A stretch of DNA of 64,000 bases from Thermoflexibacter ruber (GTDB lineage Bacteria > Bacteroidota > Bacteroidia > Cytophagales > Thermoflexibacteraceae): positions 45,786 through 109,785 of the forward strand of contig NZ_FONY01000015.1 of NCBI RefSeq assembly GCF_900113045.1, written 5' to 3'. Shown piece after piece: positions 1 through 64,000 of the stretch. Position numbers and translations under genes: made by a program. The notes under the pieces are model-generated. The model saw only the letters and a program-made list of their open reading frames with translations, searched no databases and was not told where the DNA came from. Numbering within the stretch: the first letter of the stretch is position 1; each line of letters starts with the position of its first letter.

Positions 1-1450
1 TTAGTACATTGAGTAAAAGCAACTGCCCCTGCGCCAAAACCGTCATTATCGTTGTCCAGATACCATTGTGTATTTGGATTAATAGCAGCATCATTGTCGT
101 TGCAATCTGTATTGTTTGCTACGTAGCCAGTAGGCTTGGTACAACTTGTCTGAGTGATAGCAGAATTACCAAATCCATCGCCGTCAGCATCACGATACCA
201 TGTAACAGGGGTATCGGTAATGCTTGCATCATTATCGTTGCAATCTGTATTGTTTCTTACATAGCCAGTAGGTCTGGTACAACTTGTCTGAGTAATAGCA
301 GGATTTCCAAATCCATCGCCATCTGCATCACGATACCATGTAACAGGGGTGGTAGTGATAGTTGGGTCAGTATCGTTACAGTCTTGGTTATTATTTACAT
401 AATTACCCACAGGCTTATTACATTGCGTTGCAAATACTGCCCCTGCACCAAAACCATCTCCATCATTATCCGCATACCATCTTGTATTGGGATGAATGGA
501 GGCATCGTTATCGTTACAATCCGTGCTATTAGCTACATAGCCACTTGGCATAATACAAGCGATTATTGAGTTGCTCGGATTGCCAAAGCCGTCCCCGTCT
601 GCATCACGATACCACATCGCAGTAGGTCTATTATTCGCATCATTATCATCACAATCTCCCCCTTGTCTGATGTAGCCAGTAGGTTGAGTACATTGTATTC
701 TCGTATCAGCATTGTTACCAAAGCCGTCCCCGTCTGCATCGCGATACCATACCGTTAAAGGATTGATACCTGCATCATTGTCGTTGCAATCTGTATTATT
801 TAAGACATACCCCGAAGGTTGAGTGCAAGACTGCACTCTCAAAGTAGTACTTGGATTACCAAAACCATCTCCGTCTGCATCGCGATACCAGAAAGTCTGC
901 GGGTTAATCGTCTGATTTGTGTCATCGCAATCTAAGTCATTGTCCACATATCCAGCAGGGGCTTCGCAGGATTGTACACTCATAAGTGGATTTCCGTATC
1001 CATCATCATCATCATCTAAGTACCAAATCTTGTTGGGGGTAACGGCAGCATTGGTATCATCGCAATCTTCATTATTTTCTACATACCCGTTTGGCTTGAT
1101 ACAAGCTCTTACGAAATCACTGCTACTACCAAAGCCATCGCCGTCTGCATCACGATACCAGACTGTTTCTGGATTTATTTCAGGGTCGTTATCGTTACAA
1201 TCTGTATTGTTAGCTATGTATCCATTGGGTTTTGTACAGGATTGTATTGATTGACTTGGATTGCCAAAACCATCTTCATCATTGTCAGCATACCAAGTAG
1301 GTATTACCTGCGAAGGATTATAGACATCAGGACAGTTATCTGTTCCATTGGCTACATATCCAATAGGCTGAAGACAATTTGCAACAGAATTATTAGGGTC
1401 TCCAAATCCGTCTCCGTCTTGGTCTCTGTACCATACAGGAATGGTTTGAC
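1..1450 (-). repeat. Eleven MopE/thrombospondin-type calcium-loop repeats
   Basis: Coding tandem repeats of about 45-47 codons within the giant protein. Each has W-Y-x-D-x-D-x-D-G-[FY]-G, then a Cys, a G-Y-V segment and D-C-[ND]-D-x-D. This fits the MopE-type putative metal-binding motif (PF11617). Variants include WYLDNDNDGFGAG and WYADNDEDGFGNP. The array continues past the left edge. Confidence 0.85.
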
Positions 1451-4400
1451 TTGGGTTAAAAACTGTAGGACAGTTATCTACGTTATCAGCAATACCGTCG
1501 CCGTCTGCATCATTGGGAGCAGTAACTGTCAGTGTAAAGTCAGTAAAAGCAGACTTACCACCGGGGTCGGTTGCGGTTACCCTTATAGGATACGCGCCTA
1601 CTACACTTGCTATACTTACATCAAATCTTCTTAATGCGCCATTAAAAGTAAGCCAAGCAGGGAGAGGATTACCATTAGTAAGTGTAGCTGTGTAGATAAG
1701 CGGGTCGCCATCTATATCCGCAAAAGTATTAGCCGCGAAAGTAAAGTTAGTAGCTGTCCCTTGTGTTACTGTACGATTAGGAATAGGATTGGACACAAAA
1801 GGCGTATTGTTCACTGCGGATTGGAATGAATGAATTTGTATAGCATTAATAACAGGATTATCCCTACTTCCCTTAACAAAGCTAATATTTAGCTGTCCAT
1901 CTGTTACATTTACATAAAAAATCCTGCGAATGGCGATATGCCTACCCCCAGCGGTGGCAAACATATCAAAATTATTTAAGACTCTTTGCCCTTCTATGTC
2001 CACATGAAAGACACGTGCATTAGTAGCATTGTGAAACATTTCTGCAAAGTGCAATACTACTATGTACCTCCCGTTAGTAACAGTTCTGTTAAAGTGGAAA
2101 GTATTTGAACTCCAAGAATATCTTTGATATATAGCTTGGTCATATCCACCCGTATTACTAACCGCTGCAGTTTGGCTACTTCCCGAGATAGTCGCAGGGC
2201 TGGTAGGAGTAAAACTTGAGGCATTGCCAGGGGAGAAACTTACTCCATTCGTATTGATTGCAGGACCGTTAGCATTCAAAGCAAAAAGCAGAGGATGGTC
2301 TAATGGATTAGGACATGGAGAAGTTCCTATCGCTACGTTACGAGTAGTGCTACAGCCAGTTGCATCGGTAACCGTAACAAATATATTGTTAGAGGCAGGC
2401 AATCCAGAAGCTATTGTACCCGTTAAGGTCTCATCGTGACTCCATGTTACAGTGTAAGGAGATACTCCACCTGTGATGTTGCTTACCATAACACTGCCAT
2501 CATTACCAAAGCAAGTAGCATTAGTAACAGTGGTTGTGAATTGTATGTTAGATACTCGTTGTCCAATAGTAAATACATTAAATACCTCACAGCCATTAGT
2601 AACATTTTCTTTTACATAAAAGCTATAAGTTCCAGGAGGGATATTGGTAAATATTGGAGAAGTCTGATACGCTCCAAATTTCCCCATTTTGTATAGTAGT
2701 GGATTACTTGTATTATGTGCCTGTAATTCTAATGAACCACCCACATTTCCAGAGCAAGAAGCTAAAGTAATATTGTTAGCCGTCAGAGTTATAGAAGTAT
2801 TTGTATCGAATCTATATATTTCTACACCACTAATAGCAGGGCGATTCACTTGTGATTTTACTTCCAGATTAAGTGTCCCATCGCTTACAGGAACGATAAA
2901 ATCTTTGACCAAGGCATGTTTGAATCCAACTTCTTTGAAAATATCAAAACCCGTGAGTACAGGATTGTTTTCAAGGTAAATGTCATTGACCCTTTGACCA
3001 CTCCTGCTAAAGAAGTTTTCAGCAAAGTGTATCCTCACCCAATATACTCCATTGGGGAGATTTTGGTTAGTAGGAGTTTTAAATTCGTACCTATAACCTA
3101 CCAAGTCAGTATTGGTCGACATATAAGAGCGATAGAGCGCATCATCTTCGGTAGCGTGTATTTGAGTGCTTACATCGCTGACGTTATCCAGTTTAAAATT
3201 GGTACTTTTTCTGAAAGGTTGGTCTGGCACCCACGTTTTGCCATTAATTACCATATTGCCATCGGCTGTATTTCTTGCGAACTTAATCCTATGAATAAGA
3301 TTAGCATTATAACAATTTGTCTTGGCTATGCCATACAAAGGCACGCGCAAAGGAGAATTAGCACTGTTATAATGTATCAATAAATCCGCATTCTTCAGCC
3401 CAATAAGTTTAGGGTTAAACCTCACACTCATAGTAGTAGTTTCTTGAGGCACCAAAGTCGTTTTTACAGGCAGGGAAGTACCAAACTCATCTGCAGTTGC
3501 TCCAACTATCTCAACGCGCGAAATAACAATATTAGGGTCCGAAGAACCATCAGAGTAACCAGATAGACCTCCATTTTTAAGAGTAAGATTGATGGTAGTA
3601 CTGCTTCCTACATCTCTGGCAATGTCATTGTTGCTAAAGTCTATATGCTGAACATTGGTAAGTAAAGGAGAAGAGTGAGCCGAGCCAAACTCAGGACGAA
3701 TGTTAGAAACTACAAAAGCATCATCATTGTAGTCAAAATTGGCAGTAGCACTAAGATAGTCATGCGACATGATGAAGGTATTAGGCACTATGTCACCTTT
3801 GGCATTTCTAAGTTTCCAAACTCTTACACCCACTAATCCTCCATAGTTCAACGTTCTATCTGTATAGTCATTAACAAAACTCATAATAAAGGGGACGTCA
3901 TCTCCATTAAAAACAGGATTGAAGGTAGCCTCTGCTGGGTCACCAAAATTGCCTTTGGTAGCATTGTAAGTCGTTACATTTCTTCTTGGTAATAAAGACT
4001 GACCATCTGCTGCCACATGGCTGGTCAATCGAGTCCTTGTTGTTCTTGGCTGCCCTTTACGATGCCAAAAACTACTCGCCCCACTTGTGCAACAATTATG
4101 AAAAGCGGCAAGTTGCCTAACATACACAGGTTTATCTTTATCTACTCTAACAAAAGTAGCTGATACTACCTCGTCTGCAATGGGGGTGTCAATGTTTCCA
4201 TGTCTTGTTGAGGTGAAACCTGTTGCTGTTTTTAATCCAAAAGCATCAATAATTTCATTGATGTTGGGTTCCATGTTATTTTCATCAAAAAGTTGCCATA
4301 GCCCATGCAAATAGATAGTCTTCTCAGGCCACTGTTCTACATCATTAGACTCTATTTTCAGGGTTTCATGCATAACCATACGCTCATAATCTCTATTTGA

Positions 4401-7400
4401 GGGATTTGTACCGCCTTGAGTTGCGATAAATCTGATTTGTACATTGATAAATTTATCTGGAGCAATGCTTGCTGGCAAGTGCGTATTAGGATTGAATGGC
4501 TGTTCATTAAATCTAAAAATCTCGAATCTGGTGGGGTCAGAGATAGTAAGTTTTGAAATAATTAGATTGCCAACCCCATTGTTATGCAATCTAAGTGTTA
4601 CGATATCATGCATTCCGCCGGGTCCTGTTCCAAAGTTAGGTACAAAGTTTTGTATCCTTGAGAAAGTCAAGTGGTCGTCTTCGGGGAAACCGTCCATATT
4701 TTGAGCATAAAGCTTCGCTCCATTAGAAGGCACTCTAATCACAATAACGGTATATTCGTGAGTACTAATAACTTGATTAGTAGCGGTAGTTACCCTTCCA
4801 ATTAGCTTATACGTTCCCGGTTCGTCAATGATGATAGCCCCTAAGTAATCCCTAAAAGCACCTCCATTCACACTATATTGTGTAGAAACTACATTCAGGC
4901 TCGGGTTTAATATATTAATTCTTGCGGTTACTCTATTGCGATATACATTAGGCTCTTGCATAACGCCTTCAAATGTAATATTGATATTTTGAGGGACTCG
5001 CAGAAGCGTAATAGTCGCAATACCATTATTATCTCTATCATATTCAGAGACATACATATTCCCTGTTACAGGGTCTTCTGTCACTTCCAATGGATTGTCA
5101 AAGGAAGTCATGCCTTGCAAACCCGTAGTTGCTCTAATAATATCTTTAGTGGTTGCATCTGGTTCTAAAACAATCAAATCGCTACCACCGCTAAATCTCG
5201 CTACAATAATTTTATTTTTTAGAATACCGCCAAAAGCAATATCATTTTTATATTCTATCACTCCATTAGGAGATTTATTAAATTCAAAATCAAAAGCTGC
5301 CCCTCGGTAGTTAATATCTGGAATAATACCCGTTGGAAGTTTAGGGTTATCAATAGAACCCCTATTCATCACATATTCTCCTCTAAGCGGATTAGGATGT
5401 CCGTAATAACCTACATATCTTTGCATAGGTGTAGTACCCGTTTTGAAGGGAAGTTTGAATAGCCAATCTCTTTGAACTGGTGCGCCAGTAGTAGCTGGGA
5501 TAGCAGGTCCGCTGTAAAATGTTCCATCTGGTCTTCGCATGCCTGTTTCAGAGGCAGGGGTATTCCCTCCTGCCGCAGTTCCGTTAGTTGGGGCGTATAA
5601 AAAGCCATTGGAATGCCACAACAAATCATAAGTATTACGCAAGCCACTTGCATAAATCGTCAAAGGAGAATCATTTGCATACGGGTTGTAAGTGCCATCT
5701 GACATAGTAAGCGAAGTAGTACTTGCCGCATTGATTATACTCCTATTGGAGGTAGTTCTCGCATCAAGTGGCTTTACTGTCAGTTTTTGCAAGTCCAATC
5801 TAAGAACAGCCCCACTCAATAGATGCTCGGGACGCATTCCCCATACTGCATCAGGGTCGCCTGCAGCGTTATTGCTCCCTTGTCCAATATACAAAGCTCC
5901 ATCCGGACCGAAAACCAAACTATTAGTAAGGTGGTCTTTGGTTGCTCTGGGCAAATTAATTACCAAGTCTTCTACTACCTCTAAATCTGCCCCAGAAAGT
6001 TTAGTGATTTTTCCATCCCACTCGGGACCGTTTTCTATGGTAGGAGAACTATGAGTTACATAAGCCACTAAATTGGTAGCTGTAGCATCAGGGGCGAAAG
6101 TCAAGCCCATAATGAATCTTGCACTATTCCCATTGGCTTTATAGATAGAATTTAATACCTGTTTTTGATAAAGTGTACCGTCTCCATTGACTGACCAACG
6201 AGTAATGGTACCATCCATACCTGATGCGTAAAGTTTACCATCAGGACCAAAGGTAAGTGTAGGGTATCTACCTAAGGCAGTAGAACCTAAATTTACTTTA
6301 TCGAACTTCACCGAAGACAAATCTGTTCCAACAGAAGGAGGGGTTGGAGGAACGCCTACTCTAAACAAGGCATTAAAAGGTACAAATGGAGTTCCCTTAG
6401 TAGTAGTTACTCCGTCTGTGATTACAAATCTATACCAAGTATTAGATTGTAAAGGGTTAGCGGCCGTAAATGTAATAGCATCTCCACCACCTGTGTCATT
6501 GATAGAAGAAGCCACCACATCTTCTACCTGATTCCCAATACCATCTAATCTGTATAGTTTTATATTAGTTGAATTAACAGAAGAAATTTCTATTTGTGCA
6601 TCTGCATTGTCTGGATAGATAATACTATTAGCTGATACAGAAAAAGGGAATATAAGGCTTACATTAGTTTGCCCGCTCGCAGGAGAGGATGCCGCTACAT
6701 AAGGTCGATTTCCTCCTACTATGTCCAAAGTAACATTCATCACGGCTGATTGGTAGCCACTGGCAGAGAAGGTAACTGTACTGGTATGTTGCCCAACAGG
6801 TAGCCCTGTACCATCTATTACAAAAGAAAACTCCGGGCTCCCTCCCATCACATGCGAATAGTTATTTAGTGGATTGCCTCCTTTCTTTATCCATGAAGTT
6901 GTTGTATTATTAGGATTCCTTGCATCAACATTTATTGTTATTGATTGATTGTTTGAAGTTCCTATATCTATACTACTATTAATAACTTGGTTTTGTGGAA
7001 TAGAAAATGAAAGATTACTGGAGGATAAAATAATATTAGGGTTAATTGTATTGATGGAAAAATCATCAAAGTTATATACTCTTTGACTGTTGGCGCTTCT
7101 ATGAGAAGCATAAATACCCGCAAATAACGCTCTATTTGTACTTCCGTTAATTCCTGTTACTATTTTACCATTTAAAATATTATCACTAATGTTATTTATT
7201 TTTGCTAATTGACTAAAAGTAACACCATTATTGGTACTATAAAATCCTGTAATGCTCTTTTCTGTTGGATTAATTAACATTCTAAAAATAATACTCCCTC
7301 CAGCCGCCACGACATTATTTACTGCACTTCCTGTATTCGTATTGGCGTTGTTCAGTTCATACACTATTTCTACATCATGAGATAAATTACCATCTCTTGA

Positions 7401-7882
7401 GGTAACATCTAATTTGATATAATTCCCTTCGTCTATGCCAAACCATATTCCTGCCTGCTCAAAAGTATTATTAGTAATGGTAGGAAGGTTCACCAACTTG
7501 GTAGTTATCTCGATATTATGACTCGAAGAAGGTTCTAAAGCTACTCCAAGTGCATTTATCTGACTATTTACTGAGTTGATAGCCAAACCGTTAGTGGTAG
7601 TGATACTTAGTAATCCACTATTTAAGCTAATTCTTGTAGGGTCATATCCCTTAGCATTAGGCACCGTATTTCCACCATTGGTAGGTCTATCCACCATAGT
7701 AAAACCCGTATTGCCCATTCCACCTTCACTCCCATTAAAAGTGAGAGTATAGGGCGTACTCACTTTGAGTTGATTACAGTTTAGGGTACTGATGTCTGGG
7801 CATTGAGCAAGAGCGGCAAATCCTGATAAATAAATTATCAGTGATGTTAAAAATGATACTCTAATTGTAAAGTTTTTCATAT
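1..7882 (-). CDS. Giant secreted surface protein (propeller, malectin, MopE-like repeats); partial, frameshifted near start
   Basis: Reading the minus strand gives about 2,620 codons open to the left edge. Read from ATG 7882, the frame stops after 11 codons. An AGAGAG run (7859-7864) carries two bases too many; removing one AG restores a signal peptide (MKNFTIRVSFL...GFAALAQ) joined to the long frame. Approximate order: LamG/concanavalin-like region (45-275), Ig-like region (295-510), glucose/sorbosone-dehydrogenase-like beta-propeller (515-915), ASH/DUF1573-like segments (about 1090-1500), malectin domain (1525-1680), SprB-like repeat (1770-1813), second malectin (1863-2020), cadherin-like domain (2027-2123), a thrombospondin type 3 motif, then at least 11 repeats of the WYRDADGDGFGNP...C...GY...DCNDND type. 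The role is probably cell-surface carbohydrate binding with calcium-stabilised stalk repeats (inference). The C-terminus, where a sorting domain would be expected, lies outside the window. The frameshift may be real, phase-variable or a sequencing error. Confidence 0.85.
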
Positions 7883-8698
7883 CAAAAAGATTTAGCACCA
7901 TTCCATTTAGGTTTAGAAAACAGTATCGTAATATGTAGTAAAATGATATTTAGATGTAGAAACAGATATCGTATTATCTCATTATTTTTTAATATTAATT
8001 AGAAAATTTCATAGTAAAACCTGAAAATTCTAAACAAATATAATACATTATTTTTCTTGTAATAAATTTATGAGAAGTTTTTTTGCTGACTGCCTAAAAA
8101 AACTTCTGTAAATTATACTTTATATAAAAAAAGTCTAATTGCAAGAATGAGTTTTGAAAACTTACAATTACATAAATTATTAGATATTTACAAAATAAAA
8201 TTTCTCTATCCTGATGCTATGATAAAGATATTTCTTGTAAACTCATGCTAAGTAACGTAAAAAGCAAGATTATGGATTCATTTTATTAGCAATTTTATTT
8301 TAAAAATATTAACATTATAAAAAAAATACAATTACATACTTAGATTAATACAATTAAAGCATAGAATAAAAATTGCATTTTTCTAATTTATAATATAAAT
8401 AAAATAATAAGAAGTATACTTCTAATTATGTTATCATTACTTGTTTAACAAGTAGTGATGAGATAAAAAATATTCATAATTATAAAAAATATTACTTGCG
8501 TCTGATAAATTTTGGGCAGGATATTAAAAATATGATGATACAGAAAAAAATGGTATTTATTTGGAGAGAATGGAAAGAAAATAAAACTAATTGATGAGCT
8601 ATCAATCTATTTTTGCAGATTATAAATTTGAAATCAATAACTTTGCCTGTTTTTTTACCTATTTTTAACCTTTACCTAAATTTAAAGTAGCTTAACTA
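7883..8698. other. AT-rich divergent intergenic region
   Basis: Spacer between the divergent giant gene and the GT2 gene, with no credible ORF in either direction. It holds a perfect 12-bp palindrome GAAGTATACTTC (8411-8422) and a hairpin (8433-8459). A TAAATTTG match to the Bacteroidota -7 consensus TAnnTTTG lies at 8623-8630, about 70 bp before the GT2 start, but it has no well-spaced -33 box. Confidence 0.4.
8433..8459. repeat. Inverted repeat / hairpin
   Basis: Arms ATCATTACTTGTT and AACAAGTAGTGAT are separated by one base with one G-T mismatch. It is followed by an A-rich stretch rather than a clear U-tract, so an operator or mRNA hairpin is as likely as a terminator. Confidence 0.35.
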
Positions 8699-9436
8699 AT
8701 GACTATTCAGAAATTATCTATTGTTATTCCTGCCTATAACGAAGGAAGAACTATTCATCTCATTCTCAATAAAATCAAAGAAGTAAACTTAATCAATAAT
8801 ATTTCCAAAGAGGTAATCATAGTCAATGACTGCTCGAGAGATAATACAGAAGATGCTATACTAAAATATATATCAGAGAATCAAGAACTTAATATCCAAT
8901 ATTTTAAGCATGAAAAAAATAAAGGCAAGGGAGCGGCACTTCATACAGGAATTTCAAAAGCTACAGGTGAGTATCTCGTTATCCAAGATGCAGACTTAGA
9001 ATACGACCCACAAGAGTACAATATTCTGCTTCAGCCTGTCATGCAGGGAGTTGCAGATGTGGTATATGGCTCGCGATTCATGGGAGGGAATCCACATCGA
9101 ATCCTATTCTTTTGGCATACGATAGGGAATAAATTTTTAACCTTCCTCTCTAACATGTTTACCAACCTAAATTTAACAGATATGGAAACTTGCTATAAGA
9201 TGTTTAAAACAGAAATTATCCAAAGCATTGATTTGCAGGAAAAAAGATTTGGGTTTGAGCCAGAGATTACGGCAAAAATTTCTCGTGTACCTAAAATCCG
9301 TATCTACGAAGTAGGCATTTCTTATTACGGTCGTACTTATGAAGAAGGGAAAAAAATAGGCTGGAAAGACGGTTTTCGCGCTATTTACTGCATACTTAAA
9401 TATAATTTATTTAGCAAAAAAACTTTTAAATCATGA
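8699..9436 (+). CDS. Family 2 glycosyltransferase (polyprenyl-phosphate hexose synthase type)
   Basis: 245 aa. The N-terminus LSIVIPAYNEGRTI is the GT2 nucleotide-binding start, and QDADLEYDP (about 97-105) carries the DxD metal site. METCYKMFK and the GFEPEIT segment are typical of dolichyl/undecaprenyl-phosphate glucose or mannose synthases. No C-terminal membrane segments are present, so the enzyme would act at the cytoplasmic face of the inner membrane, transferring a sugar from a nucleotide sugar to a polyprenyl phosphate. The stop overlaps the start of the following GtrA-like gene by 4 bp (ATGA), so the two are probably translationally coupled. The substrate sugar cannot be read from the sequence. 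Confidence 0.9.
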   Translation: MTIQKLSIVIPAYNEGRTIHLILNKIKEVNLINNISKEVIIVNDCSRDNTEDAILKYISENQELNIQYFKHEKNKGKGAALHTGISKATGEYLVIQDADLEYDPQEYNILLQPVMQGVADVVYGSRFMGGNPHRILFFWHTIGNKFLTFLSNMFTNLNLTDMETCYKMFKTEIIQSIDLQEKRFGFEPEITAKISRVPKIRIYEVGISYYGRTYEEGKKIGWKDGFRAIYCILKYNLFSKKTFKS

Positions 9437-9825
9437 GCGAAATCAGCATCACTATCTTGGTCAAATTTATCAAGTTTATTGTAGTGGGTGTGAATGGAAT
9501 GATAGTAGATTTTACAGCTACTTACTTTGTCAAAGATAAATTGCAGTGGAATAAATATATAGCCAATACTATTGGTTTCTTTATGGGAGCAACCAATGTA
9601 TATTTTATCAATCGAGTGCTTACTTTTGAAAGCAACAACCAAGATGTTTTTATAGAATACAGCAAATTTATTTCTATTTATGCTATTGGTCTTATTATCA
9701 ACAATTTGGTAGTTTATCTTGTGCATGGAAAACTCAACATAAAGTTTTACATCGCCAAACTTATCGCTATAGGAATTACTGCATTTTGGAATTTCTTTGC
9801 TAATTATTATTTCACTTTTAACTAA
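9433..9825 (+). CDS. GtrA-like membrane protein (PF04138)
   Basis: 130 aa with four predicted membrane segments: about 8-28 (FIKFIVVGVNGMIVDFTATY), 40-58, 78-98 and 105-126. It has the GtrA-family pattern with a VGxxG motif in helix 1 and FxxNxxxTF after helix 2. GtrA-type proteins are thought to flip or present lipid-linked sugars. Being coupled to the upstream GT2 gene is the standard arrangement, so the pair probably supplies a lipid-linked hexose for an envelope glycan or protein glycosylation (inference). Confidence 0.88.
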   Translation: MSEISITILVKFIKFIVVGVNGMIVDFTATYFVKDKLQWNKYIANTIGFFMGATNVYFINRVLTFESNNQDVFIEYSKFISIYAIGLIINNLVVYLVHGKLNIKFYIAKLIAIGITAFWNFFANYYFTFN

Positions 9826-9840
9826 CAAAAGTTTTATCTG

Positions 9841-11112
9841 ATGAAAAAAATCCTCACCAATCTCACTTTTTGGGTACTTACTGCCATTACCGTTGGCGTG
9901 CTTTTAGGGCATTTTAGACCAGATTTAGCACTTTATCAGGTGTTAGACGCTCCTATCAAAGGCAAATTTTTAGGGCAAGAGTTTGAGATTGGAGCAACCT
10001 TTAGCGAGTTTTTGGGTAAAACTTTTATCAGTATAGTCAAACTTTTCATCAATCCAATCATTTTCTTGACCATTACAGTCGGTATCGTAAGCATGGGAAA
10101 CCTGAAAAAGGTAGGGAAAGTAGGTGCAAAAGCCATTTTGTACTTTGAGGTAGTTACTACTTTTGCCCTTATCATAGGAATCATAGTTGCTAACTTGACT
10201 CGTCCCGGAGATGGAGTAATCACGGAAAGCATCAAAGGTGGAGATATTTCCAAATATACAAAAACAGCCCAAGAATTTAGTTGGTGGCAGTTTTTCATGG
10301 ACAATTCTACCTTGCAAGTCTTGGTTTTTGCTATTGTCTTAGGCATTTCACTAAGCAACTACCCCAAAAGGCAGTACATTTTAGATTATCTTGCCCCCAT
10401 TTCCAAGAAAGTTTTTTGGGCATTGCACAAAGTCATGCTTTTAGCTCCTATCGGTGCATTTGGCGGCATGGCTTTTACCATTGGGAAGTATGGTATTGCG
10501 GCATTATTTCCTTTGGCAAAGCTCATGGGTACGGTCTATGCAACTATGGCAATATTTATCTTTGCAGTATTATGGTATATTTTGAAAATGTATAAAATCA
10601 AGCTCCTTGATTTTCTGAAATATATCAAAGAAGAGTTGTTAATCGTGCTGGGGACATCTTCCTCAGAAGCTGCTCTGCCCTCACTCATGGAAAAATTGGA
10701 AAAAATGGGCTGTTCCAAATCCGTAGTAGGTTTGGTCGTCCCCGCAGGCTACTCTTTTAACTTAGACGGCACGACCATTTACCTCTCTATGGCAGTGATT
10801 TTTTTGGCACAAGTCTTTCATGTTCATTTAGATATTGCTCAGATTTTTACTATCATCGGAATACTCATGGTTACTTCCAAGGGAGCGGCAGGTGTAACGG
10901 GAAGCGGTTTTATCGTTTTAGCCTCTACGCTTACTGCTATCAAAGTCATACCCGTAGAGGGTTTAGCATTGCTCTTGGGCGTGGATAGGTTCATGTCCGA
11001 AGCCAGAGCCATCACCAATTTCATAGGCAACGGTGTAGCCACTATTTGGCTTGCCAACAATGAAAAAGAATTTGATAGAGAGAAAATGGAGAGGGTATTT
11101 GGACAATCTTAG
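9841..11112 (+). CDS. dctA: C4-dicarboxylate/cation symporter, DctA-like
   Basis: 423 aa, the usual length for the dicarboxylate/amino acid:cation symporter family. Eight membrane helices and re-entrant loops are expected. Diagnostic stretches are the serine-rich hairpin GTSSSEAALP (about 276-285), VVPAGYSFNLDGTTIY, SKGAAGVTGSGF (about 346-357) and GVDRFMSEARAITNFIGNG with the substrate-binding Arg/Asn residues. These match DctA more closely than GltP/GltT. It would import succinate, fumarate or malate with protons or sodium across the inner membrane. It follows the GtrA-like gene by 15 bp and may be co-transcribed with it. Confidence 0.9.
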   Translation: MKKILTNLTFWVLTAITVGVLLGHFRPDLALYQVLDAPIKGKFLGQEFEIGATFSEFLGKTFISIVKLFINPIIFLTITVGIVSMGNLKKVGKVGAKAILYFEVVTTFALIIGIIVANLTRPGDGVITESIKGGDISKYTKTAQEFSWWQFFMDNSTLQVLVFAIVLGISLSNYPKRQYILDYLAPISKKVFWALHKVMLLAPIGAFGGMAFTIGKYGIAALFPLAKLMGTVYATMAIFIFAVLWYILKMYKIKLLDFLKYIKEELLIVLGTSSSEAALPSLMEKLEKMGCSKSVVGLVVPAGYSFNLDGTTIYLSMAVIFLAQVFHVHLDIAQIFTIIGILMVTSKGAAGVTGSGFIVLASTLTAIKVIPVEGLALLLGVDRFMSEARAITNFIGNGVATIWLANNEKEFDREKMERVFGQS

Positions 11113-11118
11113 CACCTA

Positions 11119-11601
11119 CTACTCCATAGAAACCAGTCTTAGCGAGCTATCATTCTCTGTAGTCGCTACTAATTTATTGTCCGTGAGTTTATTAATAGTG
11201 ATTACATCTTCTATCTCATCTGACAGATGCAGAGTCAGTGTTTTCCCCTCCAGTTTCCACTTTCCTCTGGTAATTTGCTTACCTTCCCAAACAATGACCA
11301 AAGTTCCATTTTTTTTGAACTCAAAAGTGGTACTCCCAATGTGAGGAATAAAGTGCCACATTGCCTCCAAGCCGTTCCGTAGGTTTTGGTAGTGTGCTTT
11401 TTCTGAATTGGTGCCTGCGTTTTCTGTTAGAGAGTCTAAAACGAGAGCAGAGGAGTTCATTTCTTTGACTATTTCTACTAAATCAAACTTCCATTTCTTA
11501 TCCGTAAGTTTGCGAGCCTCTTGGGCTTGGGCGAGAGAAAAAGTAACAAAAAGGAAAAAGAAAGATAAAAAAATAACATTAAAAAGTTGCTTCAGTTTCA
11601 T
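11119..11601 (-). CDS. Secreted lipocalin-like protein
   Basis: 160 aa. Residues 1-26 form a Sec signal peptide ending in AQAQ. The mature part reads as a short beta-barrel: KKWKFDLVEI, FEFKKNGTLVI, GKWKLEGKTLTLHL, then a last strand pair. This is the pattern of Bacteroidota lipocalin-like proteins (lipocalin_4/DUF4923 type). The C-terminal half resembles the C-terminal domain of the GumN-type protein at 34112-35425. It converges on dctA with 6 bp between the stops. Ligand unknown. Confidence 0.75.
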   Translation of the reverse strand: MKLKQLFNVIFLSFFFLFVTFSLAQAQEARKLTDKKWKFDLVEIVKEMNSSALVLDSLTENAGTNSEKAHYQNLRNGLEAMWHFIPHIGSTTFEFKKNGTLVIVWEGKQITRGKWKLEGKTLTLHLSDEIEDVITINKLTDNKLVATTENDSSLRLVSME

Positions 11602-11816
11602 TGAGATAGATTAGTTTTTTTAATGCAGGAAAAATTTTAAATCGTAATTGATACGAAGTTCCTGCAAAATTTGTTGCAAAACTACGCATTAATTCTTAAA
11701 AAAATTGTACGATTGTGCAAAAAATAAGTAAATTTGGATTAGTCTATTTTATTGGTTACTTACCTTCATCATTTATACTATATTTTTATAAAACTTAGAG
11801 AAAAGCGTATTTTAGA

Positions 11817-13517
11817 ATGAAAAATAAAGCCTCATATACTTCTTACATACTTTTTGTACTTTCATCTTTTTTTCGCAAATACCAATCGCCTATTACTTTT
11901 TTTATCGTTGTGATTTTCGTATTTTCTTTTGATTTTTTGCTGTACTCTACTCATGACAATATTGCTTCGCAGGAATTAATAAATTTTATCAAAGATACTA
12001 AAACAAAACACAACGTGGACCCTCCTGAAATCTGGCTAAGCCTTTTAGCCTTAGTTTTAGGAACGCTCATCATCGTTATTTCTATTGCTTCTCAAAGCAC
12101 TCCCAAATTGATAGACATTTACCTCAAAGATAGCTACAGCCTATCTTATGTATGGTTTATTACCGTAGGTGCATTGCACAATATTTTTGTAGATTTTTTT
12201 GTTACTATATTTTTTATCGAGAGCAGTGAAGGAGAGTATATAAGTCAGGCTAATATAGCTATGCTTAAAAACATCAAATTCAGTGCTTTGCTCAATTCTT
12301 ACGTCATTTTACCCATAGCACTTATTTTAGCAGTCCCTTATATACTGTATATCCTTCGCTACACACAAACTAAAAATGTAGTAGATAAAATTTACAGAGA
12401 TAATCACCGCCGTATCCAACGCTTGAAAGTTCGCACTAATTTTGGCTTACTCTCTCGCCCTAAAACTGTAGCAGAGTATCAATTTTGGCTTTTTGAGGGT
12501 TTGAATCAACTTGATGACTTGCTCAAATATGTAGATTTCAAAGAGCCTAAAAGTGATATTATTAACAAAATCAGCCTTTTGATGCAAGAATACCTACATA
12601 TTAAAAAATCCATTAATCAACTTTTTTTCAAAATTAGTGGAAAAATCAGAGGAGACATTTCCTTTAAAACTATTACTGAGCAGTTTAGAGAAATAGAAGA
12701 GAAACAGATTTTTTACGAACATAAAACATTTAGGCAGTTTAGCAATGCGTATTGGCACTTGATAGACAAGGGTGAGTTTGACTTGGCTTCTCTATGTGTG
12801 TATGAGATTTTCCAATGCGGGAAAGTAGCTATTGACTACAAAGAAGACGAGGTAGTGAGGCTGACGTTGATTCGCTTCAATACGATTCTTAGATTTGGCA
12901 TCAAACATGGCTTAAAAGAAAATGAAGCCCGAAATATTTATAATGCCGTTTTCTACTATGGGAAATTTGTAGAAGCACTCATCGGCTATCAAAATATAGA
13001 ACTTATCAAAGAAGGAGCAAAATATCTCAATATCTACCTCAATGAAATTCATCGACATAGTCAAAACAACGATACTTTTGTTTTTTTAGTAGATGTTTTT
13101 GCTTGGGAGTTTAAAAGAATACTCATTCGCTTGCACGAAAATCAGGTATCTAATGAATTAGAAAAGAGCATTTTAGCTAACTTCTTAGCCGTTGATAATT
13201 TGACAAGCGATAAAAAACAACTATTTAGCTTTAACATTCGCATTTTGCAAGTAGGTCTGGCTTTGTATTATCTTCGTAAACAAACCTTTGAATTGTTGGA
13301 TACTATCATAGAGGATTTAATCATGGACACGGAGTTTATGAGCAAAGAACAACTTAGAAATCATGTAGAAAGCGTATGCAAACGAATAGAGTCCGCTGAA
13401 CTTAACTTCTGGGAAGATACAGATAGAGGCAATCTAAACTTGTATTATTCGCCCGACAAAGAACTTACAAAGAAATTCTTAGAACGACTTGATGAAAGAC
13501 TTAATGCATCATATTAA
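11817..13517 (+). CDS. Multi-pass membrane protein with large cytoplasmic helical domain, unknown function
   Basis: 566 aa. Four hydrophobic segments lie at about 25-45, 75-95, 112-135 and 155-180, followed by about 380 residues of charged helical sequence without a recognisable catalytic motif. The membrane part (LALVLGTLIIVISIASQSTPKLI) recalls DUF2254-type predicted membrane proteins, but I cannot confirm that. Its stop overlaps the stop of the convergent histidine kinase gene by 4 bp. The start ATG at 11817 is the first in the frame; upstream DNA is AT-rich with no clear ribosome-binding site. Confidence 0.7.
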   Translation: MKNKASYTSYILFVLSSFFRKYQSPITFFIVVIFVFSFDFLLYSTHDNIASQELINFIKDTKTKHNVDPPEIWLSLLALVLGTLIIVISIASQSTPKLIDIYLKDSYSLSYVWFITVGALHNIFVDFFVTIFFIESSEGEYISQANIAMLKNIKFSALLNSYVILPIALILAVPYILYILRYTQTKNVVDKIYRDNHRRIQRLKVRTNFGLLSRPKTVAEYQFWLFEGLNQLDDLLKYVDFKEPKSDIINKISLLMQEYLHIKKSINQLFFKISGKIRGDISFKTITEQFREIEEKQIFYEHKTFRQFSNAYWHLIDKGEFDLASLCVYEIFQCGKVAIDYKEDEVVRLTLIRFNTILRFGIKHGLKENEARNIYNAVFYYGKFVEALIGYQNIELIKEGAKYLNIYLNEIHRHSQNNDTFVFLVDVFAWEFKRILIRLHENQVSNELEKSILANFLAVDNLTSDKKQLFSFNIRILQVGLALYYLRKQTFELLDTIIEDLIMDTEFMSKEQLRNHVESVCKRIESAELNFWEDTDRGNLNLYYSPDKELTKKFLERLDERLNASY

Positions 13518-15640
13518 GCTAAAGGAACTGTAACTTTAAAATTCGTTCCTCTGTTTATTTGGCTTTGCACTTCTATCGTCCCTTTGAGTTTCTCTACTGC
13601 TTTTTTGACAATGTAAAGCCCTAATCCGTTCCCTTTAGAGTTTTCACTCCCTCTAAAATACATATCAAAAATCTTAGAATGTAAGACGTCTGGAATGCCC
13701 TCCCCATTGTCCTTTACATTGATAATTAGTTGATTGTTTACCTCTTTAATATCAATGTAGATAAAGGGAACTTCTTGTCTTTGATAGCAGATGCTATTTT
13801 CTACTAAGTTTTTGAGAATAATAGAAAGCAAATAATGGTTTGTGAAAACAGAAGAATAAACATGATTAAAAACTTGATAATCAATATTTTCTAATTTTTT
13901 AGAAAAACTTTTTCTTATTTCATCTAAAAGTATATCCAAATCTACCAAAGAATCTGGTATAGCATTGGCGTAAATGTCATTGATTGCCTGCATTTTATGT
14001 AGCATATTGTCCATTTTGCTGGCTATTTGACCCACCAAATCAAATAGATAAAGGGAATCAGCATCTCTAATACTTATTTTCGCTACTTCTACTACTCCAA
14101 TAAAATTTACCAAAGGCTGTCTAAGGTCATGTGAGGTATGATATAAAAAAGTATCTAACTCATGATGAATACTTTGCAACTCATTTGCCTTTTCTTGCAC
14201 TGCTACTGTCAGGTCTGCATTAGTAGCAGAAATGACCGAATTTGCCTCTCTGAGTTCTTGTGCCTGAGTTTCTATTTGCGTCTTTTGTTCTGTAATGATT
14301 TGATTTAAGTTTCTTAGTTCCGCATTGGTCTTTTTGTCTTTGAGGTGTATCCTATAAAAAAGCCCTGCCAAAAACAAAGTTGTTAGAAAAGCCCCTAAGA
14401 TAGCTATTCCTATAGCATACTGTTCCTCTATCTTGGCTTGCTGAAGAGCTTTTTCTTTAAGTAAAATCTCGTTTTGTTGCTTATGCTCCAGTATCTCTCT
14501 TTCTTTAAGCGTTATCTCAAAAGAAGCTTCTATGTTAGCAATGGTTCTTGCTTTCTCATCATTGATGAGGCTATCTTGGTAGGCGGCACTGAGCTTGTGA
14601 AAGTGTAAAGCCTGCTTAAAATCCTGCATTGCCTCATAATTTTTGTAAAGCAAATCGTAACAGTGGGCTATGCCTCTTTTTACACCATTTTCGATAAATG
14701 CTTTAAGCGATTTTTGGGCATAGTCAATAGACTTAGCATATTGCTTTTGGTGAAAGTAAATATCGCTCAAGTAAATGTCTAAATAAGCAATATTATACAA
14801 ATCATTATTTGCCTCCCTTATGGCTAAGGCTTTATTGAAAAATGCTATTGCATCGTTAAAATGCTTTTGGCTTTGATAGATTCGTCCAATCACTGTATAG
14901 GCATTGGCTATACCAGATTCGTCATTATACTTTTTCCTTATTGCTAATGTCCTGTTAGCGTATTGGAGGGCTTTATCATACTCTTTGTTGTGCATACAGA
15001 CCATTGCCAAATTGTTGCTACTACTTCCCTCCATTTTCTCATCTCCGACTTCCCTAAAAGTTTCTATAGATTCCAAAAGAAACTCCTTCGCTTTTTCATA
15101 GTTTCCCTGCTCTGAGTAGGCTATCCCTATGTTTTTCAATATATTGGCTGTTTCTGTGTCATTATTTTTATTGATAGCTAAGGCTTTTTTGTACAATTGT
15201 AAGGCATTGGCATAGTCCCCACGCATAAAATAATTAAACCCCAATTTTCTGGTAAGGGCTACCTCGTCACAGATTTGATGACCTTGCATAGACAGGTCAT
15301 AGGCTTCTTTGTAGTGAACAAAGGCTTTGAGATAGTTGCGTTTAGATTGATAAAAATCTCCAATTTGATGATTGGTGATGATAATTCCACTATCGTAGTC
15401 GTGCTGCTCAGCTATTTCAAGGGCTTTTTGAGCAAAATAAAGGGCGGAATCTGAATGAGCTATTTCATAAATATGACCAATCTGGTGCATAACCAGCACG
15501 CTTTGATAAACCTCAGCGGAAGGAAGCAGTTTTTTTAAGCTATCTATTTGTTTGTAGTTTATCTTGTTTTGAGCAATAGAAAAACTTATTCCTGAAAATA
15601 ATAGTAAAGTAACTAAACTTAATCTGAGCATTTTCTGCAT
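13514..15640 (-). CDS. TPR-repeat sensor histidine kinase
   Basis: I chose the start at 15640 (708 aa) because it begins MQKMLRLSLVTLL...ISFSIAQ, a clean signal peptide preceded by AAGG; an upstream in-frame ATG at 15697 adds 19 unlikely residues. Residues about 30-380 contain eight or so tetratricopeptide repeats (for example ADSALYFAQKALEIAEQHD, AKEFLLESIETFREVGD). One membrane helix (about 405-428) and a coiled coil follow, then the kinase core: H-box HTSHDLRQPL, N-box LKNLVENSICY, G1 VKDNGEGIPD and G2 GNGLGLYIVK. The predicted topology is a periplasmic TPR sensor with a cytoplasmic kinase. No response regulator is adjacent, so it is an orphan kinase of a type common in Bacteroidota. Confidence 0.9.
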   Translation of the reverse strand: MQKMLRLSLVTLLLFSGISFSIAQNKINYKQIDSLKKLLPSAEVYQSVLVMHQIGHIYEIAHSDSALYFAQKALEIAEQHDYDSGIIITNHQIGDFYQSKRNYLKAFVHYKEAYDLSMQGHQICDEVALTRKLGFNYFMRGDYANALQLYKKALAINKNNDTETANILKNIGIAYSEQGNYEKAKEFLLESIETFREVGDEKMEGSSSNNLAMVCMHNKEYDKALQYANRTLAIRKKYNDESGIANAYTVIGRIYQSQKHFNDAIAFFNKALAIREANNDLYNIAYLDIYLSDIYFHQKQYAKSIDYAQKSLKAFIENGVKRGIAHCYDLLYKNYEAMQDFKQALHFHKLSAAYQDSLINDEKARTIANIEASFEITLKEREILEHKQQNEILLKEKALQQAKIEEQYAIGIAILGAFLTTLFLAGLFYRIHLKDKKTNAELRNLNQIITEQKTQIETQAQELREANSVISATNADLTVAVQEKANELQSIHHELDTFLYHTSHDLRQPLVNFIGVVEVAKISIRDADSLYLFDLVGQIASKMDNMLHKMQAINDIYANAIPDSLVDLDILLDEIRKSFSKKLENIDYQVFNHVYSSVFTNHYLLSIILKNLVENSICYQRQEVPFIYIDIKEVNNQLIINVKDNGEGIPDVLHSKIFDMYFRGSENSKGNGLGLYIVKKAVEKLKGTIEVQSQINRGTNFKVTVPLA

Positions 15641-16021
15641 ATCTTGGTGTGCCTTATGATAAAAAAAATATTTATCCTCAACGTAATAATAATTCATTGT
15701 CCCAATAGTTTTCAGTAAGGCAAATCCATTTTTCTAAATGACGTAATTTACTTGGGGTGCAAAATTAGCAAGTGCAAAATATTATACAATTTTTATCTAT
15801 TTTTTAACAGTTCCTATAAATGATTTTCAAATATATGAAAGGGAACATTAAAATTTACTAATTTGTAAATCAAATTTTTAGAATATAAATTAAGTACAAT
15901 AAAATTCTTAAATAAATGAAATATTACATTAATCAATGGAAGGAAATTAAGCAAAAAGTGCGATATACAAGACCAATGTATATCGCACTCTTTTTGCAAA
16001 GGATTTTATTAAAAAATACTT
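15641..16021. other. Intergenic region with one terminator
   Basis: AT-rich spacer between two minus-strand genes. Apart from the hairpin at 15957-15989 I see no gene. The part near 15650-15780 probably holds the kinase promoter. Confidence 0.4.
15957..15989 (-). terminator. Rho-independent terminator for the lipoprotein gene
   Basis: Perfect 12-bp arms AGTGCGATATAC and GTATATCGCACT flank a 9-base loop. On the minus strand the stem is followed by TTTTTGC. It lies 33 bp beyond the stop of the gene at 16022. The plus strand also has a T-run, so it could act in both directions. Confidence 0.8.
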
Positions 16022-16825
16022 CTATCTCCTGCGGCGAGAAACAGAGCGTTTTGGCGTTGAGGTAGATGGCTTCCTTGATGAACTCGAGGAGGTAGCCTTT
16101 GTCTTATCTGAGCTTTTACTTCCAAAACTATTGCTCTTAGTTACTCGGTTAGCTACTCTTTCCTTAAAAGAATTAGCCCCGCCTGTACGCTTGTAAAAAT
16201 CTGGATTGGCTTTTTCCCCATGCGAAGAGTAAGTACCAAATACGGGTCTGCCATCAGAAAGCTGCCCGTAGTAAGGCTGTCTGCCCATATACCTACCGCG
16301 ATAGTCGTCATAATAACTGCGGTTCATCAGGTTAGAAGCTAAGCCAAACATAGAACTCATAAAAGCGTACTGCCCGTAAAATTCCCAAAATGAAGTGCCG
16401 TTACTTCCTGTTGTCCAGTGACCGTACTGAGGATTGCCCACATAGCGATTGTAGCCGGGAGGGGCTGGCACTTTGGAAACTACACCGTTATTTTTAGAAG
16501 CGATTTCCATACCCATATTGTTCTCATTTTGGAGAAAGAAGCCCTTGCTTACCTCGTACCAACCTGTAATTTGTTGCTGAGGGATAGAGTCTTTCTCTGT
16601 AATTATTTTATACTGGTGCTTGAAAATGTCTTCTCCAAATGTCTTCTCCTCTATGTCCATGTCATACAAAATAATGCTGAAGTTTTTTTCGTTATCCATT
16701 TGCTTAATAATCTCATCTACAGGAGATTTAGTAAATTTCTGCTGGTCAGAGGAGCAGGATACCAACAGAAAAATTAAGCCGATGAACAAAAGATTTTTAA
16801 GCAGATTCTTTTTTAGTGATTTCAT
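16022..16825 (-). CDS. Lipoprotein with basic Ser/Lys/Arg-rich tail, unknown function
   Basis: 267 aa. The type II signal peptide has lipobox LLVSC (Cys about 24). The middle contains an aromatic/glycine-rich stretch (GYNRYVGNPQYGHW, YYDDYRGRYMGRQPYYG). The last about 60 residues are low-complexity Ser/Thr/Lys ending SVSRRRR, possibly binding anionic polymer or the cell wall (inference). No known domain recognised. A terminator follows, and it is transcribed away from the tRNA-Gly gene on the same strand. Confidence 0.7.
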   Translation of the reverse strand: MKSLKKNLLKNLLFIGLIFLLVSCSSDQQKFTKSPVDEIIKQMDNEKNFSIILYDMDIEEKTFGEDIFKHQYKIITEKDSIPQQQITGWYEVSKGFFLQNENNMGMEIASKNNGVVSKVPAPPGYNRYVGNPQYGHWTTGSNGTSFWEFYGQYAFMSSMFGLASNLMNRSYYDDYRGRYMGRQPYYGQLSDGRPVFGTYSSHGEKANPDFYKRTGGANSFKERVANRVTKSNSFGSKSSDKTKATSSSSSRKPSTSTPKRSVSRRRR

Positions 16826-16936
16826 GTCTATTTCGTTTATTTATTCAAAGTTAAGAACGTAAACCTAATATGAAAAGTTTGTTTTTAATAAATTTAAAGC
16901 CACTACAAAGCAAAAACTCTGTAATGGCTTTGTTGG

Positions 16937-17009
<73 letters not shown>

Positions 17010-17097
17010 TTTTTTTGATAATTGACAGTTCAAATTTCTACACTTTTTTTCAATAATACAAGCAAAAAAATGTGAAAAATCATAAAAACCTCTTATC

Positions 17098-18285
17098 TCA
17101 TCTGTTCCAATAAATGATTAAATTATTGGTGGCTCTTCCTGCCGCAATGATGTCTAACTTGCCATTTCCATCTAAGTCAGCTAATTGCAAGTCCTCACAA
17201 GCCATGGTATTATCATCTATGGTGATTACTTGCCAATTTCTCCCATTTTTATCAGAATAAAACAACTTAATTCCTACCTTATTCTCACTATTGGGATTGC
17301 GCCAACCTGCCACAATCTGGTCGTAGCCCAGCCCGAGCAAATCCCCACAAGCAAGCGCATGTCCCTGATGGAAGTCTTTGTATAGGCTTTGTCGTTCTTT
17401 CTGATTATCAAAAGCATATACACTTAGCTCATTGCCGTGCATGGGTTCTATCCCTGCCACAAATCTTTTTTTCCCACTCAATACACCAGAACGCAGCTCG
17501 CCAAATCCATACCCTTCCACTTGCCAGCCCTCATTTTTCCATTTCCCCTCTTTGCAGGTAATTCTTTTAATCCCCTCTCTCCCTCCTAACAAGATAAGCG
17601 TCTGTTTATCAAACTCCAACACTTCAAAATTATGCGTAGCGTGCAGGCTCTCATCTAAGAGTGTGTACTCCCATTTGTCTGTTTTAGGATTTTTAGGCAC
17701 TGAATATGCCATTACTTTTACTCCTGCCTCTTTAGTCGTAGCATCTCGCATCGCTGGTGGAGCATTGACATTATTATTCCTTCCATGCAGAGGAACCACT
17801 ATCAGCGTGTATTGAGTTTTTCCCGTTTTTACCCAACGCATTCTGTGTGTAGTAGGCTCATGATGTAAGCGTACTGCTTCCCAAGTTTGAGAAGTAACAT
17901 CTTGGGGACGCAACAGGTAGAATACGCTTCCAGACTTCTGGTCATCTTTGGTTTCAGAGGGATTCCACTGTGCCCCTACTGCTATCTCCACCTTTCCGTC
18001 TCCGTCTATATCTCTTGCGGCTATGCACACATTATCAAACTCTGTCAAATTCTCAGCTATCAAAAATCTCTTCCAATCGCCATTCCTGTACCAAACAAAT
18101 TGCTTCTTATCGGCTAAAATAATATCTGCCTTTCCGTCGCCATCTACGTCCCCTATAGCCAAGCCATACCCAATAGCTACTTGTTTATCAATCGTCTGTG
18201 CCTCAAATTTCTGAGCATAAATCGGAGAAATTAATACAAAAAAGGTTAAAGCAAAAAAATAAATTAGCTTAGAGTTCATTTTCAT
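17098..18285 (-). CDS. Secreted FG-GAP/VCBS-repeat protein
   Basis: 395 aa. The signal peptide ends ...LISPIYAQ (about 25). At least four calcium-loop repeats are visible: AIGDVDGDGKADIILAD (about 42-58), AARDIDGDGKVEIAVG (about 89-104), ACGDLLGLGYDQIVAG and LADLDGNGKLDIIAAG near the C-terminus. These form an integrin-alpha-like seven-bladed propeller. It is probably periplasmic or outer-surface and possibly carbohydrate-associated, but no catalytic motif is visible. A single gene between tRNA-Gly and a divergent plus-strand gene. Confidence 0.85.
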   Translation of the reverse strand: MKMNSKLIYFFALTFFVLISPIYAQKFEAQTIDKQVAIGYGLAIGDVDGDGKADIILADKKQFVWYRNGDWKRFLIAENLTEFDNVCIAARDIDGDGKVEIAVGAQWNPSETKDDQKSGSVFYLLRPQDVTSQTWEAVRLHHEPTTHRMRWVKTGKTQYTLIVVPLHGRNNNVNAPPAMRDATTKEAGVKVMAYSVPKNPKTDKWEYTLLDESLHATHNFEVLEFDKQTLILLGGREGIKRITCKEGKWKNEGWQVEGYGFGELRSGVLSGKKRFVAGIEPMHGNELSVYAFDNQKERQSLYKDFHQGHALACGDLLGLGYDQIVAGWRNPNSENKVGIKLFYSDKNGRNWQVITIDDNTMACEDLQLADLDGNGKLDIIAAGRATNNLIIYWNR

Positions 18286-18502
18286 ATTTTACTGCGTTTT
18301 AATATTTCAGTTATAAAATTACATTTTTTACGGAGAAAGAGAAACGAACAGATAAAATTTTGGGAAACTAAATTTGTAATCTCTATCGGAGTTTCTTTGG
18401 AATGTCGTAAATTTCCTAATTTTAGGAAGTTGAATTGAGATTTGCTCGTGAAGCCTAATTAAAAATTAAAGCTATCCTTACAATTTTAACCTTTTCAAAA
18501 CT

Positions 18503-18985
18503 ATGAAATTTTTGGCTTTTATTTTTATCCTGTTATTTTTTGTCTTTGTTATTCCTTTAAAAGCACAAGAAAACTCGCTGAGAAACAGTATGTATATAGA
18601 AATAGGCGGAAGTGGCTTGTTTGCTTCTATCAACTATGAAAGACAGCTAACTAAGCTACCTGCATTAAGCGCAAGAATTGGCTTGGGTTTTTATACAGAG
18701 AAGGCTCTTTACACAACTTTGCCCATAGGAATCAACTATTTACTGAAGCTCAGTAAATCTCATTCTTATTTAGATGTGGGCATGGCTGTAAGCTATGCAA
18801 ATCGTAATCATAGATTTTTTATCCGAGAAAAAGGAAATACAGAAGTTTTTACAAGTTTTATCCCAAGTATAGGATACAGAAAAGATGGAAAAGAAAATTT
18901 ATTTTGGAGGGTCAGCTTTACACCTGTTATCAATGAGTTTTCTTTTGTTCCTTGGTTTGGATTTAGCTTTGGGAAGAAGTTTTGA
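18503..18985 (+). CDS. Small outer-membrane beta-barrel-like protein
   Basis: 160 aa. The signal peptide ends VIPLKAQ (about 22). The mature protein alternates hydrophobic and polar residues with Gly/aromatic ends (MYIEIGGSGLFASINYERQL, FWRVSFTPVINEFSFVPWFGFSFGKKF) and ends in Phe, as outer-membrane barrels do. No named family recognised. It precedes a porin-like gene by 35 bp, so the two may share a transcript. Confidence 0.7.
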   Translation: MKFLAFIFILLFFVFVIPLKAQENSLRNSMYIEIGGSGLFASINYERQLTKLPALSARIGLGFYTEKALYTTLPIGINYLLKLSKSHSYLDVGMAVSYANRNHRFFIREKGNTEVFTSFIPSIGYRKDGKENLFWRVSFTPVINEFSFVPWFGFSFGKKF

Positions 18986-19020
18986 GATTCGCTATTCAAA
19001 AATATGATAGAACACAGCTT

Positions 19021-20139
19021 ATGCAAACTTTCTCTCTACTTAATTATATGCTGGTCTTTCTATTTTATCTCTTGTCTAACAGCAATTTATATGCTCAAAA
19101 AGCATCTCTTGCAAATATAGACACTGTAAATAGTAAGTTCGTCGTAGGTGGCTACATCGATGTTTATTACGGCTATGATTTTAGCCAGCCTAAGGACAAG
19201 GACAGAGCCTATTTTGTCAATTCAGCAAGGCATAACGAATTGAATATCAACTTGGCATATATTTCCGTTGAATACACATCTTCCAGAATGAGGGCAAAAT
19301 TTATTCCCGGATTCGGAACTTACATGAACGCTAACTATGCGGCAGAGCAAGGTACACTAAAGAATATAGTGGAAGGCAATATAGGTATTAAATTATTCAA
19401 AAACAAAGAGATATGGTTAGAACTTGGGGTATTAGGCTCTCCCTATACCAACGAAACTGCCATTTCCAAAGACCAACTTATGTACAGCCGTTCTTTTGCC
19501 CCTGAGTACGTGCCTTATTATCTGGCAGGAGCCAAATTAGGGATTCCTCTCAGCAAAAAAGTCCATTTTTCTCTTTACCTGCTCAACGGTTGGCAACAAA
19601 TTAGAGATGTAAACGAAAGCAAATCCATAGGGACACAGTTAGAATATCGCCCTCATAATAGCCTGCTTATCAGTTGGAGTACATACATTGGCAATGAAAA
19701 CTCTGTCATCAGACCCGATTTTGGAAATCGCTATTTTACAGATGTTTATTTCATTTATAAAAAAGGTAAATTCACTGGAACATCTTGCTTTTATGTAGGT
19801 TCGCAAGAAACCAAACATGCAGCAGGGAAAACAGAGCATCAAATTTGGTACAATGCCAATCTGATAGGGAGTTATAAGTTTGCACCCAAATTTTCACTTT
19901 CAGGGCGTTTAGAATATTTTAATGACCCTAAAAGTGTGCAAATTTCCCCTATCAACCCAGTCAATGGGTTTTCTTCCGCAAGTGCCTCTTTGTGTTTGAA
20001 TTATAGTATAGAAAAAAATATTTTAGCACGTTTGGAAAGCCGAAGTTTCTTTTCTGATAAAACAGTTTTCCAAAACTCAGAAAGTAATCCTATGAAAAAC
20101 AGTCAGCTACTTATTGGAAACATCACGGTTTGGTTTTAG
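19021..20139 (+). CDS. Outer-membrane porin-like beta-barrel (OmpL/Bbp2 type)
   Basis: The frame is open from a TTG at 18982, but the ATG at 19021 gives a proper signal peptide (MQTFSLLNYMLVFLFYLLSN...AQ) and 372 aa. The mature sequence fits the putative beta-barrel porin-2 family: VGGYIDVYYGYDFSQPKDKDRAY near the N-terminus, repeated amphipathic strands, and a terminal aromatic (NITVWF). The likely role is passive solute diffusion across the outer membrane. Confidence 0.8.
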   Translation: MQTFSLLNYMLVFLFYLLSNSNLYAQKASLANIDTVNSKFVVGGYIDVYYGYDFSQPKDKDRAYFVNSARHNELNINLAYISVEYTSSRMRAKFIPGFGTYMNANYAAEQGTLKNIVEGNIGIKLFKNKEIWLELGVLGSPYTNETAISKDQLMYSRSFAPEYVPYYLAGAKLGIPLSKKVHFSLYLLNGWQQIRDVNESKSIGTQLEYRPHNSLLISWSTYIGNENSVIRPDFGNRYFTDVYFIYKKGKFTGTSCFYVGSQETKHAAGKTEHQIWYNANLIGSYKFAPKFSLSGRLEYFNDPKSVQISPINPVNGFSSASASLCLNYSIEKNILARLESRSFFSDKTVFQNSESNPMKNSQLLIGNITVWF

Positions 20140-20161
20140 ATTAGATTTGTACTAAGCAGCG

Positions 20162-21118
20162 ATGAACACTTACAAAGATAATCATTTTTTTTCTCTTCGC
20201 TCTCGGCTTGCCCCCACGCCAAGTGGCTTCTTGCACTTAGGAAACGTTTTTTCTTTTGTGCTTACTTGGCTCATAGTTAGGCAACAAAAAGGCACTTTAC
20301 TTTTGCGAATAGATGATTTGGACAGTCAAAGAAGAAGAATTGAGTATTTAGACGATATTTTTCAAACTTTGGAATGGTTAGGCATAGACTATGACGAGGG
20401 GGCAGGCGGAACAGAAGATTTCCTAAAGAATTTTTCTCAAGAACACAGAATTAGCCAATACGAACAGTTGTTAAATGGACTTCTGAATATTTCTCCACCT
20501 TTGGTCTATGCTTGTAGCTGCTCTCGTAAAGAAATACAAAATAACTCGCTAAATGGCTTGTACACAGGATTTTGTAGAGATAGCAAAATCTTAAATCGGC
20601 ATCTGGTTGCTCAAAAAACAGAAACTGCATGGAGGATAGAAGTCCCTCCAATACCTATTCGTTTTCAAGATGTATTCAAAGGAGAAATCAGCATCAATTT
20701 AGCAGAAAAAATGGGAGATTTTATCATTAGGCGCAAAGACCAAATTCCTGCTTATCAAATAGCTTCCTTGTCCGATGACCTCGAGTACAGAATCAATTTT
20801 ATAGTAAGGGGGGAGGACTTGGTGAACTCTACTGCCGCACAAATCCTTTTAGCTCAATTTCTTAAAAAAGAAAATTTTACAAAAATTCCTTTTCTTCATC
20901 ATCCATTGCTGTATGAAAAGGGAGAACAAAAAATGTCTAAATCACATGATTCCCTGTCTATCAAAGAATTGAGAAAAAGTTTACTCTCTCCCCAACCTAT
21001 TTTCCAATGGATAGCAGAGCAGTTAGGCATTAAAAGCCGTATTTTTACTTTACAAAACTTGTTAGACGAGTTTGCACTAAGTAACATCTCCTCAAAACTT
21101 TATTTCCCTCGTTGGTAA
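20162..21118 (+). CDS. gluQRS: Glutamyl-Q tRNA(Asp) synthetase
   Basis: 318 aa, much shorter than full GluRS and lacking the anticodon-binding domain. The class I signature is present as APTPSGFLHLGN (HIGH-like, about 17-28) and KMSKS (about 259-263). A zinc site CSCSRKE...YTGFC (about 118-138) is the C-x-C-x(n)-Y-x3-C pattern that marks this family. It attaches glutamate to queuosine 34 of tRNA-Asp without tRNA-Glu charging. It stands alone, convergent with the dehydrogenase gene (6-bp gap). Confidence 0.85.
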   Translation: MNTYKDNHFFSLRSRLAPTPSGFLHLGNVFSFVLTWLIVRQQKGTLLLRIDDLDSQRRRIEYLDDIFQTLEWLGIDYDEGAGGTEDFLKNFSQEHRISQYEQLLNGLLNISPPLVYACSCSRKEIQNNSLNGLYTGFCRDSKILNRHLVAQKTETAWRIEVPPIPIRFQDVFKGEISINLAEKMGDFIIRRKDQIPAYQIASLSDDLEYRINFIVRGEDLVNSTAAQILLAQFLKKENFTKIPFLHHPLLYEKGEQKMSKSHDSLSIKELRKSLLSPQPIFQWIAEQLGIKSRIFTLQNLLDEFALSNISSKLYFPRW

Positions 21119-21124
21119 AGATTT

Positions 21125-22060
21125 TTACTCTATCCCCATAAATTCAAAAACTAAACTCATAGCTTTTCTACTTGCCCTGATGACTGCGTCTATAGTATTA
21201 GAGCCGTTGTGAGAACCAAAAATGGTGTTATCAAACTGTCTTAGGGGGGAGTCCATAGGCAGAGGCTCCACCTCGAAAACGTCTAAGGCAACCGAGTGTA
21301 CTTTCTTACTTTTTAGTGCTTCTATTAAAGCATTTTCATCTATCAAACCCCCTCTGGACACATTGACGATACGTACTTCATCTTTCATTTTAGCGAGGCT
21401 ATTTGCATTGATAAGGTGCTTATTTTCAGGGGTCAAAGCACACGCAAGTACTACAAAGTCAGCTTCTTCTAACTTCTCTGGGAAGTTGAAAAAATTATAG
21501 TTATCATATCTTTCTCTATCTTTGGCGTATGGGTCATAGATATTCAACGCCATGTCCATTGCCCAAAGACGCTTGGCTACATTTTTGCCAATATCACCAA
21601 AACCTATAAGAGCTACAGTTTTCCCTGCTAAAGAAATGCCTGCGGGCTTTGCCCAAACGCCTGCTTTTACTTCTTTATCAATGAGATGCGTATGGCGAGC
21701 AAGGGCTATGACGTAGGCTACAGCGAGGTCTGCTACCTCACTCCCAAACATATAAGGGGTATTAGAAAAAGGAATATTTAAGTCTTTTACTGCCTGCAAG
21801 TCCACATTGTCCACCCCAATTCCCCACCTTACAGTTCCCTTCAATTTGCCTTTTTTCCCTGCCTCCAGCACTCGTCTGGTTACAGGGTCATCTCCAATAA
21901 TCCATCCATCAAAATCAGGTAGTACTTGCACAAGCTCTTCTTCTGAAAGTTGTTGCACAAAATTTTTAGGCACGATGACTTCCACTCCTTTTGCCTCGAA
22001 GGAAGGTTTGAATCTATGCAGTTGCCCTATCATCGGAGGGCAGGTAAGTAATACTTTCAC
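21125..22060 (-). CDS. D-2-hydroxyacid dehydrogenase (NAD-dependent)
   Basis: 311 aa. It has the two-domain D-isomer hydroxyacid dehydrogenase pattern: Rossmann motif GFGDIGKNVAKRL (about 152-164), substrate-side VNVSRGGLIDENAL with catalytic Arg (about 233), DVFEVEPL with Glu, and GSHNGSNT with His (about 286). The family includes phosphoglycerate, glyoxylate and lactate dehydrogenases; the missing ACT domain and short length argue against SerA. Substrate unknown. Confidence 0.88.
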   Translation of the reverse strand: MKVLLTCPPMIGQLHRFKPSFEAKGVEVIVPKNFVQQLSEEELVQVLPDFDGWIIGDDPVTRRVLEAGKKGKLKGTVRWGIGVDNVDLQAVKDLNIPFSNTPYMFGSEVADLAVAYVIALARHTHLIDKEVKAGVWAKPAGISLAGKTVALIGFGDIGKNVAKRLWAMDMALNIYDPYAKDRERYDNYNFFNFPEKLEEADFVVLACALTPENKHLINANSLAKMKDEVRIVNVSRGGLIDENALIEALKSKKVHSVALDVFEVEPLPMDSPLRQFDNTIFGSHNGSNTIDAVIRASRKAMSLVFEFMGIE

Positions 22061-22129
22061 AGTAGTTTATGGTATTAAAAGGATTTTTAGATTTTTCTTA
22101 TTCGTAATTTTGCCGTAATAATAGCAAAT

Positions 22130-22801
22130 TTATAAGTCATTCCAACTGCCTTGCCAGTCAAAACCTTGTAATCCCTTAAATTTTTTCTTGTAATCATAAA
22201 AGGAAGGAATATCAAAGCAATAGCCATGATAGTAGTACTTACAATCAGTTTTTACAGCAAAATCTATTTCTAATAACATAGTGTAAATTCCCAAACTGCG
22301 ATTTGCCAATGCAAAATCATACATACCGTAAACACTTGAAACAGCCTCTTTCCCTACATCTAAAAAACTCATGGCTACTAACCTGTCAGCCTGATAGACC
22401 CCAACTTCTATGGCAGGGCAGGGAACTTTGGCAGGATTTGTAGAAAGAAAAGTGTAAATACTTTCAGGCATGTTTGCTTTGAACTTTACTTTGTGTTTTT
22501 CAAACAAATCTAATACGTTTTGGGTTATCTGGATAGGCTGGACGAGAACACTTAAATCTTGGTTCTTTTTCCAAATTTTTTGCTGATTTTTTGAAAGTGT
22601 AAATTTTTGTAAGTCGACTCGCAAAGGAATCACATTGCAAAACTGTCCTTGATAAAAACTTACATTGTAGCGGAAAAAGTATGTACCAAAATGCCTCCAC
22701 CCATTGGCTAAAACACTATCTAACGTTTCTGCTGTTATTTTCCTTGTGATAAAATATTCATTAATAAGGAAAGGCTTATACGTCCATTCAGACATAGACA
22801 C
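22130..22801 (-). CDS. Arginyl/leucyl-tRNA--protein transferase homologue (ATE1/Bpt C-terminal domain)
   Basis: 223 aa. The segment GWRHFGTYFFRYN...VIPLRVDLQKFTLSKNQQKIWKKN (about 32-78) matches the core of bacterial Bpt and eukaryotic ATE1. The C-terminal half (VSSVYGMYDF, SLGIYTMLLEIDFA, YYYHGYCF) follows the ATE_C domain with its GNAT-like fold. These enzymes transfer an amino acid from aminoacyl-tRNA to a protein N-terminus for N-end-rule degradation. The N-terminal cysteine cluster of canonical ATE1/Bpt is absent. A second ATG lies two codons in. Confidence 0.82.
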   Translation of the reverse strand: MSMSEWTYKPFLINEYFITRKITAETLDSVLANGWRHFGTYFFRYNVSFYQGQFCNVIPLRVDLQKFTLSKNQQKIWKKNQDLSVLVQPIQITQNVLDLFEKHKVKFKANMPESIYTFLSTNPAKVPCPAIEVGVYQADRLVAMSFLDVGKEAVSSVYGMYDFALANRSLGIYTMLLEIDFAVKTDCKYYYHGYCFDIPSFYDYKKKFKGLQGFDWQGSWNDL

Positions 22802-22889
22802 TGAAGTATTAAATTATTTTTAAATTTTGAGGAATTTTATTTATTTTGCAAGAACTTTTTATAAATTTATTGAGTAGATTAAAGTTAAG

Positions 22890-23696
22890 ATGAACAAAGA
22901 TGCCGTCATAAAACTTAGTGAGAGACTTCAAGAAACCACAGGAATCAGCCTCTTGCCTTTGGACAGAGAAGAAATTGCCTTAAAGATAAGGAGTTTGATT
23001 CAGTTTCCTAATTACTTTGCTAAGACCATTTTTATTCCTACAGCTGTACTGCTGACCTTAACAGTGTTAATTACGACAGTGTTTTGTTTTCTCGGTCAGT
23101 ATCTTTTAGGTACGATATTCTTTGTATTAGGAGGAACATTGGCTTCGCTTTGTGGGCTACTGTTTGGAGTAATCTTATTTATTAATCGTCTGTCAAAGGA
23201 AATAGAGTCTATTTTTACAGAAGTTCTCAAACAAGTACGTCTGCTTTTGCTTGAGGTTGGGGTAGCTGATGAGGATATGATAGTGGGCTGCATGGAAATT
23301 CCCGCACTTACAGAAGTCATAAAAGCAACAACCTTCATGGTAGGTATTTCAAACATAGAAAAAGACATTCAAAAGCGTTTACCTTATCTTTATTATCCTG
23401 TTTTCAACCTTATAGAGGGTTTATTTGAGTCGCTTCTCCAACGAGTGGAAACATATCTTGATTATGTAAACACCTCGAGTGAGTACAATCTTATGCCTAA
23501 AGCCTCAGGTATCTCCTCCTCCATTCAAAATTACAGCCAAAAAGGTATTTCAGATATAGACCGCTTATTGAGAGAGAGAACACAGCTGGTAAAAAAAGCA
23601 ACCTATAGAATTAATAAAGTACTGAAAATCATTGTTTTTATTCTTGCAAGTATATCCTTTTTGCTCTGTTCTATCTTTTTAAGTTTAGCGATTTAA
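22890..23696 (+). CDS. Membrane protein of unknown function
   Basis: 268 aa. Hydrophobic segments lie at about 45-65 and 70-95 (FLGQYLLGTIFFVLGGTLASLCGLLFGVILF), with a third at the C-terminal end (about 245-267). The region between is helical and charged. No signal peptide and no recognised domain. Divergent from the transferase gene, convergent with the oxidoreductase gene. Confidence 0.65.
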   Translation: MNKDAVIKLSERLQETTGISLLPLDREEIALKIRSLIQFPNYFAKTIFIPTAVLLTLTVLITTVFCFLGQYLLGTIFFVLGGTLASLCGLLFGVILFINRLSKEIESIFTEVLKQVRLLLLEVGVADEDMIVGCMEIPALTEVIKATTFMVGISNIEKDIQKRLPYLYYPVFNLIEGLFESLLQRVETYLDYVNTSSEYNLMPKASGISSSIQNYSQKGISDIDRLLRERTQLVKKATYRINKVLKIIVFILASISFLLCSIFLSLAI

Positions 23697-23722
23697 TCCA
23701 ATTGACCTATTTTTTACTTAGA

Positions 23723-24757
23723 CTATACTATAGGATAATCTTTCATTCTTTGAACTTGTCCTGTTTTTGCAGATTCGTAAGAAGCAAAAACTAAGTTCAA
23801 AGTTTTGATGTTATCCTCTGCCGTAGTTTCACAATTACCACCATTTAACCCTTGCAATATATTCCTGTTGGTATCTACCGCACTTGAATGCGCTACCGCA
23901 TAGGCAGGGTCAAGCCAAGAATACATCATAGGGGTTACTGTTTTTACAGTAGTCCCATTTTTAGTCGTAATGCGAATTTCACCATCCAAACCAAGATACA
24001 TACTTCCTTTTTCTGCTTCTACCAAGACAAAAGTTTGCGGAAATCGCTCATTTTCAAGGATAGAGGCATAGGACATCTCTGCGTAGCAGTGCAAGCCACT
24101 TTCCATTTCCATAAAGACATTGGCGACGTCCTCGCCTTTGATAGTAGGATTTATTCGCATGGTTTTTGCATAAAGCGTATTGACCTCCCCAAAATAAAAA
24201 CGCACAAGGTCAAGGATATGTACCCCTAAGTCTGCAATGATGAACTGCTCTAACTCTCTCAGGATAGGTTGGTTATCAAAAACAGGAAAGCTACAACAAA
24301 ATCTCAGATTAGCTTTGAAAGCCTTTCCAATAATCTGAGTATCTAAGAGATTTTTCAACTCTCGCAGCGGTGCTTGCCAACGGAAGTTTTCGTGTATAAA
24401 AAAACGGATAGAAGCCTCTTTCGCCGCTCTAAGCATCTTCAACGCATCTGCTTGATTTTCTGCCATAGGTTTTTGGCAAATAGCGTCTATTTTGTACTTG
24501 GAGGCAAGTAGTACTAATTCACAGTGAGTGTTTACGCTTGAGATAATGTCGACAAAATCAAGTTTCTCGTTGCGAAACATCTCCTCTGCCTGAGTGTAAA
24601 CTGTTGGATTGCCAAACTTTGTCGCTAATGCTTTGGCTTTACTTATATCCTTGTCGCAGACGGCAACTAATTTTACGCCTTCTAACTCGTGCCATGCGGC
24701 TACTTGGAAGTGCGACCAGAACCCACAACCTATTACTGCAAAGTTTTTCATTTTCAA
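23723..24757 (-). CDS. Gfo/Idh/MocA-family oxidoreductase
   Basis: 344 aa. The N-terminal NAD(P)-binding domain shows NFAVIGCGFWSHFQ (about 4-17) and the CQKPMA motif (about 93-98), whose Lys is the family's catalytic lysine. The C-terminal alpha/beta domain includes DLGVHILDLVRFYFG (about 176-190) with the conserved His/Asp. It is usually a sugar or inositol-type dehydrogenase or a sugar-modifying enzyme. The next gene on this strand is a sugar-type transporter, so the pair may handle one carbohydrate (inference). Confidence 0.9.
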   Translation of the reverse strand: MKMKNFAVIGCGFWSHFQVAAWHELEGVKLVAVCDKDISKAKALATKFGNPTVYTQAEEMFRNEKLDFVDIISSVNTHCELVLLASKYKIDAICQKPMAENQADALKMLRAAKEASIRFFIHENFRWQAPLRELKNLLDTQIIGKAFKANLRFCCSFPVFDNQPILRELEQFIIADLGVHILDLVRFYFGEVNTLYAKTMRINPTIKGEDVANVFMEMESGLHCYAEMSYASILENERFPQTFVLVEAEKGSMYLGLDGEIRITTKNGTTVKTVTPMMYSWLDPAYAVAHSSAVDTNRNILQGLNGGNCETTAEDNIKTLNLVFASYESAKTGQVQRMKDYPIV

Positions 24758-24811
24758 TGTATTTACTAATTTAGAAACAAACTTAATTAGATAGTTTTTT
24801 GCTCTTGATGC

Positions 24812-25807
24812 CTACTTAGCCAAAATCAGTAATACCAAGCCTATAAAATAAAAGCCAAACATTCCCGCTAATAGTTTGGAAGTACCTGCGGGAGCATTTG
24901 CAAATTCTTTCCAAACGAAAATTCCCCAAAGAGCCGCTACTATGGGAGCAGAATTGCTCAATCCGTAGGAAATAGCAAAGCCTGCTTGGTCTGCCGCCAT
25001 AAAGCTAAACACCATTCCGCAACACCAAATCATACCCCCAAGTATGCCTATAAGATGTTGCTTAGGCGTGCCTTTGAGGTAATCTCTCATACTGACAGAC
25101 TCTCCTTTAACAGGTTTTTTCATAAAAATAGGATTCAATACCCATGTGCTTAGGTAAGCCCCTACACAAAAGAAAAATACCCCTGTCAGCGGAGTTAGTT
25201 TGCCAATTTCAGGATTGGCATAGTCAGAAATCAGGGAAATAGCAACAAAGCGATAGAAAAAGGCAATGAGTACCCCTGCGATAAATGCAAGTATGACTCC
25301 CTTATAGGAAACTTCTGCTTTCCCTTGCTGTAGGCGTTGGTAGGCTAAGGTGCAAAGATAGATAGCCAAAGCAATCGCAGTCCCTCCCGCTAAGAGATAA
25401 TAAGGATTTCCTTCGGGCTTGCCAATGTAATTGACCAAAATACCTAATAGCCAAGCTAAACCTCCACCTATTGGGAAGGCAGTTGCCATGCCTGCTAAGG
25501 AAATACCTGCAACTAAAAGCAGGTTTCCAAGATTCCAAATTACTCCTCCGAGCATGGCATAAGCGATATAGGTAGGCGTAGCCTGTGCGAGGCTCTCCCA
25601 AAATGTCTGCCCTGTATCACCCATACTACCTATGGTGATAGCCGCTAAAAAAGATAAAAGCAAAATGCCTAAGGCACAGTCCCAATAATAAAGCTCAAAA
25701 CGCCATGCTAAACCTGCCCAATTTCGAGTATTTTGCCAAGAACCCCAGCAAATCATTGCTAAGATGCAAAAAATCACTGCTAATGGATAATTTTGAATGA
25801 CTATCAT
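24812..25807 (-). CDS. GRP/RhaT-like sugar transporter (DMT superfamily)
   Basis: The frame opens at 25861, but the ATG at 25807 (331 aa) is preferred because homologues begin with a short N-terminus followed by PLAVIFCILAMICWGSW. Ten membrane segments are expected. Motifs include CWGSWQNT...LAWRFELYYWD (about 18-45), GGVIWNLGNLLLVAGISLAGMATAFPIGGGLAW and GGMIWCCGMVFSFMAADQAGFAISYGLSN. This is the pattern of the glucose/ribose porter and L-rhamnose transporter branches. Located 54 bp upstream of the oxidoreductase gene in the same direction, hence a likely operon. Confidence 0.82.
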   Translation of the reverse strand: MIVIQNYPLAVIFCILAMICWGSWQNTRNWAGLAWRFELYYWDCALGILLLSFLAAITIGSMGDTGQTFWESLAQATPTYIAYAMLGGVIWNLGNLLLVAGISLAGMATAFPIGGGLAWLLGILVNYIGKPEGNPYYLLAGGTAIALAIYLCTLAYQRLQQGKAEVSYKGVILAFIAGVLIAFFYRFVAISLISDYANPEIGKLTPLTGVFFFCVGAYLSTWVLNPIFMKKPVKGESVSMRDYLKGTPKQHLIGILGGMIWCCGMVFSFMAADQAGFAISYGLSNSAPIVAALWGIFVWKEFANAPAGTSKLLAGMFGFYFIGLVLLILAK

Positions 25808-25966
25808 AGTAGAAATGTTATTGATAGAGTAAAAAATCAGGAACGAAAGGCTGTATGACAAATATTAGTTTTTTTGTTTAAAAATTTGTATAATTAAGAA
25901 AGAATTTTTAGCAGTTTATAATCAGGTGTTGCTTTCAAATGTATGATAATTTTATGTGTTTAAAAA

Positions 25967-26032
25967 AATCCGTTCTCATCGGTACAATCTGTGTCATCAG
26001 TGTTCCAAAATAGAACACCGATAATACGGATT
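25967..26032. repeat. Imperfect nested inverted repeat
   Basis: Outer arms AATCCGT (25967-25973) and ACGGATT (26026-26032), then TCGGT against ACCGA, and GTTC against GAAC inside. It is more GC-rich than its surroundings and untranslated. It could be a dispersed intergenic repeat or mRNA structure. The rest of 25808-26292 is AT-rich with no ORF. Confidence 0.5.
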
Positions 26033-26236
26033 GGGCTGATAAACACAGATTTTTATTCAAAAAAACACTTTTCTCATCAAATTGATAACAGCAGATAAAA
26101 TACCATCATACAATTGGAATCATCACCATCAGTACTTTATCAAATTTTTCAAAAGTTTGTGCCTTACCCTATTTGGATTGTAGATTCTGCTAATCAAAAA
26201 AATTCGACAAATTTTAAACCTTTCTGAGTTTAGTTA

Positions 26237-26267
26237 GTCTAAAAGAAATATTTTACTTTCTTTAGAC
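26237..26267. promoter_or_regulatory. Operator-like inverted repeat upstream of the TonB-type receptor
   Basis: GTCTAAAAGAAA pairs with TTTCTTTAGAC around an 8-base centre, 25 bp upstream of the receptor ATG. It shares the half-site AGTCTAAA with the sites at 29526 and 33526, suggesting one metal-responsive regulator (inference). Confidence 0.45.
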
Positions 26268-26292
26268 CAACGACTTAACCACTTAAAAAACC

Positions 26293-29121
26293 ATGAAAAA
26301 AATTTACTTCATTCTCATTGGCTTGTTTTTTTTGGCAAGCACCTTACAAGCCCAAAATTTAGAACTAAAAGGGACAGTATCGGATAGTTTAGACAAATCT
26401 CCCCTGATTAGTGCCAATGTAATCCTTACGGGTATCAGAGATACTACCAAAAAGTTTTTTACCACTACCGACTTAGAAGGCAACTTCAGCCTCAAACCTA
26501 CTCAAAGACAACCTTATAAACTGAAAATCACCTTTATAGGTTATAAAGACATTGATACCACTATCTTCTTTCGCCAACCTGTGCTGGACTTAGGCAATAT
26601 ATACCTCGCTCCCAAAGTATCAATGCTCAAACAAGTCGAAGTAGTTGGGCAGGCGGCACTCGCCCAGCAAAAAGGAGATACAGTAGAACTAAGCACCAAA
26701 GCTTACAAAATGAATAAAGATGCTTCTGCGGAGGACTTGATAAAGAAAATGCCGGGTTTGACCGTAGAGGGAGGAGTAGTACAAGCACAAGGAGAAAACG
26801 TAGGGCGTGTATTGGTGGACGGGAGAGAATTTTTTGGGGACGATGCCGTTATTGCTTTGCGGAACTTGCCTTCGGAGGTCATAGAAAAAATCCAAGTTTT
26901 TGACCGACTAAGTGAGCAGTCCCAATTTAGCGGTTTTGATGACGGAAATACTATCAAAACGATTAATATCGTTACCAAAGCAGATAGCCGCAACGGTCAA
27001 TTTGGGCGAATCTACGGGGGCTACGGTACTGATGACCGCTACCAAGCAGGCGCAACGCTCAACTATTTCAAAGAAGCTCGCCGTATTTCTTTGGTGGCTC
27101 TCAGCAACAATATTAACCAACAAAATTTTTCTTCTCAGGACTTAGCAGGAGTTTCGGGCAACCAAGGAGGAGGTAATCGCGGACAAGGAGGCAGAGGGCA
27201 AGGCGGAGCGGGTAGAGGTGGGCAAGGTGGCGGAAATTGGCAGGGGGGAAACAACAATGCCAATAATTTCCTAATAGGTCAGCAAAGCGGAATCACCAAT
27301 ACACATTCCATTGGCTTGAATTACAGCGATAATTGGGGAAAGAAAGTAACAATTACGGGTAGTTATTTCTTTAACCGCAGCACCAATGTCAATGCCCAAG
27401 ACTTGGCTCGTACTTTGTTTTTAAGCAATAATACCAATCAACTCTACGACCAAAACAGCCTTTCGGAAAGTGCTAACCAAAATCACCGCTTGAATGCTCG
27501 CTTGGAGTACAAAATAGATTCTGCAAATTCTTTGCTGATTACCCCAAGATTGAGTTTCCAACTCAACGAAGCCTCTACTAATCTGACAGGAGCAAATGCT
27601 TTAGCCAATGGTGCTTTACTGAATAGAACACAAAATTTGAATCGCAACAATGTTTTTGCGTATAATTTTGGTAATGAGATTCTCTTTCGTCATGCTTTTA
27701 AAAAACGAGGACGCACCTACTCCGTTAGCCTTAATACTAATTTTAATAATCGCGACAACGAATCTTTCTTATTCGCTCAAAATGAGTTTTTCCAAGGGAA
27801 TATCATCAATACTACTAACCAAAACCAGCGCACCGACCAGCTTACTAATGCTTACACTATTGAGGGCAATTTATCTTATACTGAGCCTATCAATCGCCAA
27901 AGCGTCTTGCAGTTAGACTATAATATTTCCTACAACAACAACTATTCTGACCGCAGAACCAATGCTTTCAATGAAACAAGCCAAACATTTAATATTTTGG
28001 ACACTTTGCTTTCCAATACTTTTGATAATGACTATGTTTCTCACAGAGGGGGAGTAAGCTATCGCTATAATAACAGAAAAACGCAGTTTACGGCAGGTAT
28101 GTCATACCAAAATGCCCAGCTTATTGGGGAACAGCTTTTTCCTATCAACAATACCGTTCAACGCAATTTCAATAACTTATTACCTAATTTTAACCTACGG
28201 TACAATTTTTCTAATACCAAAAATATTCGCCTTTTTTACCGTACTTCGGTCAATGCCCCTTCGGTAAACCAGTTGCAAAATGTAGTCAATAATACCAATC
28301 CTCTTTTCCTGACCTCAGGAAATCCAGATTTGGTACAAAGCTACAATCACCGCCTTGTTCTGCGCTACTCGGCAAATAATCCAGAAAAAGCCACCACTTT
28401 TTTCACCTTTTTTAATGTAAACTATACTCAAAATCCAATTAGCAATGCGGTTACGATTGCTCAAAGAGATACAATCATTGCCAACGAGATTGTCTTAAAA
28501 AGAGGTTCGCAATTCTCCCAACCTGTCAATCTTGACAATCAGTTGAATCTGAATTATTTTAGCGTCTATGGGCTTCCTATTAAAAAACTCAAAATTACGG
28601 TAAACTTCAATACCAGAGTAGGCTATACCAGAACCCCAAGCCTGATAAATAATACTACGAACATTTCTGATAGCTACGTTATCAGCCAAGGGCTTACTAT
28701 TGCCAGCAACATCAGTGAAAACATAGACTTTAACCTTTCTTACTCAGGGAATTACGGTATAGTGAAAAACTCTATCCAAGCCCAGTTGGACAATACCTAT
28801 TACTCGCAAACAACCAACCTCCGCACCAATTTTCTTTTCAGAAACTTTCTCTTGCAAAGCGATATAGGGCATACTTGGTTCACAGGTTTGGCAGGTGGCT
28901 TTAACCAAAACTTCTTGCTTTGGAACATGAGCATAGGGCGAAAGTTGTGGAATCAGAAGGGAGAAATCAAACTGAGTGTGTTTGACTTGCTAAACCAAAA
29001 CAACAGCATAGTGCGAAATGTAAGCGAATCTTACATTGAGGACGTAAGAACCCAAGTGCTTCGCCAATACTATATGCTCATATTTACTTACAATATTCGG
29101 AATTTTGGAGGGAAAAAGTAA
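26293..29121 (+). CDS. TonB-dependent receptor-like outer-membrane protein (OMP_b-brl_3 type)
   Basis: 942 aa. Signal peptide MKKIYFILIGLFFLASTLQAQ, then a carboxypeptidase-regulatory-like domain (about 24-105: LKGTVSDSLDKSPLISANVILTG). A plug-like domain follows (about 120-225, with KMPGLTVEGG and GRVLVDGREFFGDD), then a Gly/Asn/Gln-rich low-complexity insert (about 290-325) and a large barrel to a final NIRNFGGKK. It fits the outer membrane beta-barrel family 3 proteins, relatives of SusC/TonB receptors without the classical TonB box. Substrate unknown; an operator-like repeat upstream suggests metal regulation. Confidence 0.88.
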   Translation: MKKIYFILIGLFFLASTLQAQNLELKGTVSDSLDKSPLISANVILTGIRDTTKKFFTTTDLEGNFSLKPTQRQPYKLKITFIGYKDIDTTIFFRQPVLDLGNIYLAPKVSMLKQVEVVGQAALAQQKGDTVELSTKAYKMNKDASAEDLIKKMPGLTVEGGVVQAQGENVGRVLVDGREFFGDDAVIALRNLPSEVIEKIQVFDRLSEQSQFSGFDDGNTIKTINIVTKADSRNGQFGRIYGGYGTDDRYQAGATLNYFKEARRISLVALSNNINQQNFSSQDLAGVSGNQGGGNRGQGGRGQGGAGRGGQGGGNWQGGNNNANNFLIGQQSGITNTHSIGLNYSDNWGKKVTITGSYFFNRSTNVNAQDLARTLFLSNNTNQLYDQNSLSESANQNHRLNARLEYKIDSANSLLITPRLSFQLNEASTNLTGANALANGALLNRTQNLNRNNVFAYNFGNEILFRHAFKKRGRTYSVSLNTNFNNRDNESFLFAQNEFFQGNIINTTNQNQRTDQLTNAYTIEGNLSYTEPINRQSVLQLDYNISYNNNYSDRRTNAFNETSQTFNILDTLLSNTFDNDYVSHRGGVSYRYNNRKTQFTAGMSYQNAQLIGEQLFPINNTVQRNFNNLLPNFNLRYNFSNTKNIRLFYRTSVNAPSVNQLQNVVNNTNPLFLTSGNPDLVQSYNHRLVLRYSANNPEKATTFFTFFNVNYTQNPISNAVTIAQRDTIIANEIVLKRGSQFSQPVNLDNQLNLNYFSVYGLPIKKLKITVNFNTRVGYTRTPSLINNTTNISDSYVISQGLTIASNISENIDFNLSYSGNYGIVKNSIQAQLDNTYYSQTTNLRTNFLFRNFLLQSDIGHTWFTGLAGGFNQNFLLWNMSIGRKLWNQKGEIKLSVFDLLNQNNSIVRNVSESYIEDVRTQVLRQYYMLIFTYNIRNFGGKK

Positions 29122-29444
29122 CCTATGACCTATTACTCTGCTGAGGGTAATTTATCTATATCAAACACCAAAGGTGTGCTATATTTGTAGCCACCAAAGT
29201 GATTGCCTGACTAAACTCCGAAGAAGTGAAACCTGACTTACACGGCGTATTTGAAGTTCTTTAGGGAGTTTTCTTTGGTAAAGTTTATCTTTACTTATTG
29301 GTAACACATTTGTAAAATATAATCTTGTATGTAAATGTCCATAATTTTCTGCAGAGTTCATGTTCCAAAATTAGAATATTAAGCGTCATTCTATTCACCT
29401 GCTAAATATGAACAAGTAACAAGCTCAAGCTAATCAGAGTCGCA

Positions 29445-29483
29445 ACAAAAATTTATTTAGAATTAATCTAAATAAATTTTTGT
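29445..29483. promoter_or_regulatory. Perfect 17-bp-arm palindrome, putative operator or terminator
   Basis: Arms ACAAAAATTTATTTAGA and TCTAAATAAATTTTTGT are exactly complementary around a 5-base centre ATTAA. The right arm runs into TTTTTATAAG, so it could terminate transcription from upstream. The core TTTAGA-ATTAA-TCTAAA resembles metal-regulator operators and lies 72 bp before a siderophore receptor. Confidence 0.6.
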
Positions 29484-29525
29484 TTTTATAAGTTTGATAT
29501 TATTTTTGCGAATATAATTGGAATT

Positions 29526-29542
29526 AGTCTAAATAAAAACAA
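29526..29542 (+). promoter_or_regulatory. Shared AGTCTAAATAAAAACAA site before the siderophore receptor
   Basis: This 17-base sequence lies 12 bp before the receptor ATG and recurs exactly at 33526-33542. With the preceding GGAATT it forms an imperfect palindrome. Likely an iron-responsive operator overlapping the promoter or leader (inference). Confidence 0.5.
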
Positions 29543-29554
29543 ATAAATTGACCT

Positions 29555-31996
29555 ATGAAAAATTGTTACTATATATTAATATTTTTGATACTTTCTGCTG
29601 CTCCCTTTCTTACCTTAGCTCAGTCTATCAAAGGCAGCATCAAAGACCAAAATGATAAACCTGTACCTGCCTTAAATATCGTTTTAGAAGGCACGGGCAT
29701 GGGTACAATCACTGATACGGAAGGACAGTTTACTATTACTAATATTCAAGCAGGAAAATACAAACTTGTAGTTTCTGGTATAGGCTACCTTAGCCAAAGG
29801 CAGAATATTGTTCTTAAAGAGGGTGATGAGTTAATCCTAAACCTTGTAGTAACAGAAAACATCACCGAACTCCAAAGCGTGGAAATCATAGGACGTAAGG
29901 AAACAACATATAAAAATGAAAGTTCCTTTATCGCAACCAAAACTGCTACTGCTCTCAAAGACATTCCGCAGTCGGTTAGCTATGTAACCAAAGAGCTAAT
30001 CCAAGACCAACAAGCCATTCGTACAGGTGAAATTATCAAAAATGTAAGCGGTGTCAATCAGTTTTCTTTTTATGATGATTTTACTCTACGCGGTTTTCGT
30101 AGCAATGTACAGCTTATTAATGGACTACGAATTACAAGTGGATTCTGGAAACAGCCTTTAACTATCAACTTGGAGAGAATGGAAGTCATAAAAGGACCTG
30201 CTTCTGCTCTTTTTGGGAATACCGACCCAGGAGGCACCATTAACCGAGTTACCAAAAAGCCTTTGGACGAAAAACGTCAGTCATTAAGTTTTACTACAGG
30301 TAGTTTCCAAACATTTAGAGCTTTGGCAGATTTTACAGGACCTATGAATGAGCAAAAAACCTTGCTTTATCGGCTCAATTTAGGTTATGAAAATGCAGAG
30401 AGTTTTCGCAATATGCAGTTTAATAACAACATCGTTATAGCTCCTTCTATTTCTTTCTTACCAAGTGAAAAAACAAGAATCAATTTTGACATGGTATATA
30501 ACCGTTCTAAAAGCCGCTTAGACAGAGGACAGGCGGTTTTTGGAACAGGCGACCTTTACTCTACGCCTATTTCCTTTGCCACAGGAGCAGTAAATGATTT
30601 TTTAAATGAAGATAACTTATTTATTACTGCTTCTTTAAACCACAAATTTTCTGAGAAAATTACTTTTAATACTTCTTACATGAAGTTCGCTTATGCAGAG
30701 GATTTATTAGAGCATCGTACTGCCAATAGATATGCCAAAGATGGAACGGGAAGGGATATTCCAACACTTTTAGAAATGCAAGTTTTCCTACGCCAGCGTA
30801 AGCGATTTGTAGATAATTTGACTACTTATTTTACTATTGATTTTAATACAGGAAAGAGTGTAAGCCACAAACTATTAGTAGGTTATGACTACATCCAAGA
30901 AACTGTACCTTTAGGCGGTGGCTTCTCTGTAGCAAGTGGCTATCGCAATGCCGCTAATACAGGAATCATCGGGACATTCAATCCTGCTAATGCAAGGAAT
31001 TATTTGTTGGACAGTCGTGGGAATCCTATCCCTAACGTACCTCATTTTGACTTGGCAAGTGGAAATCCTTACCGAATAGCCGACATAAGCAAGTATTTCT
31101 TTACACAAAGTGTAATTGTGCCAAGTTTTTATAGCATTAATGGTTTTTATCTCCAAGACCAAATCAAAATAGGTAAATTACAAGCTCTCATTGGCTTGCG
31201 TCAGGAATACTACAATGACTTGTTCAGTTATAAAACAGCAGACGAGCAGAAAATACAGCAAACAGCCCTTATTCCCCGTATAGGTTTGGTGTATTCGCTT
31301 ACGCAGCATATCAATACGTATCTAACTTACGTAGAAGGTTACAATCCTCAAACGGCTAGTTCTATTGCTAATCCTAATGCAGGAGGTCCTTTTGACCCTT
31401 TGACTTCTAAAATGATAGAAGTAGGAGCAAAAGGTGAATTTTTCGATAAAATGTTATCTGCAAATCTGGCAATCTATCAGATTACACAAAATAATATTCT
31501 TATCAATGCAGGTAGCCCCACCAATCCCGACCTGCTTCGTCAAATAGGGCAAGAAAGAGCAAGAGGCTTTGAAATTGACTTCATAGGGCGAGTATTGCCA
31601 AATTGGAGTGTAGTGATAAACTATGCCTATAACAATGCCATCATCAGCAAAAGTAGTAATGAATCCGAAATTGGAAATCAGAAACCCAATGCTCCCAAAC
31701 ACCAAGGCAACTTTTGGACTAAGTACGTAATAGACCGAGGGAAATTGGAAGGTTTAGGTTTTGGCTTAGGAGGGAATTTTGTAGATGAAAGAGTACCTTC
31801 ACTGAACAGAGGGCAACGTCTCCCTAAGTATGCTCTGCTTAATGCAGCTTTATATTATAGTTTTAATAAATTTTTGATTTCATTGAATATCAATAATATA
31901 GGAAATAAAGTGCACTGGGTAGGAGGTTACGACTATATCAGGCTTTTCCCCGGCGCGCCACGCAATTTCTTAGCTACCGTAGCTTACACCTTTTAA
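29555..31996 (+). CDS. TonB-dependent siderophore receptor
   Basis: 813 aa. The signal peptide ends LAQ (about 23). Residues about 24-110 form a carboxypeptidase-regulatory-like domain. The plug (about 125-235) has KDIPQSVSYVTKELI and the diagnostic MEVIKGPASALFGNTDPGGTINRVTKKP stretch typical of FhuA/FoxA/FpvA-type receptors. The rest is a 22-strand barrel ending FLATVAYTF with a terminal Phe. It takes up ferric-siderophore complexes using TonB/ExbBD energy. The next gene is a PepSY membrane protein, the usual partner. The palindromic sites upstream suggest iron repression. Confidence 0.93.
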   Translation: MKNCYYILIFLILSAAPFLTLAQSIKGSIKDQNDKPVPALNIVLEGTGMGTITDTEGQFTITNIQAGKYKLVVSGIGYLSQRQNIVLKEGDELILNLVVTENITELQSVEIIGRKETTYKNESSFIATKTATALKDIPQSVSYVTKELIQDQQAIRTGEIIKNVSGVNQFSFYDDFTLRGFRSNVQLINGLRITSGFWKQPLTINLERMEVIKGPASALFGNTDPGGTINRVTKKPLDEKRQSLSFTTGSFQTFRALADFTGPMNEQKTLLYRLNLGYENAESFRNMQFNNNIVIAPSISFLPSEKTRINFDMVYNRSKSRLDRGQAVFGTGDLYSTPISFATGAVNDFLNEDNLFITASLNHKFSEKITFNTSYMKFAYAEDLLEHRTANRYAKDGTGRDIPTLLEMQVFLRQRKRFVDNLTTYFTIDFNTGKSVSHKLLVGYDYIQETVPLGGGFSVASGYRNAANTGIIGTFNPANARNYLLDSRGNPIPNVPHFDLASGNPYRIADISKYFFTQSVIVPSFYSINGFYLQDQIKIGKLQALIGLRQEYYNDLFSYKTADEQKIQQTALIPRIGLVYSLTQHINTYLTYVEGYNPQTASSIANPNAGGPFDPLTSKMIEVGAKGEFFDKMLSANLAIYQITQNNILINAGSPTNPDLLRQIGQERARGFEIDFIGRVLPNWSVVINYAYNNAIISKSSNESEIGNQKPNAPKHQGNFWTKYVIDRGKLEGLGFGLGGNFVDERVPSLNRGQRLPKYALLNAALYYSFNKFLISLNINNIGNKVHWVGGYDYIRLFPGAPRNFLATVAYTF

Positions 31997-32239
31997 TCAC
32001 AGAATTAAAGATACATACTTACTATATTATGTTAATTTTAGATATTGAATGAATCTCAATATCCAATTACATTGAAAAAACTACTCTGTTTTATGGGGTA
32101 GCTTTTTATATTCAAACAAAATTAGTTTGCGAATTTATTTGATTGAAAAAGTATTACTATCCATCTTTTACATCTTACAGGTTTGCGAAATCTATCAGGT
32201 GTGAGTATAACTTTTGAATCCAAAACTTATATAACAATT

Positions 32240-33454
32240 ATGAAAAAAATTATTAACAAAGTTCATTTGATATTAGGTTTAACCTCTGGATTAGTAGTCT
32301 TCATTGTCTCACTTACAGGCTGCTTATACGTTTTTGAGGAGGAAATCAGAAACCTCACGCAGGCGAAATACCTCTATGTAATACCTGAAAATAAGGAAAA
32401 AATAAATGTCAGTCAGGCAATCAGTATCGTAGAAAAGCACTTTCCCAAAGAGAAAATTACCCAAGTTCGTTGGAAAACTGCTCCTGAAAGCACCATCATG
32501 GTTCGCACCAAAAGCAACAAAATGATTTCTATTCACCCTTATTCGGGTGCGTTAATAGGTGTTCGGGATATGGAAACTGATTTTCTAAATGCAGTAGAGC
32601 ATATCCATACCTCTTTGTTGTTAGGGGATATTGGTTCTGAAATCATAAAGTGGAATGTGTTAATTTTCTTTATTTTATTGATTACAGGACTTGTTTTGTG
32701 GTTTCCTAAAAATGTACAAGTCCTCAAACAAGCCCTTACAGTTAAGTGGTCAGCAAAATGGAGGAAAGTGAACTACGATTTTCATAGTATTTATGGCTTT
32801 TATATGTCTTGGATTTTACTACCTATTGCTCTAACGGGGATTTGGTGGACATTCGACTCGGTCAAGGATTTTGTCTATTGGGCAAGCAATTCCAAGCAGA
32901 TTTACAAAGAAAAGATAGTTTCAGAAGTTCCCAAAAGTTTGCAAAATATTGATATTCAAAAAACAAACTCAAATATAAATCAGCTCCATGATTTTTTTGA
33001 TGAAAAAATTATGGAAAGAAAATCTCTCATTCAACAATGCTATCTTCACGCCGCCAAGCAGGGCGAGGGTTTTAATCAGGTTTTTATTAACTTGCCGCAA
33101 GACAGTTTGGCTACGATTCGGGTACTTTTCCGATATCCTTATACAAGTTTAGTGCGCAACCAAAGCAATTTTTATTATGACCAATATTCAGGTAAATTAC
33201 TTAGAGTAGATTTGTACCAAAATTACTCAACAGGCGATAAAATTCGTAGCTCAAACTACGACCTGCATACAGGTAAAATGTTTGGCATAGTAGGTAAGAT
33301 TTTGGCATTTCTGGCAAGTTTATTTGCTACAAGTTTACCAATTACAGGATTTTTAATTTGGTATAATAAACGTAATTATAAGAAAAAGAAAGAATTGAAA
33401 ATCGCTGCACCAAAATCTGAACCTTACGTTTTAACATTGCACAATAGAAAATAA
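32240..33454 (+). CDS. PepSY-associated transmembrane protein (siderophore-iron reductase type)
   Basis: The frame extends back to a TTG at 32183, but ATG 32240 starts MKKIINKVHLILGLTSGLVVFIVSLTGCLYVFEEEI, the classical first helix with conserved His; 404 aa. Four membrane segments lie at about 12-35, 140-160, 188-210 and 350-375. A PepSY domain lies in the first periplasmic loop (about 50-105), and HIHTSLLLG and YDFHSIYGFYMSW carry histidines suited to heme or metal binding. It is probably an inner-membrane reductase releasing iron from siderophores after import by the upstream receptor. Confidence 0.88.
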   Translation: MKKIINKVHLILGLTSGLVVFIVSLTGCLYVFEEEIRNLTQAKYLYVIPENKEKINVSQAISIVEKHFPKEKITQVRWKTAPESTIMVRTKSNKMISIHPYSGALIGVRDMETDFLNAVEHIHTSLLLGDIGSEIIKWNVLIFFILLITGLVLWFPKNVQVLKQALTVKWSAKWRKVNYDFHSIYGFYMSWILLPIALTGIWWTFDSVKDFVYWASNSKQIYKEKIVSEVPKSLQNIDIQKTNSNINQLHDFFDEKIMERKSLIQQCYLHAAKQGEGFNQVFINLPQDSLATIRVLFRYPYTSLVRNQSNFYYDQYSGKLLRVDLYQNYSTGDKIRSSNYDLHTGKMFGIVGKILAFLASLFATSLPITGFLIWYNKRNYKKKKELKIAAPKSEPYVLTLHNRK

Positions 33455-33525
33455 CTGAGAATTATTCTAAGCAAAATTTGCTTACTTGAGTTTTGATACA
33501 TATATTTAATCACTTATTCTTAATA

Positions 33526-33542
33526 AGTCTAAATAAAAACAA
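33526..33542 (+). promoter_or_regulatory. Second AGTCTAAATAAAAACAA operator-like site
   Basis: Identical over 17 bases to the site before the siderophore receptor, again a short distance upstream of an ATG (33584). The following frame is only 8 codons long. Confidence 0.5.
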
Positions 33543-33583
33543 TTTCACTGATTTGGCAAATGGATAAAAATCAATCGAAGCCT

Positions 33584-33610
33584 ATGAAAAAGCTATTAGG
33601 TTTTACTTAG
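33584..33610 (+). pseudogene. Remnant start of an iron-regulated gene (or leader peptide)
   Basis: ATG AAA AAG CTA TTA GGT TTT ACT TAG encodes MKKLLGFT and stops. A one-base shift would continue as LVVFCY, resembling a signal peptide. Preceded by the shared operator-like site and followed 75 bp later by a strong terminator, it looks like the shell of a lost gene. A regulatory leader is the alternative. Confidence 0.35.
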
Positions 33611-33685
33611 TAGTTTTTTGTTACTAACACCAAGCATAATAGAGATAGATTCATATTTATTGTTATGATAAGGTGAAGTACGCAT

Positions 33686-33716
33686 AAAAACTGTCAGACT
33701 TTGTCTGGCAGTTTTT
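33686..33716 (+). terminator. Rho-independent terminator
   Basis: AAAAACTGTCAGAC-TTT-GTCTGGCAGTTTTT: 14-bp arms with one G-T pair, a 3-base loop and a T5 tail. It ends any transcript from the siderophore operon or from the remnant downstream of it. Confidence 0.85.
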
Positions 33717-34111
33717 ATCTCAAGTAGAAATTTATAGCCTTAGCGATATTTTCTAAAAAGAGATAAAAAAACAAGAGTTATAAAAACCTATCTGGCAAGT
33801 AAAAGTGTACTTGTACAAACTCTTTTTCAGAATATGTGTTTCTGTTTCGATAAGCAAGAGTATCAAGAGTTTAGTTTTATACTATCCGTTTCAAGATGTG
33901 CTACCACCCAACGCAAAGTATTATTTGAGAATGTTTCGTTAAATTAAATCCACAGTAAAGTTTCGTATATAAAAAAAGCCCTATCTTTTAAGTTTTCTTT
34001 AAGTTTTCTTTAGTTTTTATTTCACCAATGGTTTGCCCTAAACTCTCGTTATTTGTACTGTGAAACAATCACAAGTCAAATTTCAGAGTTCTCATCTAAA
34101 TTCATGAAAAA

Positions 34112-35425
34112 ATGAAATCATTAGTAAAAAAGATTATCGTTTTCTTAGGTTTATTTATGCTCGGATTCTTTATTGGGCAACACATCGCAAAAGCTCAGAA
34201 TGCGTCCTCAAGCCTGCTTTGGGAGATTTCGGGAAAGGATTTGAAGCAACCTTCTTATCTTTTTGGTACTTTTCACGTACTCTGCCCTCAAGATTTGATG
34301 CTAACAGAGGCAATTAAAAGCAAAGTAAAGGCTTCTCAGCAATTAGTGTTAGAGTTGGACATGGACGACCCTAATTTAATGACAGAAATGCAAAAAAGCA
34401 TGGTCATGTCCAACGGTAAAACCTTGAAGGAGTACTTGAATGAAAAAGACTATGCTGTCGTTGAGCAGTTTTTTAAAGACAGTTTAGGGCTGCCCTTAGA
34501 CCAATTAGCTACTTTTAAGCCTTTTATGCTTTCTTCTATGCTCTATTCCAAATACTTAGGCTGTCAGACTGCCTCTTGGGAGATGACTTTGGTACAGTTA
34601 GCCAAAGCACAAAATGCAGAAGTACTGGGCTTAGAAACCATAGCAGACCAAATGAAAGCCATAGATTTTCTGCCTTATCCTATGCAAGCAAAATCGCTCT
34701 TGGAAAGTATTACGGAATATGAAAAATATAGAAAAGAACTCCGAGAAATGCTCTACCTCTACAAAAACCAAGACATAGAAAAGTTGTATGCTATTAGTAT
34801 TGATTACTTTAACAAAGAAATGCAAGGCATGGAAAAGGTGATGTTAGAGGACAGAAACCGCAATTGGATTCCTAAGATAGAAAAAATGTGTAAGGAAAAA
34901 CCTACATTTTTTGCCGTAGGGGCAGGGCACCTTGGCGGGGAAACAGGAGTCATCAGTCTGCTTAGAAAACAAGGCTACACGGTCAAGCCTATTGAGAACA
35001 AGCAAGAAATAAAAAACAATACCACAGTTTCAGAAAGCAATGCAAATCAGCACAATGAAATAGCTAAGTTACTGATTCGCAAGTGGAAACCTGATGAGAG
35101 TGTTATTCCCCAAATGGTCGAAGATGTCATAGAGGGAGTTAGAAAACGAGATGCAGGGCAAGCCAAACAGTTGGAAGGGCAAAAAATGCTATTAGCACAG
35201 ATGCTGAGCAATGTTACCACAGAGTACAAAACTGATAATACTTTCTTTGTAGATATTCCTAACAATCCTCAATCAGGCACTTGGAAACTTTCCGAAGATA
35301 GCAAGCAGATTATCCGTAAAGATACGAATGGAAAAGAAAGTGTCAATGAAATTTTAGAAATTACAGACAAAAAGTTGGTAGTGCTAAACAGTGATAAAAA
35401 GAAAATAGTTTTTATTGCTTTGTAA
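34112..35425 (+). CDS. TraB/GumN family protein with C-terminal lipocalin-like domain
   Basis: 437 aa. The start at 34112 is used because an ATG just upstream runs into a stop after two codons. A signal peptide or anchor lies at about 8-28. The TraB/GumN domain (about 34-295) shows LLWEISGKDLKQPSYLFGTFH with the GTxH motif, and PTFFAVGAGHLGGETGVISLLRKQGY at its end; the paired G-x-x-H motifs are thought to form a metalloprotease-like active site. Residues about 310-437 are an added domain ending GTWKLSEDSK...EILEITDKKLVVL, which resembles the lipocalin-like protein at 11119-11601. Probably periplasmic. Confidence 0.87.
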   Translation: MKSLVKKIIVFLGLFMLGFFIGQHIAKAQNASSSLLWEISGKDLKQPSYLFGTFHVLCPQDLMLTEAIKSKVKASQQLVLELDMDDPNLMTEMQKSMVMSNGKTLKEYLNEKDYAVVEQFFKDSLGLPLDQLATFKPFMLSSMLYSKYLGCQTASWEMTLVQLAKAQNAEVLGLETIADQMKAIDFLPYPMQAKSLLESITEYEKYRKELREMLYLYKNQDIEKLYAISIDYFNKEMQGMEKVMLEDRNRNWIPKIEKMCKEKPTFFAVGAGHLGGETGVISLLRKQGYTVKPIENKQEIKNNTTVSESNANQHNEIAKLLIRKWKPDESVIPQMVEDVIEGVRKRDAGQAKQLEGQKMLLAQMLSNVTTEYKTDNTFFVDIPNNPQSGTWKLSEDSKQIIRKDTNGKESVNEILEITDKKLVVLNSDKKKIVFIAL

Positions 35426-35440
35426 GTACTTAGATTAGCA

Positions 35441-35487
35441 AAAAATTAGCAATTCTACCTTTTAAAAAAGTGGAATTGCTAATTTTT
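35441..35487. terminator. Bidirectional terminator
   Basis: AAAAATTAGCAATTC and GAATTGCTAATTTTT are perfect 15-base arms around a 17-base loop, placed between the convergent stops of the GumN-type and aminotransferase genes. Both strands end in T-runs. Confidence 0.85.
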
Positions 35488-36646
35488 AATTTTGTCTTAC
35501 CCTACTCAATGCCTCTTTTAGCACCTCCTCCTTGCTACACAAAGAAACCCGAACATACCTGCTGCCTTTCTCTCCAAAAATAAAACCGGGAGTAATAAAT
35601 ACGTACTTTTCATAGAGCAGTTTATCGACCAATTCTCCCGCATCTCTCAGATTATCAGGAATTTTTGCCCAAATGAACATTCCTACTTGCTGCCTGTCGT
35701 ATTGGCACTGCAAGGCATCTAAGAGTTGGTAAGCAATTTCTCGTCTTTGTTTATAGATGGCATTTCTTGCTTCGTGCCAAGCTATGGGATTCTGGAAAGC
35801 CTTGACTGCAGCAGCTTGCATGGGGAAAAAAGTACCGGAGTCCACATTGCTTTTAATCGTCAAGACGGCATCTATGTAAGGTTTTGCCCCACTAAGCCAG
35901 CCTATTCTCCAGCCTGCCATGTTGTGTGTTTTGCTCATGGAGTTCAGTTCCAAAGCTACCTCTTTTGCCCCCTCGATAGACAGCAAACTGATAGGTGCTT
36001 CCTGATTCAAAATCAGGCTATAAGGATTATCGTGGCAAAGCAAAATTTTCTTTTCTTTGGCAAAAGCTACCAATTTTTCAAAAGTCCTACGCTCTGCTTT
36101 CGCTCCTGTGGGCATATTGGGGTAGTTGAGCCACATGAGTTTTACTTTCTTCAAATTCATATTATTTAAAGCCTCAAAATCAGGTTGCCAATTTTGATTC
36201 TCCAACAAAGGATAATAAATCACTTCTGCCCCTACCATCTCCGATACCGCAGCGTAGGCAGGATAGCCCAACTCAGGTACAAGTACCTCATCTTCAGGGT
36301 CTAAAAATGCCAAAGAAATATGCGTAATCCCCTCTTTTGAGCCAATCAAGGGGAGAATTTCTGTATCAGGATCAAGCGAAACAGTATAAATATCTCGATA
36401 AAAATCTGCCATTGCCTTGCGGAGAGCGGGAATACCCTTATAAGGCTGATAGGCATGGTTATTAGGGTTGTTAGCAGAGCTAACCAATTCATCTATCGTA
36501 GCTTGCGAAGGGGCAAGGTCAGGGCTTCCAATGCCCAAGTTGATGACAGGCTTGCTTTCTGCTTGCATTTGGCGAATTTCCGCTAACTTGACTGAAAAGT
36601 AATATTCTTTGAGCGATTGAAGCCGCTTTGCTTTTGGAATAATCAT
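35486..36646 (-). CDS. Class I/II pyridoxal-phosphate aminotransferase
   Basis: 386 aa. It has the fold-type I pattern: NLGIGSPDLAPS (about 36-47), YQPYKGIPALRKAMADFY (about 67-84), a NYPNMPTG segment (about 173-180), CHDNPYSL, and the lysine motif SMSKTHNMAGWRIGW (about 234-248) whose Lys forms the PLP aldimine. It is close to LL-diaminopimelate/alanine/aspartate-type aminotransferases (PRK-type succinyldiaminopimelate transaminase group); the exact substrate is not decidable. Stand-alone gene upstream of a shared terminator. Confidence 0.88.
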   Translation of the reverse strand: MIIPKAKRLQSLKEYYFSVKLAEIRQMQAESKPVINLGIGSPDLAPSQATIDELVSSANNPNNHAYQPYKGIPALRKAMADFYRDIYTVSLDPDTEILPLIGSKEGITHISLAFLDPEDEVLVPELGYPAYAAVSEMVGAEVIYYPLLENQNWQPDFEALNNMNLKKVKLMWLNYPNMPTGAKAERRTFEKLVAFAKEKKILLCHDNPYSLILNQEAPISLLSIEGAKEVALELNSMSKTHNMAGWRIGWLSGAKPYIDAVLTIKSNVDSGTFFPMQAAAVKAFQNPIAWHEARNAIYKQRREIAYQLLDALQCQYDRQQVGMFIWAKIPDNLRDAGELVDKLLYEKYVFITPGFIFGEKGSRYVRVSLCSKEEVLKEALSRVRQN

Positions 36647-36701
36647 GAGGAACGTACTAAAAGTCTATTGCTTTGAAAACTGAGCCTCAAAATTAGAGAT
36701 T

Positions 36702-39700
36702 CTACTTAGATTTTGATACGAGTAGGTGTTTTAATTTTTTAATCATGTTTCCCTTTCTTTGTAAAATGTCATGAGAAGGCAAGGCATATTTACCTAAAAA
36801 TATCAAAGGCAAGTAGAAGAAAATAACAAGCACCGACATCAGCAAACCGCCAATAGTCCCTGCGGCAAGAGCAAACCAAAAGGGTTCGTTTTGTCCATAA
36901 ATCAAAAAAGGAATAAAACCTACTACAGTAGAAAGCACGGTAAGCAAAATCGGAATAATTTTATGGTGATAGGCTTTTAAGTATAGCTTTAAACTCGTCT
37001 GCTGTGGGAATAATTTTTTTAGGTGATTAAACTCTGCAATGATAAATATGCCTGCATTCACTACAATACCGCTTAATAAGATAAAAGATGCATAGCCACC
37101 TTGGTCAAAATTGAAATCAAAAAGATAAAAGGTAGTAAAAACTCCAATAAAAGAAAATGGAATCAGCAATATTAAGGCGAAAGGTTGCCACAAAGACTCA
37201 AAGGTAATCGCACAGATAATATAAATTAGCAAAATTACTAAAGCGATTAGTCCGTATTGTTTCTTTGCATTTTCAAAATACCAGCGGTAACTCATTTTTT
37301 TGGCTGAGTAACCCAAAGGAAAAATGGCTTCCATTTCTCTCAATTTCTCATCTAAAAATTTTTCTCCGAAATTGGCACTCCCGAAATACTCAAAGCTAAT
37401 CATTCGCAAGTATTGTTGGTTTTCTTTGTGGATTTCTGAGATAACTTTTTCTTTTTTGACCTCAGCTATATCTGCGAACTTTGCAGGCAGGATAATTGAG
37501 CTATCTTGATTTTGACCTACTACTTGGAAAGCCTTATTCTTGAGCTGCCAAACGTCAAACTTTGACACTTCAGAAGGTATAATTTTGATAGGGATATATT
37601 CCCCAGTAAGCAATTGGTAGAAATCAGGGCGGGGAAGTACATTTTGTTTTTCTAATAGCGAATATGATTGCGTATTGTCCAAATTTTGCACTATCAATTT
37701 TTGGTGATTGATGTCAAAAATATACTCGTAAAGGTTTTTATTTCCCCACCAATTCGGGCTTTTGTTGATATTTACCTCTTGGATGCGTGGGTGTGCCTCC
37801 AATTTTTTCTTTAAAATCAGGGCTTGCCTTTCCAACTCGTTGTAATTATAGCCCCAAAGTTGTACGTTGAAAGTAGGTGTGCTGTTCTCCTCGGCATTTT
37901 GGCTGAAGCCCTGTCCTACCCCAAAGATGTCCCAACTTACCCCACTCATTTCAGTAGATAGGGCTATACAACGATTTTTCAAGATGTAGGGGAAAGCTCC
38001 CTTATCATATTCAGGTTTAAAATAAACGACGATACTTGCTTGTTGTCCGCTTTGTACGTTAGTAATAAATCGGTCTATTTCAGGAAATTGGGTAAGGTAA
38101 TGCTCAAACTTGAGCATGATGTCGTTCATTTGGACTAAGGTACTTTGATTAGGCAAACCTGCTATTAAGTAAAGGGCTGTTCTTTCAGGTTTGGAATAAT
38201 AGGATTTTTCGTAGGTATAATGCACAAAAAGCCTTAAAGTCCCTCCTAAAAGTTTGTTAATATAAGGTTGTATGTTCTCTACATAATATTCACTTCCTAA
38301 GATTTGGTTATAAGATTTTGCCCAAAAACTTTCTCCTTCTATTTTATTTGGTAAAAAAAATACAGGTAAGCCGAAAAGTAAAATAATAAAGGTAATAGCC
38401 GCTTTGCGAAAACGAAAAAGAAAATAAAGGATAGAGGTGTAAAATTTTGTAAAGAGGATTACTCGTCTTTTTTTCCTTTGGAAAAGTGAAGACTTCCCTT
38501 CAAGGGAAGCCTTCGCTTGGTTTAAAAAACCTTTTTCTATCACCGCAGGAATGAAAAATAAAGCCACTGCTAAGGAAACACCAAGCGTAATGACCATAAC
38601 TAAGGCAAAGTCAATCAAATCTATGCGGTTCTCCTCAGGGAGAAAATAGATGACACTAAGTCCTGCAATCGTAGTTAAAGTAGCCCCTAAAAGTGCAGTA
38701 AAAACGTGTAAGTTTCTATAACGGCGATAGTGGTCTATCATCACTATCATATTGTCCATAATCATTCCCAGTGAGGTAGTTATCGCCGCCAAAGAATAGA
38801 GATGAATCTCTACTTTGAAAAAGTAAAACAAGATGAAAGCTAAAGCCAAGTTAGCAACTGTACCCACAACAATCAAAGTAGTATAAGCAAAATTTCGGGT
38901 AGTAAGTAACACAAAAAGTACCAAAATAAGCACCGCCAAGCCTGATTGTACGCTTATTTTATTCAAATTTTCTTGGATATATTCCGTAGCATCATAGTCG
39001 ATGCGAATATGATAAGTGGGAGGTAGTTGGCGATTAAGCTGGGTTAAAGTCGCTCTAATTTCTTTGGCTAAGTTAAGTTGGTTTGCCTTACTATCGGCTG
39101 TGATAGTTAGGTTTACTGCATTTTTCCCATTGATGCGATAGAACGAAGTAATAGGCTGTTCTTCTTTGCTAATTTTTGTTACATCAGTAAGATAAATTAT
39201 TCTTTGACCTATTTTTTTGATAGGAATACTGTTCCAAATTTCTGTTTCTGCCCCACCCCAAGAGGAAGATGTATTGTTTTCAAGTCCTTCTCTTACAGGG
39301 AAGGATTTAGCTTGGGGCAGATTTGGGTTTAAAACCACCCCTAAGCGAGAGCCATCTGCTTGCAGGGCTACCCCTAAGTTTTGTTGCTGAAAATGCTGCC
39401 TAACTGCTTGCACTATGTCGCCTTCTTGTAACCCAAAGTAAGCCAACTGCTCCGTTTGATAACGCAGTACCCATTCTTGCCTATTTCCTCCTGTAACGTT
39501 GATTTCATAAATCCCTTCTATTTGAGCCAATTTGGGCTTAATTTGTTCTTCTGCATAAATTTGCAAGGCACTTTGGCTTATATTCCCATTGAACTGTAAG
39601 GTCATCAAAGGTTTATACTTATCTGCTTGGTCTGGGGTATGCAGGCGAATGGTAGGATAAGAAAGCTCGACAGGCAAGGCGGGATACAACTGCCTGATAA

Positions 39701-40013
39701 GCATAGCTACTTCAAAACGAAGTTGGCTTATATCCGCCTTTTTATCAATAGAAAGTGTAATGTAACCCGAGTGATACTGTGATACCGAACTTACTTTGGT
39801 AATGCCTTGCAAAGTGCTAAATGCCCCTTCTAACTTGGCTGTTACCAAACGCTCTATGATGTCTGGAGAAGCAGAGGGCATGGTATAGCTGATAGTTAGG
39901 CTATTTTGTCCCTGCGAAGGATTGAGCTGTACCGATAAGCGGGGCAGGAGTGCCAAACCCGCTAAGGTAAGCAAGCAAAAGGACATCAGGATAGCGAAAC
40001 TACGTTTTTGCAT
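36702..40013 (-). CDS. RND-family efflux transporter permease (AcrB/CusA superfamily)
   Basis: 1,103 aa. It has the twofold RND layout: helix 1 (about 8-25), a large periplasmic loop, helices 2-6 (about 345-490) including SLGMIMDNMIVMIDHY with an Asp/Asn-rich helix 4, helix 7 (about 535-555), a second loop, and helices 8-12 (about 920-1070). Compared with AcrB, helix 4 shows MDNM where AcrB has the proton-relay Asp pair, so proton relay should be checked. It lies divergent from the peptide array, with no adaptor or TolC next to it; the only adaptor in the window is the HlyD-type gene at 56638. Substrate unknown. Confidence 0.88.
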   Translation of the reverse strand: MQKRSFAILMSFCLLTLAGLALLPRLSVQLNPSQGQNSLTISYTMPSASPDIIERLVTAKLEGAFSTLQGITKVSSVSQYHSGYITLSIDKKADISQLRFEVAMLIRQLYPALPVELSYPTIRLHTPDQADKYKPLMTLQFNGNISQSALQIYAEEQIKPKLAQIEGIYEINVTGGNRQEWVLRYQTEQLAYFGLQEGDIVQAVRQHFQQQNLGVALQADGSRLGVVLNPNLPQAKSFPVREGLENNTSSSWGGAETEIWNSIPIKKIGQRIIYLTDVTKISKEEQPITSFYRINGKNAVNLTITADSKANQLNLAKEIRATLTQLNRQLPPTYHIRIDYDATEYIQENLNKISVQSGLAVLILVLFVLLTTRNFAYTTLIVVGTVANLALAFILFYFFKVEIHLYSLAAITTSLGMIMDNMIVMIDHYRRYRNLHVFTALLGATLTTIAGLSVIYFLPEENRIDLIDFALVMVITLGVSLAVALFFIPAVIEKGFLNQAKASLEGKSSLFQRKKRRVILFTKFYTSILYFLFRFRKAAITFIILLFGLPVFFLPNKIEGESFWAKSYNQILGSEYYVENIQPYINKLLGGTLRLFVHYTYEKSYYSKPERTALYLIAGLPNQSTLVQMNDIMLKFEHYLTQFPEIDRFITNVQSGQQASIVVYFKPEYDKGAFPYILKNRCIALSTEMSGVSWDIFGVGQGFSQNAEENSTPTFNVQLWGYNYNELERQALILKKKLEAHPRIQEVNINKSPNWWGNKNLYEYIFDINHQKLIVQNLDNTQSYSLLEKQNVLPRPDFYQLLTGEYIPIKIIPSEVSKFDVWQLKNKAFQVVGQNQDSSIILPAKFADIAEVKKEKVISEIHKENQQYLRMISFEYFGSANFGEKFLDEKLREMEAIFPLGYSAKKMSYRWYFENAKKQYGLIALVILLIYIICAITFESLWQPFALILLIPFSFIGVFTTFYLFDFNFDQGGYASFILLSGIVVNAGIFIIAEFNHLKKLFPQQTSLKLYLKAYHHKIIPILLTVLSTVVGFIPFLIYGQNEPFWFALAAGTIGGLLMSVLVIFFYLPLIFLGKYALPSHDILQRKGNMIKKLKHLLVSKSK

Positions 40014-40182
40014 CTATGCGTTAATCTGGAATCTTTTAATCTGGAATTTGAAATGATAAGTCTGAGATAAAATACAAACTATATTAAACCATATCAAACT
40101 ATTTCAAACAACCTCAAACCCTTATCAAATATAAAACACAGAAAACTTACTAAACCAATAAAAAGCAAGCAAAAAGTAAAAA

Positions 40183-40222
40183 TTAGTAACCTTTTCCTAT
40201 AAAAATAGGAAAAGGTTACTAA
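40183..40222. repeat. Perfect 18-bp-arm inverted repeat, copy 1 (AAAA loop)
   Basis: TTAGTAACCTTTTCCTAT, loop AAAA, then its exact complement. The same arms occur at 42773-42812 with loop TTTT. Degenerate halves of the element appear near 56568, 58170 and 61060. May be a terminator, stem-loop element or recombination site. Confidence 0.8.
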
Positions 40223-40244
40223 AAATCTTCCAACAATTCTATCT

Positions 40245-40277
40245 TACTTTGTAGCGTACTTTGGTACTTAGTTAAGT
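40245..40277 (+). promoter_or_regulatory. Cassette 1 promoter/operator element
   Basis: Two TACTTTG boxes 12 bp apart (40245, 40257), then GTACTTTGGTAC (40256-40267) fused to ACTTAGTTAAGT (40266-40277), 60 bp before the peptide ATG. The near-invariant module heads every cassette. Confidence 0.75.
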
Positions 40278-40337
40278 GAATTTTGAGTTCTTAAAATTAT
40301 CAATCTTTAAAAAGTCAAATTTAAAAAATTTAAAAAC

Positions 40338-40532
40338 ATGAAAAATCATAAAAAGTTAGCAAAGGGAGTATTGGCACTCTCTATGGCTCTAAGTCTGGGT
40401 ACAGCTATATTTATTGATACACATCTGGCTACAGCAAAAACCAAAGAACCTAATAGGACATACAATAGAGAGTGGTATTGCTGTGAAGGAAGTCCCACTG
40501 ATTGCTTAGATTATATTGGCTGCCCTAAATAG
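40338..40532 (+). CDS. Cassette 1 secreted cysteine-rich peptide
   Basis: 64 aa. Lys-rich start MKNHKKLAKG, hydrophobic segment (about 9-26) and a likely signal-peptidase site after THLATA (about 33). The mature region KTKEPN...YCCEGSPTDCLDYIGCPK has four cysteines ending in the C-x5-C pair shared by most peptides of the array. The leader resembles the NVEALA-type small secreted Bacteroidota peptides only in general layout. It is followed by a hairpin and a DUF4221-like lipoprotein gene. Function unknown. Confidence 0.75.
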   Translation: MKNHKKLAKGVLALSMALSLGTAIFIDTHLATAKTKEPNRTYNREWYCCEGSPTDCLDYIGCPK

Positions 40533-40557
40533 TTAAAAATCTCAAAACTTAATTTTT

Positions 40558-40590
40558 AAAGAGTATCTCGTAGGTATAGAGATACTCTTT
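40558..40590 (+). terminator. Intercistronic hairpin, cassette 1
   Basis: Perfect arms AAAGAGTATCTC and GAGATACTCTTT with a 9-base loop, between the peptide and the propeller gene. With only a short T-run it could act as a partial terminator or mRNA stabiliser, favouring peptide over downstream expression. Confidence 0.7.
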
Positions 40591-40619
40591 AGCTAATATC
40601 AACAAATGTAATTGAAAAT

Positions 40620-41861
40620 ATGAAAATCCAAAAAACTAAATATCTCATTCAATTCATGTTTGCAAAGATAGTTTTTTTTCTCATAACTGTTCTTTTTTAT
40701 TCCTGTCAACAGCAAGCCAAAGAGAAGTTAGAATCTACTAATACCGAGTGGATTAATCTGAATTCTGAGCAGCTTTTTAAACTAAATAATTACTTTTCTG
40801 AAAAGCAGGCTACTTTGGAACAATCTGAGATTATCAATATTCCTATAGACTCGGTAAGTTTAAATTATAGTTTGTATCCTGTATATTACGATGCAGATAC
40901 AGCACATTACTACATTACAGCCAACAGGAATCTACATAGTTTAGATTTCTATGACCTTAGTAAAAAGCGATTAGCTAAACGTATAAGATTTGCTAAGGAA
41001 GGGACTGATGGAGTAGCAGGTCTAAGTTTTTTTCATATAAAAAACTTAGATACACTTATTTTTCTTCCTAAAAATTCAAAACATGCTATAATTACAGATT
41101 TAAAAGGCAAGGTATTAAAACGTACTTACATTGAAATAGATGATGAAGATGATTTAAGACATTCTATGGGTGCTCCCCTTGCATTTAGAGATAGTATGCT
41201 AATTGTTTCTAAAATGAAAATAAAACCTCCTATGTCTTTAGTAGGCATTAATACAATGTGTGGCATAAACATACATACAGGCAAGGTAACAGAATACGGA
41301 CCTCGCTTACCTATTGCTTTCAAAGAAAAACAAGCACCTGTTGGCAAAGAATCTCCCCTCTTTGCTTTAGTGGATAATAAAATTAATGTTCGTTTTGGTT
41401 TGCTTTCTGTTATTTATCAGTATAATATGGAAACAGAGGGAATGAAGGTTATTCCTCTTAAAAGTAAATTTCAAAAGCAGCCAATTACTTTATCAGAATA
41501 TACAGACTTTGTAAACATGGTTCATGAAGTAGGGGAAAAGCAAGATTATGAAAAATCAAGCTATCAGAAACTAATGTATGACCCTTATAGAGAAGTCTTT
41601 TACTCTGTTTTTGTGGAAGGTATACCATTGATAGACGAGAAAACAGGTAAAAAAAATGACTACGAAGACCGCCCTATCTCCATCATCATTGCTGATAAGG
41701 ACTTTCGCTATCTGGGGGAAAAATACTTAGGAGTGGGATATTTTAGAAACTTCTTAGTTACTAAAGACGGATTACTCGTATCTAATGCTCACTCAAAAAA
41801 CCCTCATTACCAAGAAGATGTACTTAGTTTTACCCTTTTCAAACTTAAATACCAAGAATGA
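40620..41861 (+). CDS. DUF4221-like beta-propeller lipoprotein, cassette 1
   Basis: 413 aa. Type II signal with lipobox LFYSC (Cys about 29). The family pattern is visible: a strand with IDSVSLNYSLYPVYY, NRNLHSLDFYDLSKKRLAKRIRFAKEGTDGVAG (the xxGPNGVG equivalent is GTDGVAG), FFHIKNLDTLIFLPKNS, YDPYREVFYSVF and a C-terminal IIADKDFRYLGEKYLG. It should fold as a six-bladed propeller at the outer membrane. Its stop overlaps the next ATG by 4 bp. Family function is unknown; position suggests binding or sensing of the peptide (inference). Confidence 0.8.
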   Translation: MKIQKTKYLIQFMFAKIVFFLITVLFYSCQQQAKEKLESTNTEWINLNSEQLFKLNNYFSEKQATLEQSEIINIPIDSVSLNYSLYPVYYDADTAHYYITANRNLHSLDFYDLSKKRLAKRIRFAKEGTDGVAGLSFFHIKNLDTLIFLPKNSKHAIITDLKGKVLKRTYIEIDDEDDLRHSMGAPLAFRDSMLIVSKMKIKPPMSLVGINTMCGINIHTGKVTEYGPRLPIAFKEKQAPVGKESPLFALVDNKINVRFGLLSVIYQYNMETEGMKVIPLKSKFQKQPITLSEYTDFVNMVHEVGEKQDYEKSSYQKLMYDPYREVFYSVFVEGIPLIDEKTGKKNDYEDRPISIIIADKDFRYLGEKYLGVGYFRNFLVTKDGLLVSNAHSKNPHYQEDVLSFTLFKLKYQE

Positions 41862-42316
41862 GAAAAATAATTTTAATGCTCCTCATACTCTTGAGTGCTT
41901 GCCAAGCAGACCAAAGCATAAAGTGGGAAAGTGCCTTAGCAAATCTAAAAAAGGAGTTTAATTTTTCTCTGCAAGAGGGCTATTGCTTAGTCATTTCCTT
42001 TGAGGGTTGTTCTTCTTGCAGGCGCAGAGCTATTGCCTTCTTAGAGAAAAATTTTGCTTACCCAAATATAGTATATATTCTATCAGCCAAGCAAAAGCGT
42101 ATCATTGGGTTTTCTGTAAGCAAAGAAGCCTTAGCCAATCCTAATGTGCTGATAGATACCAACTATCATGCACATAGTTTGGGGTTGGTCAGTGATTTTC
42201 CTACACTTTATCACATTAAAAACGGTGTAATAAAGGAAGTCAAAACGCTTTCCGCTACAAACATTGATGAAGAACTACACCTTTTAGAGCTACGTTTGCA
42301 AAAGAAACTCCTATGA
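41858..42316 (+). CDS. Thioredoxin-like lipoprotein (CSSC), cassette 1
   Basis: 152 aa. Lipobox LLSAC (Cys about 15). The redox motif is GCSSCRRRA (about 49-57), followed by a thioredoxin-like order: strand YILSAK, IDTNYHAHSLGLVSDFPTLYHIKNG with a cis-Pro-like FPT, and a C-terminal helix. Expressed with the propeller through an ATGA overlap. It may oxidise or hold the four-cysteine peptide (inference). No glycosyltransferase follows in this cassette. Confidence 0.75.
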   Translation: MRKIILMLLILLSACQADQSIKWESALANLKKEFNFSLQEGYCLVISFEGCSSCRRRAIAFLEKNFAYPNIVYILSAKQKRIIGFSVSKEALANPNVLIDTNYHAHSLGLVSDFPTLYHIKNGVIKEVKTLSATNIDEELHLLELRLQKKLL

Positions 42317-42455
42317 CCCTCCTCCACTCCCTCTGGAATGCTACAAGTAATGATGAGCTGGGCATTGAGCAGTAGATGGGTTTGAGAGCTACCTAAACTA
42401 TTAGTTGTTTTTTCCCACTTCCCTGCTTTTTAACATTTCCCTATTTGCAAAAGTG

Positions 42456-42471
42456 GCTAAGTTTGCTTAGC
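42456..42471. promoter_or_regulatory. Everted CTAAG/CTTAG site upstream of HTH gene 1
   Basis: GCTAAG-TTTG-CTTAGC, a perfect inverted repeat about 85 bp upstream of the HTH start. It reuses the CTTAG/CTAAG half-sites of the cassette palindrome. Same sequence at 60692-60707. Confidence 0.6.
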
Positions 42472-42556
42472 TTTGAATTACTGCAAATAAATACTACACG
42501 CACATAGAGAGGTTACACACAGATAGTTCCTTTTACTAAAACCTTTTTTCTTTCCT

Positions 42557-42769
42557 ATGTTAAATCCTGCAAATCCGCTCACTAAAACTGAGCAAAGAAT
42601 CTTTGAAGTGATTGGAAGTGGCATTATTAGCAACAAGGCTATTGGGAACAGGCTGAGCATCAGCCAGCATACTGTCAAGAACCATAAAGAAAACATCAAA
42701 GCAAAATTAGGGGTACAATCTTGCAAAGATTTGCTTCAGTTAGCGGTGCAAAATGCCCTCAAAAAGTAA
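42557..42769 (+). CDS. Stand-alone LuxR/GerE-type HTH protein 1
   Basis: 70 aa. Only the C-terminal DNA-binding domain of LuxR/NarL proteins is present: LTKTEQRIFEVIGSGIISNKAIGNRLSISQHTVKNHKENIKAKL, with no receiver domain. The first about 48 residues are almost identical to the HTH protein at 60793. It sits 155 bp upstream of the cassette 2 peptide start, so it is the best candidate to bind the cassette element (inference). Confidence 0.82.
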   Translation: MLNPANPLTKTEQRIFEVIGSGIISNKAIGNRLSISQHTVKNHKENIKAKLGVQSCKDLLQLAVQNALKK

Positions 42770-42772
42770 AAA

Positions 42773-42812
42773 TTAGTAACCTTTTCCTATTTTTATAGGA
42801 AAAGGTTACTAA
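42773..42812. repeat. Perfect 18-bp-arm inverted repeat, copy 2 (TTTT loop)
   Basis: Same arms as at 40183-40222 with the loop reversed to TTTT, i.e. the whole hairpin is in the opposite orientation although its flanks (AAAAAGTAAAAA before, AAATCTTCCAACAATTCTAT after) are in the same orientation. It follows HTH gene 1 directly and may terminate it. Confidence 0.8.
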
Positions 42813-42834
42813 AAATCTTCCAACAATTCTATTT

Positions 42835-42867
42835 TACTTTGTACTGTACTTTGGTACTTACGTAAGT
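42835..42867 (+). promoter_or_regulatory. Cassette 2 promoter/operator element
   Basis: Paired TACTTTG boxes (42835, 42847), GTACTTTGGTAC (42846-42857) and ACTTACGTAAGT (42856-42867). The palindrome centre is ACGT instead of AGCT, yet symmetry is kept. 56 bp to the peptide ATG. Confidence 0.75.
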
Positions 42868-42923
42868 TATTGTTGCAATTTTAAAATTAAAAACCTTTTT
42901 GGAATTTTAAATCATTTAAATTT

Positions 42924-43211
42924 ATGAAATCAAATCGCACCGTCGCACGGTTGAAGAAAATTGGGATGATTGCCTTGTTTTTGGTAACGGGTAGCCAAGA
43001 GCAGGTAATGAAAATGTTTGGTGAAAGCCCTGCCCCTGTTTCTAATGAGGCAAAGGCGCAAACTTATAATCCAACGAATTATTTTATATTCTCTTACTGC
43101 ACTATACCAGCAGGAGGATATTGGTGTTACCCATGTTTTCCAGGACCTCGTGTTGGAGGACAGTGTGTAACCCAAGGCGGAAATTGTTTGACATACAGTT
43201 CTTGTGGATAA
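42924..43211 (+). CDS. Cassette 2 secreted cysteine-rich peptide
   Basis: 95 aa. The leader LKKIGMIALFLVTGSQEQVMKMFGES...NEAKAQ is nearly identical to the cassette 7 leader and predicts cleavage at AKA|Q (about 46). The core has six cysteines ending GGQC-x6-C-LTYSS-CG. Residues 5-9 come from a GC-rich 15-bp insertion relative to the other MKSKLKK starts. Core differs strongly from cassette 7 despite the shared leader. Confidence 0.78.
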   Translation: MKSNRTVARLKKIGMIALFLVTGSQEQVMKMFGESPAPVSNEAKAQTYNPTNYFIFSYCTIPAGGYWCYPCFPGPRVGGQCVTQGGNCLTYSSCG

Positions 43212-43249
43212 AAGCCTAATTAAAACTACTAAATTATTTCATTTTACCT

Positions 43250-43287
43250 AAAACCAAGATGATAAATAAAATATTAATCTTGGTTTT
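43250..43287 (+). terminator. Intercistronic hairpin, cassette 2
   Basis: Arms AAAACCAAGAT and ATCTTGGTTTT (11 bp) with a 16-base loop, 39 bp after the peptide stop and 20 bp before the propeller ATG. Confidence 0.65.
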
Positions 43288-43307
43288 ACATACTTTTAAA
43301 AAGATTT

Positions 43308-44504
43308 ATGCAAAACACATTATTCTATGTCTTAATCACCCTATCAACAATAAGTACATTTTATTCTTGCAACACAAGTAAAGAAGCAAATAGCCATAAT
43401 AACTATCAATTAGTGTTAGCTGATAGCATCTATTTTCCTATAGATAGTTTGACTTCTTTTAATAATGGAAATGATGTATCTTATAAAAAGATAGAAGGCA
43501 AAGACTACCTCATCATACTCAATAGAAAAATTAATGCTATACAAATGCATGATTTGGAATCCAAAAAGATGACCAAGCGTATTTATTTAGAGCAAGAAGG
43601 ACCTAATGGAGTAGGCATTCCTTCTTATATTCTCTTCCAATCCTTGGATTCTATTTTTGTACTATCAAGTTTTTTATATAAAATTTCTTTAGTGAATGCA
43701 GAGGGAAAACTATTGCAAAAGTATTCATTGCTTAATGCAGGTGTCAAATTTGATGAAGCAACAGGACAAGCTCCCAAAGTTCCAGAAGATAGCTATGCAG
43801 GATTACCACAAGGAGGCACTAATACAATGTTCATTGTGAATAATGAGTTATATATGGGTTGCATCCCAAGCATTACTCCATTTATAAAAGAATTTTATAC
43901 AAAAGGGCAAGTAGGATTGAAACTAAATTTGAGGACTAAAAAAATCTCCTACTTTATGCCTTATCCAGAGGTATATCGCAAGAAAATGTTTTTCCCATTA
44001 GCTTATCTTACCGAATTTGGTTCTGCTTATAATCCAGATAAAAATACCCTCACGTACAGTTTTCCATGTGATGCTAAGGTATATGAAATGGATTTGAATA
44101 CCAATAAAATAGCATCTTATCAGGCAAGTAGTGTTTATTTTAAAGAAATAGAGATATTTTCAACTAATCCAGCAGAAGACCCCAATAGAGCAGAAAAAGA
44201 GTTTGATTTTGCAGTGAGCCATCCACATTTTGAGCGAATTAGGTATGACCCTTATCGCAAAGTTTATTATCGCAATATCTTTCTCCCAAATGATAAGAAA
44301 AAAGAAAAAAATGATTGGCATCCTTACGTAAGGTCTAATTATATCATTTTAGATGAAAACTTTAAGGTATTAGGAGAAACCTTATTGCCAGAGTATGTAG
44401 GTTCAAGCTATTACTTTATCAATGAAGAAGGCTTATTCTTGCAAGGGCTTTCCAGAAATGAAGATGAAATTTGTTTCTATCGCTATGAACTTGTTAAAAA
44501 ATAG
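43308..44504 (+). CDS. DUF4221-like beta-propeller lipoprotein, cassette 2
   Basis: 398 aa. Lipobox TFYSC (Cys about 21). Shows LNRKINAIQMHDLESKKMTKRIYLEQEGPNGVGIPSY, the family signature EGPNGVG (about 100), FQSLDSIFVLSS, SFPCDAKVYEMDLNTNKI, RYDPYRKVYYRNIFLP and ILDENFKVLGETLLPE. It is the closest relative in the window to the cassette 7 propeller. Outer-membrane lipoprotein; ligand unknown. Confidence 0.83.
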   Translation: MQNTLFYVLITLSTISTFYSCNTSKEANSHNNYQLVLADSIYFPIDSLTSFNNGNDVSYKKIEGKDYLIILNRKINAIQMHDLESKKMTKRIYLEQEGPNGVGIPSYILFQSLDSIFVLSSFLYKISLVNAEGKLLQKYSLLNAGVKFDEATGQAPKVPEDSYAGLPQGGTNTMFIVNNELYMGCIPSITPFIKEFYTKGQVGLKLNLRTKKISYFMPYPEVYRKKMFFPLAYLTEFGSAYNPDKNTLTYSFPCDAKVYEMDLNTNKIASYQASSVYFKEIEIFSTNPAEDPNRAEKEFDFAVSHPHFERIRYDPYRKVYYRNIFLPNDKKKEKNDWHPYVRSNYIILDENFKVLGETLLPEYVGSSYYFINEEGLFLQGLSRNEDEICFYRYELVKK

Positions 44505-44510
44505 AACCTT

Positions 44511-44975
44511 ATGAAAAAAGTTTTCATTTATCTTCTGTTACTTTTGTTAGTTGCTTGCCAAAGTCCACCTTTTCAAGACAAGGAGAACAAACTCAAAAAA
44601 ATGCTTGCCAACTATCAAAAGCCCTCTATTTTGGACAAGCAGGTCTATCTCATAACCATTACAGGCGGTTGTGGCGGTTGTATGCAAGTAGTAGCAGACT
44701 ACATCAAAGAAAATATCGCAGATGAAAAGCATTACTTTATTGTCAGTTGTCCTTCTCAAAAAGAGGTAAGTTTTACATTTAACTATCAAATAAGGCATCA
44801 TGCTAACTTCTTGATAGATAACCAAATGATAGCAGTGAGAGATGAATTGGTAGGAGATATTCACCCCAAAGTCTATTATTGCAAAAATGGGAATATCATA
44901 AATGAAGAGGAAATTACTTTTACCAATGCAAAACAAGTATTTGCTAACATTAAAATCTTCTTAGATAGGCAATGA
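44511..44975 (+). CDS. Thioredoxin-like lipoprotein (CGGC), cassette 2
   Basis: 154 aa. Lipobox LLVAC (Cys about 16). ITITGGCGGCMQ (about 47-58) carries a C-x-x-C pair at the N-terminus of a helix, followed by thioredoxin-like strands and a HPKVYYCKNG segment with an additional Cys near the cis-Pro position. Overlaps the glycosyltransferase start by 4 bp. Closely similar to the cassette 7 protein. Confidence 0.78.
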   Translation: MKKVFIYLLLLLLVACQSPPFQDKENKLKKMLANYQKPSILDKQVYLITITGGCGGCMQVVADYIKENIADEKHYFIVSCPSQKEVSFTFNYQIRHHANFLIDNQMIAVRDELVGDIHPKVYYCKNGNIINEEEITFTNAKQVFANIKIFLDRQ

Positions 44976-46339
44976 AAACTATTTTATTGATTCCTTATTT
45001 TTTTGAAAGTCATTTGTATCCTACCTTCCAAACAGCCAAAACCTTACAAAATCAAGGCTATCACGTAGTTTATGCGATTCATGGAGCATATCATATACAT
45101 ACAAAATCACAAGGATTTGATAGCGTAGAGTTAGGCGGACTTCCCTTTGGCTATGGCTTTGAGAAAGATAATAGAGAGTTTGAAAAAAGTACAGATTTGT
45201 ACTTGGACATACTCCTTGACAAAATTACCAATCGTATCTATGAGGACAGAAAAGCAAAACTTACCAAAATAGTAGAAGAAGTGCACCCACATTTGATTCT
45301 GATAGATACATGGGCAAGCACAGATTTTATTATCCTCTATCCCCTTGCTCAGAAATATGGTATTTCGCTTGCCTTTATGCACCTCATGCTTTCTACTTAT
45401 CGCAAGCAACATTCCTCACCACTTTTTACCCCATTTTTACCCAATGAGAAAGAAGTCATACAAAAAACATGGAAACAATTGGCTTGGCAAAAGAAAAATC
45501 ATAATTTCAAACAAGCTATCAGGTATTTAGGGCATCACGATAGCAAAAAAATAAAGCAAAAATTTAAAGAAAATCTCTTGCCTGACAAACATCAGATTTT
45601 ATGGGAAGAAAATCCTTATAACTATGCCTTTGCAGGTGTGCCAGAGTTGATATTTTCCGCAGAAGAATTGGAGTTTCAGCCTTCTGAAAAGCGCCCCCAT
45701 CAGCAGTATTTGGGTGGAATTATCTATGCCAATCGCAAGCAAACTGATATAGATGAAAAGTATGAAATAGTTTTGAGCCAAATCATAGAGAAAAAGCAAC
45801 CTTTGATGTATTGTGCTTTTGGGACACTACAAAAGAAATTTGTAGGTAGGATAATTTTATTTTTACAAAAACTGTTTTTTGTTTTTCAGCAAAACCCTCC
45901 TTGGCAACTCATCTGTACGGCAAGCAGGGAGGTCAGAGATGCCTTCCAAAACACAGAATTACCTAATAATATTCATCTATTAAGCAAAGTCCCCCAATTA
46001 GCCTTATTGCCCAAAGTAGATGTATTTATTACGCATGGCGGTTTAAACTCTATTCAAGAAGCATTACATTTTCAAGTCCCTACCTTAAATTACCCTCTGA
46101 ATTTGGATTGCGACCATGTAGGCAATGCCGCCCGCATCTTTTACCACCGCTTAGGGCTTAGAGGCGAGATTAGCCAAGACAGTCCAAAAGAAATAGCAGA
46201 AAAGATACAAGAACTGCTCACCAATCCCATTTACAAGCAAAATCTACAGGCTTTTAAGGAGAAAACGGAGGCAAAATATACAGAGGAAAGAGTGCTGACA
46301 CTTTTTGAGGAGTTGATGAGAGAACCTGCTTGGGTTTAG
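44972..46339 (+). CDS. GT1/UGT-like glycosyltransferase, cassette 2
   Basis: 455 aa. GT-B fold: the N-terminus MKTILLIPYFFESHLYPTFQTAKTLQNQGY is the acceptor-side Rossmann start (SH-x-x-P-x-F-x-x-A), and LIDTWASTDFIILYPLA follows. The donor domain has MYCAFGT, NIHLLSKVPQLALLPKVDVFITHGGLNS (UGT signature) and YPLNLDCDHVGNAARI. No signal peptide, so cytosolic. Relatives transfer sugars from UDP-sugars to small molecules. The acceptor could be the peptide, a lipid or a metabolite; cytosolic location argues that peptide modification would precede export. Confidence 0.82.
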   Translation: MKTILLIPYFFESHLYPTFQTAKTLQNQGYHVVYAIHGAYHIHTKSQGFDSVELGGLPFGYGFEKDNREFEKSTDLYLDILLDKITNRIYEDRKAKLTKIVEEVHPHLILIDTWASTDFIILYPLAQKYGISLAFMHLMLSTYRKQHSSPLFTPFLPNEKEVIQKTWKQLAWQKKNHNFKQAIRYLGHHDSKKIKQKFKENLLPDKHQILWEENPYNYAFAGVPELIFSAEELEFQPSEKRPHQQYLGGIIYANRKQTDIDEKYEIVLSQIIEKKQPLMYCAFGTLQKKFVGRIILFLQKLFFVFQQNPPWQLICTASREVRDAFQNTELPNNIHLLSKVPQLALLPKVDVFITHGGLNSIQEALHFQVPTLNYPLNLDCDHVGNAARIFYHRLGLRGEISQDSPKEIAEKIQELLTNPIYKQNLQAFKEKTEAKYTEERVLTLFEELMREPAWV

Positions 46340-46450
46340 GTAAAAAATCTATTAAAAAAACAACCATAACATACATCATTCCAAAGCAAAATACAAATCT
46401 TGTATGTAGAAACCATATAAAACTTAAAATATTAATAATCAACAAAATAA

Positions 46451-46492
46451 TTCATAATTCATAATTCATAATTCATAATTCATAATTCATAA
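46451..46492. repeat. Heptamer tandem repeat TTCATAA x6
   Basis: Six exact copies of TTCATAA in the cassette 3 upstream region, beginning 94 bp before the GTAC box. Copy number differs between cassettes (6, 4, 7, 3). Confidence 0.9.
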
Positions 46493-46544
46493 TTTTCTTG
46501 TTAAAAAGTTTGCAAAATACAAAATGCTTACATATAATTGTAGG

Positions 46545-46565
46545 GTACTTTGGTACTTCGCGAAG
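46545..46565 (+). promoter_or_regulatory. Cassette 3 promoter/operator element
   Basis: GTACTTTGGTAC (46545-46556) followed by CTTCGCGAAG (46556-46565): a third palindrome variant with changes on both sides of the axis that preserve symmetry. 56 bp to the peptide ATG. Confidence 0.75.
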
Positions 46566-46621
46566 GCATTATCGTAAACGTTACTTTTTTATTTTCAAAC
46601 GCTTAAAAACATTTAAAATTT

Positions 46622-46816
46622 ATGAAATCAAAATTGAAGAAAATTGGTAAAATAGTTATGCTTCTTCTGGGAAGTAGCCTATTGAGTATTGGCACCATAG
46701 AAAGTGTAGATGCTGGTTGTGAAAAGGGTAAATATCCATCAGGAGATTGTGTAACTGAAAATGGTATAACTTACTGTAAATACTCTACAAGCACAGCATG
46801 CTCAGTACCTGTATAA
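46622..46816 (+). CDS. Cassette 3 secreted cysteine-rich peptide
   Basis: 64 aa. Leader MKSKLKKIGKIVMLLLGSSLL...ESVDA with probable cleavage after VDA (about 31), leaving a compact core of about 33 residues GCEKGKYPSGDC...YC...AC. Four cysteines spaced 9, 8 and 7. The core is rich in Thr/Ser, possible O-glycosylation positions given the glycosyltransferase in this cassette (inference). Confidence 0.76.
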   Translation: MKSKLKKIGKIVMLLLGSSLLSIGTIESVDAGCEKGKYPSGDCVTENGITYCKYSTSTACSVPV

Positions 46817-46829
46817 ATCAATAGTAGGC

Positions 46830-46867
46830 AAAGAGTTAGAGAAAATGAATCTCTTTTCTAACTCTTT
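46830..46867 (+). terminator. Intercistronic hairpin, cassette 3
   Basis: AAAGAGTTAGA and TCTAACTCTTT arms with a second small GAGA/TCTC pairing inside, followed by ATTTTTTATT. A plausible partial terminator after the peptide gene. Confidence 0.75.
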
Positions 46868-46898
46868 ATTTTTTATTAATGACATTAAAAATTTTACT

Positions 46899-48077
46899 AT
46901 GCATAAATTCATTTTTTTTTATATTAGTTTCTTTTTTATTATATTTTCTCTATATTCTTGTAATACTAATAAAGAAAAGAAAGAACAACATAACAACGAT
47001 ATATACACTTTTAAAAAACAAGGTATTAAATCTTTTTTGTTAGACAGTGTCACTGCACCACACAGTACATGTATTCAGTACTTAGAAAACTTTTTTTTAG
47101 CAGAAAAGCAAGCTGATTTTTTAGCTACATTAAATATGAATGATAACAGCATCATATTCTATGATTATGAGATTGGGAGTATGAAAAGTAAAATAAAGTT
47201 TTTTAAAGAAGGAGAACAAGGTGTAGGGAGTATATTTGGCTTTTCTATTATTAATCAGGATTCTATATTGATACATCGATATCATGGAATGCAACTTTAT
47301 TTGGTAAATAGCAAGGCACAGGTATTGAAAAGCTATAAACTTTCCTCTGATAATTTCCCTTTTTCTGTATTCCCAGCAAGTACCTCTAACCCAATCAATA
47401 AAATACATAATTACGTGTATATGAATAGTGATGGGAAGCTTGACCCCAATAATGCAAAAGTAGACTTAAAAGGCATTGTGGCTTGCATAGATATAAACAC
47501 TGGAAAAATCGTTCCTAAACTTTACTACCCTGAAATTTACAAAATTGGAATATGGACTCCTGAGTTTTTGACCTCTTATCATACTCCTCCTTTATTTAAG
47601 GAGCAAGTAGTTTTTAGTTTCCCTATTATAGATTCTATCTATGTGACCGACTACAATGATTATGTGGGAAAGTATTATGCAGGCAGTAAGTTCCAAAATT
47701 CGCCTATAAAACCACTCTCTACTCAACTTGGTAGTGGCTTGCCTCCTTATGAGCAGAGAGAAAAATATCGCCTCTCTCAGCTATACTATGGTGCTATTTA
47801 CTATGATGAATTTCAAAAATATTACTATCGCTTTTGCTTTCTACCAATTAGTGAGTCTGATTATGTATCAGGAGTTCCTCTGAAGAGTAAGGAGCAGAAA
47901 GTGTCAATTATTATTTTGGATAGCTCTTTTAACAAAGTAGGTGAGGTTGATTTAGAAGCATATAAGTATAATCCGTATATGGTTTTTATTAACAAAAATG
48001 GTTTACATATTGCACTTAAAGCTAATGGAAATGAAGATAACCTTATTTTTGAAATCTTTAAAGTAGTAAAAAAATAA
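46899..48077 (+). CDS. DUF4221-like beta-propeller lipoprotein, cassette 3
   Basis: 392 aa from ATG 46899; an earlier in-frame ATG at 46845 lies inside the hairpin and would bury the signal peptide. MHKFIFFYISFFFIIFSLYSC gives the lipobox. Family features: MNDNSIIFYDYEIGSMKSKIKFFKEGEQGVG (EGEQGVG for EGPNGVG), INQDSILIHRYHG, FSFPIIDSIYVTDYN and IILDSSFNKVGEVDL. Most similar in layout to the cassette 5 propeller (YAGSKFQNS/YAGSKSFTNS). Confidence 0.82.
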   Translation: MHKFIFFYISFFFIIFSLYSCNTNKEKKEQHNNDIYTFKKQGIKSFLLDSVTAPHSTCIQYLENFFLAEKQADFLATLNMNDNSIIFYDYEIGSMKSKIKFFKEGEQGVGSIFGFSIINQDSILIHRYHGMQLYLVNSKAQVLKSYKLSSDNFPFSVFPASTSNPINKIHNYVYMNSDGKLDPNNAKVDLKGIVACIDINTGKIVPKLYYPEIYKIGIWTPEFLTSYHTPPLFKEQVVFSFPIIDSIYVTDYNDYVGKYYAGSKFQNSPIKPLSTQLGSGLPPYEQREKYRLSQLYYGAIYYDEFQKYYYRFCFLPISESDYVSGVPLKSKEQKVSIIILDSSFNKVGEVDLEAYKYNPYMVFINKNGLHIALKANGNEDNLIFEIFKVVKK

Positions 48078-48083
48078 ATAACA

Positions 48084-48551
48084 ATGTGTCGTGTTTTTTG
48101 GGTAATCATACTTTTACTAATTTTTAGCTGTAAAAATAGGCAAGAAGTATTGCAAGAAAATTTTGAAAAAACTTTGCGTTTAATGCATAACAATAATATT
48201 TCCCAATACAAAGCATATCTCGTTATTCCCAATGCTGGCTGTGAGGGTTGTATTAGTTCTGCGGAGAGATTTGTGATAGATAATATTAAGCAGGAAAATG
48301 ATTTAATGGTTATTTTCACAAAGATAAATTCGATGAAAATATTGAAGCTAAAAATTAAAGAAGTTATTAACAGCCCTAATATAATTTTTGATAAAGATAA
48401 CCTGATGTACTCGAATCATGTGGAATCCATATATCCCATGATTTTTTATGTGAAGAATAGCCAGATTAGCAATATGGAATACATAAGCCCTGATAATGTC
48501 AATGGTCTAACAAATCTTAAAATATCGTTAGCAAGCCAAGATTCATTCTAA
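48084..48551 (+). CDS. Thioredoxin-like lipoprotein (CEGC), cassette 3
   Basis: 155 aa. Lipobox LLIFSC (Cys about 16). The motif NAGCEGCISSAERFVI (about 50-65) has C-x-x-C at a helix start, then LMVIFTKINS and SIYPMIFYVKNSQI with the cis-Pro-like YPM. Begins 6 bp after the propeller stop; the glycosyltransferase begins 2 bp after its stop. Divergent from the other CxxC proteins outside the motif. Confidence 0.76.
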   Translation: MCRVFWVIILLLIFSCKNRQEVLQENFEKTLRLMHNNNISQYKAYLVIPNAGCEGCISSAERFVIDNIKQENDLMVIFTKINSMKILKLKIKEVINSPNIIFDKDNLMYSNHVESIYPMIFYVKNSQISNMEYISPDNVNGLTNLKISLASQDSF

Positions 48552-48553
48552 AA

Positions 48554-49927
48554 ATGTCTAATAAAAATTTATGCTTATTTTTGATTTACAATTCATACAG
48601 CCACCTTAACGCTGTGTTTGCTATTGCAAAAATTATTAAAAATTTGGACAATGATGCTGTTTTCATTTCAAGCAAGTATAATAAAAACCACATAGAAAAT
48701 CAAGGTTTTACGTTTAAAAATTTGCTTTCTTTGCCTTTTGCAATGAGTTTTGAAGCAGATTTAACTCAACATGAACAAAAAAGTAGTGCTTACTTAGACA
48801 ACCTCATAAACCGCCTTTCCTTCCGTATTTACCAAGACCGAAAGAAAAAATTAGAAGCTCTAATAGAGGAAATAAAGCCTAATGTCATTTTTTTAGATTC
48901 TTTTCTTTCTACTGACTTTATTATCCTTTACCCTCTTTTAAAAGCCAAAGGCATTAAGTTAGTATTTTTACAAACTATGCTATCTACCCTTTACAGCCAA
49001 TATTCTCCGCCCCTTAATACCAGTTTAACCCCTGAAAATCAAAAATTAGTAAAAAAAGCATGGAGTAGCTTATTAAGGCATAGAAAAAAGTTGCTATTCA
49101 AAGATAAAATCAGGTACTTAGGTAAAGATGACTTAAGCATGGTCAAGCAAAAGTTCAAAGAAAATAAGATTCCTGAAAAGTATAAAATTATTACAAAAAC
49201 TTCATTCAGAATTAGTTTTGCTGATATTCCAGAGTGGATACTTGCCCCAGCAGAGCTGGAGTTCTTTCCCGAAGGAAAAGCCACTTGGCAGACCTATATA
49301 GGGAGCATGATAGACTTAAATCGTAAAGAAGTTGGAGATGAAAAATTTACAGTTATTGAAAAGCAAATTTCTGCACTTCAATTAGAAGAAAAAAAGATAA
49401 TTTATTGTTCTTTTGGTACACTATACGATAGCCAAGAACAAGAAGTAATGATGTTTATGGAAAATCTACTTCATATTGCAAAAGAGAAAATAAACTTTCA
49501 ATTTGTAATTGTACTAAAAGAAAACCTACAAGCCAAACTTGATAAAACACCTAATAACATACATCTTTTTTCCCAAATCCCTCAGCTATATATTTTGAGC
49601 AAGACAGACCTATTTATTACACATGGAGGTTTGAACTCTGTGAAAGAAGCATTACACTTTATAGTTCCTATGCTTATCTATCCACTTAATTGGAATTACG
49701 ACCAGCTTGGCAATGCCGCCCGAATCTTTTACCACCGCTTAGGGCTTAGAGGCGAGATTAGCCAAGACAGTCCAAAAGAAATAGCTGAAAAGATACAAGA
49801 ACTGCTCACCAATCCTATTTACAAGCAAAATCTGCAAGCCTTTAAGGAGAAAACAGAAACAAAATATACAGAGGAAAGGGTGCTGACACTCTTTGAGGAG
49901 TTGATGAGAGAACCTGCTTGGGTTTAG
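48554..49927 (+). CDS. GT1/UGT-like glycosyltransferase, cassette 3
   Basis: 457 aa. Same architecture as the cassette 2 enzyme, but the first about 380 residues diverge strongly (MSNKNLCLFLIYNSYSHLNAVFAIAKI, EDRKKKLEAL-like helix). The last 72 residues, from GNAARIFYHRLGLRG to EPAWV, are practically identical to those of the other copies. FITHGGLNSVKEALHF is the donor-binding signature. The abrupt identity step points to gene conversion of the 3' end. Confidence 0.82.
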   Translation: MSNKNLCLFLIYNSYSHLNAVFAIAKIIKNLDNDAVFISSKYNKNHIENQGFTFKNLLSLPFAMSFEADLTQHEQKSSAYLDNLINRLSFRIYQDRKKKLEALIEEIKPNVIFLDSFLSTDFIILYPLLKAKGIKLVFLQTMLSTLYSQYSPPLNTSLTPENQKLVKKAWSSLLRHRKKLLFKDKIRYLGKDDLSMVKQKFKENKIPEKYKIITKTSFRISFADIPEWILAPAELEFFPEGKATWQTYIGSMIDLNRKEVGDEKFTVIEKQISALQLEEKKIIYCSFGTLYDSQEQEVMMFMENLLHIAKEKINFQFVIVLKENLQAKLDKTPNNIHLFSQIPQLYILSKTDLFITHGGLNSVKEALHFIVPMLIYPLNWNYDQLGNAARIFYHRLGLRGEISQDSPKEIAEKIQELLTNPIYKQNLQAFKEKTETKYTEERVLTLFEELMREPAWV

Positions 49928-50038
49928 GTAAAAAATCTATTAAAAAAACAACCATAACATACATCATTCCAAAGCAAAATACAAATCTTGTATGTAGAAA
50001 CCATATAAAACTTAAAATATTAATAATCAACAAAATAA

Positions 50039-50066
50039 TTCATAATTCATAATTCATAATTCATAA
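50039..50066. repeat. Heptamer tandem repeat TTCATAA x4
   Basis: Four exact copies in the cassette 4 upstream region, the same relative place as the six copies before cassette 3. Confidence 0.9.
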
Positions 50067-50118
50067 TTTTCTTGTTAAAAAGTTTGCAAAATACAAAATG
50101 CTTACATATAATTATAGC

Positions 50119-50140
50119 GTACTTTGGTACTTAGCTAAGT
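50119..50140 (+). promoter_or_regulatory. Cassette 4 promoter/operator element
   Basis: GTACTTTGGTAC (50119-50130) overlapping ACTTAGCTAAGT (50129-50140), a perfect 12-bp palindrome, 55 bp before the peptide ATG. Confidence 0.75.
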
Positions 50141-50195
50141 GAATCTGGAATCTGAAAATTATCAATCTTTTTGAAATTTTAAATCATTTAAATTT

Positions 50196-50450
50196 ATGAA
50201 ATCAAAATTGAAGAAAGTGGGAATTCTTGTGCTATTTTTCCTTGGCATGGGTATGCACTTTGTTAGTAATAAGTTGATTAATAATGTAAAAGCAGATATA
50301 CCCGAAGGAAGAACACCGACTCCGCTCTCAGGTCATTGGTCGCCTTCAGTATGCCCAACTTTATGGCAAGGAATGCATAAACCAGCGTGTTATATCACAG
50401 ACCCTCAAGGACCATGCGATGTAAGGCGCAGATGCCCCACTGCACCTTAA
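50196..50450 (+). CDS. Cassette 4 secreted cysteine-rich peptide A
   Basis: 84 aa. Leader MKSKLKKVGILVLFFLGMG...INNVKAD with likely cleavage after VKA (about 33). The core is Pro-rich with C-x11-C-x8-C-x5-C and the GPC motif before the third-Cys pair (DPQGPC). It shares this spacing with the other three peptides of the two-peptide cassettes. Confidence 0.76.
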   Translation: MKSKLKKVGILVLFFLGMGMHFVSNKLINNVKADIPEGRTPTPLSGHWSPSVCPTLWQGMHKPACYITDPQGPCDVRRRCPTAP

Positions 50451-50482
50451 AATCTTAATCTTAAATCTCAAACTAAGTTATT

Positions 50483-50707
50483 ATGAAAAAAATATTGTAT
50501 CTTGTCTTGTTGCTGATGGTAGCGAGTAATATTACTCCAAATTTATCTAACCAAGTAACTGCCCAGAATAAGGAAGGAATAGAGAATAAACGACATGAGT
50601 TGGGTCTATGTTACAAAGATGATAAAAATGATAGAGACGTAAGAGCTGGTTGCATTCATCCAGATGATTCAGGGCCTTGTTATCGCTATCAAGCCTGTAA
50701 ATGGTAG
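50483..50707 (+). CDS. Cassette 4 secreted cysteine-rich peptide B
   Basis: 74 aa. Signal peptide MKKILYLVLLLMVASNITPNLSNQVTAQ (cleavage about 28). Charged core LCYKDDKND...AGC...SGPCYRYQACKW with C-x13-C-x8-C-x5-C. The leader is unlike peptide A, but the second half of the core matches it, so the two may form a two-component pair (inference). 32 bp downstream of peptide A. Confidence 0.75.
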   Translation: MKKILYLVLLLMVASNITPNLSNQVTAQNKEGIENKRHELGLCYKDDKNDRDVRAGCIHPDDSGPCYRYQACKW

Positions 50708-50722
50708 AAAATTTTGCTAACA

Positions 50723-50759
50723 TTAGAGAGTAGAGTGGCAACCCACAACTACTCTCTAA
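50723..50759 (+). terminator. Intercistronic hairpin, cassette 4
   Basis: TTAGAGAGTAG and CTACTCTCTAA (11-bp arms) with an inner GTGG/CCAC stem, located after peptide B and before the propeller gene. Confidence 0.72.
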
Positions 50760-50817
50760 CTTAAGATTTAGTTAAATAATTACGATTTATTTTCCTCTAT
50801 TTTCTCTTAAATATTTT

Positions 50818-52029
50818 ATGAAAAATTTTTTTATTTTTGTATTTGTATCATTTTTAGTTAGCCTATTGTCTTGTAGCTATAAAGAAGAAGATACATCAGA
50901 AATACAGCAGGAAGAAAAAGGCGGCCTAATACTAAGCTATGACTCTATTGCTATATCCATAGACTCCTCATATCTAAGGTTTTATAATCCACATTCTTTT
51001 CTCAAGATTAAAGACACTTTATTGTATTATGGCTATAATCACCACAATCATAGCATAGACTTATTTTCACTCAGTAATATCAGTATAATTAAAAAAATTA
51101 ATTTGGACAAAGAAGGTCCTAATGGAGTTGCTGAAGCTCATTCTTTGTTTGTTTCCTCTCCAGATAGCTTGTTTATCTCAAATGAAAATGAAAGTACTTT
51201 ATATCTTGTTTCAGGTAAAGGAAAAGTATTAAAAAAATGGGCTTTATGGAAGATTCTTCCTCAAAAGTTTTATGAAAAAAATAGATACAGCGCAACGCTT
51301 GAGTATCCTTTGATATATGACAAACATCAAAATACTGTTTATATACGCCTCTTTGATTATGAATATGGGAGTAAGAATCCAGATTATCAAAAAGGGTTTC
51401 AAAAGGCTATATTAGGAAAATTAAATCTAAGCAATAGCCAATTTACCATCTTACCCGTCTTTTATCCTGAAGATATACAAAAAAATTATAAGGGCTATTT
51501 ACAGCATATGATGTGTATTTTCCCTTTATTAGACGAGGAGAATCGCCTTCAAAAGTTGTTTTTTACCTTTGCGGCATCTCCCAATATATCTTACTACGAT
51601 GTGCAAAAGCAGCAGTATATAATAAGCGATGGTAAATCTACACTAACAGAGAATGAAATAGAAAATCTAAGTTGGGCAGATCGCCGTGATGAAGATAAAA
51701 AAATGCAGCACTTTGTAAAGCAAGTTAATTTTATGTTCACTGCTTTTGATGCTTCTTGTAATAGAGGGTACCGATTTCACTTAGGCAAGCTGCCTGAAGG
51801 AATTACAGATATGCGAAATTCGGTATTGAAACAAAAATTAGTTCTAACTATTTTCAATGAAAATCTTAAGATAATGAAAGAAGTAGATTTTGCTGCCCAT
51901 CGCAATGTAGGACTCAGGTTTTTCTATCCTTTTAATGGTAAACTCTATATTCCTTGCTTTGATGAAAAACGAGAAGACTTGCTAAAATTCTTAATTGTTC
52001 AATTCAATGAAAAAGATTTGCAAAAATAG
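50818..52029 (+). CDS. DUF4221-like beta-propeller lipoprotein, subtype B, cassette 4
   Basis: 403 aa. Lipobox SLLSC (Cys about 19). Contains YDSIAISIDSSYLRFYNPHSFLKI, YGYNHHNHSIDLFSLSN, LDKEGPNGVAEAHSLFVSSPDSLFIS, NLSWADRRDEDKKMQHFVKQV and FRFHLGKLPEGITDMRN-like segments. The same stretches recur in the cassette 6 propeller but not in the others, defining a second subtype. The stop overlaps the next gene by about 20 bp. Confidence 0.82.
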   Translation: MKNFFIFVFVSFLVSLLSCSYKEEDTSEIQQEEKGGLILSYDSIAISIDSSYLRFYNPHSFLKIKDTLLYYGYNHHNHSIDLFSLSNISIIKKINLDKEGPNGVAEAHSLFVSSPDSLFISNENESTLYLVSGKGKVLKKWALWKILPQKFYEKNRYSATLEYPLIYDKHQNTVYIRLFDYEYGSKNPDYQKGFQKAILGKLNLSNSQFTILPVFYPEDIQKNYKGYLQHMMCIFPLLDEENRLQKLFFTFAASPNISYYDVQKQQYIISDGKSTLTENEIENLSWADRRDEDKKMQHFVKQVNFMFTAFDASCNRGYRFHLGKLPEGITDMRNSVLKQKLVLTIFNENLKIMKEVDFAAHRNVGLRFFYPFNGKLYIPCFDEKREDLLKFLIVQFNEKDLQK

Positions 52030-52501
52030 ATTTCCAAAGATACTATTTTTTATACAAACTTTGTTTATTGTTTCTTGTATAAGTACAAGCAAAGACCCAG
52101 AGCAAGAATACATTAATTTTAAAAAGTTTCTTCAGGAAGAAGTAAAACTGAGGCAGAGCAGCAAGAATAGATATTTGATATTTTTGTTAAGAGAGGAAAA
52201 TTGTTCTTGTAAGGAGGCTAATCTTCATTTTGTTAATAAAATTATTGAAAATAATACCGACTTTGATATAGTCATTATTGTCAAAAAAGAGAAAGATAGC
52301 AAAATACAAAACGCCTTTACTGCCAAAGACAGAGTGCTTACCTATTTTGAGGACGAAACAAAACTTTTGGAAAAGCACGGAAATATCTTTGTCGTAGATA
52401 AAGTTTTCGTTTTGGAAAATGAGAAACTTACTCGTGTATTCCATTTAGATAAAGAACATTATGAAGACATAGAGAAGTTTCTGAATGTGGCTGATGAATG
52501 A
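52007..52501 (+). CDS. Thioredoxin-like lipoprotein with CxC motif, cassette 4
   Basis: 164 aa from ATG 52007 (an in-frame start at 51995 adds four residues). Lipobox LFIVSC. In place of C-x-x-C it has ENCSCKEANLHFVNKII (Cys-Ser-Cys, about 64-66), then VIIVKKEKDS, YFEDETKLLEKHGNIFVVDKVFV. Its counterpart in cassette 6 has DCACKEAN. A C-x-C motif suggests a changed redox potential or metal or thioester chemistry. No glycosyltransferase follows. Confidence 0.76.
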   Translation: MKKICKNRFPKILFFIQTLFIVSCISTSKDPEQEYINFKKFLQEEVKLRQSSKNRYLIFLLREENCSCKEANLHFVNKIIENNTDFDIVIIVKKEKDSKIQNAFTAKDRVLTYFEDETKLLEKHGNIFVVDKVFVLENEKLTRVFHLDKEHYEDIEKFLNVADE

Positions 52502-52654
52502 TTTTGGCAGCCTTACTGTTGGTTGATTCATTAGCTTTTATTGTAATATCCTTAATGTTTCTTGAGATGAACCTGCATATCCAAGTATATTCTATTCCGA
52601 ACTTAACTATTTCTATGGAAAATAAGTGAATGTTTGTCTATTTTAAACTGAAAA

Positions 52655-52873
52655 GGCAATGCCACCCGCATCTTTTACCACCGCTTAGGGCTTAGAGGTG
52701 AGATTAGCCAAGACAGTCCGAAAGAAATAGCAGAAAAGATACAAGAACTGCTCACCAATCCCCTTTACAAGCAAAATCTACAAGCCTTTAAGGAGAACAC
52801 AGAAACAAAATATACAGAGGAAAGGGTGCTGACACTCTTTGAGGAGTTGATGAGAGAACCTGCTTGGGTTTAG
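52655..52873 (+). pseudogene. Glycosyltransferase 3'-end remnant, cassette 4
   Basis: An open frame of 73 codons without a start encodes GNATRIFYHRLGLRGEIS...EELMREPAWV, the conserved C-terminus of the array's glycosyltransferases. The N-terminal about 380 codons are missing. The 150 bp between the CxC gene and the remnant show nothing recognisable. It shows that a glycosyltransferase was once here or that the block was copied in. Confidence 0.88.
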
Positions 52874-52984
52874 GTAAAAAATCTATTAAAAAAACAACCA
52901 TAACATACATCATTCCAAAGCAAAATACAAATCTTGTATGTAGAAACCATATAAAACTTAAAATATTAATAATCAACAAAATAA

Positions 52985-53033
52985 TTCATAATTCATAATT
53001 CATAATTCATAATTCATAATTCATAATTCATAA
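52985..53033. repeat. Heptamer tandem repeat TTCATAA x7
   Basis: Seven exact copies upstream of cassette 5, the highest number in the window. Confidence 0.9.
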
Positions 53034-53085
53034 TTTTCTTGTTAAAAAGTTTGCAAAATACAAAATGCTTACATATAATTATAGG

Positions 53086-53107
53086 GTACTTTGGTACTTA
53101 GCTAAGT
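53086..53107 (+). promoter_or_regulatory. Cassette 5 promoter/operator element
   Basis: GTACTTTGGTAC (53086-53097) with ACTTAGCTAAGT (53096-53107), 55 bp before the peptide ATG. Identical to the cassette 4 element. Confidence 0.75.
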
Positions 53108-53162
53108 GAATCTGGAATCTGAAAATTATCAATCTTGTTGAAATTTTAAATCATTTAAATTT

Positions 53163-53366
53163 ATGAAATCAAAATTGAAGAAAGTAGCATTACTTGTTCT
53201 CTTTTTTATAAGGGGAGGAATTCATTTTTTTAGTAGTGATGTCAGTAATAAAGCAGGTGCACAAACTAAAAAAACAAAAATCTGTTCTATATGGACGGTA
53301 AACGGATCTTCGTATAAAAAATGTGATGGAACAGGAACAAAATGCAACACCAAAGATGATTGCTAA
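53163..53366 (+). CDS. Cassette 5 secreted cysteine-rich peptide
   Basis: 67 aa. Leader MKSKLKKVALLVLFFIRGGIHFF...SNKAGAQ with cleavage after AGA (about 38). The core KTKICSIWTVNGSSYKKCDGTGTKCNTKDDC (described by spacing: C-x12-C-x6-C-x5-C) ends on the last Cys. It is rich in Thr/Ser/Lys and very different from neighbours despite the shared leader start. Confidence 0.76.
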   Translation: MKSKLKKVALLVLFFIRGGIHFFSSDVSNKAGAQTKKTKICSIWTVNGSSYKKCDGTGTKCNTKDDC

Positions 53367-53385
53367 AAAATAATTCACTAAATAT

Positions 53386-53419
53386 AAAGAGTAGTGGATA
53401 GAGTTTGCCGCTACTCTTT
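53386..53419 (+). terminator. Intercistronic hairpin, cassette 5
   Basis: AAAGAGTAG and CTACTCTTT arms with an additional GTGG/CCGC pairing, 20 bp after the peptide stop. The propeller gene starts 127 bp later, the longest gap of the set. Confidence 0.7.
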
Positions 53420-53546
53420 GATTATATATGGTTCAGTTTTTATCTTTAAAATATTAATTATAAATAAGTTAGGAGTTTAGAGATTATATTTATAATTGCT
53501 GATGCATTTATAGAAAATCAGTAAATTTTTAAATTTCAAACAAAAT

Positions 53547-54677
53547 ATGAGAATTATTCTTTATACATTTCTTGCTACAATTCTTTTTTCTTGTCAAAAA
53601 GATAAACCTAAAAATACCATTCCTTCACAATTTACAGAGCAAGTTTTTCTTTTGGAAGACAAGGTGATTAATTTTCAACTCGATTCTTTAACTCCATTTG
53701 GTTCCCAATCCTTACAATTACTTTTAGAAGGAGATACTTCATATTTGGCTTATCTTAATGAACAGACTGGAATAATTTATTTGTATAATATTGAAAATCC
53801 TAAATCTGTTAAACAGATTGCTTTTCTTGAGAAAGAAAAGTATTTTTCTAAGATACATGGTATGTATATACATTCTTTAGATTCAATTTTTATTCACAAT
53901 GGGTATAGACTTTTTCTGGCTAATGGGAAAGGGCATATAATTAGAAATTACTCCTTAATAGATAAATCTGCCTATAGTGTAAGTTCAAATCCTTCAATTG
54001 GAACATTAACTCCTGCAAAATTGATAGGAGATACATTATACATTAGTGCTATGCCAGATAAAGATTTTTACAATCCCAAGTATTTTGAAAGTGAAGAATT
54101 AAAAATACTATTAAATGTAAAAGATGGGCGTTTTAGATATACTTTTTCCTATCCTAATAGCTACCAAGGGTATATATGGGGTACAAACTTAGCTTATTTT
54201 TTTCATACCTATAATGAAAATACTAATAACTTCGTATATAGCTTCTCAATAGATGAAAAAATATATGTAACTAATCACAAGAATTCACTAAAATCCTTCT
54301 ATGCGGGTAGCAAAAGTTTTACCAATTCAATGCCTATGACAACATTAACAAAAGATTTTCAGGAACAGTTCGAGTATTATTTAAGCCAACCCTCTTACTT
54401 TGCCATTTATTATGACAAATATAGAAAACTATATTATAGAATAGCTCACCACCCAGCAAAAGAAGAAGATATAATTAGTAAGAGTTATATTAAGCAAGCG
54501 TCTATTATAATTTTAGATAGCAGTTTCAATAAAATAGGAGAAACACTATTACCTAAATATGATTTCACGGAAACGATGTGTTTTATAAACAAAGATGGTC
54601 TTTACATTGCTAAACCCAATAAAAATGATGAAAATACACTCTCTTTTGTACTACTCAAAGTGGTTAATAAAAATTAA
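53547..54677 (+). CDS. DUF4221-like beta-propeller lipoprotein, cassette 5
   Basis: 376 aa. Lipobox TILFSC (Cys about 16). NEQTGIIYLYNIENPKSVKQIAFLEKEKYFSKIHGM stands where others have EGPNGVG, so the signature loop is lost. SLDSIFIHNGYRLFLANGKGHIIRNYSL, FSIDEKIYVTNHK and IILDSSFNKIGETLLPKYD keep the family pattern. Codon use is very AT-rich. Confidence 0.8.
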   Translation: MRIILYTFLATILFSCQKDKPKNTIPSQFTEQVFLLEDKVINFQLDSLTPFGSQSLQLLLEGDTSYLAYLNEQTGIIYLYNIENPKSVKQIAFLEKEKYFSKIHGMYIHSLDSIFIHNGYRLFLANGKGHIIRNYSLIDKSAYSVSSNPSIGTLTPAKLIGDTLYISAMPDKDFYNPKYFESEELKILLNVKDGRFRYTFSYPNSYQGYIWGTNLAYFFHTYNENTNNFVYSFSIDEKIYVTNHKNSLKSFYAGSKSFTNSMPMTTLTKDFQEQFEYYLSQPSYFAIYYDKYRKLYYRIAHHPAKEEDIISKSYIKQASIIILDSSFNKIGETLLPKYDFTETMCFINKDGLYIAKPNKNDENTLSFVLLKVVNKN

Positions 54678-54690
54678 TATTTATCACTTG

Positions 54691-55158
54691 ATGCTTCTTC
54701 CTATCATGTTTCTTTTGCTGTTTTCTTGTAAAAAAGACGAAGACTTAAAGTTATATACTCAAAGAATAAGAGAATTTTATGATGCTACAGAATCTAATTT
54801 AAACCCAAATGTAAAAGGAATATTAGTAGTTCAATTAAATGGAGGATGTTCTGGATGTACAGGAACAGGTCTAAGTTTTATTAAAGAGAACTACAATAGT
54901 CCTAACGCCAATTTTATAGTAAGTAATTGGGGCAGTAAAATGATTAAGCTAAAATTGGGGAATGAAAAATTATTTATGAGTTCTCAAATATTAAAAGATG
55001 GACAGCAAATTGCTGTAAAACTAGGACTTATAAATACTTTTCCTGTTATTTATTATTTAAAAAATGGTATTGTAGTAGAAAAGATAATACTTGATGCTGA
55101 AAATATTTATGAAGAACTCGCTGAATTTAAACTTAGAATAACGCGCGACATAAAATGA
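54691..55158 (+). CDS. Thioredoxin-like lipoprotein (CSGC), cassette 5
   Basis: 155 aa from ATG 54691, chosen because it starts 13 bp after the previous stop and gives MLLPIMFLLLFSC, a short lipoprotein signal. LNGGCSGCTGTGLSFIKEN (about 48-66) holds the C-x-x-C pair; FPVIYYLKNGIVVEK carries the cis-Pro-like element. Overlaps the glycosyltransferase ATG by 4 bp. Confidence 0.76.
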   Translation: MLLPIMFLLLFSCKKDEDLKLYTQRIREFYDATESNLNPNVKGILVVQLNGGCSGCTGTGLSFIKENYNSPNANFIVSNWGSKMIKLKLGNEKLFMSSQILKDGQQIAVKLGLINTFPVIYYLKNGIVVEKIILDAENIYEELAEFKLRITRDIK

Positions 55159-56561
55159 ACCTAAACATTATTCTTTTCCTCATCCATACCCTCGAGAGCC
55201 ACTACACCCCCACTTTCCAACTTGCTAAACTACTCCAATCACAGGGCTATCAGGCAGTTTATGCCGTTCCAGAACGCTACAAGGCATACATAGAGGCACA
55301 GAGCTTTGCCACCATAGAGTTAGGAGGCTTCCCCTTCGGACTTGGCTTTGAACAAGACAATAGAGAGTTTGAAAAAAGCCAAGACCTTTATTTAGATGTA
55401 CTTCTTGATAAAATCTCTAACCGCATCTACGAGGACAGAAAAGCAAAACTCTCTCAAATAGTAGAGGACTTACAACCCACTCTTATCTTGATAGATATGT
55501 GGGTAAGTACAGATTTCATTATCTTATACCCACTGCTTCAGAAGTATAGTATCAAAGTCGCTTTTCTCCAACCTATGCTTTCTACCTACCGCAAGCAGTT
55601 CTCCCCTCCCCTGTTTACTCCTCTCTTACCCAATGACAAAAAAGCAGTTCAAAAAGCATGGAAAGATTTTGAGTGGAAAGGGAAAATAAACCAACTCAAG
55701 CAAGTCATCTGCTACTTAGGGCATCACGATAGCAGGAAAGTAAAACAAAAATTCAAGGAAAATCTCTTACCAGAAAAGCACCAAATCCGCAAAGACAACC
55801 TGTATCACTACACCTTTGCAGGTATTCCTGAGTTTATCCTTGCCCCCGAAGAGTTGGAGTTTCCACCTTCCGAAAAGCGAGAAAACCAGCATTATTTGGG
55901 CAATATCCTATACCTTGACCGCAAGCAAACCGATATAGATGAAAGGTATGAAATGGTTTTAGGGAAAATCAAACAAAATAAAGCTCCCTCTCCTTTGGGA
56001 AGGGATGGGGTGGAGCAGCAACCTTTGATTTACTGCACTTTTGGTACGATGCACGAAAAGTATGAAAGTCAAATCATCTCTTTTTTACAAAAATTATTTT
56101 CAGTATTTTATCAAAAACCAGATTGGCAACTCCTCTGCACTGCCAATAAGCAAGTCAGAGATGCCCTTCAAAACACAGAATTACCCAATAATATTCATCT
56201 ATTAAGCAAAGTCCCCCAATTAGCCTTATTGCCCAAAGTAGATGTATTCATTCATCATGGAGGTTTAGGTTCAGTCAAAGAAGCATTGCATTTCCAAGTG
56301 CCTACCCTCGTTTATCCTATCACCCCCACCTTTGACACCGAAGGCAATGCCGCCCGCATCTTTTACCACCGCTTAGGACTTAGAGGAGAGATTAGCCAAG
56401 ACAGTCCGAAAGAAATAGCAGAAAAGATACAAGAACTGCTCACCAATCCCCTTTACAAGCAAAACCTGCAAGCCTTTAAGGAGAAAACAGAAACAAAATA
56501 TACAGAGGAAAGGGTACTGACACTCTTTGAGGAATTGCTCAGAGAGCCTGCTTGGGTCTAA
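55155..56561 (+). CDS. GT1/UGT-like glycosyltransferase, cassette 5
   Basis: 468 aa. Close relative of the cassette 2 enzyme over its whole length. HTLESHYTPTFQLAKLLQSQGY at the N-terminus, LIDMWVSTDFIILYPLL, IYCTFGTMHEKYES, NIHLLSKVPQLALLPKVDVFIHHGGLGSVKEALHF (THGG changed to HHGG) and the shared EPAWV end. An insert PSPLGRDGVEQQP (about 277-290) may be a repeat-derived addition. Confidence 0.82.
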   Translation: MNLNIILFLIHTLESHYTPTFQLAKLLQSQGYQAVYAVPERYKAYIEAQSFATIELGGFPFGLGFEQDNREFEKSQDLYLDVLLDKISNRIYEDRKAKLSQIVEDLQPTLILIDMWVSTDFIILYPLLQKYSIKVAFLQPMLSTYRKQFSPPLFTPLLPNDKKAVQKAWKDFEWKGKINQLKQVICYLGHHDSRKVKQKFKENLLPEKHQIRKDNLYHYTFAGIPEFILAPEELEFPPSEKRENQHYLGNILYLDRKQTDIDERYEMVLGKIKQNKAPSPLGRDGVEQQPLIYCTFGTMHEKYESQIISFLQKLFSVFYQKPDWQLLCTANKQVRDALQNTELPNNIHLLSKVPQLALLPKVDVFIHHGGLGSVKEALHFQVPTLVYPITPTFDTEGNAARIFYHRLGLRGEISQDSPKEIAEKIQELLTNPLYKQNLQAFKEKTETKYTEERVLTLFEELLREPAWV

Positions 56562-56637
56562 GCAAAAATTAGTAACCTTTTCCTATTTTTTCTTTCTCCT
56601 TAATTGCTTACTTTTGTTAGTAAATCTTACTTTTCTT

Positions 56638-57717
56638 ATGCTCAAATCTATTTTTTACTATCTTGCTATCACAGTCGCATTTTCTGCCTGCCAAGATGCC
56701 TCTTCTATGGAAGAAGCCGCTAAAACCCTCTCTCAGACCTCTCCCCAAGAAAGAACTACCCTTGTGCAGGTAGCTATCTCGGAGGAAAAGCCCTTCCACT
56801 TGCAAGTGCTTGCCAATGGCAAGGTCAATGCCTTGCTGCAAAGCCAACTCTACTTCAAGGCACAGGGAACGATAGAAAAGATAAACATAGCCAATGGAGA
56901 TAGGGTAAGAGCAGGGCAAACCTTAGCCGTATTGGACAATAGACAGCAAGCAGTTGCCTTAGAGCAAGCCCAAAACCAATACCGCAAGGCAGTGAACGAC
57001 CTTAACCTCGAGATAGTAAACTATGGTGGTGTTGATAGAGATACTAACAGTGTAAAGCCTCACATTTTAAATGTGTTGAAAATCAAAGTAGGCTATAACG
57101 AAGCCCTGACCGCCATCAAAAATGCCCAAGTACAGTACGATAATACCTACCTGATAGCCCCTTATGGCGGTATCATTGCTAACCTCAAAGCTCGTCCTCA
57201 CAATCCCGCACCCCTTAACGAGCCTTTCTGTACTTTGCTCAACAGGGACAACTTGGTGGTAGAAATCGCCATTTTAGAATCAGAGTTGGCTCATGTTCAG
57301 CTTGGGCAAAGTGCTACTATCCAGCCCATTACCTACCGTAGCAAGCATAGCTACCAAGGTAGGGTATTGGAAATAAACCCCATCGTAAGCGAGCAGGGGT
57401 TGGTGCGGGTAAAAGTAAAGATAGCAAACCCTGATGCCGAACTCTTAGAAGGCATGAACGTCAATGTAGTGATAGAAAAAATACTCCCTAAGTATGTCCT
57501 CGTCCCTAAGACGGCAGTAGTAGAAAGGTCAGGACGTAAAGTAGTCTTTACCCACGAAAAAGGATTGGCAAAATGGCACTATGTAACTGTGGTTCACGAA
57601 AATAGCCAAGTCATAGCTATCAGCGAGGGACTGAAGGCAGGCGAGCAGGTCATCATAGACGGCAACCTCAATCTGGGGCATGATGCCCCAGTGGAAGTAA
57701 TGAAAAAAGAGCAGTAG
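56638..57717 (+). CDS. HlyD/AcrA-type efflux periplasmic adaptor lipoprotein
   Basis: 359 aa from ATG 56638, chosen because MLKSIFYYLAITVAFSAC gives a lipobox; the frame itself opens further upstream inside the glycosyltransferase gene. Features: biotinyl-lipoyl-like half motifs QGTIEKINIANGDRVRAGQTLAVLD (about 70-94) and TYLIAPYGGIIANLKAR, a short helical hairpin between, then beta-barrel and membrane-proximal domains (ILPKYVLVPKTAVVERSGRKVVFT). It connects an RND permease to TolC. No permease is adjacent; the nearest is the RND gene at 36702-40013 beyond the first five cassettes. Confidence 0.87.
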   Translation: MLKSIFYYLAITVAFSACQDASSMEEAAKTLSQTSPQERTTLVQVAISEEKPFHLQVLANGKVNALLQSQLYFKAQGTIEKINIANGDRVRAGQTLAVLDNRQQAVALEQAQNQYRKAVNDLNLEIVNYGGVDRDTNSVKPHILNVLKIKVGYNEALTAIKNAQVQYDNTYLIAPYGGIIANLKARPHNPAPLNEPFCTLLNRDNLVVEIAILESELAHVQLGQSATIQPITYRSKHSYQGRVLEINPIVSEQGLVRVKVKIANPDAELLEGMNVNVVIEKILPKYVLVPKTAVVERSGRKVVFTHEKGLAKWHYVTVVHENSQVIAISEGLKAGEQVIIDGNLNLGHDAPVEVMKKEQ

Positions 57718-57864
57718 TAAGCTTTTCCTATTTTTTGTCTTTTAACATTTCTGTATTTGCTTATGCAGGCATTCTTACTTATCTTGCATTTCTAAAAATA
57801 CCAGCACACGCACACACGCACATAATTTTATTTTTTTACCAAACAAAATCTTTGAAAAATTACT

Positions 57865-58107
57865 ATGCACTTACAAACTATTGCGATAGAAATAGAAGCT
57901 ATCGGGAAACTAACAGAACGAGAAAGAAAGATTATGCAAATGCTCGCAGAGGGTATGCTTAATAAGCAAATTGCTGATATACTTCATATCAGCCCACACA
58001 CCGTCAAAAACCACAAGGAAAACATCAAGACAAAGCTAAAAATAGCTGACTGCAATAGCCTACTCAAAGTAGCTATCAAGTACAACGAACATTGGGGCGT
58101 TTCTTGA
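57865..58107 (+). CDS. Stand-alone LuxR/GerE-type HTH protein 2
   Basis: 80 aa. LTERERKIMQMLAEGMLNKQIADILHISPHTVKNHKENIKTKL is a full GerE HTH with the canonical recognition helix, more typical than the two other copies. No receiver or sensor domain. Located 147 bp after the adaptor gene and 190 bp before the cassette 6 peptide. Confidence 0.85.
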   Translation: MHLQTIAIEIEAIGKLTERERKIMQMLAEGMLNKQIADILHISPHTVKNHKENIKTKLKIADCNSLLKVAIKYNEHWGVS

Positions 58108-58203
58108 TTTTTTGAAATTTTAACTAAAAAATAGGAAAACTTTACTACTGAAAATCAGCAAATTAGTAACCTTTTCCTGTTGACTTTGCTGTTTTTCCTG
58201 CTT

Positions 58204-58236
58204 TACTTTATAGCGTACTTTGGTACTTAGCTAAGT
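58204..58236 (+). promoter_or_regulatory. Cassette 6 promoter/operator element
   Basis: TACTTTA (58204) and TACTTTG (58216) 12 bp apart, GTACTTTGGTAC (58215-58226) fused to ACTTAGCTAAGT (58225-58236), 61 bp before the peptide ATG. The 5' leader matches that of cassette 1. Confidence 0.75.
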
Positions 58237-58297
58237 GAATTTTGAGTTCTTAAAATTATCAATCTTTAAAAAGTCAAATTTAAAAAAATTTAAAAAC

Positions 58298-58519
58298 ATG
58301 AAAAATAAAGGAAAATTAAAACTTGTTGGACTATTCTTAGGACTACTAATAACACTTGCTAACTTCTCTACTGTCCAATCTGACGGAAGCAGTATGATAA
58401 AAAGATACAAACCAGAAGTATGTGTAAAAGCTGGAGTACATGGTGCAAAATGTACTACCCCAAGCCCAAGTGGCTCTTGTGATACTGAGGCAAATTGTGA
58501 TATAGTTCCTATAGTTTAG
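58298..58519 (+). CDS. Cassette 6 secreted cysteine-rich peptide A
   Basis: 73 aa from ATG 58298; an upstream in-frame start at 58235 lies in the operator. Leader MKNKGKLKLVGLFLGLLITLANFSTVQS, cleavage around VQS (about 28). Core VCVKAGVHGAKC-x8-C-x5-C with SGSC, the two-peptide-cassette spacing (9, 8, 5). Confidence 0.75.
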   Translation: MKNKGKLKLVGLFLGLLITLANFSTVQSDGSSMIKRYKPEVCVKAGVHGAKCTTPSPSGSCDTEANCDIVPIV

Positions 58520-58574
58520 GCGTACCAAACATCTATTTACCTATTCATCTATCCATTTTTAAAATTATGTTGTT

Positions 58575-58784
58575 ATGAAAAAATTTCTTTTAATAATGTC
58601 CTTAATGCTGATTACTTGCTACATAAGCGATGATGTCCATGGAGAGGGCGGTCCTGCCCAGCCCAAGCGTTATCATTTAGTTATTTGTTATAGTGAAAGA
58701 GGCATACCCGCAGCAGGTTGTGCGATTGCAGATTGGTCAGGTCCTTGTGATAGACCACAAAAATGTGAATATGCACAAAACTAA
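58575..58784 (+). CDS. Cassette 6 secreted cysteine-rich peptide B
   Basis: 69 aa. Leader MKKFLLIMSLMLITCYISDDVHGEGG, cleavage around VHG (about 23). Core ICYSERGIPAAGC-AIADWSGPC-DRPQK-CEYAQN: C-x10-C-x8-C-x5-C with SGPC. Related to peptide B of cassette 4. Confidence 0.75.
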   Translation: MKKFLLIMSLMLITCYISDDVHGEGGPAQPKRYHLVICYSERGIPAAGCAIADWSGPCDRPQKCEYAQN

Positions 58785-58803
58785 TACCCAGTCTTAGTAT
58801 TTG

Positions 58804-58839
58804 AAGTGTCTTGGCTTACTAAAATAAGTCAAGGCACTT
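58804..58839 (+). terminator. Intercistronic hairpin, cassette 6
   Basis: AAGTGTCTTGGCTTA and TAAGTCAAGGCACTT, 15-base arms with two G-T pairs and a 6-base loop, 20 bp after peptide B. Confidence 0.75.
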
Positions 58840-58911
58840 AACTTACACTTGAAAAATATTAAATAAAGTCTTTTATCTATTACTACTCATAAAATAAATA
58901 GCAAAGTTACT

Positions 58912-60120
58912 ATGATACTGACTTCAATAAAAAAGCCTTTATACATTGGATTAATTAATATATTATTAGTCTTCTGTATTTGCTGTACTGATAAACATGC
59001 AGAGCAACAGGCTCATTCCACAGCTAATAAGGCAATTGAATTTGTTATAGACTCTATTACTATCTCTACTGACTCTACTTTTCTAAGCTTTTATGATACC
59101 TATTCTGTTATTAATGTTGCAGGTAAACCTACCTTTTATGGCTATAATCACAAAAGGCACAGCATAGACATTCTTAGCTTAGAAGGAAATGACCAGAGAA
59201 ATAGGATTGTCTTGCAAAAGGAAGGTCCTGATGGCATAGATGATTTATACTCTATCCATGTTCAGTCTCCTGACAGTATTTTTATCTCTACCCAAACATC
59301 ATTTTATTTAGTTTCTAGCGAGGGGCGTCTTCTGAACAAGTGGAACGTGGAAGCTGATAATATTGCTTTTTTTAGCAAGAACGCACTTCATATTACTGCT
59401 GAAACGCCTATCTCTTACGACAGTCATAATAAAATAATCTATGCTAAAATAGTGCCTTATGACAGAAATATCTCTGGGCAAAAAACCTATCGAATGCCTA
59501 TACTTGGGAAATATAACCTTAATAATAAGACCTTTACTGCACTACCTGTATATTTTCCAAAAGCCTATCAAGAGGAGTATAAAGGATTTCTTGACAAAGT
59601 AAAAATGAGTAATAGCTACCATAAAGGAAGATTAAAGCGCATATACTTTACTTTTGGAGCTATGTCTTCTTTAGCCTATTATGATGTAGAAAAAGAGAAA
59701 TACCTATTGACAGATGCTCCATCGATAATCACTGATAATGAAGCTCCCAGTTTAGCTTGGAGCGACGCAAACAATATAGACAAAAAGATGCGACATTTTA
59801 TCAACAATGTATTTTTTGGGAATACGGTCTATGAGGCAGGAATAGGTATAGGATTTAGACTTCATCTCGACAAACTTCCAAGTAATGTAACAGACCTGCG
59901 TAATGCTGCATTAAAAAGAAAACTTATTTTGACTGCCTTTGATAGTAGTCATCATATTTTAAAAGAAGTAGATTTTCCTATTAGAAACGTAGCACGTGAA
60001 TTTGCTTTTGTAGCAAATGGGAGGCTTTATCTACCAATGTGGAGTATAAACCCAAAAGACGAAGACGAAAATAAACTCAAATTCTTGATTTTGAATGTAA
60101 AATATGAGGAAAGCAATTAA
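58912..60120 (+). CDS. DUF4221-like beta-propeller lipoprotein, subtype B, cassette 6
   Basis: 402 aa. Lipobox VFCICC (Cys about 24-25). Shares IDSITISTDSTFLSFYDTYSVI, GYNHKRHSIDILSLEG, LQKEGPDGIDDLYSIHVQSPDSIFIS, LAWSDANNIDKKMRHFINNV and GFRLHLDKLPSNVTDLRN with the cassette 4 propeller. Signature loop EGPDGID. The stop overlaps the following CxC lipoprotein start by 17 bp. Confidence 0.82.
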   Translation: MILTSIKKPLYIGLINILLVFCICCTDKHAEQQAHSTANKAIEFVIDSITISTDSTFLSFYDTYSVINVAGKPTFYGYNHKRHSIDILSLEGNDQRNRIVLQKEGPDGIDDLYSIHVQSPDSIFISTQTSFYLVSSEGRLLNKWNVEADNIAFFSKNALHITAETPISYDSHNKIIYAKIVPYDRNISGQKTYRMPILGKYNLNNKTFTALPVYFPKAYQEEYKGFLDKVKMSNSYHKGRLKRIYFTFGAMSSLAYYDVEKEKYLLTDAPSIITDNEAPSLAWSDANNIDKKMRHFINNVFFGNTVYEAGIGIGFRLHLDKLPSNVTDLRNAALKRKLILTAFDSSHHILKEVDFPIRNVAREFAFVANGRLYLPMWSINPKDEDENKLKFLILNVKYEESN

Positions 60121-60568
60121 ACATTGGCTATTGCTTGTTTATTTGGCTACTTCGTGTGTGCAAGAACGTAATCAAGTAGAAGAAATAGATGAACACTTCA
60201 TCAACTTTTTAACCCAAGAGATAAACTTTGACATGAAAAGCAAGGGTAAATGGGGAATAGTCATACTACAAGGCAGTGATTGCGCTTGTAAAGAAGCTAA
60301 TCATTTGTTTATTAATAGCTTAATAAGAAAATTTAAGAACATTAATTTTGTTATCATTGCTAAGAATGATATAGAGAATAGAATAAAAACTACGATAACT
60401 ATGCGATCTAACATTAGTATTTATTTTGAAGATAACGACCAATTATTAGAAAAACATGGTAATTTATTTGTCGGAGATAAAATCTTTATTTTTGAAGATG
60501 GAAGTTTTACTCAAACGCTTAACATTGAAAAAGATAATTATGAAGTTATAGAAGATTCTTTTATGTAA
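60104..60568 (+). CDS. Thioredoxin-like lipoprotein with CxC motif, cassette 6
   Basis: 154 aa. Lipobox YLATSC (Cys about 18). The redox site is LQGSDCACKEANHLFINSL (Cys-Ala-Cys), then FVIIAKND, IYFEDNDQLLEKHGNLFVGDKIFIFEDG. Matches the cassette 4 protein in motif and C-terminal half (LLEKHGN-[IL]-FV). No glycosyltransferase follows; the HTH gene 3 module begins about 60 bp later. Confidence 0.76.
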   Translation: MRKAIKHWLLLVYLATSCVQERNQVEEIDEHFINFLTQEINFDMKSKGKWGIVILQGSDCACKEANHLFINSLIRKFKNINFVIIAKNDIENRIKTTITMRSNISIYFEDNDQLLEKHGNLFVGDKIFIFEDGSFTQTLNIEKDNYEVIEDSFM

Positions 60569-60691
60569 TTATATATACTTGTAATTAATTTCTCAAATCT
60601 ATTTGAAAACTTGCTCAAAAAACCCACCTAAACTATTAGTTGCTTTTTCCCACTTTTCCCGCTTTTTAACACTTCCCTACTTGCAAAAGTG

Positions 60692-60707
60692 GCTAAGTTT
60701 GCTTAGC
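60692..60707. promoter_or_regulatory. Everted CTAAG/CTTAG site upstream of HTH gene 3
   Basis: GCTAAG-TTTG-CTTAGC, identical to 42456-42471 and in the same place relative to the HTH start. Possibly an autoregulatory site. Confidence 0.6.
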
Positions 60708-60792
60708 TTTGAATTACTGTAAATAAATACTACACGCACATAGAGAGGTTACACACAGATAGTTCCTTTTACTAAAACCTTTTTTCTTTCCT

Positions 60793-61026
60793 ATGTTAAA
60801 TCCTGCAAATCCGCTCACTAAAACTGAGCAAAGAATCTTTGAAGTGATTGGAAGTGGCATTATTAGCAACAAGGCTATTGGGAACAGGCTGAGCATCAGC
60901 CAGCATACTGTAAAGAACCATAAAGAAAACATCAAGCAAAAACTGAAGCTAACTACCTGCCAAGAACTTTTGGAGTTAGCTGTGCAGAGTAAGCAATTTT
61001 CGCCAGAGGAAAAGACAGAAGAATGA
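60793..61026 (+). CDS. Stand-alone LuxR/GerE-type HTH protein 3
   Basis: 77 aa. MLNPANPLTKTEQRIFEVIG...ISQHTVKNHKENIKQKL: identical to HTH protein 1 for about the first 50 residues, then diverges (LTTCQELLELAVQSKQFSPEEKTEE). The DNA upstream is also duplicated (from about 60628; compare 42396), so the whole HTH-operator-peptide leader module was copied. Starts 167 bp before the cassette 7 peptide. Confidence 0.82.
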   Translation: MLNPANPLTKTEQRIFEVIGSGIISNKAIGNRLSISQHTVKNHKENIKQKLKLTTCQELLELAVQSKQFSPEEKTEE

Positions 61027-61103
61027 AAAAATAGTAACATATTACTACTCATTATCAGCAAATTAGTAAAATTTTCCTATTGACTTTGCTATTTTCCCTG
61101 CTT

Positions 61104-61136
61104 TACTTTGTAGCGTACTTTGGTACTTAGCTAAGT
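61104..61136 (+). promoter_or_regulatory. Cassette 7 promoter/operator element
   Basis: TACTTTG at 61104 and 61116, GTACTTTGGTAC (61115-61126) and ACTTAGCTAAGT (61125-61136), 56 bp before the peptide ATG. Confidence 0.75.
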
Positions 61137-61192
61137 GGTTGCTGCAATGGTAAAATTGAAAACCTTGTTGGAAATTTAAACTACTCAAATTT

Positions 61193-61429
61193 ATGAAATC
61201 AAAATTGAAGAAAATTGGGATAGTTGCTTTGCTTTTGGTAACGGGCAGTCAAGAGCAAGTAATGAAAATGTTTGGTGAAAGTGCTGCACCTGTGTCTAAT
61301 GAGGTGAAGGCACAGACTTATGTTCCACAAAATTTTTGGCAGTTTTATTACTGCACTACACCTAAGGGGCGAGTGGGAGGCGAATGCGCGAGTTGGGGAA
61401 ATTGTCTAAGTCAACAGTCTTGCGGATAG
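61193..61429 (+). CDS. Cassette 7 secreted cysteine-rich peptide
   Basis: 78 aa. Leader LKKIGIVALLLVTGSQEQVMKMFGES...NEVKAQ nearly identical to that of cassette 2, cleavage at VKA|Q (about 41). Core YYCTTPKGRVGGECASWGNCLSQQSCG: C-x10-C-x5-C-x5-C. It lacks the extra YWCYPC segment of the cassette 2 core. Confidence 0.78.
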   Translation: MKSKLKKIGIVALLLVTGSQEQVMKMFGESAAPVSNEVKAQTYVPQNFWQFYYCTTPKGRVGGECASWGNCLSQQSCG

Positions 61430-61438
61430 ATTTTTATT

Positions 61439-61477
61439 AAAATGAGTGAGTAGAAATAGTTTTTATTCACTCATTTT
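61439..61477 (+). terminator. Intercistronic hairpin, cassette 7
   Basis: AAAATGAGTGA and TCACTCATTTT, 11-bp arms with a 17-base loop followed by ATTTTA, 9 bp after the peptide stop. Confidence 0.72.
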
Positions 61478-61523
61478 ATTTTACTGCTTTTACAACATGT
61501 GTGCAAATAACCCAATAATCCCT

Positions 61524-62711
61524 ATGATGAAGCCAATCACTGCCTTTTGTATAATTTTCATACCTTTACTTTTTATTTTGAGTTGTAATAATTCGGAAAA
61601 AGCATTTGTTAATGATAATGAGTTTACTTTAGTTGAGGTTGATACAGTACATATCCCAATAGACACTGTCACTACTCCTTATGATATTTCTATAAGCCAT
61701 TATACAGATGATAGAAGCAAGATAGAATATCTAATATTGATGAATAGAAAAAATAATAGCCTACAATTTTATGATTGGGCTACCCAAAAACTTTATAAAA
61801 CTGTTTCCTTGGAAAGAGAGGGTCCGAATGGTGTAGGTGGAGCCTTGTCTTTCCATTTTCAAAGTTGGGATTCTATCTATGTATTGGCAAGCTACCACTA
61901 TCGCTTGTCTTTGATAGATACTACTGCCAAAGTCAAACAGAAATATAGACTTCTCAAAACTGATATGAAGTTGGATGAAGGGAGGGTATCTCGCCCTCAA
62001 GGAGAGTATTCCGCCTTACCTTCCTCTAATTATATGAACCCTTTGATAAAAGTTGGAAGTTTTATTTACATGACAGGTGTACCTGATTTGAATATAAACA
62101 GCCTTGAATATTATAAGAAAGGGAGAATAGGTATCCAACTTAGTTTAGAGAATGGGCAAATAGAATATTACAAAGATTATCCTCAAATGTACAGAGATAA
62201 ATACTTCTTTCCTCCTCAATATATTACCAAATTCAGTAGTACGTATATTCCAAATAAGAATAAAATAATTTATAGTTTTCCCATAGATGAAAACTTATAT
62301 GAGTTAGACTTAAAAACAGGGAATATAAATGCTATAATTCCTGATAAAAGCCAATATTTTAAAGAATTAAAGCCAATTTCTAAAAAAGCAGACAGAGATA
62401 TGAATACTGATTATTTATATTCTGTTAATAATGTTAGTTATGAAAGGATTATTTATGACCAATATAGAAAAGTCTATTATCGCTTTACAAATATTCCAAA
62501 CACAAAAAAGAAAGATGAATATGATAATCAGCCTTATGTAGTTCATTCTGTTGTTATTTTAGATGAAAACTTGAAAAAATTAGGAGAAACAATCTTGAAT
62601 GAAAGATATACAGTAGGTTATCATCTGTGCCTACCTGATGGCTTGTATTTGCAAAAATATAATTTTAGTGAAGATGAAATTGCATTTGTAAAGTTTACAC
62701 TGAAAAATTAG
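61524..62711 (+). CDS. DUF4221-like beta-propeller lipoprotein, cassette 7
   Basis: 395 aa from ATG 61524; the frame opens earlier at a GTG inside the hairpin. MMKPITAFCIIFIPLLFILSC is the lipoprotein signal. Family features LMNRKNNSLQFYDWATQKLYKTVSLEREGPNGVGG, FQSWDSIYVLASYHYRLSLIDTT, SFPIDENLYELDLKTGNI, YDQYRKVYYRFTNIP and ILDENLKKLGETILNE. Closest to the cassette 2 propeller. Confidence 0.82.
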   Translation: MMKPITAFCIIFIPLLFILSCNNSEKAFVNDNEFTLVEVDTVHIPIDTVTTPYDISISHYTDDRSKIEYLILMNRKNNSLQFYDWATQKLYKTVSLEREGPNGVGGALSFHFQSWDSIYVLASYHYRLSLIDTTAKVKQKYRLLKTDMKLDEGRVSRPQGEYSALPSSNYMNPLIKVGSFIYMTGVPDLNINSLEYYKKGRIGIQLSLENGQIEYYKDYPQMYRDKYFFPPQYITKFSSTYIPNKNKIIYSFPIDENLYELDLKTGNINAIIPDKSQYFKELKPISKKADRDMNTDYLYSVNNVSYERIIYDQYRKVYYRFTNIPNTKKKDEYDNQPYVVHSVVILDENLKKLGETILNERYTVGYHLCLPDGLYLQKYNFSEDEIAFVKFTLKN

Positions 62712-62715
62712 AGAT

Positions 62716-63177
62716 ATGAGATACATCGGCATACTTTTTTTCATCTTACTATTCGGGTGTAGTTCAAACCCCAATAAAGAACGAGAAGAAAAATTAATAG
62801 ATTTATTACAATCGTATCAGTTAGGTAGTAGTTTAGATAAATCTATTTACCTTATCACTATTACAGGTGGGTGCGGTGGTTGTATGCAAGAAGCCGCCAC
62901 ATTCATAAGAACAAATGTAAAAGACAATCGCTATTTGTTTATTATCAGCACTGACTCGAGAAAAGCAGTGAGTCTTGACTTTGAATATCATGTAAGGCAA
63001 AGTCCTAATTTTTTGATTGATACCAAGCTATTAGCACAAAAATATGAATTAGTAGAGATAGAGCATCCTGTGATATATTTTTGCAAAAATAAAAAAGTGG
63101 TAGATATACGTGAACTTACTTACCAAAATGCAGATAGCTTATTCAGCTATATAAATAATTTTCTGGACAATCTATGA
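62716..63177 (+). CDS. Thioredoxin-like lipoprotein (CGGC), cassette 7
   Basis: 153 aa. Lipobox ILLFGC (Cys about 15). ITITGGCGGCMQEAATFIR (about 46-64) is identical to cassette 2 through CGGCMQ, and EHPVIYFCKNKKVVD keeps the extra Cys after the cis-Pro-like position. Begins 4 bp after the propeller stop and overlaps the glycosyltransferase ATG by 4 bp. Confidence 0.78.
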   Translation: MRYIGILFFILLFGCSSNPNKEREEKLIDLLQSYQLGSSLDKSIYLITITGGCGGCMQEAATFIRTNVKDNRYLFIISTDSRKAVSLDFEYHVRQSPNFLIDTKLLAQKYELVEIEHPVIYFCKNKKVVDIRELTYQNADSLFSYINNFLDNL

Positions 63178-63699
63178 AAAATATCTTACTACTATTACAT
63201 ATTTTTGAGAGCCACTACACCCCCACTTTCCAACTTGCTAAACTACTCCAATCACAGGGCTATCAGGCAGTTTATGCCGTCCCAGAACGCTATAAGGCAC
63301 ACATAGAGGCACAGGGTTTTACTTCCATAACTTTACTTGGCTTCCCCTTTGGACTTGGTTTTGAGAAGGACAACAGAGAGTTTGAAAAAAGCCAAGACCT
63401 TTACTTAGATGTACTCCTTGACAAAATCTCTAACCGCATTTACGAGGACAGAAAAGCAAAACTCTCTCAAATAGTAGATGCCCTACAACCCACTCTTATC
63501 CTGATAGATATGTGGATAAGTACAGATTTGATAATGGTGTACCCCAAAGTTTGGACAAATAAAGCTACAAGAACTGCTCACCAATCCCCTTTACAAGCAA
63601 AACCTACAAACCTTCAAAGAAAAAACAGAAGCAAAATATACAGAGGAGAGAGTGCTGACCCTCTTTGAGGAGTTGATGAGAGAACCTGCCTGGGTTTAG
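63174..63699 (+). pseudogene. Internally deleted glycosyltransferase with IS-like scar, cassette 7
   Basis: The first about 118 codons match the cassette 5 enzyme (SHYTPTFQLAKLLQSQGYQAVYAVPE). At about 63530 homology breaks at a short foreign stretch containing GTGTACCCCAAAGTTTGG, then resumes out of frame at the C-terminal end (LLTNPLYKQNLQTFKEKTEAKY...EPAWV, stop 63699). The literal frame instead runs to 63668 with a meaningless tail. About 270 codons including the donor-binding domain are lost, so it cannot be active. Confidence 0.88.
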
Positions 63700-63810
63700 G
63701 TGAAAACTCTATTAAAAAAACAACCATAACATACATCATTCCAAAGCAAAATACAAATCTTATATATAGAAACTACACAAAACATAATACTCTAATAATC
63801 AACAAAATAA

Positions 63811-63831
63811 TTCATAATTCATAATTCATAA
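63811..63831. repeat. Heptamer tandem repeat TTCATAA x3
   Basis: Three exact copies, the shortest array, in the more diverged spacer before cassette 8. Confidence 0.9.
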
Positions 63832-63883
63832 TTTTCTTGTTAAAAAGTTTGCAAAATACAAAATACTTACATATTATTGTGCT

Positions 63884-63905
63884 GTATTTTGGTACTTAGC
63901 TAAGT
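63884..63905 (+). promoter_or_regulatory. Cassette 8 promoter/operator element
   Basis: GTATTTTGGTAC (63884-63895, one base changed) fused to a perfect ACTTAGCTAAGT (63894-63905), 55 bp before the peptide ATG. Confidence 0.7.
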
Positions 63906-63960
63906 GGTTGCTGCAATGATAAAATTAGAAATCTTGTTGAAATTTTAAATCATTTAAATT

Positions 63961-64000
63961 TATGAAATCAAAATTGAAGAAAGTGGGAATTACTTTATTG
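63961..64000 (+). CDS. Cassette 8 peptide, partial at right edge
   Basis: ATG followed by SKLKKVGITLL, the conserved peptide leader start, preceded by the standard operator and the AAATCATTTAAATTT leader. The core lies beyond the window, so the array continues to the right. Confidence 0.8.

Follow-up and report, generated by a model that had tools for sequence, protein, structure and literature searches.

Cassettes of secreted cysteine-rich peptides and propeller lipoproteins adjoin a divergent RND permease in Thermoflexibacter ruber

Introduction

In Bacteroidales, small secreted Cys peptides of the NVEALA family (PF14055) are encoded directly upstream of DUF4221 genes, as at loci L102 and L151. 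The databases used give no function for DUF4221 (PF13970), and the words NVEALA and DUF4221 were absent from the literature searched; one DUF4221 structure, from Bacteroides vulgatus, has been solved (3s9j). Among transporters, MdtABC-type pumps combine two different permeases with a single adaptor in one operon, and an excerpt of PMC8277102 describes MdtBC as a known, rare heterotrimer. Excerpted text of PMC9629497 has RND pumps removing peptides such as LL-37, and mtrD mutations raising susceptibility to the disulfide peptide protegrin-1; MtrCDE is reported, again in excerpt, not to remove alpha-defensins in gonococcus. The RND precedent for peptide removal is thus mixed, favourable for protegrin-1 and LL-37 and unfavourable for alpha-defensins.

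Here we describe a cassette array in a 64,000-nucleotide window (the whole stretch of DNA that was analysed) of Thermoflexibacter ruber. Its peptides hold the same gene position as NVEALA but differ in family: none of 13 (all nine whole ones in the window and four of the five beyond it) matched PF14055 at E up to 1, while both NVEALA-motif peptides tested as controls did (L102, 4.9e-15; L151, 4.5e-11); the L112 and L103 peptides had no match. The NVEALA context that a sequence-only reading of this DNA had invoked is therefore real in Bacteroidales, where the gene position is equivalent. Unlike this array, the Bacteroidales neighbourhoods that we read showed no LuxR-type HTH or glycosyltransferase gene, and RND genes occurred only in some (L088 and L098, both in our tree; partial RNDs at L136 and L141).

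Results

The cassette array is real: positions 40183-64000 hold seven whole cassettes, after which an eighth begins (Table 1). All seven have the order peptide(s), DUF4221 lipoprotein, small lipoprotein, as the earlier reading had described. Beyond the window it extends 11.1 kb further, to the contig end (C72:109000-120882, locus L010), adding three more propeller types and bringing the count to 11 cassettes, which encode 14 peptides and 11 propeller lipoproteins. It is not a product of chance, because the same families, box and order of genes turn up in many genomes. In L010, cassettes of a six-bladed DUF5128 (PF17170) propeller and DUF1573 share the peptide-propeller-small-Cys-protein plan but use another propeller family, with DUF1573 (CGC motif) replacing the Trx-like lipoprotein. 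The glycosyltransferase, previously called frequent, is complete only at 44972-46339, 48554-49927 and 55155-56561, with one truncated copy and one 3'-end scar; it is a lineage-restricted extra.

Table 1 Features of the array and its upstream border, in window positions
Feature	Position	Strand	Basis
RND-B, divergent RND permease, 1103 aa, upstream array border	36702..40013	-	Pfam ACR_tran 295.7 bits; RND-B clade; genome's one RND-B match
Perfect 40-nt palindrome, copy 1	40183..40222	.	genome has only two copies
Shared box GTACTTTGGTACTT + dyad, cassette 1 (C72:86041-86054)	40256..40269	+	box search
Cassette 1 secreted Cys peptide, 64 aa	40338..40532	+	ORF
Cassette 1 DUF4221 propeller lipoprotein	40620..41861	+	PF13970 E 7.5e-25
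Cassette 1 Trx-like lipoprotein, CSSC	41858..42316	+	ORF, alignment
Standalone LuxR/GerE HTH, 70 aa	42557..42769	+	PF00196 E 1.1e-13
Perfect 40-nt palindrome, copy 2	42773..42812	.	repeat search
Shared box, cassette 2	42846..42859	+	box search
Cassette 2 peptide, 95 aa, 6 Cys	42924..43211	+	ORF
Cassette 2 DUF4221, predicted propeller	43308..44504	+	Pfam; closest solved fold 3s9j (DUF4221)
Cassette 2 Trx-like lipoprotein, CGGC, predicted thioredoxin fold	44511..44975	+	pLDDT 95; best fold match DsbE 3gl3 E 6e-4
Cassette 2 UGT/MGT-like glycosyltransferase	44972..46339	+	EryCIII-like_C, UDPGT over Pfam cut-off
Shared box, cassette 3, dyad CTTCGCGAAG	46545..46558	+	box search
Cassette 3 peptide, 64 aa	46622..46816	+	ORF
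Cassette 3 DUF4221	46845..48077	+	ORF, Pfam
Cassette 3 Trx-like lipoprotein, CEGC	48084..48551	+	ORF, alignment
Cassette 3 glycosyltransferase	48554..49927	+	ORF, repeat comparison
Shared box, cassette 4	50119..50132	+	box search
Cassette 4 peptide a, 84 aa	50196..50450	+	ORF
Cassette 4 peptide b, 74 aa	50483..50707	+	ORF
Cassette 4 DUF4221	50818..52029	+	ORF, Pfam
Cassette 4 small lipoprotein, CSC	51995..52501	+	ORF
Duplication scar: GT 3' end + intergenic	52654..52953	+	96% identity to 46120-46419
Shared box, cassette 5	53086..53099	+	box search
Cassette 5 peptide, 67 aa	53163..53366	+	ORF
Cassette 5 DUF4221	53547..54677	+	ORF, Pfam
Cassette 5 Trx-like lipoprotein, CSGC	54628..55158	+	ORF, alignment
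Cassette 5 glycosyltransferase	55155..56561	+	ORF
HlyD/RND adaptor (MFP), start probably ~56635	56527..57717	+	HlyD_D23 E 2.2e-17; TIGR01730 RND_mfp 154.6 bits, over cut-off
Standalone LuxR/GerE-like HTH, 80 aa	57865..58107	+	sequence resemblance to 42557-42769
Shared box, cassette 6	58215..58228	+	box search
Cassette 6 peptide a, 74 aa	58295..58519	+	ORF
Cassette 6 peptide b, 69 aa	58575..58784	+	ORF
Cassette 6 DUF4221	58912..60120	+	ORF, Pfam
Cassette 6 small lipoprotein, CAC	60104..60568	+	ORF
Standalone LuxR/GerE-like HTH, 77 aa	60793..61026	+	60644-60943 = 95% identity to 42408-42707
Shared box, cassette 7	61115..61128	+	box search
Cassette 7 peptide, 78 aa	61193..61429	+	ORF
Cassette 7 DUF4221	61446..62711	+	ORF, Pfam
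Cassette 7 Trx-like lipoprotein, CGGC	62716..63177	+	ORF, alignment
Truncated glycosyltransferase	63174..63668	+	ORF, repeat comparison
Shared box GTATTTTGGTACTT, cassette 8	63884..63897	+	box search
Cassette 8 peptide, start only, rest in L010	63962..64000	+	ORF

An operator had been proposed for every cassette; the element common to all is a 14-bp box, GTAYTTTGGTACTT, followed by a dyad of 10-14 nt, whereas the perfect 40-nt palindrome, which the earlier reading may have taken for that operator, precedes only cassettes 1 and 2 and is found nowhere else in the genome. The box has 12 exact sites in the 5.5-Mb genome, and each, with its dyad, lies 74-82 nt 5' of a gene for a secreted, Cys-rich peptide. 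The array accounts for 11 of these sites, with one in front of each cassette, in a single orientation and similar in appearance. The array also holds three standalone LuxR/GerE domains of 70-80 aa, that at 42557 assigned by Pfam and those at 57865 and 60793 by sequence likeness. The predicted hairpin between peptide and DUF4221 genes was found in five of the seven cassettes (z -2.75 to -4.07) but not in the remaining two, whose spacers measure 28 and 16 nt. Both this genome-wide operator regulon and the RND-A/RND-B/MFP pump described below had been overlooked in the earlier reading.

A secreted Cys peptide, with signal peptides called by a simple rule of our own, lies directly 5' of 52 of 65 DUF4221 genes that have a downstream Trx-like lipoprotein, as against 5 of 298 unrelated ORFs of >430 aa (p 1.6e-44), bearing out the conservation of the gene set across genomes; in this genome all nine DUF4221 genes have one directly upstream. 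Cys number is even in 60 of 64 peptides (four Cys in 46), making the proposed disulfide-rich character likely. Across 64 pairs, the peptide core correlates with the propeller (r 0.34, p 0.002, the floor for 500 permutations) more than the leader does (r 0.07, p 0.09); within the window's family alone the leader is as good as the core (leader-propeller 0.53, core-propeller 0.46), with 0.47 and 0.38 in this genome alone. Pooled pN/pS of the cores is 0.50, with single pairs near 0.8, and in the one cross-species pair the core is more conserved than the leader (dN 0.13 versus 0.34). The extreme variation of cores noted in the earlier reading holds between cassettes, but the comparisons indicate that it is leaders and promoters that are homogenised, the cores being of greater age and subject to net constraint.

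All nine genomic DUF4221 proteins, including all seven window propellers, exceed the PF13970 gathering cut-off (54.7-131.7 bits versus 23.4), and the predicted fold of the cassette 2 protein is shared with 3s9j (TM 0.75/0.82) and also matches BtuG-type surface lipoproteins. Of the small lipoproteins, five of seven carry CxxC and two CxC (51995-52501 and 60104-60568), as had been noted; the model of 44511-44975 shows a predicted thioredoxin fold, its vicinal Cys following the first strand, and matches DsbE/ResA/CcmG and peroxiredoxins (E 6e-4 to 5e-3, TM ~0.4-0.5). The Cys pair is invariant in 48 aligned sequences, which include six of the window's seven. An acidic lipoprotein tail is a surface-export-like motif; at least two acidic tail residues were found in 31 of 168 lipobox DUF4221 and 15 of 40 MFP proteins. 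Because most lack such tails, the cassette lipoproteins probably face the periplasm. DUF4221 arrays without peptides, distant from the pump, also occur (group f19).

The array starts beside RND-B; within it lie an RND adaptor (MFP) and a partial copy of a second permease, RND-A. In an RND tree, 38 of 39 locus RNDs (>=700 aa) fell into two clades, RND-A and RND-B, and 19 other RNDs, drawn from three of these genomes, all fell outside both. Among 241 Cytophagales genomes, RND-B and DUF4221 occur together in 36, DUF4221 alone in five (one, G008, from the window's own family), RND-B alone in four and neither in 196 (p 6e-33); in the class but outside the order, four of five RND-B genomes have DUF4221 (p 1.3e-6). 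The 33 loci from an RND-B search include a recognised propeller in 25 and RND-A in 30, and in 19 a peptide is the immediate 5' neighbour of a propeller or of a propeller-sized unassigned ORF; across 40 RND-B loci, MFP is present at 35 and no propeller was recognised at eight. Conversely, 24 of 80 DUF4221 loci carry RND-A and/or RND-B, none carries another RND class, and 56 have no visible RND within flanks of up to 10 kb, many shortened by contig ends. The order peptide-DUF4221-Trx-MFP-RND-A-RND-B occurs in L107 (Algoriphagus aquaeductus) and L205, and Chitinophaga L117 reads DUF4221-Trx-MFP-RND-A-OEP. At several Bacteroidales, flavobacterial and Chitinophaga loci a protein of 700-930 aa takes the place of the RND, in some with an O-antigen-ligase-like protein upstream; the pump is therefore not universal.

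As in HAE-1 RND tripartite pumps, the TM4 Asp equivalent to D407 is present in all 39 RND-A/B sequences. None has the AcrB-type D407-D408-K940 relay, carrying D-N-N or variants instead, whereas 12 of 20 comparison RNDs have D-D-K; a TM10 acid and Lys occur in RND-A but not in RND-B (eight sequences each). As in MdtABC-type operons, a single adaptor gene can be joined by two different permease genes, but RND-A of G002 (276-303 bits) and the window RND-B (112-116 bits) score far below the NCBIfam cut-offs for MdtB and MdtC (1584 and 1774).

Discussion

The frequent adjacency of peptide-propeller sets and a two-permease pump suggests an undescribed handling or export of small folded peptides. We consider it plausible, if somewhat short of an even chance, that the locus serves periplasmic handling and export of disulfide mini-proteins by cognate lipoproteins and a dedicated RND pump. 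Sec would export one or two small proteins per cassette into the periplasm, where they would form disulfides, mostly two, made or reshuffled by the thioredoxin-fold lipoprotein; each propeller lipoprotein may bind its own cassette's peptide, and a tripartite pump of MFP and a putatively heteromeric RND-A/RND-B would move the peptide, or its cargo, from periplasm to outside. The common box would switch the cassettes jointly, read probably by the small LuxR-type HTH proteins, and the hairpin after the peptide gene may set a high peptide:propeller ratio, the pump operon of this genome having presumably been filled with recombined cassettes. Rather doubtful, in our view, is the fuller proposal of a hitherto unrecognised two-step Bacteroidota secretion route, from Sec through folded disulfide mini-proteins and their own propellers to a dedicated two-permease RND that would export all of the diversified peptides, with the pump operon as a recombination platform that collects cassettes.

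The pump might instead export another substrate (a lipid, metal chelate or toxic compound), with peptide, propeller and thiol lipoprotein forming a periplasmic sensor or gate, the many cassettes providing many input specificities and the LuxR-type protein the output. Propellers that adjoin RND-A/B without a peptide-propeller pair (L184, L186, L187, L190, L194, L198 and L199), the HTH proteins and common box, and lipoproteins that probably face the periplasm would suit this alternative; we regard it as unlikely, since the box precedes the peptides themselves at every site, which looks more like production than sensing, and an unsystematic look at the cassette ORFs noticed no signal transducer.

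The earlier reading had proposed contact, antagonism or self-recognition, which gain no support from the acidic tails, scarce as these are, or from the family searches: six window peptides gave no match over cut-off to an NCBIfam bacteriocin or RiPP family (best ocin match 12.5 bits, cut-off 40), and five array proteins had no PADLOC defence model match. Bacteriocin-like toxins with propellers as immunity proteins and the pump as exporter or self-protection would account for secreted, Cys-paired peptides whose genes, single or in pairs, each have one lipoprotein partner, for tandem amplification with recombining leaders and, given that some antimicrobial peptides are resisted by means of RND pumps (PMC9629497), for the transporter. 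Constrained cores, a 400-aa propeller that is big for an immunity protein and large DUF4221 arrays without peptides nevertheless make this quite improbable; antagonism is possible, without specific support. That cassette shuffling changes which peptide is displayed at the surface, in a contact or antigen system serving recognition or phase variation, is very unlikely: recombination-prone repeats, homogenised promoters and leaders beside diverging cores and the BtuG-type fold match would fit, but 11 like-oriented, similar boxes give no hint of a single active copy among many silent ones, few lipoproteins have surface-export-like tails, and the cores appear old and constrained, not fast-varying.

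Such peptides and their propeller partners are widespread in Bacteroidota, including Bacteroides and Parabacteroides, and their tie to one RND pair and one operator provides a testable hypothesis of compartment, transporter and regulator. Should the peptides indeed be exported by this pump, a dedicated role in protein secretion would be added to those of RND pumps.

A tandem array of peptide, propeller and thioredoxin-like genes

The cassettes described in the sequence-only reading are present in the Thermoflexibacter ruber genome (5.50 Mb in 123 contigs; Cytophagales): seven are complete within the window (C72:45786-109785), an eighth begins at its end, and all lie on the forward strand. In each of the seven, one secreted Cys-rich peptide, or a pair of them in cassettes 4 and 6, is encoded together with a DUF4221 lipoprotein and with a small lipoprotein that bears a CxxC motif (five cassettes) or CxC (two). 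Past the window, the array runs on for a further 11.1 kb to the contig end (L010), where four cassettes, beginning with cassette 8, have propellers of other kinds than DUF4221; the whole comprises 11 cassettes, 14 peptides and 11 propellers over ~35 kb. Situated between cassettes are an RND adaptor (MFP) and three LuxR/GerE-like domains, each of them standalone. A secreted peptide rich in Cys immediately precedes the genome's other two DUF4221 genes as well, making 9/9 for the genome.

A UGT/MGT-like glycosyltransferase is complete in three cassettes, truncated in one and reduced to a 3′-end scar in another. We rejected it as a core part, complete intra-cassette copies having been seen only in the window's family (genomes G000, G002 and G008) and a Chryseosolibacter locus, L091; at L058, the glycosyltransferase is ~4 kb away from the cassette.

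Location and character of features in the window, its continuation and related loci (unprefixed coordinates are window positions; L010, C72:109000-120882; L043, sister genome G002)
Location	Strand	Feature	Detail
3-7901	-	Open frame	At least 2633 aa, running off the window start
40183-64000	+	Cassette array	Seven complete cassettes and start of eighth
43308-44504	+	DUF4221 lipoprotein	Structure modelled
44511-44975	+	Small lipoprotein	Structure modelled
46425-46494; 50013-50082; 52959-53028; 63785-63854; L010		AATTCAT-type 7-nt repeat runs	
L010		Propeller, unassigned type	Accompanied by a CLTC lipoprotein
L010		Two similar 6-bladed propellers	One is DUF5128 by Pfam; DUF1573 follows the first
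L010		Further propeller type	Two peptides, a carboxypeptidase-regulatory-like protein and DUF1573
L010:5126-5605		RND-A 5′ fragment	
C54:86864 (L223; L211:1575-2735)		Twelfth promoter box	Before gene for 92-aa Cys peptide
L043:13181-14743; L043:17138-17758		Uncharacterised protein, 520 aa, and shorter copy	Between cassettes

The small lipoprotein of cassette 2 (44511-44975) is predicted, with a pLDDT of 95, to adopt a thioredoxin fold whose best matches are DsbE, peroxiredoxins, ResA and CcmG, at modest TM scores of 0.4-0.5; its Cys pair is invariant across the 48 chosen sequences aligned for this model (51995-52501 was omitted). The neighbouring DUF4221 protein, modelled from 53 chosen sequences, is a predicted propeller with the solved DUF4221 structure 3s9j as its top match (E 5e-27), followed by YncE and B12-binding surface lipoproteins of BtuG type. 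Among 64 peptides from non-duplicate peptide-propeller pairs in this and other genomes, 60 have an even number of cysteines and 46 have exactly four, which indicates disulfides.

A common promoter box precedes the peptide genes

The box GTAYTTTGGTACTT has 12 copies in the genome (a control pattern had none), one per array cassette and one on contig C54, and all 12 lie 74-82 nt upstream of the point where a secreted Cys peptide gene starts. A dyad follows each box, usually CTTAGCTAAG; the variants CTTACGTAAG and CTTCGCGAAG (two copies) carry changes that preserve symmetry, and the cassette 1 dyad has an altered centre. On C54 the peptide gene is followed by genes for a GLPGLI-type protein (Porph_ging) and an 877-aa receptor-like protein, partners that differ from those of the array. 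The sister genome G002 contains no exact match to GTAYTTTGGTACTT; related boxes are readable upstream of two of the five peptides inspected there. A 40-nt palindrome considered as the common operator was rejected, as the genome holds just two copies.

Strong hairpins occupy five of the seven spacers between peptide and DUF4221 genes (53367-53510 being the only stretch folded for cassette 5) and may set the peptide-to-propeller ratio. Just upstream of most cassette promoters are AATTCAT-type repeat runs of varying copy number, possibly sites of recombination or slippage.

Leaders are younger than peptide cores

Compared between array cassettes, DNA is 66-98% identical in the 90-nt stretch preceding the start codon; over the first 30 coding nt, six of eight comparisons reach 83% or more (54-55% in the other two), and identity falls to 25-51% at nt 91-130. 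The claim that peptide cores vary extremely beside conserved flanks holds between cassettes. Pooled over 11 peptide pairs, however, synonymous difference (pS) amounts to 0.64 in cores against 0.36 in leaders, and pN/pS to 0.50 against 0.30, with wide variation between single pairs and some core dS values saturated; these contrasts indicate that leaders and promoters were recently homogenised and that the cores have a longer history and are subject to net constraint. Rapid hypervariation of the cores was therefore rejected as the main story, since their synonymous sites are also near saturation and the leaders are younger. The only cross-species pair (the peptide at 53163 and its G002 counterpart) has a core more conserved than its leader (dN 0.13 versus 0.34).

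In a Mantel test on 64 peptide-propeller pairs (68 before removal of duplicates), core similarity tracked propeller similarity with r = 0.34, against 0.07 for leaders; within the window's family (14 pairs), cores (0.46) and leaders (0.53) both track the propeller. Glycosyltransferase 3′ scars and RND-A/MFP 5′ pieces mark the duplication borders.

The gene set is conserved across Bacteroidota

Scanning named genomes yielded 80 DUF4221 loci, nearly all titled Bacteroidota (one, L111, carries a spirochaete MAG title that probably reflects a binning error). Conservation of the gene set, which the sequence-only reading had proposed checking, was borne out: a secreted Cys peptide lies at most 330 nt upstream of 52/65 DUF4221 genes with a downstream thioredoxin-like gene, versus 5/298 unrelated ORFs longer than 430 aa. 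The same test gave 26/128 for DUF4221 genes lacking the thioredoxin-like gene and 14/54 for DUF5128-like genes; signal peptides and peptides were called by simple rules, with a background upstream of unrelated ORFs of 1.7% (>430 aa) or 4% (330-430 aa). The suggested NVEALA context was likewise found, with an NVEALA-type motif in the upstream peptide at seven Bacteroidales loci (L102, L104, L131, L133, L134, L136 and L151); both motif peptides tested match PF14055.

A related plan, with a protein of 700-930 aa encoded downstream, is found at several loci of Chitinophaga, Niastella, flavobacteria and Bacteroidales; in the two such proteins tested, an MG2 match fell below cut-off. At L112, L119, L125 and L126 (Chitinophaga, Niastella) and L106 and L130 (flavobacteria), this large gene comes after peptide, DUF4221 and thioredoxin-like genes, and several of these six loci also have an upstream protein of ~610-640 aa. 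Some related-plan loci have an O-antigen-ligase-like protein upstream, with Wzy_C above cut-off in L112, the one tested. The Chitinophaga, Niastella and flavobacterial variant is possibly a glycosylated form of the same system. An iron-stimulon table for B. thetaiotaomicron (PMC10434189) has O-antigen ligase BT0662 and 6-bladed propeller BT0664 two locus numbers apart, an arrangement similar to the plan described here.

A second mode of DUF4221 amplification is seen in the f19 genomes (L059-L061), whose tandem arrays of up to ~14 DUF4221 genes in a row lack peptides, thioredoxin-like genes and RND; judging from L107 and L053, this group would hold Algoriphagus-like genomes.

Two RND clades recur at cassette loci

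RND genes are recurrent at cassette loci. A tree of 59 RND proteins (at least 700 aa, one duplicate dropped, read without support values) placed 38/39 locus RNDs, all but that of L047, within two clades, RND-A and RND-B; 19/19 other RNDs, sampled from three of the genomes, fell outside both, and a twentieth, taken from the window's genome (contig C29) and chosen for its RND-A-like score, fell in RND-A. With classes defined from locus sequences and then reused as profiles, RND-A and/or RND-B occur at 24/80 loci: 18/44 with a peptide-DUF4221 pair and 6/36 without. Chance neighbourhood of common RNDs was rejected, since G000 has 16 ACR_tran matches (including pieces of one gene), yet no RND outside the two classes occurs at any of the 80 loci, many of them shortened by contig ends. 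Outside the 80, counterexamples include an ordinary RND ~6 kb from DUF4221 in G008 (L047); at L178 and L180 an ordinary RND lies beyond the A/B operon.

An RND-B profile search matched 40/241 Cytophagales genomes once each; because two or three candidates were scored per genome, this is a best-match count. Taking the searched genomes as G000-G240, all within the DUF4221 search, 36 have both RND-B and DUF4221, five DUF4221 only, four RND-B only and 196 neither. A class-wide draw of 295 genomes gave nine, four, one and 281, respectively; outside the order (284 genomes, if the 11 listed same-order genomes are all), four have both, four DUF4221 only and one RND-B only. Related sequences enter all tests and are not independent, so p-values are guides only. 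Near the 33 RND-B genes fetched through this search, RND-A was found in 30 cases, an adaptor in 29 and a recognised propeller in 25; in 19, a peptide gene immediately preceded either a propeller gene or an unassigned ORF of propeller size.

The compact operon peptide-DUF4221-Trx-MFP-RND-A-RND-B occurs in Algoriphagus aquaeductus (L107) and G074 (L205), and with extra genes ahead of MFP in G045 (L053). The window's genome has RND-B at the border of the array, the adaptor within the array and, cut off by the end of contig C29, a 943-aa piece of RND-A; in G002, cassettes of like kind are flanked by RND-B and RND-A, all on a single contig. At L197 (G085) and L203 (G175), several peptide-propeller cassettes are mixed in among RND-A, MFP and RND-B genes, and these loci seem to have expanded independently in a similar manner; L203 also has an 81-aa LuxR/GerE-like protein among its cassettes.

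A proposed periplasmic handling and export system

Neither word, NVEALA or DUF4221, occurs in the literature searched, a body outside which most subscription papers and preprints fall. Combined searches returned no description of this system among the matches listed (titles and abstract starts), so one may exist elsewhere, and a PADLOC search of five array proteins gave no match.

The first TM4 Asp is kept in 39/39 RND-A/B proteins. A TM10 acid and Lys are present in RND-A and absent from RND-B (eight sequences of each), making an RND-A/RND-B heteromer plausible from sequence; MdtBC is cited as a heteromeric RND precedent (PMC8277102). MtrCDE-type resistance, as described in PMC9629497 (α-defensins are reported there as not removed by MtrCDE in gonococcus), offers a precedent for peptide removal by RND pumps. 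In the best-supported model, which we put forward tentatively, disulfide mini-proteins would be handled in the periplasm and exported by a system comprising their cognate lipoproteins and an RND pump dedicated to them.
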